From assembly GCA_011109175.1 (NCBI GenBank), contig RDEW01000021.1, positions 11,080-75,079 on the forward strand: 64,000 nucleotides of DNA, given 5' to 3'. Below are positions 1 through 64,000 of the stretch, piece after piece; position 1 is the stretch's first letter, and each line of letters starts with the position of its first letter. Made by a program: the position numbers and the translations under genes. The DNA is from Dicyema japonicum (Eukaryota; Dicyemida; Rhombozoa; Dicyemidae). Below the pieces are notes generated by a model. The model saw only the letters and a program-made list of their open reading frames with translations. It was not told the origin of the DNA and searched no databases.

Positions 1-59
1 AAATATATTTCTGATGTCCTTATCCTTATCGGACGCCAATAAATAGCATCAACGAGAAA

Positions 60-150
60 TAATTCCGCGAACGCTGCTGGTTGTTTGAACGAATTTTGCT
101 CGCAATCTTTTAGGGAATACCACGCAGTCAGACGGCTTCCCTATGACCCT
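60..150 (+). mobile_element. fragment of 'WYLDD' non-LTR element, C-terminal end
   Basis: The plus strand resembles the last ~35 codons of the nuclease-bearing non-LTR family at 24.9-27.4 kb (compare 27260-27355 and 40300-40400). The block encoding 'RERCWLFERISLAILRGN' is recognisable but broken. It is cut by the window start, so full extent is unknown. Confidence 0.5.
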
Positions 151-164
151 CGGATGATTAACTG

Positions 165-290
165 TAGAAGCCACTGAGACTCACGTGCGTCGTGACATTG
201 AAGTCCCAGCATCTTGGTGAAACGAAGCGATTTCCCGCTTATTCATCCAGTGTTCTCAACTAACGAATTGCCACATATTCTTAAAGTTTT
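165..290 (-). mobile_element. non-LTR nuclease-domain fragment
   Basis: Diverged copy of the block at 15200-15300: both contain a near-identical stretch around 'cacgtgcgtcgtg' followed by 'gaaacgaagc'. Read on the minus strand it resembles the C-terminal part of the WYLDD-type element (an 'H-D-A-R-E' then 'W-L' pattern). It lies inverted next to the preceding plus-strand fragment. Frames are broken. Confidence 0.4.
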
Positions 291-479
291 CATATATTTT
301 TTAAAATCATGATAACTTTTGGTTTCAACTAAAATTCTAACTATTGATTCCCACCAACATGTTGCTTCGCAAATATAAGTTTCTCATCAATTGACATGAT
401 CTCAAAAATATGGAAAAATTGCAAAAATGCGTATAATTCATTTTTAACATATTTTTTGGAAATCATAATTATTAAATGT

Positions 480-740
480 GAGAAAAGGCACCAGCTGTCA
501 AAAGACAGTTGACATTGCCGCGAATGATGACAATTCCGCTCCCGAGACTCCCATCGCCCTGGACGAGATTGCGCTTCCAATCCAAGACCTGCAGGCATGA
601 GCACTCAATGGAGTTACCTCTCATCATCGCCAGCCCAATGTTCCGGAGAAACATTGTCTCATTTTGGCTCGCTTTTCCGCAGCCCCACAAGCCTTCGATT
701 AGTCTGATAAACTCAGACGTGCACGGGCCAATAACGCCAG
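480..740 (-). mobile_element. possible non-LTR C-terminal fragment
   Basis: An open minus-strand stretch contains 'LRNIGLAMMRGN', like the 'FERISLAILRGN' end of the WYLDD non-LTR family. Nothing else in the piece is recognisable, so the call is tentative. A non-coding origin is possible. Confidence 0.25.
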
Positions 741-945
741 AATATCATAGATTTATTTCATTAACGATTTGCTTAAATTTGTTTTTTTCTACCAAGTCCT
801 TAATGTTTCAAATAAATATGGTAAATTTTGTCATCTGGGACTCGCACACAAGAAAAAGAAAAAAAACGGCAGGTTAAAAACATTGCCTTAGAATAATTGC
901 CTCAGATTAATTAGCCTGACTGTTCTTAATTATTATTAGCAATAT

Positions 946-985
946 ACAGTAAAACCTCTCGAATCCGCCGATTTTGGGAAGGGCA
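946..985. repeat. pogo/Tigger-like terminal repeat
   Basis: The sequence 'acagtaaaacctctcgaat' resembles inverted-repeat ends of pogo/Tigger transposons (CAGTA-n-ACCTC..). A second, similar copy begins at 5459 in the same orientation. No matching inverted end or transposase was identified, so this is probably a solo or decayed end. Confidence 0.35.
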
Positions 986-1194
986 AAAAAGTCTGCGTAA
1001 TATTTCATGTGGTGATGAACACGCTTGTTTCTACTAATCTTTGGACCTAGCTAGCTGTTTGGGAGAAAAGAGCGGGGGTTGATTTGTTAGACGTTGCTAG
1101 CTTGCTAATTAGGGAATTGATCTTGATAAATTTGATATCGAAGCTTTATTGGCCCATGAGGAACAAGCATACTCAATCGTCGGTTTTAGGAGTT

Positions 1195-3195
1195 GATTGA
1201 ACACGACGAAGGCGCATTCCTGTGACGTCCTGGACTTCAAGAGCGGTTTTTATATTAAGTTTCCTGAGACCCTATGTCATAAAGTTCTTCACATGTTGAG
1301 AAAATGTCATCAAAGGGTCAAATGTCACTCCCTGGATAGTTGGACGACTCTGTAGTGGTAAGGAGTCTCCAAAATGTTCAAATCAAGTGTATGTTTTTCT
1401 TTTCTGTCCGTGGTGAAGATTGTATATGTTGATTTGTCCCTGGATACGGAGAGACGATTCAACTTCAACCAGGCTCCCAGGTCGTCAATATGTGACTGAA
1501 GCTCTGATTTTGCTGTACCCACGTATTTGTTCCTGCTAGCGATGATTAGGTCGTCAGCATAAGTGAGAAGCATTTAATCTGGTCCTCCAGGGCAGGGTAA
1601 ATCGTTGAGGAACAAGTTGAATAATGCCGGAGAAAGGGGCGATCCTTGAGGACGCCATTAGATCGAGACGGGACCTCGATCTTGCGTGGCCTATACAGAC
1701 ACGTCCTCTTCTTCCGGAGAGAAAATTGGCTATCCATCTATTCAAATCCGTCTGAATGGTGGTGTCAAAAACCTTCTTCGTGAGTAATATTCTCGAGACA
1801 GAATCGAACGCCTTCTGGATATCCAAGGAAACCATTATTGTCCGTAGATAACGTTTCGGTACGTTGAACCCTTCTGATATAAATTGAGACAGTGAAGTCA
1901 AATGTTATAGTTGAACGCTCACATATGAAACTATGTTGAAAGTGCATTGGGCAAATGGGGTTTAATTTTCCAGAGTACGAGTTTCTCCATTAGGCGCGAT
2001 AATGCGCACGTTAATGAAATTGGACGGTAGGAAGAAGGTGAGGTTTTCGGTTTTCCTGGTTTAAGGATCGGTATTATAAGTGAGTTTTTCCATTTGCATT
2101 GGATGACGTTCATGTTAGAAGACAAATTAAAAATTGACGTAATTGAATTGATTGCAGCATTACCAAAGGAATGCGTCAGGTCCACACGTAAAAGATCTCT
2201 TCATCGATCTTATAGCCTGTGTGACCTCGGCATGCGTAAAAGATTGATCCATGAAGTTGGTTTAGGCACTAAATTCCGAAAGTGACAAGAATGGATTTTC
2301 GAGAAGTCCTTGTGACTTATGGATGCGTAGTATTTCATTAGATTGTTAGCTTGAACAGTATTCGGAGCAGAAAAAGATTCTGATTCATCTGATAAGTTTA
2401 GCTTGATTCGACGAATAGTTTTCCATAAAAGACTCGTAGATTTCATATTCCAATAGATGATAATAGGCACTTCCACGCCATCTTTCTTTTCTCTGATGAA
2501 CTTTGTAATTCTCTGATTTAAGCATTTTATATTTTCCAAATCAGAAGAGGTTTGCAGATGATTCATCTTCAGGGAGTTTTTTTGTTTGACAATTCTCCGA
2601 GTCCAGAGTAGGCTTGTGGGATTTGTAAACTGCACGTGGTACAAACAACTTTTAAGCTTGAAGGATATATGGTTTAGATGGTCCACTGCTTTGTCGATGG
2701 AGCAAAATGAAGTGGATCACAATAGTTCCGCGGTCTTGTCGTGTAGAATAAAATCATCCAGTTGCGAGCTCACAACGTGAAAGGATAAAACGTTTTTAAA
2801 AATGGTGAGTAAGCCGCAACCACGTACAATGCGATCTTTTCTGATAGAGATGTATCCAGGAAATATTGGGGTTGTACTCTTTGTAGAAAGTTTTGACTCC
2901 TGGATAAGGCAGATGTCAATCTTGTGCTTGGTTAATAAACATCGTAACTCCAGAATCTTTGTTTTTATTCCGCTAGCATTGAGTTGCATAATAACAAGGG
3001 GTTTTGGTCCAGCCTTTTGTTCAATATTTCCAGAAAAAAATGGAATTCATGGGAACAAACAACATCCCTAGTTTACAGTTGAGGTGTACCATCCAGCATA
3101 AGGAGTCTGGATGGGAAAGAGCAAATGGTCTTTTTGGTGTATTATTACACTGAGCGCCACCACAAAGGTGAACCACATGACGCTTCGAGAATAAT
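1195..3195 (-). mobile_element. jockey/CR1-like non-LTR retrotransposon (copy A), decayed
   Basis: Reading the minus strand from 3195 downwards: an apurinic endonuclease start (2717-2989, with 'CLIQESKL' carrying the catalytic Glu), a middle region (2210-2686), the RT fingers (1931-2185), RT motif A 'SLDIQKAFDSV' (about 1800-1850) and motif C 'TYADDLIIAS' (about 1540-1570). Several frame changes and stops separate these pieces, so it is non-functional. The 5' end (3100-3195) matches that of copy B (48800-48895), sharing the 'gcaaatgg..' and 'ggtgaaccacatgacgc' blocks, so the 5' end may be complete. The 3' end decays around 1195. Confidence 0.8.
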
Positions 3196-3364
3196 TTTTT
3201 TTAAACTGACTATATTATTTAAAAAATTTTACAGTAGAATATTATTTATTAACTATGGAGGAGAGCGGCTGCTGACATCACGGAGTAAGCTTAAGCATCT
3301 CCGCTTAGAGAAACAGCAAGCAGCATACAGAGCCCCGGTATTTCTCAACACAGGAACATAGAAA

Positions 3365-3553
3365 ATGTCTCTTATCGACGTTATTCAGGCCTCTGCATTG
3401 AAAGTAAGGATTTGTAGGTCATTGGATTGTTCTAAATGCTTTAGACATAAAAGCAAAATAGAGGTACGTCACCACTCAAACAATAAGTTTTCTGAGTTTA
3501 TCTCCAAAATTGAGAAAGTTTCTTCTTATACTTTGGGAAGGATTCTAGAATAA
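3365..3553 (+). CDS. hypothetical short ORF upstream of hAT insertion
   Basis: A 62-codon open frame begins with ATG. It contains one possible in-phase micro-intron (3464-3487, 24 nt, gtacg..aataag). Its end lies about 30 bp left of the hAT target duplication. Another possible donor (near 3517) with an acceptor near 3556 would move the C-terminus towards the duplication site, so the transposon may interrupt the 3' end of a host gene. No family is recognised. It could equally be chance coding. Confidence 0.25.
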   Translation: MSLIDVIQASALKVRICRSLDCSKCFRHKSKIEVRHHSNNKFSEFISKIEKVSSYTLGRILE

Positions 3554-3584
3554 TTAGACTTTGACCCAAATGGATGGTCTAGAT

Positions 3585-4684
3585 CAGGGGTTCTCAACCT
3601 TTTTTTACTCGTCGACCCCATGACTTTTTTTCGACCCCCCCTAATATTAATTGACCCCTTAAAACTTTTTTATTTAGAACAGACAATTCTAAGTAAAATT
3701 AGTTAACTATCTAAAATGAATTCATTGTTAATAATCAAATCAAACAAAAAAGTATATATTCGATGTTAAGTTGGTATCTTTGCATAAATCTATAATAAAA
3801 AAGAATTAAATATGAATGGGATCCCTGTTACTGAAGTTTTTTGACCAAAGATTCGATATCTGGCACTACATGTGTTATTTTTAAACGAATATCTCTTCTA
3901 ATAGACATATCCAATCTGTTTCGTTCTTTATTTACAATTCGATGTAGAATGCTAAATCCGCATTCAACACAGTATGATAGAGTAGCAATTGTGCTATTTC
4001 TGTCCACAATTTGACAACTCTTTTACTTTCATATTTTGCCAAAAAAAATAACAGGTGATTGTGAATCATTATAATATAGTTTTAAATCAGGATTGAATTT
4101 TTAACATAATTAATTCCTCTTGGGAACTCTCATTTTTTGAATAATCATTGCAATTTTATAGGATGTCCTCCTACATATAATTTAAAATAACAACAACTAT
4201 TGTTTCTTTCATTACTATATGTAAAATAGTGTCAATCGTTTTTTGTTTACGAAAAAATCTTTTAATTCTTCAAAATACTCTAATGGTTAATCTTTTTTAT
4301 CAGAATGGATTCTCCTTAGATGATCCAACAATTTGGACAGTTTCATTGCATCATTTGATAATGACCTATAACACAGTAAGCAATATGGTCAATTATCAAA
4401 AGAATTTTTTATAAATCCAAATGCCAAATATTCATTTTATATTGACAATTTTTAATGTAGAAGGACGACTAATACACGAACAAAAACAAGCATGGTAATT
4501 TTAAAAATTTTAAAGAACAAAGGTTTACCACTTTAAAAATAAACTAACTTAATTAAAATTAAAAAAATTAAATGTATTAAATTTATTTTCGACCCCCAAA
4601 TGTTTCATTTTTGACCCCTTACGATCGATCTGGATTGATTTTAGACCCCTGGGGGTCGAATCGACCCCAGGTTGAGAACCGCTG
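3585..4684 (-). mobile_element. hAT DNA transposon with TIRs and 8-bp target duplication
   Basis: The left end CAGGGGTTCTCAACCT (3585-3600) and the inverted right end (4669-4684) match at 15 of 16 bases, the classic hAT 'CAGnGGTTCTCAACC' terminus. They are flanked by a perfect 8-bp duplication GTCTAGAT (3577-3584 and 4685-4692), diagnostic of hAT transposition. Sub-terminal 'cgacccc' motifs repeat inside both ends. The 1.1 kb length is too short for a full transposase, and only a C-terminal remnant (next entry) remains. The perfect duplication suggests a fairly recent insertion. Confidence 0.93.
3805..3995 (-). pseudogene. hAT transposase C-terminal remnant
   Basis: Minus-strand translation gives 'LSYCVECGFSILHRIVNKER' followed by 'NRLDMS..' and '..VVPDIESLVKKLQ', then a stop, then 'QGSHS'. 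This matches the dimerisation (hATC) end of SCAND3/ZBED-like hAT transposases, with 'ECGFS' and 'K-E/Q-R-N-R-L'. The N-terminal DDE core is absent. Its orientation fits the left TIR being the transposase 3' side. Confidence 0.8.
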
Positions 4685-4692
4685 GTCTAGAT

Positions 4693-5458
4693 TTTTGACC
4701 ATTTTAAGGAAATATTGCTGGTGTTTCTACAAATGAACAATTATTGGTGTTTCGTTTAATGTTTTCCATTATAATAAGATTCTCTTTTTGGTAAATAAAA
4801 ACCAAATCGGCGTATTTGGGTCATTATTGTGTTACAGTCATTAGCTAAATAAATCTTTATTAGAACCTTTTCTATAAAATAATAAAATAATCATCATCGT
4901 GATATTGCAACTTGATTGAATAAATTGTAACAGATAAATAATTCGTAAAAACTAATATGAGTATAACCGCATCGGTAGTATTCCCATATTAGTTTGTGGT
5001 ATCTTTGTGATATTTGTGTAATGTTTACCACCTTAATTATAAAAAAAACGTACCATAAACAATTTCTGTTATTAAGTCAATAGTATAAAACTCATTGTAA
5101 AGTGTGGAATTAGTTCAAAATTATATTATCAAAAGATAACCTAAACTCTCCATTAGTTTTCCAGTCATCTATATTTTGATCGTTTTTTAACATCCATAAA
5201 CTATTTTCCTTTAGTTAAAAAAATATATATTATAAATGGATTCTTATAAATCATATATGAATCAATAATAAATATTCTCATAGCATATTATTTGACGATT
5301 TGCTTAACAGAATAAATATGATAAAATTAATAGTTCTGTTCATTTAATCTAAATTTTATTAGGTCAAATTTTATTATATTTTAATTTTTGACATTATTTT
5401 ATTTAATTATTATAAATATCTATAATAATAGATATTTTATTACGATTTTAAAATAAAT
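4693..5458. other. AT-rich stretch, nothing recognised
   Basis: Low-complexity AT-rich DNA with no credible coding, RNA or repeat signature. Confidence 0.5.
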
Positions 5459-5495
5459 ACAGTAAAGTCTTTCGAATCCGACTATTTTGGAAAAC
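5459..5495. repeat. second pogo-like terminal repeat
   Basis: 'acagtaaagtctttcgaat' resembles the block at 946-985 (acagtaaaacctctcgaat), including the following 'ccg.c.attttgg'. Same orientation. It directly precedes the non-LTR fragment at 5530. Confidence 0.35.
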
Positions 5496-5529
5496 AACTA
5501 AGTAAGTTGATACATTTTCTACTTCTACA

Positions 5530-6545
5530 GAAACAGAGTCCATCCGGAATCAGCATAGAGGTATCGTGAACTAGCTGGATAAAGGGTGTGGCGGATACCT
5601 ACCAGCAAGTCACAGTGGGTTCCGAGAAGTGAGGTCTCCGGCAAACATTGTATGGAGCCAGTTTCAAAACAAACGATTGGGAAACCCCAGGGTGATTCCC
5701 TCTCCCCTTTACTATTCACCATATACCTGAATCTGCACTCCGCGATGTCCGTAAATGCTATATAGGAGACATAGTAGAGACATCTTATGCGGATGATCTG
5801 GATTTCGTATCACGGGATGTGACCTCACTCCAATACCTACTAGAAATTGCACCTGCTGAGTTTGAGAAATAGTTCCTCAGCGTATATGTAAACTAAACTG
5901 AAATTACTGAAATCAAAAGAGAAGACGATATTACTCATGAAAGATGGATACGTATTAATAAGCTCGACTCTATACTAGGAGAACCTGAAGATGTACTAAG
6001 GAGAAATACACTGGCATATGCAGCAATGGCTAAACTGAAGAAATGATGGCAAAGGGTCAAAGGACTTTGAATTGACATCAGATTCAGACTTTACAACGCG
6101 TTTGTAAAACCGATCCTACTGTACAACGTTGGGACCTGGAGAAGTTCCTTCAACGAACTATTGAAACTGAATTCGTTCCATAGAAGGCAACTAAAAAGCT
6201 TACTCGGAATGGAGTGGCCACGTAGAATATCAACCATTGGTATTTACAACAAATGTATGTGTTCGTACATCAGCAAGGATGTGATAGATGCCCTGTGGAG
6301 GCCATTTGGGCATGTACTAAGAATGAACCCGGACGCACCCGATAACAAAGTGATGGAAGATTACTTTGACAGTTGCGAAAAACCCTTCCACAGATAACCT
6401 AGATCGACACTTCCGAATGCCTTTAACAAAAAATTAAATCGTGTGAGAAAAAATCTAAAGACGGTGGACGACCTGGACGAATTGAGATCACTCGCATTCG
6501 ACAGAGGAAGATGGAAAAGACTAACTATAAATGTTGTTTCTTTGA
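5530..6545 (+). mobile_element. CR1-like non-LTR fragment, RT to C-terminus
   Basis: Plus-strand remnants show RT motif B 'QGDSLSPLLFT' (5690-5725), a broken motif C region (5775-5810), 'LGEPEDVLRRN' (about 5980) and a C-terminal frame at 6161-6397 with 'FHRRQLKSLLGMEWP' and 'WRPFGHVLRMN'. The same C-terminal signature occurs at 27901-28302, 31084-31353 and 37740-39540, so these four form one family. Many stops and shifts; not functional. The 5' half is missing here. Confidence 0.75.
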
Positions 6546-6984
6546 GTGTTGCACATGCGGGGCTATAATCATTATGGCTTTCGTGAAAGTGCCTTTCACA
6601 TCTGCTGAACCAACCGGCTGGCTTGAAACTAACCAAGAAACAGTGTTTTTGAGTAAATTTGGCCTTCTTCTCATACCTTTCCTGTAGAGCCCGCTCGATC
6701 TACATCTTCCTTCACTTTCAACTTCCATGCCTCCATTACAATGTCTTCGTTCATTTTGAGGACTGCCTAAATGTCCCTCTCCATTTGATTTTCGCACTAA
6801 TCTCATAATCGAACAAGACCTTCATCAAACTATAGACATTAGCCGCTCTTTCCGCTTGGAGACTTGCTCGAGTGGGAAGCTCAGTTGTTCATTTCTTTTT
6901 CAATACTAAGAACAAAGTTGACAGACCACCTCAATCGTTATGTAGTTTCAGTTGCTTGCTTACAAGATACCTTTCGTCATTTTA

Positions 6985-7140
6985 TTTTTTTCAATGTTAC
7001 ACAGAACTAAATCAACCTGGCGAGACATGTGACTATTTGGTGGGACCATGGAAAATCAGAGTGAGGAGACAGTTTCCATCTACAATCAAATAGATTACAT
7101 AATCACTGCGCCGTAATCTTAAATGTACATTAATGGACAG
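6985..7140 (+). mobile_element. non-LTR endonuclease fragment
   Basis: The plus strand carries '..NKSTWRD' and 'VSIYNQIDYII', matching the endonuclease segment of the element at 27.9-30.7 kb ('RHKTTWTG', 'VRIYNQIDYVM'). It is a short, frame-broken internal piece lying downstream of a 3' fragment of the same family. Confidence 0.6.
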
Positions 7141-7144
7141 AGAA

Positions 7145-7700
7145 ACACGTTATGTTATTGTTAATGTTTTTGTAATTATGTATTGTTAATGTTTTTGTCC
7201 TCAATTAGGAATTTCGACTTTGAACATCGAATGTCAGTATATTTTAAAAGTTTATTGAAAACTACACTAACAAATGTATTTCGCAAATAATAATGGTAGA
7301 CAATCAAATATTCAATTAAAACTATTTCTTACAAGTCTTATGATGAAATGCTAATTACAATAAAACAAATAACTTGATCTACTAATTTTTTATTGAATTC
7401 TCAGACAAATTTTACAACATCTCAATAAAAATAGAATTAAATTCTAGTATTTAATAGTTAACACTCAAAGATAATAAAACCTACACAAATACAACAAATC
7501 TTCCAAATATTAAACATGGAGATTACTAAAAATGCGGATATATGTCCGTAAGTTTTGAGAATGGTAATACTATCATATTATATTCTTTGGTGTTAAAATA
7601 CTACACTAAACTATCACATCCATATTTTATTGGAAAAGGTTTGACATAATTTAATTTAGCACATGACTGTGATCCATCTAACGATCCAAATGTTCAATAT
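7145..7700. other. AT-rich stretch, nothing recognised
   Basis: AT-rich, with a short direct repeat of 'tattgttaatgtttttg' near 7155-7195. No coding signal found. Confidence 0.5.
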
Positions 7701-7714
7701 TGGTATTTTATTGC

Positions 7715-7865
7715 GGAAAATTGACTGGCTGCCAAAATTGCCTCCAGACATTCTATTCCACTCGTCACAAAATTCTTGAACCCTTCTCAAGTAGGTGTCG
7801 GTATTCGCTTGGGAAGCGAGATGTGAGGACACTCATAAACCACAGTATAAAAGATTTCCGGGTGC
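7715..7865 (+). mobile_element. WYLDD non-LTR internal fragment
   Basis: About 150 bp closely match 25515-25675 of the larger WYLDD copy ('gactggctgc..aaaattgcctc..', 'attctattccactc', 'ttcttgaacc'). The match stops abruptly at about 7865, where sequence of another element begins. This looks like a 3'-interrupted relic fused to the next element. Confidence 0.7.
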
Positions 7866-8273
7866 ATGGTCATATCGCCGCGCATTTCAAGGAGAAGAAG
7901 TGTCTCAAGTGCGGAGGGGAACACTACCTTGTGTGTGAATTTTCTCCAGATGTGAAGACAAATTGTATTAATTGGAGGACCAGGGCTTAATACCCGATAC
8001 AGAGGATGTCCTGCTGGGCCGGTGGAGCGGAGTGCTACACGGGAACTTAAGCAGAGCAAGGCAGAAGTTTCCGAGACTTTATCTCGTGAGTTAAATAAAA
8101 TAATCGTACATCTGGACAAGCTATGTACACTGCTGAAAATGGATTTACGTAATTTGGTGGACCTGGCTGTGGAAAGCGAAAACTATGAAAAATTATTTAA
8201 AAATATTGCTGGCAAGCAATCCTCCGAGTTCTTGCAAGAATTCAGCCGTCATTGGACCAACGGCTCCCGATGA
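7866..8273 (+). mobile_element. non-LTR ORF1 (zinc-knuckle) remnant
   Basis: After the junction, the frame contains a CCHC zinc knuckle 'CLKCGGEHYLVC' (about 7902-7938), typical of gag-like ORF1 proteins of jockey/I-type elements. A shifted frame (8022-8273) continues with charged, coiled-coil-prone sequence. Probably ORF1 of the element whose ORF2 begins about 8500. Confidence 0.6.
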
Positions 8274-8508
8274 TTCGGTCGCAACAGGAGTAAATCGGTA
8301 GCGATCCCCGAGGCAAGAATATTTCTTGATTTTTAGGTTTTCCGCGGTCGAAGCAGCTGCTCCAGGTGTCTGAGGATTGCTTGCCAGAAAGAAAAGGGAT
8401 CAACGAGAAGGGTTATGGCTAAGACAAAAGATCGGAATAGCCATACTCCTAGGGAACTCAACTGTACGCAATCCACGCAGCAGGCTTCCTCAACTGACAT
8501 TTGTTTAA

Positions 8509-11065
8509 TTGTTAAAAAAAATTTTGTTAATAAAAAAAAATAGTGCTGGTGAATGCCAGCTCCTTGGTGAAAGGCATGATGAACTAGCGCTACTTGCGAA
8601 GAATGTCAAGGTTGATGTCTTGGTAGTCAACGAGACGAAAATTAAACACGGAAGATATCATAGTATGGAGGAATATGACTCGGTGGACATCTCGTTAAAG
8701 GATAAAACAGTGGTTGGGACTTCGATCTTTTTCCATAAAGAATTGCAAACGCGAAACGATTCTATTTTATTAGCTGCCGATCGGAATTCGTGTTCGTCGA
8801 TGTATAATGTGGAGCGACATGGATAAGAGTGGGAGGATTATTCTCTAAGGACTTGGCCCGATCTTCTGCGAAAATTGTTGATTTTTTCGAAGGAGCCCCG
8901 ATGTCGATCTTTGTAGGAGACCTGAATGCTAATATTACGAGTTACAGATGTTGCAAATCAACGGGATGGGAGACTCCTAGCAGATCTGGAGCGAAGTTTG
9001 AGATGAAGTCTTGACGTCTGACAAACCTAACCATTTCTCACATTATGGCGGTGATATGCTGGGATTGGTCCTAGTGTCTTTACAATTTCTAGATCATGTG
9101 GACAGACAAGAATACTTTGGGATATAGGGAGCGATCATATCCCACAGGAGGTGATTATAAACCTGGAGCCGAATATTGTTGAAGATATTTTCATAAATAA
9201 TGATACCTCGTCGATAGACTGGGGACATTATCGTTGTTATTTGTCGAAGACTTTACAAATGAGGACTAATTCTTTTTCTATACCTGAGGAGCTGGACGTG
9301 TTTAACTGGGAACTATCTAATATTATGCTGGTGTATCTGCGATTGTACGGAAAGAAGGTCTATTCAAGAGTGTTTCTAACAACAAACAATCTTGCCCACC
9401 TATGATACGGAATCTTATTCGCGAGAGGAATAATCTGAAGGCTAAGCTTAAACGATGTGTGGATTTGTAGGACAGGACAACTCGAAAAGCAAAATTTATG
9501 TGATTCAAAAATTTTTGGAAAGAGCATGGAAAGTTGCGCAGGATAAATTGAAAAATGCAGTCTCAAAAGTTAACTGGAAAAACCCATGTTTCTGGAAAAT
9601 GTACAGAAGGCTTACTAATGGAAATTTAAAGGCGAAGAGTATTGTGCTGGCCGATCATGAGAGAAAAACAATTTCTTTGGAAAGACTACCTTCGGTGTTC
9701 AGGAATCAACTCGAAGATATACAAGAAGTTGATACTCTTAGTATTATACTTGAGAAGTTTTCAGAGGAAATATCTAATTCTATGGATTACTCTATGGACG
9801 AGCTGAAAATTCTGTAAGAAGACATTACTCTGGCAGAAGTCAGAACTGCTATACGCGAGTGCAAGAACCAGGCTCCTGGATTCGACAACATTCCATGATT
9901 ATGTTATAAAAAAGGGTCCGATGAACTACTATTTGTTCTAAAAAAATGTATAACTCGAGTTTTAAGCTCGGACATGTTTTTCCGTTATGGAAGCGTTCTA
10001 TTATGAAGATGATCCTCAAACCTGGAAAGTGGATGAAAAATTCTCTTAGTTATAGACCAATAAGCATATAAGTTATACATCAAAGATTATGGAACGAATT
10101 GTATTCAAGAGATTGAATCGGCATATGGAAGAGAGTATCTTTCTACGACCTTACCAATTGGGTTTTTCGTCCGGGAAGATCGTGCGGAAATTGTATATTC
10201 TCGCTAAATTACGAAATTACAAATGCATTTAAGAAGAAAAGTCAGTTAAGCCTTGATTGCCTTGACATCTCGAAGGCGTTCGACAGTGTATGGAAGCCTT
10301 ATTTTGTCAACTTGTACGATCAAAGATATCCAAACAAATTCCTATGATTGAAAGACTATTTGACTGGAAGGATATTTTATGTGGTAGTCGGTGGAAGATT
10401 TTCTGATGGTATATCGTTTAAAAGGGGAGTACCGCAGGGATCTATTTAAGCCCCCCTGTTATTCAACGTATTTATGGAAGATTTTACGTCACCGCTAGAC
10501 GTCAGGACATGCTGATAATATACGCTGATGACATTTTAATCTTGGATTCGTCTTTGAAGGCATACCTTTCAGAGGAGCTTTTGTCAACAAAGTCCAGGAT
10601 TGGTATGATCGGAGAGCCCTGAGATTCACCACGGAAAAATCCAGTTATTTACGGAAAAGCAGGCTGAGTAGGCATCACTAAGAGCCTTACACTCTTTACA
10701 TACCGAGAGTTTCGTCGCTGAAATACCTTGGAATTGTAGTTGATGGAAAAGAATCATATCTGAAGGACATTGAAGAGCCGAGAAAGAAGACTGTGCGAGC
10801 ATGTTCTGCACTAGAAGCCTAAAGTTGGATGGTGATACCTTGCTTTTTGTTTTTTGTAATGTGATTCTTCCAAGACTTAGCTATGGAAGCAAGGGATGGT
10901 TTTACAGCCCGTCGAGGGAGAGGATCCTCTCTAGACTTGAGAAAACAAGGTGAGCGGCGATCAAACTATCACTTGGAAAAAATTATACGAAGGACTGACT
11001 GAGGAAAAGAACAAACTTGTCAGGCCAATCATGTTGAAATCAGGATGTGTAACTTCAAGACCAGC
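8509..11065 (+). mobile_element. jockey-like non-LTR ORF2 (copy F), decayed
   Basis: Plus-strand endonuclease remnants ('VVNETKIKHG' about 8620, 'FVGDLNANI' about 8910) are followed by a middle domain (9455-9817). Then come '..IRECKNQAPGFDNIP' (9855-9897), RT motif A '..ISKAFDSVWK' (10265-10295), motif B 'RGVPQGSI' (10420-10445), motif C 'IIYADDILI' (10515-10545) and 'SSLKYLGIVVDG' (10705-10745). Dozens of stops and shifts. Belongs to the family also seen at 13.6-14.8 kb and 42.2-43.2 kb. Confidence 0.8.
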
Positions 11066-11079
11066 ATAAGAGTTATTAG

Positions 11080-11640
11080 CAGGGCGGAAATAATTGGACA
11101 TTTTTTAGGACATTTTAAAAACAAAATAGTACAATTAGGACATTTTAAGACAAAAATAAGACAATTATATTATTTTTTAAATTATTTTGTATTTTTGACG
11201 TTCAACTATAAACAAAATATAACAAACACTTTATCTTGGCTTTAAATTATTCTAAAAAATAACTAATCTAAGAATTATTTTAGGACAATTTATATGGAAA
11301 TTAACAAAAATTATAATCTTACTTTCATCGATTATTAAATAGAATTGTTTGTTTAAAAATGTTTTATGTAGTTCAATAATATAAATTGAAGGAACATGAT
11401 AATTTAGCAGGTTTTTTATATAACAATTTCCAAATTGCGACAAATCGGGGAGAGTGGAGGAAACTTGTTCATGAGATCTCCAAGGGTCGGATAACATAAC
11501 ATAATTTGTGAACTGGAATATCGGCATTTTAAAATGCTTTAGCCAAAAAAGATATCCAGTTTTCTTAGTTTTCTCAAGAAAAAGTTGAGTGGTTTCTTGT
11601 AGCATTCAGTCTGATGTCTTTTCCATTAAGATATAGATCG
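11080..11640 (-). mobile_element. probable hAT-like transposon remnant
   Basis: The left part has repeated 'ggacatttt' motifs (11096-11145) of the kind seen at some hAT ends. The minus-strand frame 11252-11605 (117 aa) includes '..SIYIIELHKTFLNKQFYLI' then 'IDES', like the first catalytic Asp region of CGGBP1-type hAT transposases. No second terminus or target duplication was found. Moderate-to-low certainty. Confidence 0.4.
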
Positions 11641-11864
11641 GTGTAGTTTTATTGGATGATTTTACTATCTTAGAGCATTTTGGTAGTATAAATCTCCTTT
11701 ATGTGTTTTTGTAAATATGTATGAGAGAAAATTGCTTTTGAAATTCATTTCTTGTTTTACCTCTGAGTTCTAATAGTTTTTATATTTGAGAAAATGCAAA
11801 CCTGCCATTAAAAGAAAACTGTTAGTACACAAAAAACAATTTATAACGTATTTATTTAACACCC

Positions 11865-13480
11865 AAGACAACGGTACCCAGGAACACAGGAAGTCGGAAG
11901 TCCTTCTCTTTTCATGGAGAAAACTGAAGAAGGATTCTAACCAGTTTACTTCTCGGATGAAGACGTGAAGAATGCGCTGCGTTTTACAAGAACCAACGTA
12001 CTCTGCCGGTCCCGACAACATTCCAGTAGTGTTATTGAAAACCTTGGAGATATGGAGTGGGTTTTCTAACGTCGGTGTATAACTATTCATTAATTGTAAT
12101 GTAATACCGTTGTTATGGAAGCAAACCAACATCCGACCTATACTGAAACCTGGAAACCTAAGGAAGATCCGGCATCATTTAGACCTGTGTCATTGTTATG
12201 TTCCATATCGAAAATACTGGAAAGGCTTGTGCTTGGGAGAATCAAGGCTTTCTTACCAGAAAAGGATTTTCAACACGGATTCAAGAGCGATTGTTCTACA
12301 TCAACGTACCTACAGAAATTAACCAACTTCATTAGAGATGGATTTTCAAACAAACCAAGGCATTTGAAGACATTCTTATGTTCATTGACATTAACAAGGC
12401 CTTTGATTCTATTTCGAGAAAAATATTATCAAAGAAAATTTTCCAGTCCGAGATCCCGGGGAAGCTTAAACTTGGATAACAAATTTCTTAAGTGGACGAA
12501 GGGACGTGTATGCCTCGGAGACTGAAATCAGTCTCACGTCTTCTCCCAAACGGTGTCCCCCAAGGATCTCCTTTATCCCCGCCTTATTCAATTTATACCT
12601 GGCAGACCCGACACCGGAATCCAATAACGATGTTCTACTCTCATATGCGGACAACATTGTTTTGGCCTCGCGTGATCGGGATATTCAAAATGCTACAGAA
12701 AGAATACAAATTAACCTCTACCGACTCAACGCCTGGGTAATGAAGAACCGACTCACGGTAAATTTCAGAAAGTCGGTCACGTCTATGTTTACTTCGGACA
12801 AAAAGTAAGGGGAGATGATTTCCAAGTTAAAATTGGACAACATTGAAATCCCCTTCACCAAATGTTAGAAGTTCCTGGGCCTGACACTGGATGCACACTT
12901 ATTTTTGTCACCACACGTGGCAAACATTGTTCTGAAATGCGAGAAGAGGATCAATATATTAGTTTATCTGGAATATGCAAGACAGGTACCCACCTGGTCT
13001 TGATGAATATTTACAAACAATACATCGAACCATGCTTCTCGTACGCGTATGCTTCGTGGGGACCTTCATTATCATGGACGAACACTAAGAAAATCGAGGA
13101 CGTTCAAAACAAATCTTTCAGAATGACAGAGCGTTGGTCTTGTGGGAGACACAGAACCGGACCGACTACTTTGGAGGCCCTTATTAAACAAAACTCCGGC
13201 ATGCGGGAAGGTGGTCCTGCAAATACAGTCAGCCGCCCTATACGAGCTTGTGTGGGTACGAGGGAGGAGCACCGGGAAAGAATAACTCCCTCTTTAATTT
13301 TCCTTGCTAATAAGTTGTTAAAGTTAAAAGTTAAAAACCTCGTTTGTGGCAAATTATACCTGGTTAAGATGAAGCCCGTGGAAACACTGGTGGAGGTCTA
13401 TCGCGATTCTGACGTGCAAGTCAATTGTCGAAGCTGGGAATAGGGCCGAAATACTAATCGAGCCATCTAGTAGATGGTTC
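11865..13480 (+). mobile_element. jockey-like non-LTR element (copy C), decayed
   Basis: The plus strand shows 'SDEDVKNALRFTR' (about 11950), RT fingers 'DPASFRPVSLLCSISKILER' (12160-12222), motif B as 'KRCPPRISF' (degenerate), motif C 'LSYADNIVLAS' (YADD changed to YADN, about 12638) and C-terminal 'QYIEPCF' and 'ACVGTREEH' (13020-13275). Frames change at least four times. Shares its C-terminus with copies A, B, D, E, M and P. Confidence 0.75.
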
Positions 13481-13609
13481 TCTCTGAAATTTCTCTCAGG
13501 ATAGCTAGCGCTCAAGACTAGTTTCAGATGTTAAAGCGAATGATTAGAGGATTTGTGCTTATACGGGTTTAAACTATTCTTAAACTTTAAACGTGTGAGA
13601 ACTGTGACT

Positions 13610-14792
13610 AACTTGAGTGTAGTCATGGGCTTTATTTAATTCTTCGTGGTGTTATGAACATGTTCCCTTCTACGTGGAAGAAGTCTTTTGTACGGATGAT
13701 CCCGAAAAAGGAAAAAGCTAGTTCAAATCCAGAGAACTATAAGCCAAAAAGCCTAATATGCAGTACATAAAAAATTATGGAAAAAATTATTTTTAACAGA
13801 TTATCAAAGCATATTGAAGATAACAAATTTCTTCACCCCACTGAGGGATTTGGAGATTGTTTTTCAATATTATCAAATTTTATGTGTTGCTAAAAAAAAT
13901 AGAGAATGTCTTACGGCTGTAAGTCTAGATATATCAAAGACTTTTGATAGCGTTTGGTATGACAGGGTTTTTGAAAACTGTCAAATTTTAATGTTGGGAG
14001 CAAGGCACTAGTGTGGATGAAGGATTTTCTTTCTGGTAGAGAATCTTTTATACGTGTTGGAAATCATACATCGAAGAAAATTTTGTTAAAAAGAGTTGTA
14101 CCACAAAGGTCTCTCTTATTCAATTGTGTTATGTGTGACATTCCGAAGGTGAACACTTAAAGTCGAAAATGCTTATTTATGCTGATGAATCATCAGAAAT
14201 ATATAAAAATTTAGAATCGACCCAATTTTACTATAAATAAAGCATACAATTATTTGAAAAAAATGGATTTTAAAAAAGACGTATGTGGAATAAAAATTAT
14301 ATTAACAAAAGGACGAATTCTAATGATATCACAAAAATAATGAATTTCGTTGATCATTTCATTTCACCTTTAGATTATTTTTTGTTGATTGCATGTCAAG
14401 CGTGGAAAGATCATTTTTATTTTTATCAACAATCATTTTCGTTTCGTAAACAAAATCTTATCCAAGGATAGGAATTTTAAAGCGGATTAATCTAGAAAAA
14501 GTGTACTGCTTCATGGATTGTGAATAACAAGAATAAATCAAAAATGTGTTTTGATACTGGAGCAATCAAATGCATGGAGCAGTTGCTATATCTTGGTGTG
14601 AACTCTAAGGGTTCCTTCATTAATTATATTAAGAAAAAAAGGAAAAAAGCTACAGCGATGTTGAAATCGATTCTACGTTTTCAATTGAGTCCGGAAACTT
14701 TTCTTTATGTGTATACAGCTTGTATAGAACCATTCTTGATTTATGGCTTCCAACGATGGTTTGAAAGTGATGAGAGAAGTATTCTTGTAGAG
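13610..14792 (+). mobile_element. non-LTR element (copy G), interrupted by hAT
   Basis: RT remnants: '..FYVEEVFCTDDPEK' region (13660-13710), motif A 'SLDISKTFDSVWYD' (13921-13962), 'CMEQLLYLGVNSKG' and 'YTACIEPFLIYGF' (14570-14750). Same family as 8.5-11.1 kb. The reading frame is cut at 14793 by a hAT left terminus. Confidence 0.7.
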
Positions 14793-15036
14793 CAGGGGTG
14801 GCCAACCGGTCGATCGTGGGGTGTTTCTTGGTCAATCACAATCAATTGAGTTTTAACAAAACGATTGATATAGCGAAACTATGTGTATTTTCCCGTTTAA
14901 TTTTCCATGATATAACTGTCAAGGAAGAATTATTTGCTATTATACCTATGAAAAAAGAACAGCTGGCAAAATATCTATATTTTTTTCAAGTTTTTATTAT
15001 TATTCGATTTATTACCGCTAACAAACGAAATTAATA

Positions 15037-15166
15037 AATTAATTAACACAAAAATTTATCGATTGATTTCTAACGGCTTTAAGGCCACGTATAACGCCTT
15101 TAACGGCTCGTATTCAACCTGGGCTCGTATTCAACCGGTCACATTAATTAACACAAAAATTTATCA
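15037..15166. repeat. direct repeat pair inside hAT remnant
   Basis: The block 'attaattaacacaaaaattt' occurs at about 15038 and again at about 15146, separated by about 85 bp that includes a doubled 'ctcgtattcaacc'. Looks like a local duplication. Confidence 0.6.
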
Positions 15167-15375
15167 AACGTGGTCCCAGCGGACATTACCGACGTAACAG
15201 AGATCATCTGGAAAAGCCACCGAATCTCACGTGCGTCGTGGATTTTTAGTGTAGCTAGGCGTTCAATCTTCTTTATGAAACGAAGCAATTCCCCACTTAT
15301 CGTCTCAACAACAATGGGGTAGAACGCGAATCGGTCGCGTAGCACTTCGTATTTCTTCTCCTTTGCTCTCATCAA
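15165..15375 (-). mobile_element. non-LTR nuclease-domain fragment
   Basis: The minus-strand frame 15148-15375 (75 aa) contains 'KKYEVLRDRFAFYPIVVETI' and '..HDAREIRWLFQMISVTS'. This parallels the C-terminal nuclease region at 27150-27330 ('KYYLFVPLAIET..', 'DPRERCWLFERISLAI'). A diverged relative is also at 165-290. Lies within or beside the hAT remnant. Confidence 0.5.
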
Positions 15376-16080
15376 GGGAAAATTAGTTCTGATATATTAA
15401 TTTTTTTAAATATTTATTTATTATAATGAAAAACAAAAAATTAAGAGAAACTTAATTATTTAATCACACCCTTTAATTTTGGCTACTTCCAGAGTATTGA
15501 CATCTTTTGGATACAATTTTTGATATGTCGAACTCAGCTATTTTTTGTAGTTCCAACTTTTATTAAAGTGGTTTTATTAGTGAGAATTGTTTTTTGAGCA
15601 GCTTTTTTTTAATTTCATAAATGAAAAAAGCTGTTCACATATATTTCGAACCAAAACAAGCAATGATTTTTGTCTTTTCAGATCGTACCAAGATATAGTG
15701 AAGAAATTAACACTCAGCAATGATTCAGTTGCTTGTTGAATAATTTTTATAAAATAAATATTTTTTGTGCTGGAAAAAAGTTCGTTTACTATTTATTGGC
15801 TATTGACTGCTATAAAAATGTTACTGACATAAACAATTAATTGTGTTTGTAAGGGGAGTAATGCCGGATTTAAAAATTTATGAAAAATTTCTTTCGTTAT
15901 GTTCACTTCACCACTCAACAAAAGGATAGATTTATTCCAAAAAAATTTGTCGAGTTATAAAAGATGAAAACTTGGACCCTCAAAATTGATTCTATGGAAC
16001 TGATAGATGTCCTTCTATAATTGGTCAGAAATCTGGTTTCAAATGCGAATGAGAGATTATGGAGTCGAAAATAAAGATGA

Positions 16081-18590
16081 CCAAAAGAATGGGCGAGTCA
16101 GGTAGTCCTGCAGGTTCGTAGCAGGCTATCTCGAATGCCCTGGAATGGATGGCCATACTTGGCGGAGCTCTGCAGTGGCAGATTCAGTACTGCTATATCT
16201 GTGAGTGAACTCAAGAAGATGGCTGTAGGCAAAGAGGGTACTGGTCTAAAGGGGCGGGGACCAGGTGACCACAACTGTCAAAGAGAGCACGAGCACCAGA
16301 GCTGTGATACGTTGCAGCTCAAGCATGTTTATGAGGTCTTTGCACGGAATCTCGCTGCAGCGGCAGATGTCCCACTTGAGAACCGTAGATTTACCTGCAA
16401 GATTCCTCATTGTAAGGTTAACGGTGGAGTGTTAACCTGCATCAATAAGGCTATGGCTTATGCGGTGGAGTCGACCGATAACCTGCATGCCAACCCTGTA
16501 TAAACTGATGACCAAATTGTGGCTAATGAGGTCAGGAGCTTTGTAGAAGCAAATGGGATTCTCTCCGAGAATCAGTTGGGTACTGTGCGAAATTGTCAGG
16601 GGGCAAAAGAGCAGGCTTTGATCAACAAATGCCTTTCTGTGTTTCACGGAAACTCACTTTTGTCTATGTGGGTGGATGTGAAGAAGGCTTACGATTCAGT
16701 TGATCATTCTTACCTTGTCGAGTGCCTACACAGTCTGTGTATGCCTGTGTGGTTCATCAGTTTTGTAGTGGCTGTGATGAATAGGTGGAGTATTCATCTG
16801 AATTATAATAGGCACTGGATAGGTAAGGTAAAACTCAAGAGGGGGATCCTTCAGGGAGATAGCATGTCTCCGCTACTCTTTGTTCTCTGTTTGGAGCCAT
16901 TGAGTCGCCGCCTCAATGACCGGTTTGAGCAAATACCAGTTCATTGTGAAGGGGTTTGTTTCAGTACAAATCACCTTCTTTTTATCGATGACTGAAGATG
17001 TATGCTCGAACAGCCGAGGAGCTCTACTCCATGGGGGTCTGTGCCAGGGAATTCTTTGAGAGTATAGGGCTAGATTTGAATTATTCAAAGTCTGCGACTA
17101 ACACGCAAGTATGTAGCGAGTTAGTAAGAGTCCTAGAGGAACACGAAGGATATAAGTATCTGGGTGTTACCGAATCTCCAAAGTCCCTTATAATGCCTGA
17201 GACAAAGCGACAAATTACTGAAGGCATCCGTAAAAGAGCAGCGTTATTGTGTAAGACGTCTCTAAATGCAAGGAATTTGTTCCTAGCATTAAATGAGTAT
17301 GCTGTCTCGCTGCTAAACTACTACATAGGTGTTGTGGAGTTTGAGCCCAAAGAGTATGATGAGATGGATGTTATGATCCGTGGAGTACTCAGAGAGAACC
17401 ATGTCCATGTGTTGGCAGCCAATAAGGAGAGACTATATTTACCCCGTGATAAATTCGGCCGTGGACTGTGTGGAGTAGTCCAACTAAGTGAGCGTATCCT
17501 AATGCGAATGCACGACACCCTGATAGCTGGGTCAAGTGTGTCTGCTAGGAAGCACGCCATAATAACGACCGAGAAAACACGGGCAACCCACCTAGGCACT
17601 ATCAGACCTTTTTTGTCTGCTAAGTATGGTGTTGATGATGGTGGGCTAGTAAATGTGAAGGCGTTGATCGAATTACAATATAATAATTTGATGGAAAAGA
17701 TCAACTTAAAAAGCCTTCATAAGGTCCTCTTCAGAGCATTGGACAACCCACATGTCGACCTTAAGTCGTCGACAATATGGCTAAAATACGGTGACAACTC
17801 ACCTCGATCGGAGGCGTTGTACACGTATATGCAAGACCGCAATATTTTTTGGGGTCGATCAACAAATACATGTCCCCACTGTAAGTCAAGGAGCATGTCG
17901 GTTGATCATTTAGCCACTCGATGTGGATCCATGCTCTGCCACGACTATGTGTGGAGGCACAACGAGGTAGTAAGGAGTCTTCATCTTCTACTATGCAATA
18001 AGTATGGTATTCGCCACACCAGAAAGTTGCGGACTCATAAGGTGCAATCTGTAGTAGAGAACACCAGGGTCCAAATTAAGGTAGACAGTGTTATCCGTAC
18101 CTCGGTGCTAGTCAAGCACAATAAACCGGACATTGTGGTACACGATAAGGAGTCTGGCCAAGTCCTTATCATAGAGGTTGGCATCACGTCTCAAGACCGT
18201 TTGCAGACTGTGGAGGTGGAGAAAAAAAGGAAGTATGACTTTCTTGCAAACGAGATGGGGCAGATGCTTGGTTGCAAGGTCCTCGTTATTCCTATAGTAA
18301 TGACGTGGGAAGGAATTGCAACAAAGTACCACAAGGGTTATCTGAAGCAGTTGGGGGTAGATAGGAAGCTCCAGGCCTATCTACAGTCCACTGTGTTAAA
18401 GCGGACCCTAGAGAGCTTGACACTGGAGTATAGGAGGCAGAGCCCTGAGATGCCATATGGGCAGAGGGTTCAATTTGACAATGCGCTCTCGGAGTTGTTT
18501 CAGCAACCAGAATCGAACCTGCCTGAGGAGGCTGGCGAACAGGCAGGCGAGGAAGGTTGTTGATTAAATATATTAACTTTTTATTTTTTA
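16081..18590 (+). mobile_element. R2/NeSL-superfamily non-LTR element with restriction-like endonuclease, nearly intact
   Basis: One reading path covers about 16081-18563, broken only by a TAA at 16501-16503 and by one missing base at about 16993, where RT motif C 'LLFIDD' runs into TGA instead of continuing with Leu-Lys-Met-Tyr. RT landmarks: 'NQLGTVRNCQGAKEQAL' (16570-16620), motif A 'WVDVKKAYDSVDH' (16672-16710), motif B 'GILQGDSMSPLLF' (16840-16880). The 521-aa C-terminal frame (16998-18563) carries a zinc cluster 'CPHC..H..C' (about 17870-17925), 'WRHNE' (17953), and the nuclease signature 'KPDIVVHD' ... 'IIEVGI' (18123-18185). The family architecture is RT followed by a sequence-specific RLE. 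5' truncated or unrecognised upstream. Better preserved than any neighbour, so probably young. Confidence 0.85.
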
Positions 18591-18689
18591 TTGTTATTTT
18601 TAAATAAAAAATTAATTCAAACTGTATTTATTATATGGCTAACCTGATTTATTTTAATTTTAACAGCATGGCTTTAGTGATTCATTATG

Positions 18690-19880
18690 TCTCAATTTAA
18701 GGACTTTATCATAGATCTATAGATGACAAAATTAAACGGATATTATGTGAAATCGATCCTGAAAATATAAGTACTCAAATGAAACGGAGAGTACGATGAG
18801 AGGCCTCACATTTTCAGATTGATCTAATCGATCTGAAAAAAAAGTTTCAAAGTGTCAACCAAGGATTTAAATGGATCCTATCCGTAATTGATGTATATAG
18901 TCGGTATTAAAATTGTACATAACCACGTTAGTTTCGCTTTTGCAAGGCCATTGTTAAATAAGTCAGCATTTGAAGTATGTCAGAATTTTAGTCAATTTCT
19001 ATAGTCTGACAACGTACTGAATTTAAAAATACCAACATTCAAGCTTTATGTGAGAAATTTAGAATACGTCACATCCATGGAAGACCAAACAGTTCTAGAT
19101 CCCAAGTTTGTATACAAAATAATTTTTAGGGAATAGTAGAACGTTTCAATCAAACGTTGACAATATCAAAAATTTATTGATGGGAATCAAAATGAATGGG
19201 TGTCTATTCTAGAATGTGCAGTTTACTGCTACAATACGACAATGCACTCTTTTTCAAATGAGACGCCATTTAAACGGTATCGAGGAATTTGTCATTACAT
19301 CTGTCGAATTTAAACACTGATTTACATGGAAAAGACAACCTTTGTTATCAATTATATGCATTTATATCTTCTTTCCTCATAAAATTATATTTATGAAGAT
19401 TCAACATTCAAATAGATACATGTCACTTTGCTATCTGAAAATAAAGATCGTATGAATAATATGTATCAATTATCGGCGGCTTAATTTACCAATTTCAATG
19501 ATGCTTTGGAATTCATTTACAAAAATATAAAATTTTATATTTTAAAGAGATTTACTCTTAATGAAAATATTTACAACGCCCTTCAACGTCAAATTGAAGA
19601 ATCCAAATGGAATTGACAGCCAATTTACAGTTTAACGCTTTTTAAACACTTTTCTTATCGAATTTTGCCAATCTCTACCCAAAGAAAAATTTAAGAATCA
19701 TGTGAATAATGCATTAATATTTCAATATTCGGATCAACTTATGTGAATACATTTTCAGAAAATGGTTCAACTAAAGAACAAATACCGCAATAAACTGATT
19801 TCTACATCTTTTATTGTAGCAGCTTTTAAAGAGCTATTTGATTAATGGTTTATAAATTTTACATTTGCTTTCTTGTTTAT
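18690..19880 (+). mobile_element. relic retroviral-type (DDE) integrase element
   Basis: Plus-strand frames together show 'HFQIDLIDL' (first catalytic Asp, about 18807), 'GFKWILSVIDVYSRY' (18868-18910), a degraded 'SDN..EFKN' block (19008-19030), 'CEKFRIRHIHGRP' (19050-19090) and 'GIVERFNQTL' (third acidic residue, 19130-19165), then 'YNTTMHSFSNETPF' (19232-19272). This is the integrase core order of gypsy/Ginger/KRBA2-like elements. Many stops. No LTR, protease or RT recognised. Confidence 0.7.
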
Positions 19881-19914
19881 ATTAATTAAGTTTTAAAAAA
19901 AATTGGCGGCCCCT

Positions 19915-21840
19915 ACATAAATTAAATTATTAACCCCGGCTTCGCCAGGAAGTGGGAAGCCGGCGACCATCAGAGAGCGTGCAGTCCGGACAGGCCGCTC
20001 CCAGAGATCCTCGACTTTTGCATCCGGTGGTCCAGGGCAGGGAAAAAGGTCCGAACTACTCTGCCAGCCAGAAAAGGGTGGTGTCCACATCGTAGGCGAG
20101 CCAGTCCGATTCTGATCTTCCTCGGGAGCGATTTTTCCGTTGGACTGATATCAGGGGGGAAGCGCTCCAAGACTTTGTTATATTGAAGTGTCCTAATGAC
20201 CCGTGTTGAGATGAAATCATGGATTCGGCGGGTCCAAGTTGAGTCTTCTTGAGGGGGGTGATCTTCGACAAGGCTCTTTGTAGGTCAAAGAGGGTCCTGC
20301 GTATGTATCTGCGGTTATTGTTACTTAGCAGAGCGTGAACTGGGTGATTCGGGTCGAACGACTGCCGTAGGAATTGTAAATTACGCATTTCCAGGTGGTC
20401 ATAGAGCGGGAGGATTTTCGACTCCCAATGTAAATGGTCGGTGGGGGTTGACTTTAAGCAGCCAGTTATTATTCTCAGCGCCGAGTTTTGCACTTTCTGC
20501 AGTTCTTGAGAAAGGGACAAGGAGATTGAGGGGGCCCAACTTGGTGAGGCGTAGTTGAGTGTAGTCCTGATGAACTGTTTGTAGAGAAGAGTTAAGTTTT
20601 CTTTTTGCTGACCGTTTGAGTGGCCAGCTACTGCCCGTAATATGTTAAGTTTCCGCTTGGCTTTTGTCATTACTTCCTCCACTTGTCTGTTGAAACAGAG
20701 TGAAGGATCGAAGACAACTCCAAGGATCTTCGGGTATTTATTTAAGGGGAGTGGTTCGTCTCCCAACGAGAGTGTGGGGTTTAGGTTGAATTGTCTTCGA
20801 TCGGTTGTGAACAGGGTAGCTGATGACTTCGAGGTGGAAACACTCATCCAGTTTAAGTTCATCCAGTCGGATAGCAAGTTCAGGTGGTACTGCACTTTTT
20901 CGGTGGCCAGTCGAACATCGCCACTCCTGGATGCGATTACTAGATCATCGGCATATGTCAATAGTAACGTATTTTGGGTTGTTGGGATGTCTTTGACGTA
21001 AAGGTTGAAAAGTGAGGGTGAAAGGACTGATCCCTGGGGAACACCGTTTGGTAGGAGTCGATATCTTGATAGATTTGAATATAGACACGTATGACCCAGT
21101 CTTCCCGAGAGGAAATTTGTGAGCCATGACTTCCATACAGAGGGAATATTTGAAGAATAGATCTTGTTGCAGAGGACCACACGGGAGATTCTGTCGAAAG
21201 CTTTAGTTAGGTCAATAGAGGCCAAGACAGTTCGTTCCGGGGGTTTGCAGTTGTTGAAACCGTTGGAGATGTATTGGGTTAGTGTCAGTAAGTGCGTGGT
21301 GGTCGAGTGTAAAGGACGGAAACCATGTTGTGAGTCGGAGAGGTCGAGGTAGGGGGTGATTTCGTTAAGAATGATCCTTTCGAGGATTTTTGAGACAACA
21401 GATGTTAAGGAAATTGGCCTGAACGAAGAGGGCAAGGAGGAGGCTTTGTTGTTCTTGAGTATTGGGATAATGTTCGACTTCTTCTATAACATCGGGATGA
21501 AACACCTGTTGATAGAGAATTCGTAGATATCTTTAAGTGCCAAGAGCCCGTTTGGACCGAGGTGCTTTAGGTGGAATATGCTGATCCGATCGGGTCCCGT
21601 GGCTGGTGAGTTTCTTGAGTTTGTAATGAGGTTTTGAACATGACTTATTGATACTTCGAATCGTGCCTTTGTTACCCTTGGGGGTTTAGTAATATGAGGT
21701 CGATTTTCTTTATTCATTGGAATATGACTCATTTTGCTATGGTGAGTCATCAAGTCATTTGCCTGGCAGTGGAAATCTTTTGTTTGGTTGTCCTTTCCAA
21801 GTCTACCTCCATGGGTTGTGCTCTTTTCCGTATGAAACAT
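19915..21840 (-). mobile_element. jockey-like non-LTR element (copy D), RT nearly intact
   Basis: Minus-strand frame 21840-20056 is continuous except for one TAG (21484-21486) where relatives have Trp ('W-K-K-S-N-I-I-P'). RT motifs are intact: 'SFRPISLTSVVSKILER' (about 21375-21425), A 'ASIDLTKAFDRIS' (21185-21225), B 'NGVPQGSVLSPSLFNLY' (21000-21060) and C 'LTYADDLVIAS' (20935-20970). The C-terminal region contains 'YKQFIRTTLNYASPSWAP'. The endonuclease half is absent, so it is 5' truncated. Beyond 20056 the frame shifts but related sequence continues to about 19915. Confidence 0.88.
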
Positions 21841-21859
21841 AATACGTGCCGACCGAACT

Positions 21860-22480
21860 AAGAAACGTGGGGAGGACTACTTACATTAATCAGAAAAGGC
21901 CTAAAGTATGAGGACCATCACTCGAAGCGAAGAAACTTTTGGGAAGTCATGAAACCATGGAGACAATCGGAATATCTGTTGGCACAACAAAAAGAAGACT
22001 ATATTCGAACAGGACAATAGAAGTTACTGCGGAAGGAAGAGCATTGCCGTTCAGCAAATGGCAAAAAATATTGGGTCAGACTTTCGATACGCACATGAAC
22101 TTTTCGAGACATTTCACTAATGTGCTAAACAAAAGTGAGAAGAAAATCAACCTTCTGAAATGCCTAACAGTTCTATGGAAAATTGGACATCATCCTATAC
22201 TTAAAACGCTCTACTCACAGTACATCGAACCATGCATTTCATATGCTTGTACTTAATGGTGACCACTGGTCTCTTATACCAACATCCAGAAAATCTCCGC
22301 AACCCAGAAGAAGGCCTTCAAACTAACTGAGAGATGGTATACAAGGAAAAACATAAAATCACCGACGCCTATGGAGACACTAAAACGAACTTGTGTAGGC
22401 TCAAGGGGTCAACACCGAGCAAAAATGAGAGCCTTGATCAAATTCGTCGGGATCACTTAGTTAGTTTTTTTACGGATTAA
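21860..22480 (+). mobile_element. jockey-like non-LTR 3' fragment (copy E), head-to-head with copy D
   Basis: Plus strand 21939-22256 encodes '..FSKWQKILGQTFDTHMNFS' and 'YSQYIEPCISYACT', continuing after stops with '..KLTERWYTRKNIKSP' and 'CVGSRGQHRAKMRALIKF'. It ends at 'ggatcac' (22447), the shared 3' end of this family. Lies in opposite orientation only ~20-90 bp from the 5' side of copy D. Confidence 0.72.
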
Positions 22481-23634
22481 CAGTGGTCTTTGGAATTAAC
22501 TTTAATTTAATTTTTTAGACGATTATAAGATGAGCTTCTATTGTCTTGGTCCTCTTCGATTTCTGCGTTAAGTAATCACGGTTTCACAAAATTGTAGGAG
22601 TAATATGTAGGATGCAACAAATGCCTGTAAATCAAGGAAATCCAAAAAGGTGATTTACTGTCAATTTGGAGAAGTTGCAAAAAAATAGTAGACATCTTTA
22701 CAAGTTTACTTACGTTTGTAGAGATGGGTAGTTCCCACATCGTAGACGAGCCAGGTTCACTCAGTCAATCAGAAGAGACGAATTTGATTGAAGAAGGGGG
22801 CCGTTGTAGGATTTTATAATCATGAGTCTACTCTTTAAAATATGGCATCCTCACGAAAACAAGTTATTAGGATTCTCAAGCATCTCAAGAACCCACATAT
22901 CAATCACAGACTGCGTATGCGAATTATTGAAAAAATAATCATTTGAAACGACCATGAAAATTATCGGTTATTCATATGTATACTTCTGGGTATGGCAGAG
23001 GAAAGATCACATCACCTCTATCGTACAAATATCATATTTTCGTTTAAAACTATAATAGTTTATTCTTAGAGCATTCTCACTAACCAAAAAAGAAATACAT
23101 CCCATTGCGAAGGTTTCGTTTTTCCATCATAGCTTCAAAGCTAGCAGACAGAGAAATCCTTCCTGCGGGGTTCAATCACTTTTAGCTACTTTAGTATACT
23201 AGTAATTGGGCTTAAATGACATAGTAAACTAAATTCATTACTGTAAGTTGTTCATAGGATTAAGACCCGGAGACTCGGTTCTTGCCAACTAAAGAGCAGA
23301 GTTTAATATTTTATAGGAATAACGATCGATGATGCTATTTTAAGGACTAAATGGTGAGATTAGCTGAGTCAAATCGCATAGAAAAGGGAATGTGAGGTAG
23401 ACGGAAAATCATTGTCATTAATCTTTATAATTAAGCTATTAATGATCTTGGGATTTGTCGGATGAAAAAAATTTTCAAGGGATACTCTAATAAGCAAATT
23501 AAGAAATGAGGATTCCTTTCTGTAATGACAGTTTCATATTATTAGACTTTTAAACAGGTTTACATTCTTAAATAAGTGACCTGTATTTGAAAACCAGTAT
23601 TAACCCATAAAAGACAAACGATTAACTAATTTAA
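22481..23634. other. non-coding stretch with a short element echo
   Basis: At 22728-22800 the sequence 'cccacatcgtagacgagcca' resembles 20083-20110 at the 3' end of copy D, suggesting another tiny remnant. An ATG frame of 33 codons starts at 22842 but has no splice-compatible continuation. Nothing else supported. Confidence 0.4.
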
Positions 23635-24767
23635 TTATTTTTTTCTGCTTTTGAAACTACTATAGAGTTTAAATATTTTTTCATTTTTGTATAAAATATT
23701 GTTTTTCCTAAACTTTTTTATATAAAAATACATCGAAGTGGCAAGACAAAATAAAGCTCCACAAAGAAACCCTAATAAAATCCCTGAAAATTAAAAATTT
23801 AAAATAACCAATATAATTTAATAGACCTTTAGGGCATTCTGACTCGACTGAATGTGCTGATTCTAATTTAGTTTGTTTAGAAAAATTTAAAGGTTTAGTT
23901 GTTGTTGAAATCGTCTTTATCGATGCTTTTACAGCTGTAGAGTTTAAAGTCGTAGTAGTTGGTATCACTTCAGTTACTTCTTTAGTGGTTGCAGAAATTG
24001 TGGTCGGACTATAAGCGGTTGTTTCTGTCGTTCTTTTAGTAGTTTCAGAAATTGTAGTCGGACTATTAGTGATTGTTTCTGTCGTTCTTTTAGTAGCTTC
24101 AGAAATTGGGGTCGGATCATTAGCGGTTGTTTCTGTCGTTCTTTTAGTAATTTCAGAAATGAGGTCTGACTATTACTAATCATTCCAACTGGCTTTTTAG
24201 TAGATGTAATGGTTGTTGTAGGTAGAGCATCTATTTATTAAAGTAAAAACTTACTTGTTTGACAGACGAATCCATCCGCATTTAGATAATTATAACAATT
24301 ACAACGAGTCCATTTCCAATTAAAATATCCTGATAGACAAATACAGTGTCCCAAGATAGAATGATGTAAGAAAACAATTTGAAAAAAAGAAAACAAAGCA
24401 AAGTTTGTATAATTCAAAGGTATTCCTTTAAGTAAAAAACTAATCTACCTTTATACATCCAGCCAAAATTTTTATAATGTCCAGCTATATAGATAAGAGT
24501 ATTATCTGCAAGATTCATGGTTTTAAATATGCACGAATATTGTTTGAAATTGGATTTGAATCAATTAATGCCTGAAATATCAATGAAGATTACAATTTCT
24601 CCTCCAATATCGTTGCAGTACCTTTCGTCATCGTAATAAGTTTCTCTTTGAAAAACAAAATAATAGCACTTTCGGTTATACTCTAACACATGACTTCCAT
24701 ATGTATTCTTATCAGGGCATCCACAAAAAACTAAAAGAAATAGTAATAAAATAACCAGAAATGACTA
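23635..24767 (-). CDS. C-type lectin / mucin-stalk / single-pass membrane protein
   Basis: Minus strand. A hydrophobic leader (about 24725-24765, '..LLLFLLVFCGC') precedes a C-type-lectin fold: 'KCYYFVFQRETYYDDERYC', 'GGEIALIDSNP' across intron 24572-24593 (22 nt), 'LIYIAGHYKNFGWMYKG' across intron 24426-24448 (23 nt), and 'CICLSGYFNWKWTRCN' to 'GFVCQT'. Intron 24231-24254 (24 nt) leads to a Thr/Ser-rich stalk with 18-residue repeats (23990-24185). Then comes 'ECPKGLLNYIGILLGFLCGA' across intron 23784-23808 (25 nt), a transmembrane helix and a basic tail ending at TAA 23635. Topology fits a surface receptor. One base is missing in the stalk (24155-24170) relative to its repeats, breaking the frame. 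The first exon/start codon is unresolved. The specific ligand is unknown. Confidence 0.75.
23990..24185 (-). repeat. 54-bp tandem repeat coding an 18-aa mucin-like unit
   Basis: 'gtttctgtcgttcttttagt' recurs at 24021, 24075 and 24129, a period of exactly 54 bp, with about 3.5 copies. On the minus strand the unit reads like 'T-T-K-R-T-T-E-T-x-x-x-S-P-T-x-I-S-E', rich in O-glycosylatable Thr/Ser. Part of the lectin gene stalk. Copy number is likely polymorphic. Confidence 0.88.
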
Positions 24768-24888
24768 AAACAAAAAGGGCATACGTTATTGGTCAAACAT
24801 TTAGGTATTATTTTTTATAAAAAATTAATATTATTTTTATTTTTAATTACAATTTCTAAACTTTGTTATATAAAAATACATCGAATGT

Positions 24889-27360
24889 ATGCGCTTATTC
24901 TGTTTTGAGCCTTCCGCATTGGGACTTGATAGAGATGATCACGGAATAGAGTCTCTCGCTACCACCATGAGGACCAACATTCGTTTTTTGGGAGGTATCC
25001 ACATTCCCGGTTGTCCGATGGCTTCTAACCATACGAGGGAGACACGTTGCCAGAACGAGGAAGTCGAAGTGCTCAGTCTCAAGAGAACTGTCCGGTCGAA
25101 GTTAATCGAAGGTGGCACCCGCGCAGCCATCAGGGCACTTTCCTCAAGTAACCCGCGAAGACCGACTCCCGACGCATAGTTTACTGACCAAATATCCTCT
25201 GCCACCCAAAAACTTACGCCCAGTGGCTCCTTCATCCAGAGTGAATCTCTGATTACATCAAAGATGAAGTTCTCCTCGCAATACGGAATTTTGCTTCTAG
25301 TAGCAGTGGCGGGCTCGACAGAATGAGACCTGGCTACCTGAAGGATCTAACCTCTTTGTCCGTTGGAGACCAGGGACTTCGTCTTACGAATTCAATTACT
25401 TTACTTATGAACCGGATCCTGTCTGGAGTTCCTCCCGAAGTTATCCGCCAATTAGATAGCCCTCGATTAGAAGGGCAGCGGAGTTCGACCAGTTGCGGTC
25501 GGGTTTGTCTTCAAAAGACTGGCTGCTAAAATTACCTCTAGGTATTCTATTCCACTCATCACAAAATTCTTGAACCCCCCTCAAGTAGTCGTCGGTATTC
25601 GCTTGGGATGCGAGACCGCTGTCCATTCAGTGAGGACATTATTAAATCGCAGTATAGAAGATTCCCGGGGACATATTCTGGACATCAAGAACGCCTTCAA
25701 TAGTTCAAGGAGGGACAATATCCTGGAGACGTGTGTTGAATGTTACCCTAATATTTTCGAATTTGTGAGTCAGTCATACATCCTACTTGATCATTACTTT
25801 TCGGGGACTACCTAATCTATTCGTATTCTGGAATACAACAGGGAGATCCCCTTGGACATCTATTGTTTTATCTTGCAATAGAGAAAATCACCAAACTTCC
25901 GCACTCGCCCCTCAACCTATGGTATCTGGACGATGCGGTCCTCGGATACTATTTTCTGGGATTTGGAAGTGAAAATTGCAGCACTGTTGGAAGCTGGACT
26001 GGAGTTAAATTACACTAAATGTGAAATCTACAATTGCGGACTTTTAGAAGAGAAGTATTCAAAAGCTTTGTCATCTTTCGGAAATTTACTGCTTGGAATA
26101 TTCCTACACCCGATGAAGAACTTATATTCCTCGGATCCCCAATCACCATAAATGTAGTGGGAAGAGCAATGCGTGAAAAACGACTGTTACTCGGAGAGAC
26201 TCTGGACCGCTTGTGTCTACTTGATATGCACAGCATTATTCCTCCTGAATAACAGTCTCAAACGTACGGAGGCTTGTATATGTCCTGAGGACTGCTCCTT
26301 ATTTCACCCTGTGTGACCAACTCGCACAGATTAACGAGAACTTTCGTACGACAGCGGAACGTATCTACAACGTCCGGTTCGAAGATTACTCATGGAAGCA
26401 AGCCACGTTGCCAATGAGACTCGGAGGACTTGGAATTCGCAACCATGTGGACCTTTCTCTCTCTTCTATTATCGCTAATGGCCTCTAACACACATGTCAA
26501 GAGGATTCTACACTTTCTACCTGAATTCTCTATTGACAAGGACGCTGGCCATGCTCGTGAGGCCTGGAGCCGCACTTATCAGCTTTTTCTGCCTTCCTTG
26601 TTCTCTCAGCGGGGTCTGGATGATGCTATATGTAAGATTCCTTCAAAGATTTGCTAGTGTTATCCAGCCAACATCGCCGTGCTTGTTTGTTGTCGTGGCC
26701 GTCTTTCGAGAGCGGTGCCTGGCTCAACGCCATTCCTAATGGAGTTCTGGGTAGCTTCCTGGATGATGAATGCGTCCGTATTGGGATCTCATTGCGACTG
26801 GGATTAAAAGTCTGTATTCCACATTCGTGCCGATGCGGAAACAAGATCGACTGTTTTGGCCTACACCCTCTTTCCTGCAGGAAGAGTGCAGGCAGATTTC
26901 CCATACACATGGCTTTGAACGAAGTCGTTAGGCGAGTTTGGACACCGCCGGACACCCCTCCATGCTCGAACCTGTCGGTCTTTGCAAGCGGGACGGGAAA
27001 CGACCAGATGGGATGATAATCTTCCCTTTTGAAGCCGGGAAACAACTGGCATGGGACGTTACCTCCATCGACATGTTTGCCTTCAGCAACCTACTCCAGA
27101 GTGCCTCTGGAGCCTGTTCTGCCGCTGAGAAGGCCGAGAAGATGAAACGGGAAAAGTATTATTTGTTTGTTCCACTCGCTATTGAGACGTCTGGTTTCCT
27201 TGCGCCTGCGACGCTGGAATTCTTGAGTCGTCTAGGGAATCGGATCGCTACACGAACAGGAGACCCTCGTGAGCGCTGCTGGTTATTTGAGCGAATCTCG
27301 CTCGCCATCCTGAGAGGAAATAGCCAAGCAGTCAGAGCAGGCGCTATATAACCATTTACT
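24889..27360 (+). mobile_element. 'WYLDD' non-LTR element with C-terminal nuclease domain, decayed
   Basis: Plus-strand frames: 'SSSGGLDRMRPGYLKDL' region (25300-25350), RT motif A broken as 'DIKNAFNSSRR' (25682-25712), motif C 'YGIWTMRSS' where relatives have W-Y-L-D-D (25920-25945), and 'GLELNYTKCEIYN' (25998-26036). Next is a Cys/His cluster 'CRCGNKIDCFGLHPLSC' (26829-26880), then a frame 26938-27351 with 'RPDGMIIFPFEAGKQLAWDV' (PD..D nuclease-like signature) and the end '..WLFERISLAILRGN'. About 2.5 kb, several shifts. The C-terminus recurs at 40058-40400 with high identity, and pieces lie at 60-150 and 7715-7865. Confidence 0.75.
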
Positions 27361-27689
27361 CTCGTTTCTTTCTTTAATAAAAAGTTGATATCTTTAAAAA
27401 AATAGATATTAAAAATATTTTTTGAGATCAGAAATTCTTCCAATAAGTATTGACATATTTCTGTCCCCGGATGTCAGTTTCGTCAATCAAAACAAAATTT
27501 TTCAGATCTATAATAAATGAAAATAAAACCTCAAAAATAATAAAAAAACCTCAAATATATCTCCAAGAATTTCCATTGTTGCAAAAACATGATGGTCTTC
27601 TTTAGAAAAAATTCCTAACCTATTGTAACTTACACAAAATAGGAGGTTAACCCTGACAAGCGGCTGTTCGTTTCGCCCTCTTTTATCTA

Positions 27690-27890
27690 AAAGAAGAGCT
27701 AGGAAAAGTAATTAGTTCTTTACCACCACGTCACAACCCTATGAATGCACAAGTTCAAATGCACAAAAAACAATGCTCCTGGATGGGACAAGATCACTAT
27801 GAGTTTGTTCAAGGAAGCACCCTTGGCGCACTATGAATATCTGGAATGTCTATTTTTATTATTAAAAGCACTTTCACAGAACCAAAGAAC
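27690..27890 (+). mobile_element. small RT fragment
   Basis: The plus strand reads '..NNAPGWDKITMSLFKEAPLA' region followed by 'HYEYLECLFLLLKALS', the RT '..APGxD.I....K' start motif. Cut off by the inverted element that begins at 27895. Confidence 0.5.
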
Positions 27891-27894
27891 GTTA

Positions 27895-30700
27895 TATTAA
27901 CTAAGGTTCCGTTTGTGCCACACGTTTCAAAATCTGCTTCACTAGGCATCTCCATCGCCCTCTGCTTTGCGCATCTGTCCTTAGATCTTCTGCAAATTTA
28001 AGTTTTCTTCCAATTCCATTTAGATCCTTGTTCAGAGCCACGGGTAGAGTGACTCTGGGTCTTCCTCTGAATGATGGTTTTGTTCTCATTATATTTGCAG
28101 GGGCGTTTATGTCCATTCTAAGCACGTGGCAAAACAGTCTCCATCTTGATTCAATAATGTCGATGCTTATTGGCCTCGATTGTGCCACAGAGTATAATTT
28201 CCTATTTGAAATCTTCTTTGGCCAACCTAGGCCCATTAAATTGCGTAATTGTTTTCGATGAAATATATCCATTTCTTGAGCTCTAGCTCTGTGACCCCCC
28301 ATGTACCCGAGTTGAACATAAGCACCGGCTTTATATATGCGTTGTGTAGTCTTATTCTTAGATTTTTAATTAGTTTTCGTCGACTCCATATCTTCTGCAT
28401 TTTCTTATGCATGGCAGTGGCTAGAACTCTTCTATACATCATGTCCTCACTACCACCAAGTAAGGATCCAAATTTCCTCTAATTTTCATCAATATATTTT
28501 GATTCCCTTGTGATTCTTATGTGTTCAGTCTTTTCCTGATTAACTCGCAGAGACCAATTCTTAAATTCTCCAGGGATTTTTCTCTAAAGCAAGTCCAAGT
28601 TCCAGATCATTTTCTGACACAAAATCTATGTCATTTGCATAAATAATCTCCATCGGCATGCATCCTTCACATTTTGTTCTAAGAGCTTTCAATGCCGCTT
28701 CCAGGTATACAACGAATAGAACTGGATAAGGAAACGGACAAGTTTTGTGTTATCCTCATCAAGAAAACTCCCAGCAACGTCCAACAATGTTTTTTTCTGT
28801 TGACAGTGTCAAACGCACTGGACATGTCCACTCCCAAAATCTTAAAATCACTCCTGTATCGTTAACACATGGCACACATCCACCTGTGGGACCAAAATGC
28901 ATTTGCGGTCGAGCGTCCCTTTCTGAACCCACATTTTTCCGGCTACAAAAATTCATAAACATCAGAAGATATCCGACTAAGAGTTATCAGAGATAGTATC
29001 TTCCTCAGTGTTCTCAATAATATCACTGGTCTTAGGGTTTTATCGGTTCCTTGCTCTTTCCTGGTTAATGAAAAGGAATTAAAATTCCATGACCATGTTT
29101 CAAGTGGGAATGCGTCTCAAATACCTTATTGAAAATCTTTGTAATGAGGGTTGTCAGTTCGCCTGGTGCATACTTGATCATTTCTCCATGTATGTTGTCT
29201 GTTCCCGTTGCCCTGTTGTTGTTTAATTTAATGATTGCCAGGTTAGTTTTCTCTGTTGATATTGGTGGATTCAGGCTTCTTGGTGATTTCTCAAATGGCT
29301 TCACATATGAGGTTTAATTTTCATTCAAAAGTCATGAAAAATGTTCGGCAATGATCTCAGTTTTTCTTTATTATCCAATACATTTCTATCTTGACTGTCG
29401 TGAATACAAATATTCGTAGGTTTAAGTCCCCTCTGCAAAAGGCGAACTGCTCGAAACATTTGCGTTCCGTATCCCAACTTCTCGATTTCACTGATACGTT
29501 CGTCAATTTTCTTGACAATTTTCCAGTTTTCCTAGTCTCCTTGACAATACGATTTCTTTCTCTTCTTGACACGTTGTAAGTATCATTATTTGTACATGAT
29601 TCCATTCTCAGCCGCAATTTTTTTTGTTTAATTGATAATGATCAAATTTTGTATCGAAGACTCCTTTAAATCCTGCCGGCCTATTTTCCCCAAGCACGTC
29701 GAAACTTGCCTTCTTTATTCTCTCAAAAGTAGTATTCCAAATTATGTTCACAGTCATCTTAATTGCCATACAATAATCTTAACGCGTCTTCTCACATAAG
29801 CATAATTTTTCCACAATAAAACAATCCAGATCAGCTCTCTTCGTTCTAGCTCCATCTATTCCGAAATATCTTTTCATTCTGAAACGTGGAACCAGCAGTT
29901 TATGATCACTATGAGTGATGGTTCCTCCATAGCTGCAGGAGTCTGTTAGTAAAGCACGAAGAGATCTTTTACACATAACATAATCAATCTGGTTGTATAT
30001 CCGGACATAGTCACCATTTCCATCCTTTCTGAGTCCAGTCCACGTAGTCTTATGCCTCTTATTGTGGTCGAATGCAGAATTACAAATAAAGTAGTCAAAC
30101 ATGTTACAAAATTGCACGAGCGATTCTCCTGACATATTCCTCCTCCCCTTGGCGTGTCTACCCATACAGGGTTTTCTCCATGGACAGTGTCCCACTTTAG
30201 CATTCCAATCACCACACAAAAAGGTCATAAACGAGCCTTTGAGATCAAGATGGTATCCGTTATTGACATATAGAACAGATCAAGTTCATCGGGATTTGTA
30301 GAAACCCTCGTCATTGTGGGCGCGTAGACATTAATTATGGATATAAAGGAATTATCAGTCCTCCCACTCTTAATCTGGAGTACTGCTAATTCTGTCATTC
30401 ACCCTCCACACTCTGTGGATTCTCCCATAAAGACATTGATGTATAGCAAAGCCAAGTCCGTAGTGGTTGCATTCAGAGTCTAGTAGTATAAGTCTAAACT
30501 CTCCGTAATTCTCCTCAACTTCATCCTTCACTTTAGTCCCCTGTATACTGCATATAGTAACTTTGTATGATGTTAAGTCACTTATTAAATCCTCCTTTTT
30601 ATGTTTTTCGTTCAATCCTCGAACGTTGAATGACGTCAGTGTGACGAGATCATTCGTCATGTGTGAAATAGACATAATTATTCAGAACCACGTCACCAGT
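27895..30700 (-). mobile_element. CR1-like non-LTR element (copy J), full span but decayed
   Basis: Minus strand from 30700: endonuclease with 'TSFNVRGLNEKHKKEDL' (about 30580-30640), 'CSIQGTK' (catalytic Glu replaced by Gly), 'FLCGDWNAKVG' (30195-30225), 'IYNQIDYVM' (29970-30000) and 'THSDHKLL' (29890-29915). Then RT '..NNRATGTDNIHGEMIKYA' (29165-29225), and C-terminal 'FHRKQLRNLMGLGWPKKIS' and 'WRLFCHVLRMD' (28090-28260). Ends with '..RVAQTEP' and a stop at 27901. Multiple shifts and the changed catalytic residue mean it is inactive. Confidence 0.82.
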
Positions 30701-30724
30701 TCAATGTCTCTATACATGCAGTAT

Positions 30725-30960
30725 TAGGTTGGGTCATATACCTTCCCATTGGAAATTGAAGGAGGTCCGGATGATACGTAAATATGGGAAACCTGGGTAC
30801 TTGGCAATCAGTTATAGGCCTGTAAACCCTATACAAACAATCTCGAGAATTAGGAAAGGATCGTGTTTAACAGTCGCCGAACAGGCATTGGCGTCTTCTG
30901 AGTAGGTGGAGGGAAGGAAAAGAAATCTTTAATCAAGTAGCCACATGGTTCCACATAGTT
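30725..30960 (+). mobile_element. RT-fingers fragment
   Basis: The plus strand gives 'IPSHWKLKEVRMIRKYGKPG' followed by 'YLAISYRPVN', the conserved RT0/1 motif of non-LTR RTs. Short orphan piece beyond the 5' side of copy J, opposite orientation. Confidence 0.5.
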
Positions 30961-31079
30961 CCACATTGCACCACGCGGCCGTATAATCTAAAAAAACCAG
31001 TTAATAGTGAGTAAAAATATTAATATCTTGTTAAGTTATTATTTTATTATTAATAAGCACACTGCAAAACAACGTTAGT

Positions 31080-31555
31080 AAAGTTATCTCGCTTGTGCCA
31101 CCCTCTCCTGGATGCGTTTTGTTAATCGTTTCCAGTTCCCTCTGTTCCTCAATAGGTCCCTCAGGTGCTCAAGATCATCTGCCGACGTCAACCCTTTCCC
31201 AATCGAAGTTAGGTCTTGATGTAGAAGGGTTGGTAGAGTAATTCGTGGTCTTCCCCAGAAAATCGATCCCGGATGAGGAGCATGGTGGTGTTCCATCACG
31301 AGATTAGCGGGAGTATTCCTGTCCATCTTAGGATGTGACCAAATAAGCCCCATCTGTTACTTTTATTTCTCCGTCCAATGGGTGGATATTGTAATGGGAA
31401 TAGAGGTGTTTGTTTGAGATGTGCTTTGGCCAGGAAATTCTTAGAATGTATCTGTCATCTGCGAAGATGACTTCCGTTATATGTCTGGGGATATTATTCC
31501 TGGCCTCTCGTAGGGTTGCCTCCAGATATGCGATGAATCTTGTTAAGTACAGCAA
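31080..31555 (-). mobile_element. CR1-like non-LTR 3' fragment (copy K)
   Basis: Minus frames 31555-31328 and 31353-31084 carry 'RISWPKHISNKHLYSHYN' and 'FWGRPRITLPTLLHQDLTS', ending 'RIQERVAQAR' and a stop, as in copy J. Only the last ~160 codons remain. Its broken 5' edge directly abuts the host exon at about 31560. Confidence 0.75.
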
Positions 31556-31559
31556 TAAT

Positions 31560-31873
31560 TTATTTTTATTTAAAAATATTTATTTATAAAATATCCGTCA
31601 GTGAATTAATTTCGAATAAACATTTTTTACCATTTAAAATTATGGTTCTTGTCGTGTCATATAGCTTTAGGATTTCTTCAACGGATTATCATTTACAGAG
31701 ATTATTATCAATGAAAACGACCAAATAATCTTAAAGGTAATGAAAAATTTTTAATTCAGGATAAATTTAAGCACTGCTTTGTATATGACGACACACCCAA
31801 TTTGGGTCAAAATTCCGTTAAAAGGTCTTTATCAGAGTTCAGTTCTGAGCCAAAAAGACCGCGACACTTCTAA
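31560..31873 (+). CDS. 3' part of a host gene, product unknown
   Basis: Removing introns 31645-31670 (26 nt, gttctt..ctttag) and 31737-31759 (23 nt, gtaatg..attcag) joins three frames: '..ELISNKHFLPFKIM' + 'DFFNGLSFTEIIINENDQII' + '..DKFKHCFVYDDTPNLGQ', ending 'SSEPKRPRHF' and TAA at 31871. The basic C-terminus 'PKRPR' resembles a nuclear localisation signal. No family recognised. The 5' side runs straight into copy K with no clear upstream exon, so the gene may be 5'-truncated by the insertion or have its start within about 50 bp. Confidence 0.5.
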
Positions 31874-33480
31874 ATAATTCTAAATATTTTCTTTTTAACC
31901 TTCTAAATACTTTAATAACAATTTTATTAATCTAATTGGATTTGATTTATAACTCTGCAGGAGTTTAAACATTTTATACAAATTAAGGTGTTTTTAAGAC
32001 TGAATCGAAGTGCTTGATTAGTCAAGTTCACTGGTTAACTGATCGGGATATTGAACTGGTGACGTAGGTTTTTCGGACCAAATGACAAATACATTCAACT
32101 TTCAGTCCTATGAGACTTGGACTAAATGACGACCTCAAAGGTAGATCATTCAACTCTGGTTGTCCAGTACTCCAAAGGTGGATCCATTAATATTATGTGA
32201 ATACGGTCATGCCTGGTTGATGTTGTAAATTTAAGTGCAAATTAATTAGACATTGTTTAATATCAAAATGGCACAAACATGCCTATATAACATGGTAAAG
32301 TCACAATTTGGGAATAAATGTCAGTTTGGTCTTCTTGCACTGCCAATGACAGAGGTCCTTGTCTAATGAATTTTGAATATTTGAAGGCTTATATTTATGG
32401 GCACTCACTGATGGGAGTAAAGTTTCAAAAAGCTACATCACTGTGGGAATTATATTTTAAAGGACATGGGTTTACTGCACATAAGTTTACATTGGTAGTA
32501 CACGTATTTGTATCTCCCAACAAGGTTTCTGTTTATCACTTTGGCAAATCACGAGGTGTGGGCTGATTGTCGATTTTTATTAAATCGATACTTAAGAAAC
32601 ACCATGACTATTCGATGTTAATTACGAGTTATGGTATTTGATGCATTCCAGGTAATTCATTGGCTGATTGCTTCCTTTAAAGTGGATTTGACTCATCAAC
32701 TTTGATTTCTCATTATCTTCAAATATTTTGAACGAGGAAGTGTTGGACACTTGTCTGCTCCAAAAATGGAGAACCTTGGATGAATCTGCCTACGAACAAG
32801 GGAATTATTGTTTAGATAACAACTCTGTCGAAGGAGATATCTAAGGTCCTCGAACCATGACATTGTTGCATCCGTTCCTTTTTTATGTACAGCAGTTCAT
32901 ATATATGATATCTCTTCCCTAGTCCAAAAAGAGAACGTGGTTACATCCATATTGAGGAGATGAAGACATTAGTGTACATCTACATTCGAAAATTGCTAAT
33001 CATCCACATTGCTAAGGTAGAAAATACTTATTCAGTTCGGCAGATAATTTTATTTGCGATTAAACACATGACTTGTGTGTCCAATTTCTACAATTGCAGT
33101 AACGGAAAGGCAAGTCTTTCCACACAAGTTAGTGATCTTCTTACTCATCCTTCCACACAAGTCCATCGGTAAAGCCCACCCATAATCAAAGGAAATGGAA
33201 GAGTTCCTGCAATCGAGAAACAACTTCAAGGAACGGGGGTCATAATAAAGTTCACTACTTCAATTTCTCGAATACTAATAATATTGATTTTGAGCTATTC
33301 AAAAAATATTTGTTCAGAACTACGGGTTTCTGACGTCTCCTGAGTCCGTTTATGACTGCGAAAATAAAAGATGGGGTTTTCATGTTGAATTTTGTACAAT
33401 AAAAGTACGTCACGGTCTCAACTTTCGAATTTTAGTAGGCTTCAAGTTATGGAATGACACAACTGATATTTTAGTAGACT
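31874..33480. other. unassigned stretch
   Basis: Contains moderately open frames (for example plus 32318-32566 with several Cys/Gly) but none that I can match or splice convincingly. No repeat shared with the rest of the window. Confidence 0.4.
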
Positions 33481-33484
33481 TAGT

Positions 33485-33655
33485 CGGGTGGTGCAGTGTA
33501 ACGAGTGACAGGCAAACGGCTTGATGGCCCCTAGTACGAATCTCGCTGCTGTACATTCCGGCTGAAGGTTCCACGTATATACGATGCTTGGCTTGACGAG
33601 TGACGCCGTCATCAGTGAACATCTCACTTCGGAACCGAATCGTCTACAAAAAGAC
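33485..33655 (+). repeat. tRNA-derived SINE, copy 1
   Basis: Matches 39735-39905: 'ggcttgacgagtgacgccgt' is identical in both and surrounding sequence is similar over ~170 bp. Near the 5' part, 'gtggtgcagtgtaac..' and 'agtacgaatctcgctgc' sit where pol III A and B boxes of tRNA-related SINEs lie (B-box consensus GGTTCGANTCC). Lies 130 bp upstream of the PLAT gene start. Confidence 0.65.
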
Positions 33656-33789
33656 TCTAGTACTATTCAAGTTATTTGAGCATAATTTTCACTTAAATTA
33701 AATAATTATTAAAAAAGTGTTAATAATTATTTAAATAAAATCAAATTACATTTTTAAATAAAAATTAATGTCAATAGAAATATAAACGA

Positions 33790-36700
33790 ATGGAGTCAAG
33801 TTTGAAAAACAACTGGAAAAAGTACAAATTCGCAGTGAGCACGGACACTAACAAAAACGCGGGGACAAAAGCCAAAGTTGGATAAATAAAAATTTTGAGA
33901 TTTCATTCCAAATTGTGAGTGATAACAAGGTCCTTCCACCATTCTGTTTTCCCTTTAAGCGGACCGAGCCAGATCAATCCTTTAACTTCCACGTGGGTTC
34001 TAAGAATTTTGTCATTTTGAGGACCGAGGACCTCAAAGGCATCAAATCCATCAAAATAATGGTCATTTGGTATTTTAAGGGTAGAATCATGGGAAAAGCA
34101 GAGATGACAGATGGAAATTAGACAGAATCGTTGTAACAGATCTTTCAACCAGCAAGTCCTGGACATTTCCAAAGAGCGAATGGATCATCCCTTATAAACT
34201 GGACTATTCCTTGGACAACTTCATATACCCGGCAAAGTCAACATTTTCGAGTATTTCTACTTTATGGATTGTTAGGTTACGACATTACCGTTTTCACGGG
34301 AAATCGCGGTGATTCCGCTAATAAGATCGTGTTTATTCAACTCTACGGGACAGCAGGGACCTCGGATGAAATAATATTAACAAAATCAGACTTACCATGC
34401 TTTAAAAGGGGGCTGTGGACACTTTTCATTCCGTGATCTACGACATTGGAGTGGTAAACAAAATAAAGTATTTACGTGCTCTTTCTTTAGGATTGGACTG
34501 ATTTCTACTATCAAAACGTCCACCTGGTATTTGAAGCACGTGGACGTAGTTAGTTTGCCTTACAAAAAGACCATGAGTTTCCCATGCCATCAACTGTTTG
34601 AGGCCAGCCAAGAAACAGTCTTCCTAACTCTTACTGGACAACGCAAGATGAGAAAACAAAGTAGAGATTTGTGTCACTAAGAATCGTCCTATGTCCTCAC
34701 AGTTTACTCCCAGCCTTTGGAATCCAGCAATTTCGACGGCTTTTTGGGTCTTTATCTTATCAACCCTACTGGGTCCTCTGACAGAATCATTTTATGCAAG
34801 AATCTCGAATGTTTCACTCACAAATGGTAAAATTACCGCTAAGCTCAGCATCAACAAATTTAGGGTGAAGAGCACGAGAATGGACGGAATCACATCTTTG
34901 TCGATGTTCCACGACTCGAAAGGAATCAGACTGTGGATTGATAAGGTATCCTCCATCCTGACCGTGAGATTGTCGTGGAAGATGAAATATTCGACAAATT
35001 TTACGATTTCGTATTTTTTGACTACATGGCTTGTGGCTTGACTTACAAGCTCGACGCAGTTCACTTTGATGAGCAAAGCCAAGGTCTCTTGATTAATAAA
35101 ATTAGACGATAAGGTCGTTTATCACATGTTTTTAAACATTGGGAGTTCACAGTCTTCCGAGAGGATGTCCGATCTCGACGTTGAGCTGATTGGGGGAACT
35201 GTAGACAGAACAGTCACGGAAAATGTGAGATTTGAGAAAAACTTAATTACTTTGCAAAAAAGCAATCATTTCAAGGCCAAATTCAGCAAAAACCTAAGCA
35301 TAGTCAGGACTCTTGTACTAAGATGCTCCACCCACGTGGAAAATCATACATTTTATTTGGAAAATGTGCTCAAAGTGCCTAATTTGTAGTTAAAGATCGT
35401 CAATTCCACGACTGGGGTGGTCCAAATATTTCCCTATGAGAAGACGTTTGAAGGGGACACGACTCTTACGGAAGACGTTAAACTGCGGGAGGTGACCAAT
35501 GCTGAAGGTCTACCTGTGATTTAAATTTTAGGTATAGTAGTTGACACGTGGCAGTTGATTTTCTTTTCAAAGCTCAATCACGCAGAAATATCATTCGAAT
35601 TACTCCTCTTTGGGTCACTGGGGGTCTCCAAAGTCTTCAATACTGGGAAGATCAGTCTTAAATCAGAATCTACGGAGACTATTAGGTTTGAGTCGCTCAA
35701 GGTTGGTCATTTGAAAAAACTCCGTGTTTGGCACGTGTCAAAAACTAGTCCCTTTTCAAAAGTAATGAATATGCCTTGACTTAGATTACGATTGGGAATT
35801 TGTGTTCTGGGTATTTTTACGTATTTTACACGGATTCCTGGTTCAAACGAGGCAATCAGAACGACCACTCCAATTTTATAGAGATGCCGGCTGAGGGTCC
35901 CATGGTATCTTCCGTGAAGGAATGTAAGGATTGGATTAACCATTTCAGTTGTGGAGTACATTATCAGATTGAAAGTAAAAAAGTCAACAAAATTGAAACA
36001 AATATTATTTTTGAGATTTTTGGAGAGAACGAGGACTCGACGGGAGAACGAGTATTTTCAAATCGGTCCCCAATGGATGAAGAGGTTGATAACGTATCTG
36101 ACTCTTAGGGATTTGAAAAATACAGTTTTTCTGCTCTTTCCATAGGACAGATCGAACGACTTAGACTGGGACATACAAAAAATGAGGAAAAGGCGAGCTG
36201 GCTTTTGGAATATGCAATCGTAGAGTGTCCCCAATTGGATCAGATAGAAGAGTTCATTTGCGAACGGTATTATGGCAGTTGATTGAAGATGGTTTTCACC
36301 CACCAAAGATGACGGCCTGTGTCTGCGAGTACTAAAGCCGGGGCTAAATCCAATTCCTAAAGGTAAGTCCGAGGAGTAGCATCCATAGAAACTGAATATA
36401 TCGTTTCTATAGCAACAAATAAATCCACCGAGCCTTCCAATTTAGGAAAAGCTTACATTACTTTCATCGGCACAGAGGGAAAAACTAGGAAGTTGTATTT
36501 TGAAAAGAAGAGTGGAAGTAAAGGACTAGTGAAACGCAAAGTAATCACTCCTTCACGTGTCAAAATGTCGGCCCAGTAATCGATTTGATTAACATCCAGT
36601 TAATATCTGTTTGCATTGGGTCTTCAGTTGACTCGGAACAGATCCCCTGGAGATTCGAATCCATCGAAGTCACCGTCCACAATAAGATTTACTACTTTTA

Positions 36701-37573
36701 CCCCAACAAGCTAATCAGCCGAAAATGTCCCGAAATTGAGGTGAACAAGTCGAACACCAAAAAGTGTCCCATTCATGGTTTGAGGAGTCCTCTTATTAGA
36801 GAAATCGAGTACAAGATAATTGTTTACACGGGAGACAAGCTGGGAGCGGGGACCGACTCGAACGTGTTCATCAACATTTACGGGAACAAAGATATTGTGT
36901 ACAACGTGAAACTAACGAATAACCAACATTATAACAAATTTGAACGGGGAAGGTAATTTTAAGGAATATGGAAGTACGATGTATTCACCAAGATGCTGAA
37001 GGATGTTGGAATGGTCCAGAAGATAGATTTAATGCACGACTCCTTTGGGATACTGAATGAGTGGTACGTGGACAAGGTGGAGATAATCAGTTCGACAAAA
37101 CGGTAGATTGGACCCTTTACTTAGGTATTTGTTTATATGTGAACAGTGGATAAAAAAGGCTAAAGGATCTCCCATGGCTTCCGTGACTCTTGCGACGGAT
37201 AGTTCTGCTGAAGATCAGCAGGGTAAAGGCTAGTTTCACGTTAGACTCAACGGATGGATTTTATACTATTACGATTTACACAGGGAGTCAGTTTGGGGCC
37301 GGGACTGACGCCTCAGTGTTTATTGTCATTCACGGAAATAAGGGGAGCACCGAATTGATCAATTTATCCTGCGCGATTTCAACTCGACCGACGAAATCCT
37401 TGTTTTCGAGAAACTCTGTGATTGTTTAACTTAAATCCAAGATTGATATTTTCAATGTGAACAATTTTGATGTGGGGGATATCACTAAGATAAAACTAAT
37501 GCACTCCGCCGCCGGGATAGGAGCCGACTGGTTTGTAAAAAAGTTGGAGATTCTTTACAAAAATGAAAAGTAA
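33790..37573 (+). CDS. tandem PLAT-domain protein (LOXHD1-like), 9 PLAT units
   Basis: Starts at ATG 33790 ('MESSLKNNWKKYKFAVSTD') and ends at TAA 37571. Seventeen introns of 21-26 nt restore the fold: 33877-33899, 34062-34084, 34251-34275, 34468-34490, 34661-34681, 34827-34848, 34946-34968, 35084-35105, 35366-35389, 35508-35531, 35762-35784, 36085-36108, 36267-36288, 36363-36388, 37103-37124, 37223-37244, 37418-37441. About 1,100 aa in nine beta-sandwich units. Signatures recur: 'YDITVFTG', 'IIVYTGDKLGAGTDSNVFI', 'ITIYTGSQFGAGTD', 'FICERWFSPTKDDG'. No signal peptide or membrane helix is visible, so cytosolic or submembrane, as for LOXHD1, whose PLAT units bind membranes/proteins. Two problem spots remain: a base is missing in the G-run 34408-34412, and the intron near 36953 leaves the frame off by one. 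Another intron lies near 36495-36523 with uncertain ends. Confidence 0.88.
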
Positions 37574-37966
37574 AAGTTGTAATAAAGCAGATATAATTTT
37601 ATTATTAACAAGTGGATTAAATTCGACAGCAAGAATAAAGAAGCATCGATAGAAGTTATTTATGAAAAATAATTAAATTAGTTATATACTAAAATATATT
37701 TAAAAATAAAAAAATTAATAAATTTAGTATTTACTAGGTTCTAGCTATCAAATGGTGAGGTGGCTTACCTCAATTGCGCGTATGTTTAAAACACACCTGG
37801 AGAATCGTACTTATCAAAAACCAAGATCTATACACACTTTGTAAATCGAAGCATTGGATACAATTATTACTAACACCCTATTGCTGATTAGTTGAACACA
37901 CATTACAGATGAATCATGCCGTTCCTGCATACGATATTATGGAATCATACTTCCTCTGCTTTAGGG

Positions 37967-39298
37967 CAGAGCTTTTCAATAATAATTCTCGCGGCACACT
38001 AATCGTAAAAAAATAATCCACGGCACACATTAAAAAATAAAAAATTAAATTTTTAAGATGTGTAAAACTAAGTACTAAAATTGGTAATTTAATTTCCAAA
38101 TTTTTATTAATAAAAAAATGAAATCTTAATTATTATTGTTTTTGCATATATCATCAATATCAGGTCGAATGGTTGACAAAGCCACCCGCATTTCAGCATC
38201 AATGTTTCTCAAACTTTCACGTTTGTTATATTTCATATAAAAACCTGTTTCGCATAAATAGATCGTAGAAAACTGTAAAATTATGGTCAGTGCTTGTTTT
38301 GATAAACTGGGATATATGTTTCGAATATATATCCAGAATTCTCCAATGTCTAACTCCGTCATCATTAATTTTAAGGATCGATCATTAAACAGTGCAATAA
38401 GTTTTCATTTTCTTTAACAGATAAGTGTTTTGATTCTGACACAAGAAAAGGATTTCGTATCTAAAAAATATTTAAAAAATAATAACCCAATCGAATTTTT
38501 CAATTTCTAAGTCTGGAAAATAAGCATCCATTTTGTTTTCCAAAATTATTAAATGTTCATTAATCAGTCCCTGTATCAATCATCATTATATCCTTATTAT
38601 AATTAAAATATAAAATAAACCAATATCCGTGGATTCATCTAGTTGTAATGAAAACCGAGTTTCTTTAATTTTTTGTTCATATTTAAGGCCAAACATAGTC
38701 CGAGCAATAATACGACAAGCAGGGCTTATTTAGTTTTCGCCAATAGTGTTTGGTTTTAATTGTTTTGCTATCAATTCTGGATCAGGTATGAATATTTCAA
38801 TGATTCTTTTGTGTTTACAATAGTTTCACTGAACATCATTTGACTAGATCTACGATTCATAGTAAAAACTAAAAATACTAGTATTGTTTTTTCAAATGGA
38901 TAAAATAATTCACAGATTTTTCGGAATAGTCCGGATGCTTGGAAGTAAAATACATCATTTGCCAAGAGTTAAATGTAAATTAGACATTGAGGTAGTTTAT
39001 TTTTATCTTTGCATATAAATCCAAATGACAATTAAGAATCTTTATAATAACGATGAACTGATTTATCCATAAGCACGTTGATGTGCACGTTATTAAAAAA
39101 TTAATTAATAATGGTTAACCAATGTTAATGTCATTTAATATATAATAAAAAAATGATTATTTTAATTTTAGTAATTATTTTAATTTGTTTATCTTTTTAA
39201 ATTAATTAGGTCAAAAAATGTATATAAATATATTCAAATTTGTATTTGGCAGGCGGCACACTAGAAATTGTCTCCGGCACACCGTTTGACAACCTCTG
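37967..39298 (-). mobile_element. hAT transposon nested in copy L
   Basis: The left end CAGAGCTTTTCAA.. (37967) and the inverted right end ('..tttgacaacctctg', ending 39298) resemble each other and both precede 'ggcacac' blocks. Flanks CTTTAGGG and GCTTAGGG form an imperfect 8-bp duplication (6 of 8). Length 1332 bp. The interior has a transposase remnant on the minus strand. Older than the hAT at 3585 judging by the imperfect duplication. Confidence 0.8.
38126..38365 (-). pseudogene. hAT transposase C-terminal domain remnant
   Basis: A 79-codon frame with 'FWIYIRNIYPSLSKQALTII' , 'LCETGFYMKYNKRESLRNID' and 'EMRVALSTIRPDI' matches the hATC dimerisation region of ZBED5/FAM200-type transposases ('YLCE.GFS', 'EMRV.LS.I.P.I'). 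Upstream minus-strand frames up to about 38960 are broken remnants. Confidence 0.82.
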
Positions 39299-39726
39299 GC
39301 TTAGGGGCTTTTAGAAGGAAGCCACGAACAAATTTACCCTCAATAATGAAAATCGATCTAAAACATGTTAAAATGGCATTAAAAGACACAGATGATCTAG
39401 ACAGCCTCGGAAAAATCGCAATCTCAGAGAAGAACGCAAAGGAGTCTAACAGACAGGATCATTCGGGGGTGGCACAAGTGACGGGAAGGATAGAACTTTT
39501 CTACTGCGAATGTGCATTATAATAATGACAATAATAACTATCAATACTAGATATTTAAAATTAAATAAATACTAGATACATGAAGAAACCCCCTTCCCCC
39601 CTTTGTGGAGATTAATCCAGGACTCCAAAACTGATGTAAACACTGGATCACTTTTTTAGACCGGTGGTTCTCAACCTTTATTTCCTGTTACTCATTTTGA
39701 AATTTCATCGCTCATGAGTAAATTTA

Positions 39727-40055
39727 ACTCATTCTAGAGGATGGGTCAGTGTAATAAGTTCCGGAACAAAATCATGAGGTCCCCAGTTCAAATCTCACTG
39801 CTATCTATTCGGTTGAAGATTCCACGCATCTCCGATGCTTTGGCTTGACGAGTGACGCCGTAATCAATGAAAATCTCACTCTGGAACTAGATCGTCTATA
39901 AAGGACTCACACCCAGCAAAAAGAAAAAATAAGTTAAGAACATTTCCTTGGTTCTGCCTCATCGATTAGTTATGATAACTGTCTTTACGTGAGAGGAGCT
40001 ATAGCTAATATGGCTCTGCGTAAAGTGCAGTATTTATTTATAATTATAATCTTCC
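39727..40055 (+). repeat. tRNA-derived SINE, copy 2, with tail
   Basis: About 170 bp match copy 1 (33485-33655), with 'agttcaaatctcactgc' at the B-box position. It continues with 'gactcacacccagcaaaaag' and 'catcgattagttat..aactgt..', a tail also found at 41120-41280, and in part at 840-905. The tail may be the 3' half of the SINE or a co-amplified neighbour. Confidence 0.65.
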
Positions 40056-40057
40056 TT

Positions 40058-40400
40058 TTTGAAGCCCGGAAACCACTAGTCTGGGACGTTACCTCACCGA
40101 CACGTTTGCCACTTGCAACCTACTCCAGAGTGCCTTTGGAGCCTGTTCTGCTGCTGAGAAGGCGGAGAAGATGAAACGGGAAAAGTACACGGTCCTACCT
40201 AAGGATTATTTGTTTGTTCCACTCGCTTTTGAGATGTCTGGTTTCCTTGCGCCTGCGACGCTGGAATTCTTGAGACGTCTAGGGAATCGGATCGCTACAC
40301 GAACAGGAGACTCTCGTGAGCGCTACTGGTTATTTGAGCGAATCTCGCTCGCCATCCTGAGAGGGAATAGCCACTCAGTCAGAACAGCCGCTATATAACC
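40058..40400 (+). mobile_element. WYLDD non-LTR C-terminal fragment
   Basis: Nearly identical to 27020-27356: frame 40171-40398 reads 'LFVPLAFEMSGFLAPATLEF' and 'RIATRTGDSRERYWLFERIS', ending after 'TAAI' with TAA, as in the longer copy. A frame change near 40160 separates the 'PLVWDVTSPTR' part. High similarity implies recent common origin of the two copies. Confidence 0.82.
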
Positions 40401-40554
40401 GTTTACTCTTTTCTTTCCTTAATAAAATTTTATCTATTATAAATTCCCAAAAATATAAAACTCATCGCTCAGGTTGAGATCCACTAATTAAGACGATAAT
40501 TCTTGTTTTCTTTATTTTTGTTCCTGAGTTGATAAATTAATTTCATTCCTGTCG

Positions 40555-41000
40555 GATACGAATCTGACTGGAAGTAAGGAAGGGGAACCTCCAATTAAGA
40601 CGAAGGTGGATACCTCTCAAGGAGACCCCTTATCAACTATTTTATCTATCAACTACCTTGAATCTGTTCTTCAGGATCAAAGGCCATTCCTCTGAGAAGG
40701 AACGAGCATAATAGCGTACCCAGATGATGTTGTTTTAATTTAGAATTATATAGAAACACTTTATTAGAGAATGCTAGGCTCCCTTCTCAAAAAAAACATA
40801 AGAAAAACATTGGTAAACACCGGAATACACAAGATCAAGAAAACCTGGTTCACCCGTAAAAGCCTCGACTTGGGTACAGGAGTCCTTCTGTATAATGCAC
40901 TGTGAAACCCATACTCCCATACAACATGGGTACCCTAACCTGCACAAGACAAGAACTTTTTACGAAGATCAACTTGGATATATCCTTTCCTCTTGAAACT
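40555..41000 (+). mobile_element. non-LTR RT fragment (copy O)
   Basis: The plus strand reads 'KVDTSQGDPLSTILSINYLE' (RT motif B) then 'SIIAYPDDVVLI' (motif C with YADD changed to YPDD), followed by broken '..FTRKSLDLGTGVLLYNAL'. Relatives at 5.5-6.5 kb. Short and inactive. Confidence 0.65.
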
Positions 41001-41084
41001 ACTATACTATAAAATATTAGATTTGCACGTCTGATTGCATTGAGCGTGTAAAATTAGTCACAATCGATTTGGGTCAAAATATTA

Positions 41085-41285
41085 TAAAAGTGGTTTTTAT
41101 TATATAAAAATTAGTTCTATAAAGTACATGCACACAACGAAAAGAAAAAAAAGTGAATATCATTTTTGGTTCCCCCACATCGATTAGTTATAATAACTGT
41201 TCTTTGCTTAAATAAAGTGTGTGTCCTACCTGAGCGGAGCTAATATGGCTCTACGTATAAGTGGTATTTTAATAGTTAGTTAGAG
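41085..41285 (+). repeat. SINE-tail-related repeat
   Basis: Shares 'tctataaag', 'cacac..cgaaaagaaaaa', 'cacatcgattagttataataactgtt' (split here) and 'gagctaatatggctct' with 39890-40025. A third, weaker copy is at 840-905. No coding capacity. Confidence 0.6.
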
Positions 41286-41439
41286 ACTAGAAGAGAAGGG
41301 TACCAAGTTAGTAATGTTAAAACTTCTGATCCACTTTGGTCCTAAGGAGAAAACCCTCGATCCGTTCTACTACCACCACGCTCCTTTTTTTTTTACCCCA
41401 AGATCACCGGATTAGAAAAAGTTTAAAGTTAACTACTAA

Positions 41440-42195
41440 CTAAGTGATCCCGGTTTTCCGGGTTCTGGCTCTCGTTCGGGGTCCTCGAAGATCCAACAGA
41501 ATTGGTAAAAACAGGGACGGTCTCATTCTCCATAGATTTCCCCCATTTTCTAGATAGTCAGATATAGAGAGTGAAAGCGGACAGCCGGTTTTCATTGCCC
41601 ACTGTAGAAGATGACTTCACTCTCCACCTTAGGTGTTCTTTAACATTCAATACGTTATCCAGTTTTCTTATTTATTATTTTGTGCGGCTTCTAATTTTTG
41701 AGACGACGATTCAGAAATCATCGAGCTCCAGGAGGGACATGCGTATTCGATTACTAGCAGTTTGTATTGTCTATAAATTTTCTGTGGTAAGAAGGTGTTG
41801 TGCCCGATTGGTGATCGGGACAAAATTTTCAATATGTTGGTCCTCATCCTGACCTTTGTAATAACGTCATTGACGTTTTGGCCGAATGTCAAAAGAGTAT
41901 CCAACTTTAATCCCAGTATTGTTGGAAAGTTATTCATAGGAATTTCATATCCAAACAATTTGATTTTGTGAGAGTATAATGATCTATATGTGGAGAAAAT
42001 TGTTATAAACGACTTTCCTGTAGAAACTTCCAGTCGATTTGATATGAGCCAATGTTCCAACATACAACTTTGAAGTTTTATCTCTGCCTTCTCATAGTTA
42101 GAATCTCTCGTCGAAAGAACAATGTCATCTGCGTATGAGAGTATCAATGTATCGGGATCGTCATTGGTGTACAGGTTGAAGAGCACTACCACGCT
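41440..42195 (-). mobile_element. jockey-like non-LTR 3' fragment (copy M)
   Basis: Minus frame 42192-41668 has RT motif C 'LSYADDIVLSTRD' (42115-42150), 'MNNFPTILGLKLDT' (41905-41945) and 'KIYRQYKLLVIEYACPSW' (41710-41765). Related 3' sequence continues to 41445, where the minus strand shows the 'gggatcac' terminus common to copies B, E and the fragment at 49210. Truncated at about 42195 against copy N. Confidence 0.72.
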
Positions 42196-42204
42196 CCTTA
42201 CTAA

Positions 42205-43190
42205 TTTGATCAGGGTTTCCTCCTCTTCTATGCTTCTTCACCTCTTTTACGAAGGGCCAGCTTGATTGCCATCCTCCTCGCCTTGTCCAAAAGATTGATT
42301 ATTCTTTCTCTTTTGGGGAAAAAATTCCTCCACATCCGTAGATGAGAGAGGGTAGAATAATTTTTTAAAAAATAAAGATAAACGTCTCCTTCTTCAAATC
42401 GAGTTTTCGTAGACACATATTCAACATAATCTCTCTGCATCCACTCAGTGTGTACCCCTGTTGAAAAAAACTTTATATAGTGTGAAATTCACTCGACTTT
42501 TGACTTTTCCATTGAGAGACTCAAGTCACGGGATTTACATCACCAGAGAATTTCTTCCAAAAATCCACGTAATCTTCTTTCAGACACCACCTAAATAAAC
42601 ACGTTAGTACTAGAATTCCCTGGTGCCGGGAAATCTCTTATAAATGTATTAAAGAGCAGAGGACTCAAGACTGAGGCTTGTGGCACTACCTTCTTCATTG
42701 TAATCTGTTCAGCAGTCAATCCTCCACATCCCACAAATGATCTTCTCCCGCCAGAAGATTCCTTAATCAGTCGAGTTTCGACTAGTTGACAAAACAGTGC
42801 GTCATGTCAGACACTACGAAAGCCAAAGCAGACGACACTAAGATGATATTTGAAGATCCTGGCCTTCTCAATCTCAGAGTTCAAGATGAAAAAACAATCT
42901 CCACAGATCTTCCTCCTTTCCAGGTTTTGGGATCATCTGAATAATGGACTCCATTTTTATTGACTTCTTTAAATAAGAAATCTATAGTCTTCTGAGTAAC
43001 TCGTATTCTTCTCTTTAGAAATTCTAGGTCCACATAATCCCGTCTTAACTTTGTCCGAAGGCGAGTTCGTTCTCTGCTTGATATGGTAGGGACAGCAGCT
43101 TTAGGATCTCCAGAGAAAACAGGTTTCGAAAAACAATGTATATTCTCCCCATAGCACTCACAATGTGCTAACATAGTCCACATCACCGGT
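42205..43190 (-). mobile_element. non-LTR fragment of the 8.5-kb family (copy N)
   Basis: Minus strand from 43186: 'SSRERTRLRTKLRRDYVDLE' middle domain, then 'SFVGCGGLTAEQITMKK' and 'VPQASVLSPLLFNTFIRDFP' (motif B with Gly changed to Ala, about 42610-42700), then a C-terminal frame 42440-42228. Resembles 9.4-10.5 kb. Adjacent to copy M in the same orientation, without shared reading frame. Confidence 0.6.
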
Positions 43191-43804
43191 CAACAACATA
43201 GACGTCGATAAAACATAGATTATCCGTCATGAATGTCCTGTACGACTCCAATTGACATTATTAGTATCAAATTTCATAAAAAACCCCACAATACATGGTC
43301 AATTTTAAATTAACACATAAGACTTGGGGAATATGGTCGCTTCCTGTATCTCTAACTAGGAGTATCCACATGGGCAATAAGAGGTGAAGACACCAGAAAA
43401 ACATTTGCACAAAAATTTTTCATAGCCAATAAAAACTCGGTCAAACCTGGTTAACTCAACATTAGGGGACTGGTAGCTTGGTTCTGGTTCACAACCACTA
43501 CGAAACAAACTATTTGGTAGTTTCTTGGTAAAGGCTGTTCACAACAATAAGTCATATTTATTGATTATGCCTCATTAATTGAATTTGATGTCCTTATTGA
43601 AGAAAATAAATATGATACTCTTGGCTGTCTCTTTTAGTGAAAGCAATCCTGAGTAATGTCTGTTGATATCTCCATAAAATTTATTTAATCCATAAAACTA
43701 ACTAGTTAGCCTAATTTTTGTTGAAATGAAACAAACTAAGCTATTTGGTGGTATTTCGATACTTTATGGACTTTGAAAAATATGACCCTTCCCATCCTGC
43801 TAGG

Positions 43805-44104
43805 TCATTCCTTGGAAGGTTTCCAGTAAACTTTACTCACTGGACGTCTATTTAGATGTGTTATTAAGTGATGTATCTTCGGCTGCGTCGACCATGGTAA
43901 CCAGACACATTTGGTTGGTTTTCTATTGTTAGCATCATCATATTTACTAACACCGTTCTTAGCAGGTGATCCTCCAAGTTCTTTCAATTTTGGGCTGGTG
44001 GGATTCGTAAACGGATCCTGCGTTTATTCCAGGTTCAGAACTTTGAGTTTCCGATCTCTCATGTGTCTGTCAGCTACCGTATTCTCACCAGGGGGCTTCG
44101 TCAT
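43805..44104 (-). CDS. hypothetical basic protein (91 aa)
   Basis: Minus strand, ATG at 44102-44104, stop at 43805. Removing one GT..AG intron (44018-44041, 24 nt) joins 'MTKPPGENTVADRHMRDRKL' to 'KDPFTNPTSPKLKELGGSP', and the frame runs on to '..RPVSKVYWKPSKE'. The joined frame is exactly 92 codons. Lys/Arg/Pro-rich, with no membrane segment or motif I recognise. It is divergently transcribed from the RNase T2 gene about 205 bp away. The overlapping hydrophobic plus-strand frame (43911-44150) is judged a shadow. Confidence 0.5.
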
Positions 44105-44309
44105 ACATAAAGCTATAAAGACACTGTGTGCAATAGAGTTACGTCACTAGCTCATATTCAGACTAACCACGTGGTTGATGTTAAATTAAAAATTAATTCA
44201 TTTTTAAGGTTCTTTTGAATCTTTATCATTTTAATTTATTTAGAATATAATTTAATAATAACTCAAAAATTATATATTTAAAATTTTCCGAATAAAATAA
44301 AATTTTTGA

Positions 44310-44963
44310 ATGGCAAAAGACACAAAGGAACCTAGTTTTTTATTTGCAATTCAATGGGAACCTGGTTTACTGGAAGTATTGGACTGCTAATTTTAAAGGA
44401 CGGTGCAACATTGCCTCCAGGAAACCAATCTAATTCATGGACGATTCATGGTCTTTGGAAGGTAAGACGAGAACACCTTGAAGGAAACAACTTTGACATT
44501 AGTAAACTGGAGCCAATCATTGCCGAACTAAATAAATACTTTTCTACGGCCTACAGGGGTACATCGACTGAAGAATTCTTGTATTTTAAATTCACCCAAC
44601 AGATCACACGAATGGAAAAAACATGGGATTCATTTCAGGGACATTCTCGGAGGAGAGCTTGGATACTTCAAAAAGACATTGGATCTCCTCTATGAAATAG
44701 GAATGGACGAGTAAGGTGTTTTATGAGGTTTAGAATTTTAAAAAAACATAATATCATTCCTTCTTCTGATAAGTTATTCTCAGTATTAGTTGCTATAATT
44801 TTAGCATGCGGATATTCAAGCAGCCATAGTGGAGGAGAAGGGTATAGAAGTCGATATTCGAAACAAGGGCAATAATCTAAGTCAAATTTATATCCATTTG
44901 GATAAAGATTTCAATTTTATTAATTACTGGCGAGACTACCGTTATCTCCCGTTTGAGCATTAA
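44310..44963 (+). CDS. RNASET2: RNase T2-family endoribonuclease, cysteine-free, no visible signal peptide
   Basis: ATG 44310 to TAA 44961. Introns 44376-44398 (23 nt), 44581-44602 (22), 44711-44733 (23) and 44783-44804 (22) give exactly 187 aa. Both active-site blocks are present: CAS I 'SWTIHGLW' (about residues 35-42) and CAS II 'HEWKKHG', supplying the three catalytic His plus the Glu/Lys of acid ribonucleases that cleave RNA through 2',3'-cyclic phosphates. Length is near a mature T2 enzyme. Unusually, the joined protein contains no cysteine, whereas family members normally have conserved disulfides and are secretory/lysosomal. Usual Cys sites read 'HEWKKHGIHF' and '..VDIRNKGNNLSQIYIHLD'. 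The N-terminus 'MAKDTKEPSFLFAIQWEPG' is not a signal peptide and TGA directly precedes the ATG. An upstream leader exon cannot be excluded. Confidence 0.85.
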
Positions 44964-46834
44964 CTCATTTCTGTCTCGTTTGGTTATTAACATGGTTTTT
45001 CTCATTTTATTTGCATAATCGATTTATTCGATTTTAATTCTACGTGCCTAACATATTAGTGGTTTTTGACTATATTCACTGAAATAATGTGAAAGTACAC
45101 AAATGTTAAATCTTCATCAATCCAAAAAAACAGTGGACAGCACTGTTGTCTCTTGGTAAGGATGACTATTTATTCGACTTCCAAGATACCAAAAATGCTG
45201 TTAGGCTGTTCAATAAACTTCATGAGGCATGGTACTGCTGTTAGGCTGTTCAATTAACTTCATGAGAATTTTCAATTTGGTCAGTTTAGTTTATTTTCAA
45301 GTGGCAATTTCAATTTCCTCAAGTAGACTTGGCCTAGTGGTTAATCGGTCGGGGAGTTGAACCTAGCTGTCATCTCCCCAAAGTTAATATTGTCTCTTTC
45401 CTTTCGGATACATCATTGGATACGCAAATCTTCAGATGCGAGGAAGCATTGAGTACATCAATGTCACAATTAGGATCCCTCCTTCCCAAATTTGATGACT
45501 ATGGATAAGTCTGTATTGAGGCGGAACAATTATTAATTCCCAATCTTCTTAAGTGTACTTTTTGCTTGAAATCGATAATTAATGTAGGTTAAATATGCTA
45601 ATAATGTGGTTTTCAGTTTGACCAACCTAAAGGACAATGAACTTCACAGGAGTTATCTTTATTCGGAAACAGAAACAAAGAATTTAATGACAAATCATGC
45701 TTCAAGACAATGGGCATTGTTAACGGTGGTTATGAAAACACCCAGGAGCTGTGTGAACGATTCCCATTCGCTAGACACTACCAAACAAACAAAACACAGT
45801 GGACATTTTCTGTCTCTGAATGAGTCTTTGAAGAACACTGTCTTGTGAATCTTCAAATTTTAATATTAAAAAAACAACTTTTTCGTGGTTAAATGGTCTC
45901 TTCGACATAACTTTAATAAGTTCGTCCACCGATAAGAAGTTAGCAGTCATAACTGTCTCTGAATTAGTCTCTTCATATAAGAACACTGTCTTGTGAACTA
46001 ATTTAAGGTTTTTCAATCTTCAGAAAAGCTGTATTACGAACCCAACCCCATTATTTACCTGTTTACTTCAACCAACACCTTTTAGGAAGTCTTTAGTGGT
46101 TTGACCTATGCGAGCGAGCTCTCACATGAGTGTGAGTAACTTTGCACCCTAGAGGCTCCGAATAAATAGTACCGGCAGAATACTATCCTTTTTAAATTCC
46201 TCTTAGGTTTTGAACTTCTTGATGCAATTTTTGTTATAGGGTATTCACTAAACATTCCGTTTATTCTCCGTTTATCCCTAACGGTATTCACTAAACTTAT
46301 AAACTCTTTTCGGTCAACTGAGTCTTTCTTTCATTGCCTTCAACTCATTGCCACATGAATAACTCAAAATATATCAACAAGTGTTCTTTCATGGATCCCT
46401 GACATTCATACATAGTTCGAGGCAGGATTATACGCTTATTTGGTCATTAATTTGTGTTGCACTGGCATACAGGTAATCGGCCTCAGTAGGTGATTTAGGG
46501 TATCTATATAGGGTTACATTACATGGTCTCATTGTATAACCATTTGGGAATAACTCGTGAGTTGGGAGGTAGTCTCTTAGAATAGTACTCAAAGGTTCAT
46601 GGGAGAACTTGATATTTTTTGACTGGGAATATATTTCTTGGTTACTCTAATTATCCTTTAGTTACTCTGATAATATTGGGAATAGTCCCCTCACGAGTAA
46701 TGGCTATCTCCCACATGATGGCAATCTGATTCAAGTTCGACACAGTTTTTCATCCCCCTGTGCAATCGTTGATAGAAGAGTCCATGATTAAATTATACGT
46801 GCAATTTACCGTCTTAACCAATAACTAATATTCA
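44964..46834. other. unassigned stretch with possible exon
   Basis: Around 45670-45840 the plus strand has an open frame reading 'KSCFKTMGIVNGGYENTQEL' and 'CERFPFARHYQTNKTQWTF', then a stop. It looks protein-like but I could not join it to a start or a family. Another short open piece with 'KDDYLFDFQDTKNAVRLF' lies at 45125-45215, ending in the tandem repeat. No other features found. Confidence 0.3.
45196..45266 (+). repeat. 40-bp tandem duplication
   Basis: 'tgctgttaggctgttcaa' with 'aacttcatgag' occurs at 45196 and again 40 bp later at 45236, the second copy partial (about 31 bp). Sits in an otherwise unassigned region. Confidence 0.85.
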
Positions 46835-48895
46835 GGTGATCCCGGCATCTCTCAATAATCGGGCCATTTTTTCTCGATGCTCCGACCGTGATCCCACACA
46901 TTTTCTATACGGACGGAGGTCTTTTTCCCTTCCTCTTCTGAAATTGCCACCAGTTTCCTCTATGATAGACTCGAGTGCTCTGGGGGCAATTTTTTTATCT
47001 GTATATTTTTCCAGTAATTTTTTGCTCTTGACTGGATCTCTTGAATTTTTGTTAGGTTCGTTGCCGACAGGTTAGATCCCCACGCAGCAAATGCATAGCC
47101 TATTGTTGGCTCGACATACTGCTCGTAGAGGGTCCCGATACCTGGCAGATAAATTCCTCCACAGTTCCAAAGGAAAACTTTCACAAAATTGATCTTCTTT
47201 GCACAGGTTGATGTGATGGATTCCACATGGGCTGAAAAGCAGAGGAAAGTATCAAAAGTTACTCCCAGTATCTTCTGCGATTTCTTTTGTGGTATTGGCA
47301 CTCCATTTAACGTGACATCAATTGTTTGCGTTCCCATCTTTCTATTCTTAGTAAATAGAGTGACTGCTGACTTTCCGGAACATGAATTTAATCGATTTTT
47401 GCACAACCATCCAAATATGTTATTTAGTATTCCTTGTAGTCTTTACTTAGCATGTTCGACATTTACGTCTCTAGATGCGACAACTATGTCATCGGGATAA
47501 GAAAGTAGCATGACATTATTATTCATTGGTACGGGGAGATCACTCAAAAACAAATTAAAAAGGATTGGTGACAGAGGAGATCCTTGGGGTACACCATTGG
47601 GTAATGATCCCGATCTGGAACTCTTGTTTCCGAAGGACACTTTCCCTCGGCGTCCACTTACGAAATTTGCTAACCATAACTTTAATGTTTCATCAATTTT
47701 TGTCAAAAATATTTTTCTTATGAGGATCTTTCTTGGGACAGAGTCGAAAGCTTTTTGAATGGCGATCGTACATATGACCGATTTTTTTTGTTTTGGCTTG
47801 TTCTTGTGTCCTTCAGTTATAAACTTCATTAATGTTGTTAGGAAGGAGGTTGTTGATAATCCTTCCTTGAAGCCATGTTGGAATGTAGGTTGTGGGAGAG
47901 AAGGGCGAATAAGTTTTAGGACCAGTTTCTCCAGGATCCTCGACAAAACACATATAAGGGAAACTGGTCTGTAAGAGTCGGGATCGTTCTTCAGTCTTCC
48001 CGGTTTCAATATTGGACAAATTTTATGAATAGGCTTCGGTACAAAACGTGGCTCGCAATTCAGCTTCATTATCATTGAATGGTGGTCACTCCGGAGGTCA
48101 TAACGGACCGTCCAATTAATGATCGGGGAAAGACGAGGCGAGCAGATTGATAAGTCCGGAGATGTCACCATGTCCTTCGTGTTGTATGGTCCTAGTGTTC
48201 TTTTTCCGGTTGTTGATGATTATTAAGTTTTGCATTTGGGATAATAGCAGGTCTCTCCTGTTATCAGCGACCTGGTAGCGGAACCAAGAAGGGTGCTTTG
48301 CATTCAGGTTTCCACATAAAAGCAAGTTCTCCAGTTTGTCCAAGGTAGATAGGTCAAAGAAGAAATATTTCTTGCAGGAAGCAGGAGGAGGAACATAAAC
48401 ATTCCCAATTTCAATTTTTCCAATGGAAGTTATAACAGAGATTCCAATTATCTCCGTGTTCGAGTCTTCTATTAAGCTCTTGTAAGGAGAAAGGTTCTCG
48501 AGGTATTTTATTCCTTTTCTCGCAAGAGTCAGTAGACCCCCTCCTTGGCCAGATGGGCGGTCGGATCTTACTGTGTTGTATCCGTTAAAGAGAGGAGTAG
48601 GAATGTTATTTGAAAGCTTCGTTTCCTGAAGAAGGCAGATGTCTCTGTTCCTCTCCAAGAATAAGAAAAGTTCGGCAATCTTTCCTCTGCTTTGGATTGT
48701 TAACTTCTTTGGGCCTGGAGTTTGTTCCACATCTGCTGAGGTCAACAGTCTCAATCGATAGAATGTTCCAACAGTGAGAGAATGCCGTCCAGTAAGAAGT
48801 CCTCTAGTTGGTAGAGAGCAAATGGTTCTTTTTAGATATAGTTTAGGACTATATCCGACGCCACCAGAAACGGTGAACCACATGACGCACTCTAA
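46835..48895 (-). mobile_element. jockey-like non-LTR element (copy B), almost full length, catalytically dead
   Basis: Minus strand: endonuclease frame 48883-48116 ('CLLQETKLSNNIPTPLF', 'VRSDRPSGQGGGLLTLA'), RT frame 48171-47443 and C-terminal frame 47406-46960, overlapping through shifts. Substitutions hit catalytic sites: endonuclease 'GDLNA' is 'CGNLNAKHPSW', RT motif A 'DIQKAFD' is 'TIAIQKAFDSV', motif C 'YADD' is 'SYPDDIVVAS'. Motif B 'NGVPQGSPLSPILFNLF' is intact. The 3' end is at 'gggatcacctgaa' (about 46835). The 5' end matches copy A. Confidence 0.88.
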
Positions 48896-50148
48896 ATAAG
48901 AATGTATATGTTACATGGTTTTACGTTGTATAACCACATCCTATAAGGAAATAAGGCACAATAATGAAGACGAGGGGTGCATGGTTGAGTAGTTTCAAGT
49001 TAACCATATACGAACTGAGTGACATTTTCAAACCAATTGATATTATTTTGTACTTTAATATAATAAATCAATCATTATTGTTTTGATTAAATAAGTTTGA
49101 CATTAAAATAGTAATTTTGTCGCAAATCAATGAATGTTGTGATAAATGATTGTTCTAAGACAGTGATTGATTAGTCTTTCAAATATTAAATTTAAGAGTA
49201 TTCTTCTTCCATCACAGGTTGTGTGGGCTCAAAGGGAGAACACTGATCCAAGTAGAGGGTTCTGCTGGGACGTGTGGGGATCACACAGTCCTGGTAAGAT
49301 AAATTCACTCCTTAACCGGATTATGGCGACTTTCCTAAATGAATTTTTTGTAATTGGTCGCGTCTCTGATCAATCAAATACTCTGGTTACAATTTTTTAG
49401 AGTCTTTATGGTCACTTTGATTGATTCAGTGATCATCGACTTGTACTGTAAGGGATAAATGACAAAGTGTACAGAAAGAGATATGATTTATTTTTTTCTT
49501 ATTTTTTGAATCCTTAAATTTATTTTACTCTGTCTTTTGGGACTAAGAATTTATGGGGGGGGAAATTCACCCCCAAAACCACACTTACCATAGTTAAATC
49601 TATTCCTGAAATCCAGTTAAGAAGAGGATTGAGGATTTTAATAAATGAAAATCTCCAGCAATGTAACAGTGAGGAATATGAGGTTGGCTATGAAACTACT
49701 GTTTTGTATCAACCAACTAGGACCATTAAAAGATGGTTCATTTTAGTTTTTAAATTGTTAATGATATTGCTCATATGATGAGGTGGGAACCTACACAAGA
49801 CCGTAAGGTGATCCCGTACTCTTCACCCTCCCTGAATTTCCACTAAATCTATATTGTCTCGTAACAGTTGCACGTGGGTTAACTGAGGGAATGAACCCAA
49901 ACTAAAATCAATCTGCCATTGTCTTTAATTATGAGACAATTAAGAAAACTGAATAATGCGACTAGAACATATGTGGTGGTTCTCATTAAAGAGGATATTT
50001 GGAGTAAGTCGAGTTGCAAGAAAGAGAAGTATTTTCTGCAAATATGTCCCAAAAACAAAAATGTAAAAATAAATTTTCTATAATTTTATGTTAGTTATAT
50101 TTATAAGGCTTTGTTATATTTTTCACAGCCAAGTCAAAATATATTCAT
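48896..50148. other. mostly unassigned spacer
   Basis: Apart from the fragment at 49210-49310, no coding or RNA signal is supported. AT-rich, with a G7 run at about 49555-49561. Confidence 0.4.
49210..49310 (+). mobile_element. non-LTR 3' terminal fragment
   Basis: The plus strand reads 'GCVGSKGEH', then a stop and a frame ending 'VGITQSW', matching the 'CVGSRGQHRAKMRALI..GIT' end of the jockey-like copies, with the common 'ggggatcacac' terminus at 49270-49282. Only the last ~35 codons remain. Confidence 0.6.
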
Positions 50149-51715
50149 TTAGGTCGACGAAAGGTTCACTTCTGATAGCTCATGATGCAAGTAAGCCAAG
50201 GCATTTGAAGATTCCATCACGTGGATTCCGTTCATAGCTCTGATTTTAATTACTTGCAAATCATTAATGAGATTTATAAACATTGTCCTCGCCTGGAATC
50301 TGCTGTAGTTTGACTGCAGATACAAAGATAGGAGATATGTGTAGTGTTCCTGTGTTTTTACTACGAGACTCTAAAGGTTAGTCTCCCCCTAACCACGTTG
50401 TTCAAGTCCTCTCTTTCTGGCGAAAATATGGCGATCAAAATAATCAGCTGTAGAGTCTTGAGGTCCCCAGCTGAATGCTCGGTCAACTCCTTAGTAGCAT
50501 TACACTGCTGGATTAGCTGCTCTATTCCATAGATCGACTCCTCGTGGTAGAAAATGGGGGGAATTGTTGATTCATTTTCATTAACCTCGTGGACATCCGA
50601 CACAATGCTCATTCTGATAGTCAAAAGTACGATTATTGACGACTAAATAAACGGAAACCCTTACTTTTAGTAAAGTTAGTCTGTCCTCCTGACACAAATT
50701 CCGGTACTCTTCGAAATGTCCTATGAAGTGTGCAAATTGGCGAGTTTTTGTGGATACATTGTCCGTATTAGTGAAGACCCTACCATTGCTTTTTGACAAA
50801 AAACCTGAAAAAGATATAATTGATGTTTTCTATCATCTGGTTGGCTTCCTCTGAGAGGCACATTTTGGGGGTTGTGTCGAATATACCTCCATTATTCGAA
50901 ATGGCTGGGAGTTGAGGAGAAAATTTAATGATTAAGTGACTTGCAAAGTCCTCTGATGACTTGAGATAGTCCCCTTCGAATTCTTCAGTAAACACGAAAT
51001 CATAGAATCCACTGTCTTTGTGTATTTTCGCCACGGGATAGCAATGAGAATAAACGGGTAATCCAGTTGGGGGATGAAAGTAGGCAGAAGACATGTCCAA
51101 AGAGAAGCTTCCCTTATGCATTTGGGGAGGAACTCCTGTTGGAAATGAATGATGTCTTTGAATGGCGGATATCATTGAATGATTGTTAGGAATGTGGTAA
51201 ATTTGGTCGTTGACCTTTCCGTAGTTATAAATGTAGGAAGGTGGAGTTCTTTCGAATCTACTAACTCGAGGACTGAAAATATTAGATCCGCCCTGAGAGC
51301 TCTCGTCGTTCTTTTCCCGTGAGGTTTTTCGTTTGTGCTCGATTTTTACGCGTCTTTTCTGCAGCTGATCTTCAGCTACGAACATTAGAGAATAAATATT
51401 ACTGAGAATCCACTGTTTCTTCATCCCCACGTTTATGCATTTGTTCAGTCGACAAGCTGGACAGAACTTCCGAGTAAATGGAGTGAGAGCACATTCCCCC
51501 GTGAAGGCACAACGCATATTCTCAAATAAGACATCAATTACCTTCTTTCTGAGAGCGTTTCTTCTGAAAAATGCCTTGCAAGACTCGCACGTGACTGCAT
51601 TGAAGTTATATCCAAGCGCCTTATCCCCACAAATTGCACAGATGTACTGAAAGTGATGTCCCTTTGGTTTACTTCTGCGCTTGTGGTGTTCCGTTTTTTC
51701 GTTAAGTGAAATCCC
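50149..51715 (-). CDS. nuclear receptor (DAF-12/HR96-like, NR1J-type P-box)
   Basis: Minus strand. The DNA-binding domain starts in the exon ending at 51715: 'CAICGDKALGYNFNAVTCES' with P-box 'CESCKAFFRR', second zinc finger 'CAFTGECALTPFTRKFCPAC' and 'CRLNKCINVGMKKQWIL'. The 'ESCKAFFRR' P-box is typical of the HR96/DAF-12 group. Introns 51521-51541 (21 nt), 51376-51402 (27), 50780-50804 (25), 50643-50664 (22) and 50371-50393 (23) keep one frame of 482 codons to TAA 50149. A ~180-residue hinge precedes a ligand-binding domain: 'RQFAHFIGHFEEYRNLCQED' (helix 3-4), 'LIILIAIFSPEREDLNN' (helix 8-9), and 'LSLYLQSNYSRFQARTMFIN' (helix 10). Acts as a DNA-binding, probably ligand-regulated transcription factor. 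The first exon(s) and start codon upstream of 51715 are not resolved. The intron there may use the acceptor at 51716-51717. Confidence 0.9.
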
Positions 51716-51745
51716 CTAAAATATTAAGTTTGGTAGCCAAGTAAC

Positions 51746-54700
51746 TAATGCGATTGTTTGCGGTAACTCAACCAAAAAACTAACATCGACAAAACAGCAG
51801 GAGTACCTAACTTAAAGACTGCACATAAAATATGCCGGAGAATTGTGGTTCAATCAGTAAATTGTCAGATCCTTATCTAACCACGTTTAATCTAACATGA
51901 ATACGAATGATCGATCATGTAAAACAGCCATCGGTTGTGTTCGTGATAAAAGCATGCAAATATATTGGGAGTGAATGTAGTAAAGGTTACCTCAAACTCC
52001 GACGAATCAATCGGATCCTCTCTTATCATTTTGCTGGAATTCATTTCATTGGTTTTTCCAGACGACCTACATTAATAAGCGATAAGAAAATATCAACAAA
52101 ATATTCTAAAGCAGCAAAGAACATGAAATGGTCGATATATAATTAGCGAGTTGCCTAATAACGAGGGAAATGATCGTAAAAAATAAAATAATAAAACAAG
52201 AATGAGCATGCAAACAGAAAATATGACAAATGTTAATTTTCTGATAAATGGGACCATTAAAAGTCTACAGATAAAGACACGTGCATTAAACCAGTAAACA
52301 GCCTACAACTCCCAAATAGCAGCGCGAGTACAATTCTATATAATTCCCGAGGTCTCGCACAAAATCCATATTCGCTTTTTGTGCCAATAAAAAAGCAATG
52401 AATAATAAGTATTGTGTGACAAATATTGACAAATCCATTAAATATATTGACTCTGCCAAAATTCGCAGAAAATACAAAACTTACTTAAATATTGTCCCCC
52501 CGAAACTTTGCGCTTTTATATTCCTATCGACCGCCACCTGTCACGCTAGCATTCACTTTGATTTTTTAAATTACAAATCATGACACTTCGCTTAATGAGG
52601 TAAAAAACGAGTAAGCAAATCTCCCCAAATTACTCAGCCTCGCCAAAGTAACCCCGAGTTGGTAATCAAAACAAAACTGATAGGACTTGGCATGTGAAGG
52701 GTGTATCTTATCGCCAAATGAACTCTTATTCTTACGCAAAAAAGTGGAAGTACAAAATGTAAGCAGTAATTGTCGGGAGTTTAATTTCAAAGTAAAAATA
52801 GGCAAACTGAGTTTTCAGTAAATATTTATATTCGCGGTTTTACAGCTCCCTTGCAAATTGATTGAGTCTGTGACCCGACATAATTTATACTTTTGATCGA
52901 CATTCATATTTTTTGTGATAAAGCGTATCATATTCACTTTAATAGTACCAACGTGCACTTTTGTGGATTATTTCTTTACAAATGACCTCACATTCACAAT
53001 TGTTATGCCACAGATTCGGTTTTGAAAATTTACTCGACCTTCGGTATTTTGCCATCTCAAATAATTTTATTCACTGAATATTCAGTCATATTTATTTACT
53101 GTCATGTCTCCTAGTAACTCTCGAATAGCTATTCTTCTAAACAATTCGTTTATAAAATTAAAGTCAACTCAAAATATTTACTCAAATTTGTTAAATCCGT
53201 CAGAATTTGTTGATGGAAAACAAATCATTCTGCGGTAATAAGACTGGCGATTTGATGTCTGGAAAGTGCATGATATTATATTTGTGGTTGCTTCTTTACG
53301 CAGTTACAAATGACCTTTTCAAGTTTCACAAAGAAAATTAGATTTTGTTGGTTCTTAAGGGAGTACCATTATGAGTAATTTATGGTGGTAGGGGGAACTA
53401 ACACGACGATTCTTGCCTTTCCCACACGACTGAAGGGGTGGAAGTTCTTCATTTTCGCTGGTTCTGGGTATACTTTTGTGGTTCTAGAAGTCTTCCTTTT
53501 CCGTGACCGTGGAGTCGGAGATAATTATTTGAATGTTTAAATAAAAAATAATAAAAATGAGTTTTAAAAAATCATTATATTCCTCGTTAATGACGCTGAA
53601 ATAGAAATCAAGGCTTCCTTAGGGCCGTGAATCTGTAAGGATTCATAAATAACAGCTATTCGGGCGACATCAGCATATTTCATGAAAGATGTTTTTGTGG
53701 AAGACTATTATGTTGTCAAAGTTGATTAGTTTTAAATGTTGTTTATTTAAATAGGATTTAGTTAAAATGGGGGGTACTAACTGATTTCGTTTTCAGTCGA
53801 TCCCCTGAGATGTTTGGAACCTCGGCCATAGTACAACGATTTGCAGAAACATGAAGGATTAAGTACAGAACGCTATAATGACACTCCAAGAACGTGAGGG
53901 GGTTAACTCTTGCAAGAGGGTGACTCAATCCGCTCTGAGTGTCTGCATATTGAAAAGTCGAATAACATTGCCATCACTGATCTCAATATGAAAGGATTAT
54001 GTGTATTATTTGACTTGGAATTCTTAAAATTATAGTAAAGTCACGATATCCGCCAACGAAGATAACGTTGGAGTAGTTTTCTGTCTTTCAAAATTCCAAA
54101 TGCATCCCTTAAACCACAAATGGAACTCATTATAAGCGGACTCGAAGTCACTTGAAACTGTCATTTACATTATCTGTCCTTCGATTGGTGGCCTACACGT
54201 GATACTGGAATGAGATAATAATTACTAGAGACATTTGCATTGTTGACTTTAGCATCCTCTTGTCAATAAGGTTTGCTTTTTTCGATTTTGTTCCTTTAAA
54301 TTGGAAAACTCGATTAAACTGGATAATTGGCGATTTTAACGATATTTTGAATTGAGTGAGTGATCAAAGAATACAGAAAATCAGTTATTAGAGTACTTTT
54401 CTATTATGGATTTTTCAAAATGTCTCCAACTATGCTGCACGAGTCGATTCCCTTTAACTACTTGCCCAAAGGTTTTTTCACTGCCTATGTTCCTCCTTTT
54501 TTCTCGTTCTATTAGAGTGGCATCGTGTCATTCAGCTGTCTCAGCATATTCTCAGTGCCAATGTGACATGACCATTATCTCTACTTTATTCCATTGAAGG
54601 GGTCACTACAGCTGCAAGGACTGGACGTTTTCTTCCCTTTCACTGGTTGAGTGTGATATTGGAGGGTCTCTGTTTCTCTGACTGTGAGAACTGGGTAAAT

Positions 54701-55030
54701 TAACCGGAATCACATAATTAGTTAATTTAACACCTTTTTGATGCTCTTTGGGGATTAGCAATAATTAAGGTTGGAACACTATTAATTGGATATTAATGGT
54801 TTTCCCACCAACTGACAAATTTATCCAACTTCCACTCAACATTTTTAATAAAGTTATTGAGACTCCAGACTCACTAAGGAATGATTCTTTAGTGAGGATA
54901 TTTTTATTTTTTGTAAAAAATAATCAATGTGAGCCAATTATAGCTCCCAAAGCAGAAGTTTTCAAGCTCTGTCTGGATTACCCCCTTTCGAGGGCTTTGT
55001 CAGAGCAAAATGGCCGGACAGTTTATCTCA
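51746..55030. other. long unassigned spacer
   Basis: No gene I can support. Possible short exons near 53555-53727 (a frame ending 'KDVFVEDYYVVKVD') could not be joined. Near 54325 'IIGDFNDIL' hints at an endonuclease scrap of a non-LTR element. Could hold the 5' exons and promoter of the nuclear receptor. Confidence 0.35.
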
Positions 55031-55034
55031 CGTG

Positions 55035-55115
55035 AGCATACACAGAGTGCTTGAGATCCCGGGAGGAACACCGAACGAAGATGAGATGTTTATTGGGAGA
55101 AGCGGGGATCACACA
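55035..55115 (+). mobile_element. non-LTR 3' terminal fragment
   Basis: The plus strand reads 'CLRSREEHRTKMRCLLGEAG' then 'ITQ' and a stop, the conserved end of the jockey-like family, with 'ggggatcacac' at 55105-55115. Isolated scrap. Confidence 0.65.
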
Positions 55116-55608
55116 ATGATCGTGTCTTTCTTTAAAGTGATTCTTGGTTCTCTAACACACAAATTATGCATTCTAAAAGTATTGTTAGTTCTTCCAATTT
55201 TTTGGGGGGACCAGATTCTAACAGTAAGTCCTTCAACACAAAATAAGTGTAAACTAGCAATAATATCAGCTTCAACACCGGAGCATTGGTTTAGTCGATG
55301 CTTCCTTGTTCAATACATCGAGTCTCCAAAGTCTCAGATTAAGTAAAACGAGGGCTTTCATCCACTATGGAGCACGCCACCTCCCTAGACAAATGGTCTT
55401 GTTAGACACTAGTCTTAAAAAATTGTAATTCAGAGTAATAAACATTTGTTAGTAAAATGAGTAATTATCATCAAGTGACCTCAGTTCTATGAATCTATCT
55501 CACGACGTCATAAATTTTAAAATCTATTCCAAATCAAATACGCAAATTTGTAAAAATTTGAGTGACGACATGAAACAATATAAAATGGACACCATGATCT
55601 CGTAGAAA

Positions 55609-56043
55609 ATGGAATCCACTGAAACTACCAAAAAGTGAACAAATTTAATAATTCGAGATCTTATAGTCCCAAAATATACAGGCAGTCCTCATTCGAGGAA
55701 TACAGCGAGATAACTAAGAATATTGAGAGGCAAAATAGCGGGGAAAGTGTTGCCTTTATAACCAAATTGATTGAGGAATCCGAGGAGGTTAGAAATATTA
55801 ATAGTTAAGGACGTTGAGAGGAGCAAGAATGTCATAAAGAAGGATTTGATGACAGAATACTCACGTAAGGGACATTGGAGGCATTCCGTTTATTCCTGCA
55901 ATATTTGCAACACAATTTTCAGCTCACTGGCGATCTGCATTCTCCACATAACAGAGCATTGCAAGGACAATACATTTCCTGATGAAGTCTCGAATTTGCC
56001 GGATATTATCATTAAAATTAATGATAATTTTAATTTAGAATGA
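55609..56043 (+). CDS. small zinc-finger protein (129 aa)
   Basis: ATG 55609 to TGA 56041. Introns 55635-55657 (23 nt, gtgaac..ttcgag) and 55788-55809 (22 nt, gttaga..gttaag) give a frame of exactly 130 codons. The N-terminal half is acidic/charged ('SSFEEYSEITKNIERQ', 'LIEESEED'). The C-terminal half has one C2H2/U1-like finger 'CNICNTIFSSLAICILHITE' + 'HC' (C-x2-C-x12-H-x3-H). Lies 62 bp upstream of the ZNF830 homologue on the same strand. The close spacing suggests compact organisation or a shared promoter region. No family name is justified. Confidence 0.65.
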
Positions 56044-56105
56044 TTAATTTAATTAATCTTAAATAAAATTATTTAAATTTTAATTCTTGTGCGCACGTTA
56101 ACGAG

Positions 56106-56945
56106 ATGACTTCAAAGGTCACTCAAGAAGAGCTAAGGCGATTAATGAAAAAGTCCAAACCGCAGCACATAATTTCCTCTCCTTATATTAAGTAGATCCT
56201 TTAGCTACATTTCACAGATACAATTCATTCGGAAAAATGACATGTTTGGTTTGTAATTGTCAAATAAAAAGCGACATTATCTGGGGAGTGCATTCTAAAA
56301 CAGAAGAACACTTAAAAGTAATCCTTCACTTGCATTATTCTAGAAAGTCTCCTTGTTTTTGTCCTCTTCGGGAAATAACAATAATAATACTACTTCTATA
56401 AACTCCCAAAATGAGCATGAAAACGCTCAGAAACGGTCTCGTGAAAAAACTGAGGATTTTCCTGACCCAAAAATGCAGAAATTTAACGAAGAAATGTAAA
56501 TTATTGATTCGTGATTATCTAGGGTGGTTGAAGGCGGGAGTTCCGAGCCGATCATCCTCCAGGAAGTACCCAAGGACTTTTTCGACAGTGGTTTCCAAGT
56601 GGAAGTCAAGACGAAGAAGAAATCGAATATTGATGAGGAAATACGGAAATTTGACGAAGAGATGAGACGGGCCCCGATGACTACTGAGGAGACCTTCGAA
56701 CCCCCAACGGTTGGACGTACCCTCGAAGAGATTGACTACGAAATGTAGAATGGGAGCCGTATTTTAGGGATGAATGGCAAAAGTGCGAGGAATTGAGGAT
56801 TAGACAGGAGAAGGCTTTTGCTGAGCACATGGAGGAGGACGGGGAGGATGTTGGGAGATGTAATAGTCATTGGCGTGACTTCAACTCAACTGATAGTGAT
56901 GATGTATTGGATTGCTTTCTTAAGTCAAACCCGTTTTTTAAATAA
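56106..56945 (+). CDS. ZNF830: ZNF830 (CCDC16) homologue
   Basis: ATG 56106 to TAA 56943. Introns 56192-56217 (26 nt), 56318-56343 (26), 56496-56522 (27) and 56745-56767 (23) leave exactly 245 aa. The N-terminus 'SKVTQEELRRLMKKSK' matches the family's 'NQEELRRLMKEKQ'. It is followed by 'SPYIKYNSFGKMTCLVCN' and a U1-like zinc finger (C-x2-C ... H-x6-H, 'HSKTEEHLK'). The middle has 'VPKDFFDSG' (family 'LPEDFFDS'), then an acidic coiled-coil C-terminus 'RTLEEIDYEMDEWQKCEEL' equivalent to 'EIDEQMECWRRVE'. In vertebrates ZNF830 is a nuclear protein of spliceosome-associated complexes with roles in DNA repair and early development. Shorter than the human protein (about 370 aa). Confidence 0.9.
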
Positions 56946-57364
56946 TTTGTGTGTGTTTTTGGTGATATTAATGTACACGTGGTTGTCTGAGTCAGTTGGC
57001 TCAGAGATTTTTGATATTTTAAACGTTATCTTCGTGTTCGATTCCCTCCAATAGACTCTTGGGCCAAGGGTTTCTCGTTATTCGTCTTAATTTTCTCATT
57101 ATAGTGGCGTAGTTTGGTCCACTTGTATACCATTTGCTCTCTTTCACTTCATTGGATCATTCCTTGGAAGGGTCCCTCACTGTGCTGGTGGATGTTCTTT
57201 TCCTGCAGCCGTGAGAACTGGATATAATTGATTGTTTTTTATTGTCCAATTTTGTATTCGGGGTGAGGGGTTGATGAGTAACTTGGCACTGAGAGGATTC
57301 AAAGATATGGAGAAAGCAAATTATTATTAAAACCAAAAATCACCGACAAATTGAATAACTACAT

Positions 57365-57665
57365 AGCCCTCAGGTGATTCCGGCCGCCATCTCATTCTTG
57401 CTCGGTGTTCCTCCCGGGTTCCAACGCATTTCCGGATTGGGCGGGAGTTTCTAACTTTTTTAGGGGGTAATAAGGCTCTGGTTTTCCTCACTAATTCCTC
57501 AAATAGTGTAAGGCTTAGAGGTGTCTGGGAAAACTTTTGCAGAGCCTTACTGGCCTTTTTTTTGAATGTATTGATTTTTTAAATATTCGCGTTTGATAGT
57601 TTGGTTCCCCATGCAGCGCACCCGTAAGTTAGAGACGGTTGATTATACCGAACGTAGAGCGAGTC
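57365..57665 (-). mobile_element. jockey-like non-LTR 3' fragment (copy P)
   Basis: The minus strand reads 'YVRYNQPSLTYGCAAWGTKL', then 'INTFKKKASKALQKFSQTP' and '..PIRKCVGTREEHRARMRW', ending at 'ggaatcacctga' (about 57373). Matches the C-termini of copies B, C and E. Ends under 100 bp from the RPF2 start. Confidence 0.7.
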
Positions 57666-57752
57666 CAAATTTGAGTTGAAAATGTTTTATTATATTTATT
57701 ATTTTATTATAATTAATTTTAAATTAAAAAATATTTTATATCACGTGCTTTC

Positions 57753-58802
57753 ATGTCGTCTCTTGTGGAGAGGTTTTTTTCGTTTGTAAGTTTTATTAGA
57801 AAACCTGCTTCTCGTCGTGGAAAAAGAATTCTCGAAAAGAAAGAACCTCAAATATTCGAGAACCCAAAACGTTCCCTTATAATAAAAGGAAAAACTTGCA
57901 AACAGAATACATGGCAAGTCCTGCGAGACATCGTAAATATTGTACTAAAACATAGTCTCGACTCAAAAAACCCCTTGTGGTACCCTACAATCACAAAAAT
58001 GACCTCCTTCCCTTTGAGGACATCAACAAGCTAGTTTTCTTGCGTTTTACTCCAAGGAATACTTTTCTAAGAAAGAAGACTGTTCTCTCTTCGCATTTGC
58101 CTCGGATTCTAAGAAACGTCCGAACAATGTGGTTTTCGGTACCATGGTTTCTTATCCAAGGTTCTTTCCACGATCACCATCTCCTGGATATGTTTGAATT
58201 CGGGATATCAGCTTTCCGTGGACTGGATGAGATCAGGGGACAGACTATAGATGTCGGGTGTAAGCCTATTCTGGTTTTTTCGGGCCAAGAATTCGATTCT
58301 GACGTGATTTTCCGTCGTTTGAGGATATTTTTCATGGGTTAATGGTGTTCTTACTCATAGATTTTTTTCGTGGAGAACTTGCCTCGGAGGTATCCCTCGA
58401 TAACTTTCAGCATGTCATCTTCTTTAGTCAGCACGGTGATTCCGTGTCCCTGAGAAATTACAAGTTAAGATTTTTTATGATTTTCAGGATCTCCTTGAAA
58501 GTATCTGGGTCTGAGGTCCCCGACGTTGTTTTGAGTGAACTGGGGCCGGCCGTGGATTTCTGTAAGCGCCGAGTACACCTGGCCGAGGATGAGCTGTTTA
58601 ATAGTACAGTGAAAAAACCGAAGGAAGCGAAGGTTTAGTGGGTGGTGATTTGTAGGTAAAGAAGGTGAAAAATCTATCGAAGGATGTGTTTGGGACAAAG
58701 CTCGGAAGGATTCATATGGAGAGACAGGACTACTCCAAGTTGAATTACAAGAAGCCCAAAGCTCTCAAAAAACGATTTGGGAAAGATAAGATTGATTTGT
58801 AG
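57753..58802 (+). CDS. RPF2: RPF2, ribosome production factor 2 (Brix domain)
   Basis: ATG 57753 to TAG 58800. Seven introns: 57773-57799 (27 nt), 57933-57955 (23), 58034-58056 (23), 58139-58160 (22), 58338-58360 (23), 58464-58487 (24) and 58633-58655 (23). Removal gives exactly 294 aa (human about 306). Family blocks in order: 'RRGKRILEKKEPQIFENPKR', 'LRDISRLKKPLVVPYNHKND' + 'LLPFED', 'SKKEDCSLFAFASDSKKRPN' + 'NVVFG', 'HHLLDMFEFGI', 'MDFFRGELASEVSLDN', 'ELGPAVDFCKRR', 'KKVKNLSKDVFGTKLGRIHM'. RPF2 works with RRS1 to load the 5S RNP into pre-60S particles in the nucleolus. The Lys-rich C-terminus is kept. The first intron is in phase, so its splicing is inferred from homology only. Confidence 0.95.
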
Positions 58803-59946
58803 TTTTAAATATTAATTTTGTTTTTCTTTTAATTGATTTTATATTTGTTTATTTGCCACGTGTTTGATTGGTCATAATTTGAGGTGGTTACCTCTATTAC
58901 AAAGAATTTCTACTTCGCTTTTCTTGTCCTTCCCGTGAATGTGGATGATGTGGTGGAGTCAGGAGACATCAGAAATTTTAAGTTCTGAACAAAAAAAGGA
59001 AGTGTCCGTGTATGTATTTGACTTATCGTCCAGCCCACAATTGAAAGAGCTTGGGATATTGATCATATGTTAAAAGATGGTAGACAATACGATCACATTT
59101 GTAACTCAAATCGAATGGAGGCATTGGAGCTGAACAGTCAACCGCACTACCAATCATCATTTGATGCCTCGAGGTTTAAGTCATAACAGGCTGGAAACTA
59201 AACACTCTAATCTCTTCGTGCTTAACGATGGATGGAGTATTATTTTAGGTTTCAGACTAAATCCTTCGAATTACCAGATTCTGCTTAGTTGAATTTCTTA
59301 TTGGAATTCGAGTGTCACTGACACCAATTAACTATAACAGGGGTAATTACCATAATTTAAGATATTTGCTTACCCCAGTCTCAACTGAGGTATCAACTGT
59401 ACTATTCAGTAGAAATTATTCTTGCGAAATGATGCACGTGCCTATTAGGCCCTTCACCAGCTAACATGCCCGTGTCTAATAACTCCTAGTGATGGAATCC
59501 AGTTAAGACAGTGTGTCAACCTAACTGAGTTACAAATAATTATGGTAGTTTTATTCACTTAAGAAATGTAAGTTATTTTCTAACGATCAATATTTTTTAT
59601 TTTTTCCTAAATGTTAGCTAAATCGTTACATGTTCACTAGTAAAGGTGTTGAGCAGCAGATTACATCTTATTGGCTTTATTGACTGAATGTGCGACAAAT
59701 AATTTAGTTTTTTCATGTTATCCCCCACGTGTGACAACTATTATGTACATACTTGGGTACATTAACTGTCCTCGTTGACCGTGTGCTTTGACTTTTGACT
59801 GATATGGTCGACTTTGATTTATTCAATTTCTTGTATTCCTGGCTGAGATCAGTTTGGGACTTTTCCAAGATCCCACAGTTGAATGAGTGACTGACGGGAT
59901 AAGTCGTATGGGCGAGTATTTCGTCCTCATACTAGAAAAGTCATCA
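58803..59946. other. intergenic between convergent RPF2 and FBXW10-like genes
   Basis: 3' flanks of two converging genes. No coding frame, repeat shared elsewhere, or RNA gene is supported. Confidence 0.45.
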
Positions 59947-62027
59947 CTAATATCGAACCCTCACATTCGACCCAGACACGTGGGTCAGATTACGCAAAAT
60001 ATTTGAGTTGGCTGACTGAATATAATGCATTCTGTGTGACCGTATTTGTGAATATGGTCGGTGATATTCGGGTTCTGGGGAATCTTTAACCTCCTCGTGG
60101 GTTACTCTGGGGATCTTTTCTTCCTGGTCGTATCTCAGTTCTACTGATTCGAAGGATAGAAGAGCTACGACATGTCTCGTGCACACAATTATGCTAAAGT
60201 AGCAATTTACCATTAAACTTATCCTCGGAGGTAAAAAACTGTCTTATCGGCTCACATTTGGCGGTGGCTCTGATCACTTTAATACATTCTCCCTTGAAGA
60301 GGTCCCAAATCCGTATTTTTCCGTCGTTGCAGGCTGTGATGACTCGCATATAAACGAGGGCAACATCCATCACAGCACTAAAGTGAGTCAATCAAGTACG
60401 CAGGGTGGGAGAGCTTGCTGATCTCGTTCAAATTATAGTCCGACCTACCCCAACATTTAACAGTAGAGTCCTTTGATGACGTAATCAGGAACCACTTTGT
60501 AGCGAAAATGGATGTGATCTCCCTGTCGTGAGCCTTATATACCTGAAATGGTCACTGACTGCTGTACCCGCTTAAGTTTAAAGTCTTTGAGGGAATAAAC
60601 CTTCATGACCCCAGTTTTGTCCCCAGAAGCCAAAAAGTCCATAAAAAATGAAATCTTCATGACTGGTTGGGACTGAGAAAATGTGTGGATGCACTTCCCC
60701 GTTCTTATATCCCAAACTAATTTAGAATTCCTTGAATACCTTTGCACGTGCAGTCGGAAGATGCCGAAAAGATCAGTTCCTTGTTGCCTTTAATGTCATT
60801 TACAGTTTTAATGTGGCCTATGAATATTTTGGCACACTTTTTTTGGTTGATATTCCATTTCCTACGAGTAACCCCCATGAAGCGCCTTATGGTCGTGTCG
60901 TAGCTGGCAGAATAGATTGAGTTTGAACCGACCACGAGAGCTCGAATAGAACCCACGTGGCCTTTCAAATTGATTATAGTCTTTTCGTACGTTTCGTTGA
61001 ACCTGACTGCTTGGATGGAATTCTGTTTACCAGTGATGGCCACTAATCTTTCGTTTTTGCTGACCCCCGTGACATATCGTCCACGGCTGTTCTAAAGTAA
61101 GCCATTTTGTAACCATTTGAAGAGGGGGATGAAGTTATAAGGCTGAAAATACACATTTCTGACCTCCATTTCAACTTCCACTCTGCTGCTCCGTCTGGAG
61201 GAATCAGCTGGAACCTGCACTTTCAGGAAACTCGCATAATTTTTGTTGTAGACATCTCCTGGGAGGAACTGATAATTAAAGGGGTTAAAACGTGGCAAAT
61301 GATGTATTTCTGGTGATCCTTCATGGCTCGGAAGTTATCGAAATATTCCGTAATCTTCTGATTCCAAAGTCGGGATACCATGGCCGCGGTAGTGAGACTT
61401 TGTTTGTCCAACAGTCTGAATAAATACTGGATCATATTATTTGGGAGTTTCCCCACAATGTCGAACTTCCCCCTTTATTTGTGCAACTTATGGCAAACCT
61501 GGTTTCCTGGTCGCTAGGATCTACGTATAAAATTATTGGGTACCTCCCATTGGCAGTCTTCGTTTTCTGAGGAGAGAAGTCAGCTGGGTGAGGACGCTCA
61601 AAATGTGGTAGGATTTGACTTTTTGGAGGATTTTAATGACAAATTTGATTTGAAGGAAACTCTGAAGAGACTCAAACCACAAGAAAAGGTCATCAATGAA
61701 TTTTTTGATTAAATTGAAGGGGACTGCTCTATCCGCACTAGTAGGGGGAGTGTCACAGAGTTGGTGGAAGTTGTGCTGGCTTATAGAGTAGACATAGTCA
61801 CGTGACAATATAAGATCTAGAATTTGATAGAGTTTCTCCAATGAGTTGTAGTTTCTGATTTTATTGATGAGTCCATAGAGGAGCTGTTTTTTGGTCTTTA
61901 CCCCAATTTGGTCGAACCAAGTCATGCTTTGTAGTCGTTCGATCAAACAAACATCAGTAAAATTTTGCTCAAAGATCGGCAAACTCTGAGACCGATCATA
62001 TTCTAAGCGATATCGCTTCATTTTCAA
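59947..62027 (-). CDS. FBXW10: F-box/WD40 protein, FBXW10-like
   Basis: Minus strand, ATG at 62027, stop at 59947. Eight introns: 61521-61543 (23 nt), 61473-61498 (26), 61269-61291 (23), 61087-61113 (27), 60717-60739 (23), 60534-60555 (22), 60378-60399 (22) and 60193-60217 (25). They leave exactly 629 aa. The N-terminal helical region has 'WFDQIGVKTKKQLLYGLINK' and 'LSRDYVYSIS' (family 'GKDFTYSRS'). The F-box is 'VGKLPNNMIQYLFRLLDKQS' + 'LTTAAMVSRLWNQ'. The WD40 repeats include 'LKGHVGSIRALVV', 'SASYDTTIRR', 'VWDIRTGKC', 'SSKDSTVKCWG', and the FBXW10-specific 'ACNDGKIRIWDLFKGECIKV' + 'IRA'. Such proteins are substrate receptors of SCF (CUL1-SKP1) ubiquitin ligases: the F-box binds SKP1, the propeller the target. 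Confidence 0.9.
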
Positions 62028-63578
62028 TATTTCTCGTAGATTTACTATTTAATCGGTTTCTTGGATTGATTATTGTTTATTTCATTGACTTTGTGGTTTT
62101 CAATGAATTTGGTTTCTAAGCAATCGTCGTCTTAAAATTTTATGCCAACTAAGGGTTGTCCACCCACGTGACTCTACCAGTCTATTCGAACCAGATATGA
62201 ACTCCTAGTCAGGTGGGTTATTCTATAACGGTTTATAGTCAAGAGTTTTCTCCGATATGGCTGAAGTCCTCCTTTTTGTAGGTAACTCACCCTTATTCTC
62301 TTAGTTAAATATTATGCTAATGAAATAAAAGATTATCGATTTATTTTTGATAGTTCCATAGTAGTGTTACAGTACATAGATCATCTTTAAGTATCTAGGG
62401 AATCAGTGGGAGTAGGTTAATCCACTTTGGGACGTGACGGGAAGAATTTGGTAGTCGGTATACGCTTTCTTGTTGGAACGTGGGGTGGGTCCCTACGCCA
62501 TTCTGCATCAACTCTGCCTGTTTTCTGTTAAACTTAAGGCTTTTATTTCCGTAGGCGTAGTGATTCCGAGTGGATTATATTATTACCCTGTTGAGAAAGC
62601 CACGTGTGAATTCAATCCACTAGAGAAAAGTCCGATGATATCTAGCAAATAGATTCTCTCGATGCTGAAACCAACGGATATCGTTTTAGTCGTGATTAGC
62701 CTTGGATTCGATATCTATACAGCTACCAACCTGGTCGAGGTATTCAGTTGACCCACCATTCTCAAGAGACACTCAATCCCCGTCCAGCATCCAAAAAGGA
62801 TCTATCTCGTCCCTATTACAGTGGAGGGGTTCCCACAACGGTAGATGTGTATGCATGTAATAGTTAAGGATGTGTCCCATTCAGACAGTGGAAATTGGAT
62901 ATACCATAATTATGCGTTTACTCTTAGTGGATGAAGGCTATTAAAGGGATCTTTTAGTAATTAATATAATGATTAAATGTCGTACACCTGACTCACTGCA
63001 CGTGCGTGAAACAATTAATTTTAACAAAAGTAATTGATTTTTATAATTATAAATAGCACATAAACTCCAAATAAAAAAGTAATAGGATAAAATAATAATA
63101 CCAGGCCCAGGTTACATCAAACTAACTAATCACGTGATCCCATCACGCTCTAGCAGAGACCGATGCTCGTTCATCAACGTCGCACAAGCTCGTATCAGCC
63201 GAATGACTGGATCTTCACGATGGCACGTTCCACGATTCATCCGCATCATGGATTCTAGAGGCATTGGAGACTAGGACTCTTCAGAAGTCCGTCGTTCCGT
63301 AATTTTGTAGGACAATTGTCAAAGAAATGGATGGAACCCAGATTCCACATGCAATGCGTGTATTTTTTGTATATAGAATTCAAAATAGGATTGTTGCCGA
63401 TCTTCCATAAGCCAAATAAACATTTAAATACATATATCTTTTTTCAAATTTTGTTAAAACATTTTCAACAAATAAATAAATAAAACAGCGAAATTAATTA
63501 AAAATATTTTAAAATTATATTATTTTTATTAAATTAATTTATAAAGACACGCTGACTGCTTTTTGTTCTGTTGTTAAC
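62028..63578. other. intergenic between divergent genes
   Basis: Contains the putative promoter regions of the FBXW10-like gene (minus) and the gene at 63579 (plus). AT-rich from about 63000. An open frame at 62470-62652 is not supported as coding. Confidence 0.45.
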
Positions 63579-64000
63579 ATGGAAAACCCTATGACAATAA
63601 ATAGCGAGGATAACAACTCAATGAGCCCTAATAAATCTAACCAATCAGAATCCAACACTGCATATCAATTGATAGCGGATGCTCCGATTGAATACGAAGA
63701 GCGAGATGACGTAATTGAGGACGTCCCTCAAAACGACGTTGTTTTAGGCTAGTAAATCTGTAGAACGACAAGGAGGATACCTCAGCGACTGTAAATGTTC
63801 ACTATCTTACTCAACAGGGACAGAAATTGGATGAATCTCCGAACGTATCACTTTCCGCCCTATTAACCCTTTATAGGAGAAAAGAGGGGACACGCGTGTC
63901 ATAAGAGTTAGATTATTGTCATAATATAAGTACGGAGACAAAAAGGACGGGAGAAGTCATCGCTCGGATCACGGTAGGCACTATTCTAGACGTGACTCTG
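63579..64000 (+). CDS. RS-rich, probably nuclear/splicing-related protein, 5' part only
   Basis: ATG 63579 after an AT-rich leader; runs off the window. The first exon is acidic/Ser-Asn-rich ('MTINSEDNNSMSPNKSNQ', 'YEERDDVIEDVPQND'). Intron 63738-63763 (26 nt) is needed to avoid a TAG. Intron 63791-63817 (27 nt, gtaaat..aacag) is in phase and optional. A third, 63896-63930 (35 nt, gtgtc..tataag), joins 'LLTLYRRKEGTR' to 'YGDKKDGRSHRSDHGRHYSR' + 'RDS'. The Arg/Ser/His/Asp-rich tail suggests an RS domain. No family assigned. Confidence 0.45.

Follow-up and report, generated by a model that had tools for sequence, protein, structure and literature searches.

In Dicyema, a tiny parasite of cephalopods, seven genes lying in a 64,000-nucleotide stretch of the D. 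japonicum genome (the window) are interrupted by 44 GT..AG segments of 20-27 nt which, on the evidence of sequence, are real introns and not chance occurrences. It is very probable that they belong to a class of dicyemid U2-type introns that have shrunk mostly to 21-27 nt, with a mode of 23, each being defined as one unit by its spacing. An earlier note on this DNA had described 54 GT..AG introns of uniform ultra-short length, and our independent placement gave a similar list of lengths (one intron of 20 nt, 11 of 22, 18 of 23, five of 24 and three each of 25, 26 and 27 nt) in nine gene models. The genes are those of a PLAT protein (represented by three models that are perhaps one gene), an RNase T2, a small zinc finger protein, a ZNF830-like protein, RPF2, a WD40 protein and a nuclear receptor (Table 1). 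Four further models, each with one predicted intron (61490-61712, 63579-63904, 45695-45950 and 41668-42440), lie outside this count.

The intron coordinates of the window are the output of an ab initio gene finder and are less secure than those of RPF2, which were placed by homology; the GT..AG ends were fixed by the construction of the finder in 43 introns, the remaining one (44376-44398) being placed by eye. Once spliced, all nine models (the nuclear receptor being taken from 51517) have a length that is a multiple of three and a single terminal stop, and eight of the 44 introns have a multiple-of-three length themselves. Divisibility by three had been claimed previously for six genes, among them the nuclear receptor read from 51715, for which it holds with a spliced length of 1497. 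The unspliced start frame contains 9 to 31 stops in eight of the nine models (nuclear receptor from 51517) and five in the small zinc finger gene, in agreement with the earlier note, according to which standard gene prediction would fragment them.

Splicing was also reflected in the domain scores, it being noted that some of the Pfam searches of window proteins used earlier ab initio models not identical to those finally adopted. The Brix domain of RPF2 scored 131.7 bits when spliced versus 31.0 and 35.5 bits in the two largest unspliced frames, and alignment to the RPF2 sequence of a solved structure scored 613 when introns were allowed and 238 without them. The corresponding values for RNase T2 (PF00445) were 94.3 bits versus 24.6 and 17.8 bits. 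A search of the second and third PLAT models gave the PLAT domain 68.5 and 84.4 bits, respectively; for the third model, the largest frame left unspliced scored 22.1 bits. The WD40 gene scored 66.5 bits for WD40 in an earlier ab initio model and 33.2 bits in one large unspliced frame; no F-box was present among the best 25 of its 30 Pfam families. The ZNF380_CC match of the ZNF830-like gene (21.6 bits) is under the family cut-off of 28. The nuclear receptor scored 70.2 bits for zf-C4 and 24.2 bits for Hormone_recep in a longer model from 51786 with a doubtful 65-nt intron, a start from which the multiple-of-three and single-stop check fails.

Table 1. Genes and predicted introns of the window (positions of the 64,000-nucleotide stretch).
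Feature	Position	Strand	Remarks
PLAT-domain protein	33790..37573	+	ab initio; three models 33790-34436, 34691-36956, 36993-37573
PLAT model 33790-34436, introns	33877-33899, 34062-34084, 34251-34275	+	ab initio
PLAT model 34691-36956, first five introns	34946-34968, 35084-35105, 35366-35389, 35508-35531, 35762-35784	+	ab initio
PLAT model 34691-36956, last four introns	36085-36108, 36267-36288, 36363-36388, 36557-36576	+	ab initio
PLAT model 36993-37573, introns	37103-37124, 37223-37244, 37418-37441	+	ab initio
RNase T2 gene	44310..44963	+	187 aa once four introns removed; model checked against DNA
RNase T2 intron 1, 23 nt	44376..44398	+	placed by eye; open frame confirmed
RNase T2 intron 2, 22 nt	44581..44602	+	ab initio; splicing restores HEWKKHG
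RNase T2 intron 3, 23 nt	44711..44733	+	ab initio
RNase T2 intron 4, 22 nt	44783..44804	+	ab initio
Nuclear receptor gene	50149..51715	-	5' end provisional; frame open from 51715, model with first ATG from 51517
Nuclear receptor introns	50371-50393, 50643-50664, 50780-50804	-	ab initio; open frame
Small zinc-finger-like gene	55609..56043	+	ab initio only; introns 55635-55657, 55788-55809; name from the earlier note
ZNF830-like gene	56237..56945 (5' end provisional)	+	introns 56318-56343, 56496-56522, 56745-56767; open frame
RPF2 (Brix domain) gene	57753..58802	+	303 aa once six introns removed
RPF2 intron 1, 23 nt	57933..57955	+	placed by homology, without length prior
RPF2 intron 2, 23 nt	58034..58056	+	placed by homology
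RPF2 intron 3, 22 nt	58139..58160	+	placed by homology
RPF2 intron 4, 23 nt	58338..58360	+	placed by homology
RPF2 intron 5, 24 nt	58464..58487	+	placed by homology; absent from first ab initio pass
RPF2 intron 6, 23 nt	58633..58655	+	placed by homology
WD40 gene (FBXW10-like in the earlier note)	59580..62021	-	ab initio; open frame
WD40 gene, first five introns	61521-61543, 61473-61498, 61269-61291, 61087-61113, 60717-60739	-	ab initio
WD40 gene, next three introns	60534-60555, 60378-60399, 60194-60218	-	ab initio
WD40 gene, less certain introns	59932-59958, 59738-59760, 59607-59629	-	ab initio

A homology set was obtained by aligning nine chaperonin genes located elsewhere in the genome and RPF2 of the window to their relatives, intron lengths of 15-120 being allowed. 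Tiny introns were present in all nine chaperonin genes, and the ten genes yielded 73 introns, 69 of them within 20-28 nt and 32 of exactly 23 nt. Four introns (17, 19, 29 and 34 nt) were left out of later counts, the remaining 69 having a median of 23 and a mean of 23.2 ± 1.2. When the 256 pairs of dinucleotide ends were tried on six genes of the set, GT..AG scored best (7965, runner-up 7500), the other 255 pairs averaging 6933 (sd 338) and the intron-free alignment scoring 4078. Chance is rejected because this set was built without length prior and because GT..AG won over the 255 other pairs. A wider ab initio pass (the window, 200 kb of other stretches and the chaperonin loci) predicted 228 introns, 20 of which measure 39-94 nt and were excluded from the signal counts, leaving 208; rarer longer introns may exist besides the tiny class. 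First-pass ab initio introns of 88 and 89 nt were discarded, homology alignment giving shorter ones (19 nt; 20 and 24 nt), and a 54-nt intron of that pass falls outside the homology alignment. In the homology set, an in-frame stop was found in 16 of the 19 introns of multiple-of-three length versus 18 of the 50 others (Fisher p = 4e-4), a contrast that may be inflated because the aligner can take a stop-free intron of such length as coding. This enrichment would be consistent with surveillance of unspliced RNA; the ab initio excess (33 of 36 such introns) was set aside because the finder hides those that are stop-free.

The identity of the host was addressed with Pax6, whose top match is D. 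acuticephalum Pax6 (339 bits, 65% identity over 81%), the next scoring 296 among the 120 matches listed. Its introns agree with the published ones in three of three cases, compared by domain and phase, namely one intron of phase 0 in the paired domain and two, of phases 1 and 0, in the homeodomain (PMC2222250). On this comparison the genome is that of a dicyemid, which the earlier note had already inferred. A further 20-nt phase 2 segment was aligned in the paired domain, where D. acuticephalum has one published intron. The assembly comprises 64.7 Mb with 37.6% GC in the 264 kb counted, the published D. japonicum genome having 67.5 Mb and 36.7% GC (PMC6736024). The phenomenon of tiny dicyemid introns is not new: short uniform introns have been in print since 2007 (PMC2222250) and again in 2008 and 2019 (PMC2483917, PMC6543705), and were defined by comparing genomic DNA with cDNA (PMC2222250). 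Those of D. acuticephalum have a mean of 26.2 ± 1.9 (n=16) or a median of 25 and a mean of 24.93 ± 2.51 (n=41) (PMC2222250; PMC2483917), its actin2 and ATP synthase genes being without introns (PMC2222250). They resemble ours in being short and uniform, in their very weak 5' site and in the Pax6 phases, and differ in the median, 25 there and 23 here. The genomes of Dicyema sp. (PMC6543705) and D. japonicum (PMC6736024) likewise have short introns (a median of 27 bp with about two thirds below 30 bp, and a mean of 38.2 bp, respectively). The medians here are 2-4 nt lower than the published dicyemid medians.

According to the earlier note, many acceptors are T-rich and could hardly accommodate a distinct branch site and polypyrimidine tract. 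By contrast, the motif T-N-A-Y, its A falling at -6 to -9, was found in 51 of the 69 homology-placed introns, compared to 17.6 ± 3.6 (maximum 31) in 2000 shuffles keeping composition; where several fits occurred in one intron, -7 was preferred, then -8, -6 and -9. The putative branch A occupies the 16th or 17th intron position in 40 of these 51 introns; 5-8 nt including the AG separate it from the exon, and there is no usual pyrimidine tract. An A of any context at -6 to -9, a weaker measure given without chance estimate, is present in 69 of 69. The motif was also found in 121 of the 208 ab initio introns (52.8 ± 5.7 expected), a set whose selection depended in part on the 3' end, but in only 25 of the 44 window introns, mostly placed ab initio. 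An AG within -9 to -3 occurs in five of the 69 introns versus 15.1 ± 3.3 in 500 shuffles. It should be noted that the rule GT..HAG, 21-26 nt, T-N-A-Y, which 112 of 196 predicted introns obey, is insufficient alone because 60 exonic look-alikes, counted over 28 gene models of the host (40.4 kb of coding sequence), also fit it; these 60 compare with 84.3 ± 6.0 expected, but control lengths of 12-17 and 40-45 show depletion as well (z -2.8 and -2.0), and look-alikes are also removed by the gene finder. At the level of a sequence signature, the data define a putative branch adenosine that precedes the 3' end. A positional signature of this kind is added here for dicyemid introns, PMC2483917 reporting none, and the near-fixed position suggests a role for spacing in the recognition of introns by the splicing machinery.

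At the 5' side, the last exon base is G in 46 of the 69 homology introns compared to 22.9% at GT dinucleotides inside the exons of the chaperonin models (776 sites). Among the same introns, +5G was not enriched (15 of 69, 21.7%, versus 23.6% at exonic GT sites, p = 0.54), nor were +4A and +6T over background (p = 0.16 each), and +3 is A in 28 and T in 29. The information of the site amounts to 1.0 bit in this set and 0.76 in the 208 ab initio introns. As for the spliceosome, 22 of 25 U2 and nine of 10 U6 snRNA matches in the genome exceed their cut-offs, and the 11 U1 matches all fall below theirs of 69.5 (best 69.0); the U1 5' segment ACUUACCUG is present in three of four aligned copies, and the U6 ACAGAGA and U2 GUAGUA segments are intact in two aligned copies each. 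The absence of +5G enrichment coexists with these canonical-looking pairing segments. The SF1 helix-hairpin (80.5 bits) and the RED N-terminal domain (64.3 bits) were found above cut-off. A U2AF2-like gene on C114 was put together from pieces, with gaps of exactly 22 and 23 nt at contiguous profile positions, no piece exceeding the cut-off of 310.3 of a family widely matched by RRM proteins and by two of 14 bacterial or archaeal controls. A search for SAP30BP (PF07818) gave no match, and no control was positive either.

U12-type introns carry an RTATCCTT 5' site and a CTTAAC branch. This type was rejected as an explanation, two of the 228 ab initio introns starting with GTATCC (the finder takes GT only, and AT-AC could not appear) and a strict genome pattern giving 16 matches versus 31 for a control pattern. 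GT..AG as the best of 256 end pairs, the branch-like A and the major snRNAs agree with the spliceosomal type proposed previously, and the tiny introns are assigned to the U2 type, that is to the major spliceosome, as a predicted class in which U1 complementarity at +4 to +6 is missing. We read this as degeneracy of the site and keep the class because accepted dicyemid introns have weak 5' sites, with 0.5 bits at +3 to +6 for 41 D. acuticephalum introns (PMC2222250, recounted in PMC2483917).

Assembly indels or pseudogene frameshifts might resemble introns, and the HSP60 gene (L040, near 1354-1406) does show a frame change without plausible intron, the aligner's 34-nt segment there reading as coding. 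As an account of the segments at large this is highly improbable, being contradicted by the length class, the win of GT..AG over 255 pairs, the positional A, the introns in all nine chaperonin genes and a Pax6 gene whose introns match the domain and phase known from genomic and cDNA clones of D. acuticephalum. Excision from DNA, as for the internal eliminated sequences of ciliates, instead of from RNA, has hardly any probability either: GT..AG, the exon-side G and the branch-like A are spliceosomal marks, the genome contains U1, U2 and U6 snRNAs with U2AF2-, SF1- and RED-like genes, and published dicyemid introns came from genomic DNA compared with cDNA.

A further reading keeps the same introns and has their 3' end chosen without U2AF2, by an SPF45/RBM17-type route as is reported for some human short introns (PMC8363638). 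The few nucleotides between putative branch A and exon and the missing tract speak for it, as does the published statement that RBM17 replaces U2AF2 on short tracts and is kept in ciliates (PMC12862383); the U2AF2-like gene and SF1 were both found, however, and we consider this route rather unlikely.

We return to spliceosomal introns defined by their spacing. Here the intron would be recognised as a single unit: U1 would read chiefly the exon-side G and GT, U2, aided by SF1 and U2AF, would take the A at this spacing, and the first AG past it would be used as 3' end, spacing substituting for most of the sequence information lost at the 5' site. Stentor coeruleus similarly has a near-fixed branch A (10th base of 15-nt introns), no strong consensus and snRNAs, but is a ciliate with introns of 15-16 nt (PMC9505925). 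The introns of Paramecium and of the Bigelowiella nucleomorph are likewise very short, numerous per gene and weak in signals, whereas their 5' sites are mostly GT(A) (PMC2483917) and +3 is about equally A or T here. Tentatively, the major spliceosome might read geometry (GU, 13-14 bases, branch A, 3-6 bases, AG) with almost no U1/U6 complementarity at +4 to +6.

A gene finder set to a conventional lower limit on intron length would get such genes wrong. The genome offers a set of introns with a definable branch position, together with canonical-looking snRNA segments and SF1, U2AF2-like and RED genes. On a 23-nt intron, an animal spliceosome would face 5' and branch sites that lie nearer to each other than the limit supposed for the human complex. 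For the human B complex, about 52 nt from 5' site to branch are estimated to be needed without structural change (PMC6692369); since the dicyemid distance is about 15-16 nt, far below this value, the activation complex would need a build different from the human one if the reading of geometry is true.

The window was located in contig C88 of a genome of 64.7 Mb in 191 contigs. A simple splice-aware gene finder was trained on nine chaperonin loci, retrained and applied to the window and to 200 kb from other stretches; a version limited to introns of 20-28 nt was run on both strands of window positions 33000-64000. Introns were placed independently by protein-to-genome alignment of relatives of ten genes, RPF2 of the window and nine chaperonins (TCP1 alpha, beta, gamma, delta, epsilon, zeta, eta, theta and HSP60, identified through the solved structure that each matched best, alpha instead through a protein search). 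The aligner allowed only GT..AG introns of 15-120 nt under a flat penalty. Nine of its references came from solved structures, one of which had 19 residues filled in and another 16 unknown residues; the TCP1 alpha reference was a sequence from the protein search.

These alignments yielded 73 introns, with single introns of 17, 19, 20, 26, 27, 29 and 34 nt, 4 of 21 nt, 9 of 22 nt, 32 of 23 nt, 14 of 24 nt and 7 of 25 nt. The 69 introns of 20-28 nt (the homology set) comprised 3 to 9 per chaperonin gene and six in RPF2. GT..AG was the top-scoring of 256 end pairs in the six genes tried. In the window, removal of 44 introns restored open frames in 9 models, and the family scores of RPF2 and RNase T2 rose strongly once spliced. 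In a U2AF2-like gene outside the window, the DNA between contiguous profile positions was interrupted twice, once by exactly 22 nt and once by exactly 23 nt. Taken together, these results establish as real the short GT..AG introns that an earlier note had described at 21-27 nt in the host genes. Predicted introns were few in the reverse-transcriptase-like ORFs of putative transposable elements in the window (the longest ORF, for example, had introns of 23, 66 and 44 nt), from which the host genes differ. The frame change in HSP60 is possibly an assembly error.

Features with coordinates
Feature	Location	Strand	Remark
Reverse-transcriptase-like ORF	window 16043-18563	+	judged by eye
Reverse-transcriptase-like ORF	window 20056-21840	-	judged by eye
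Reverse-transcriptase-like ORF	window 46832-48883	-	judged by eye
HSP60 frame shift	stretch L040, near 1354-1406		without plausible intron
U12 snRNA, one match	C68:163471-163599 (L051)		85.4 bits, cut-off 53

As the ab initio introns, predicted without relatives, were picked with an acceptor matrix, the branch signature was assessed on the 69. A T-N-A-Y motif with its A at -6 to -9 was present in 51 of them, compared to 17.6 +- 3.6 expected from shuffling, with peaks at -8 (21 introns) and -7 (19). AG was rare between this A and the 3' end (5/69 against 15.1 +- 3.3 expected). Among 213 pooled homology and ab initio introns, 122 had a single T-N-A-Y at -5 to -11; here the A was base 16 or 17 in 28/34 introns of 22 nt, 34/48 of 23 nt, 9/13 of 24 nt and 7/11 of 25 nt, and its position was more scattered above 25 nt. 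At the sequence level, these results demonstrate for the 69 introns a branch-site-like A at near-fixed spacing.

The 5' site of the 69 carried 1.0 bit at +3 to +6; G occupied +5 in 15 introns, not above exonic GT sites, and the last exon base in 46. The pairing segments were canonical in two aligned copies each of U2 and U6 and in three of four of U1; a candidate U1 copy on C126 (L045) has ACUUACUUG instead of ACUUACCUG as its 5' segment. The 5' segment of the U12 match is well conserved, so the minor spliceosome may persist in this genome; a strict genome-wide pattern for tiny U12-type introns gave 16 matches versus 31 for the control. Ogino et al. 2010 reportedly treated D. japonicum introns and may include splice-signal data.

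For dicyemid introns, 41 of them from D. acuticephalum in its table, PMC2483917 reports 0.5 bits at the 5' site, a median length of 25 and no branch-point signature. The weak 5' site, common to both, is therefore already known; relative to that paper, two features appear new, a branch signature tied to position and a shorter intron length. PMC2483917 was the sole source on the Dicyema branch point found in the part of the dicyemid literature covered.

Paired-box matches above cut-off fell at four loci (C13, C101, C122 and C1), of which the C13 locus was read. The Pax6-like gene of stretch L052 had D. acuticephalum Pax6 as top match (65% identity over 81%, 339 bits; runner-up 296 bits; among the best 120 of 6806). 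Aligned to it, the paired domain held a 24 nt phase 0 intron, and the homeodomain held two introns, one of 23 nt in phase 1 and one of 25 nt in phase 0. These three agree in domain and phase with the Pax6 introns defined from genomic and cDNA clones in PMC2222250. An extra 20-nt phase 2 segment in the paired domain, for which that paper gives a single intron, departs from this agreement and adjoins a badly aligning stretch; two more candidate segments, 20 and 31 nt, aligned near the 3' end. Judged by this gene, the genome is dicyemid, as the note had proposed, and the host is a species other than D. acuticephalum because identity is only 65%.

According to PMC6692369, efficient assembly in human in vitro splicing requires the branch site to lie about 50 nt from the 5' site, and Smu1 and RED make short spacings easier. 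The putative branch here lies about 15-16 nt from the 5' site. A RED N-terminal domain and U2AF2-like and SF1 genes were found in the genome. The splicing machinery of this organism may measure spacing.
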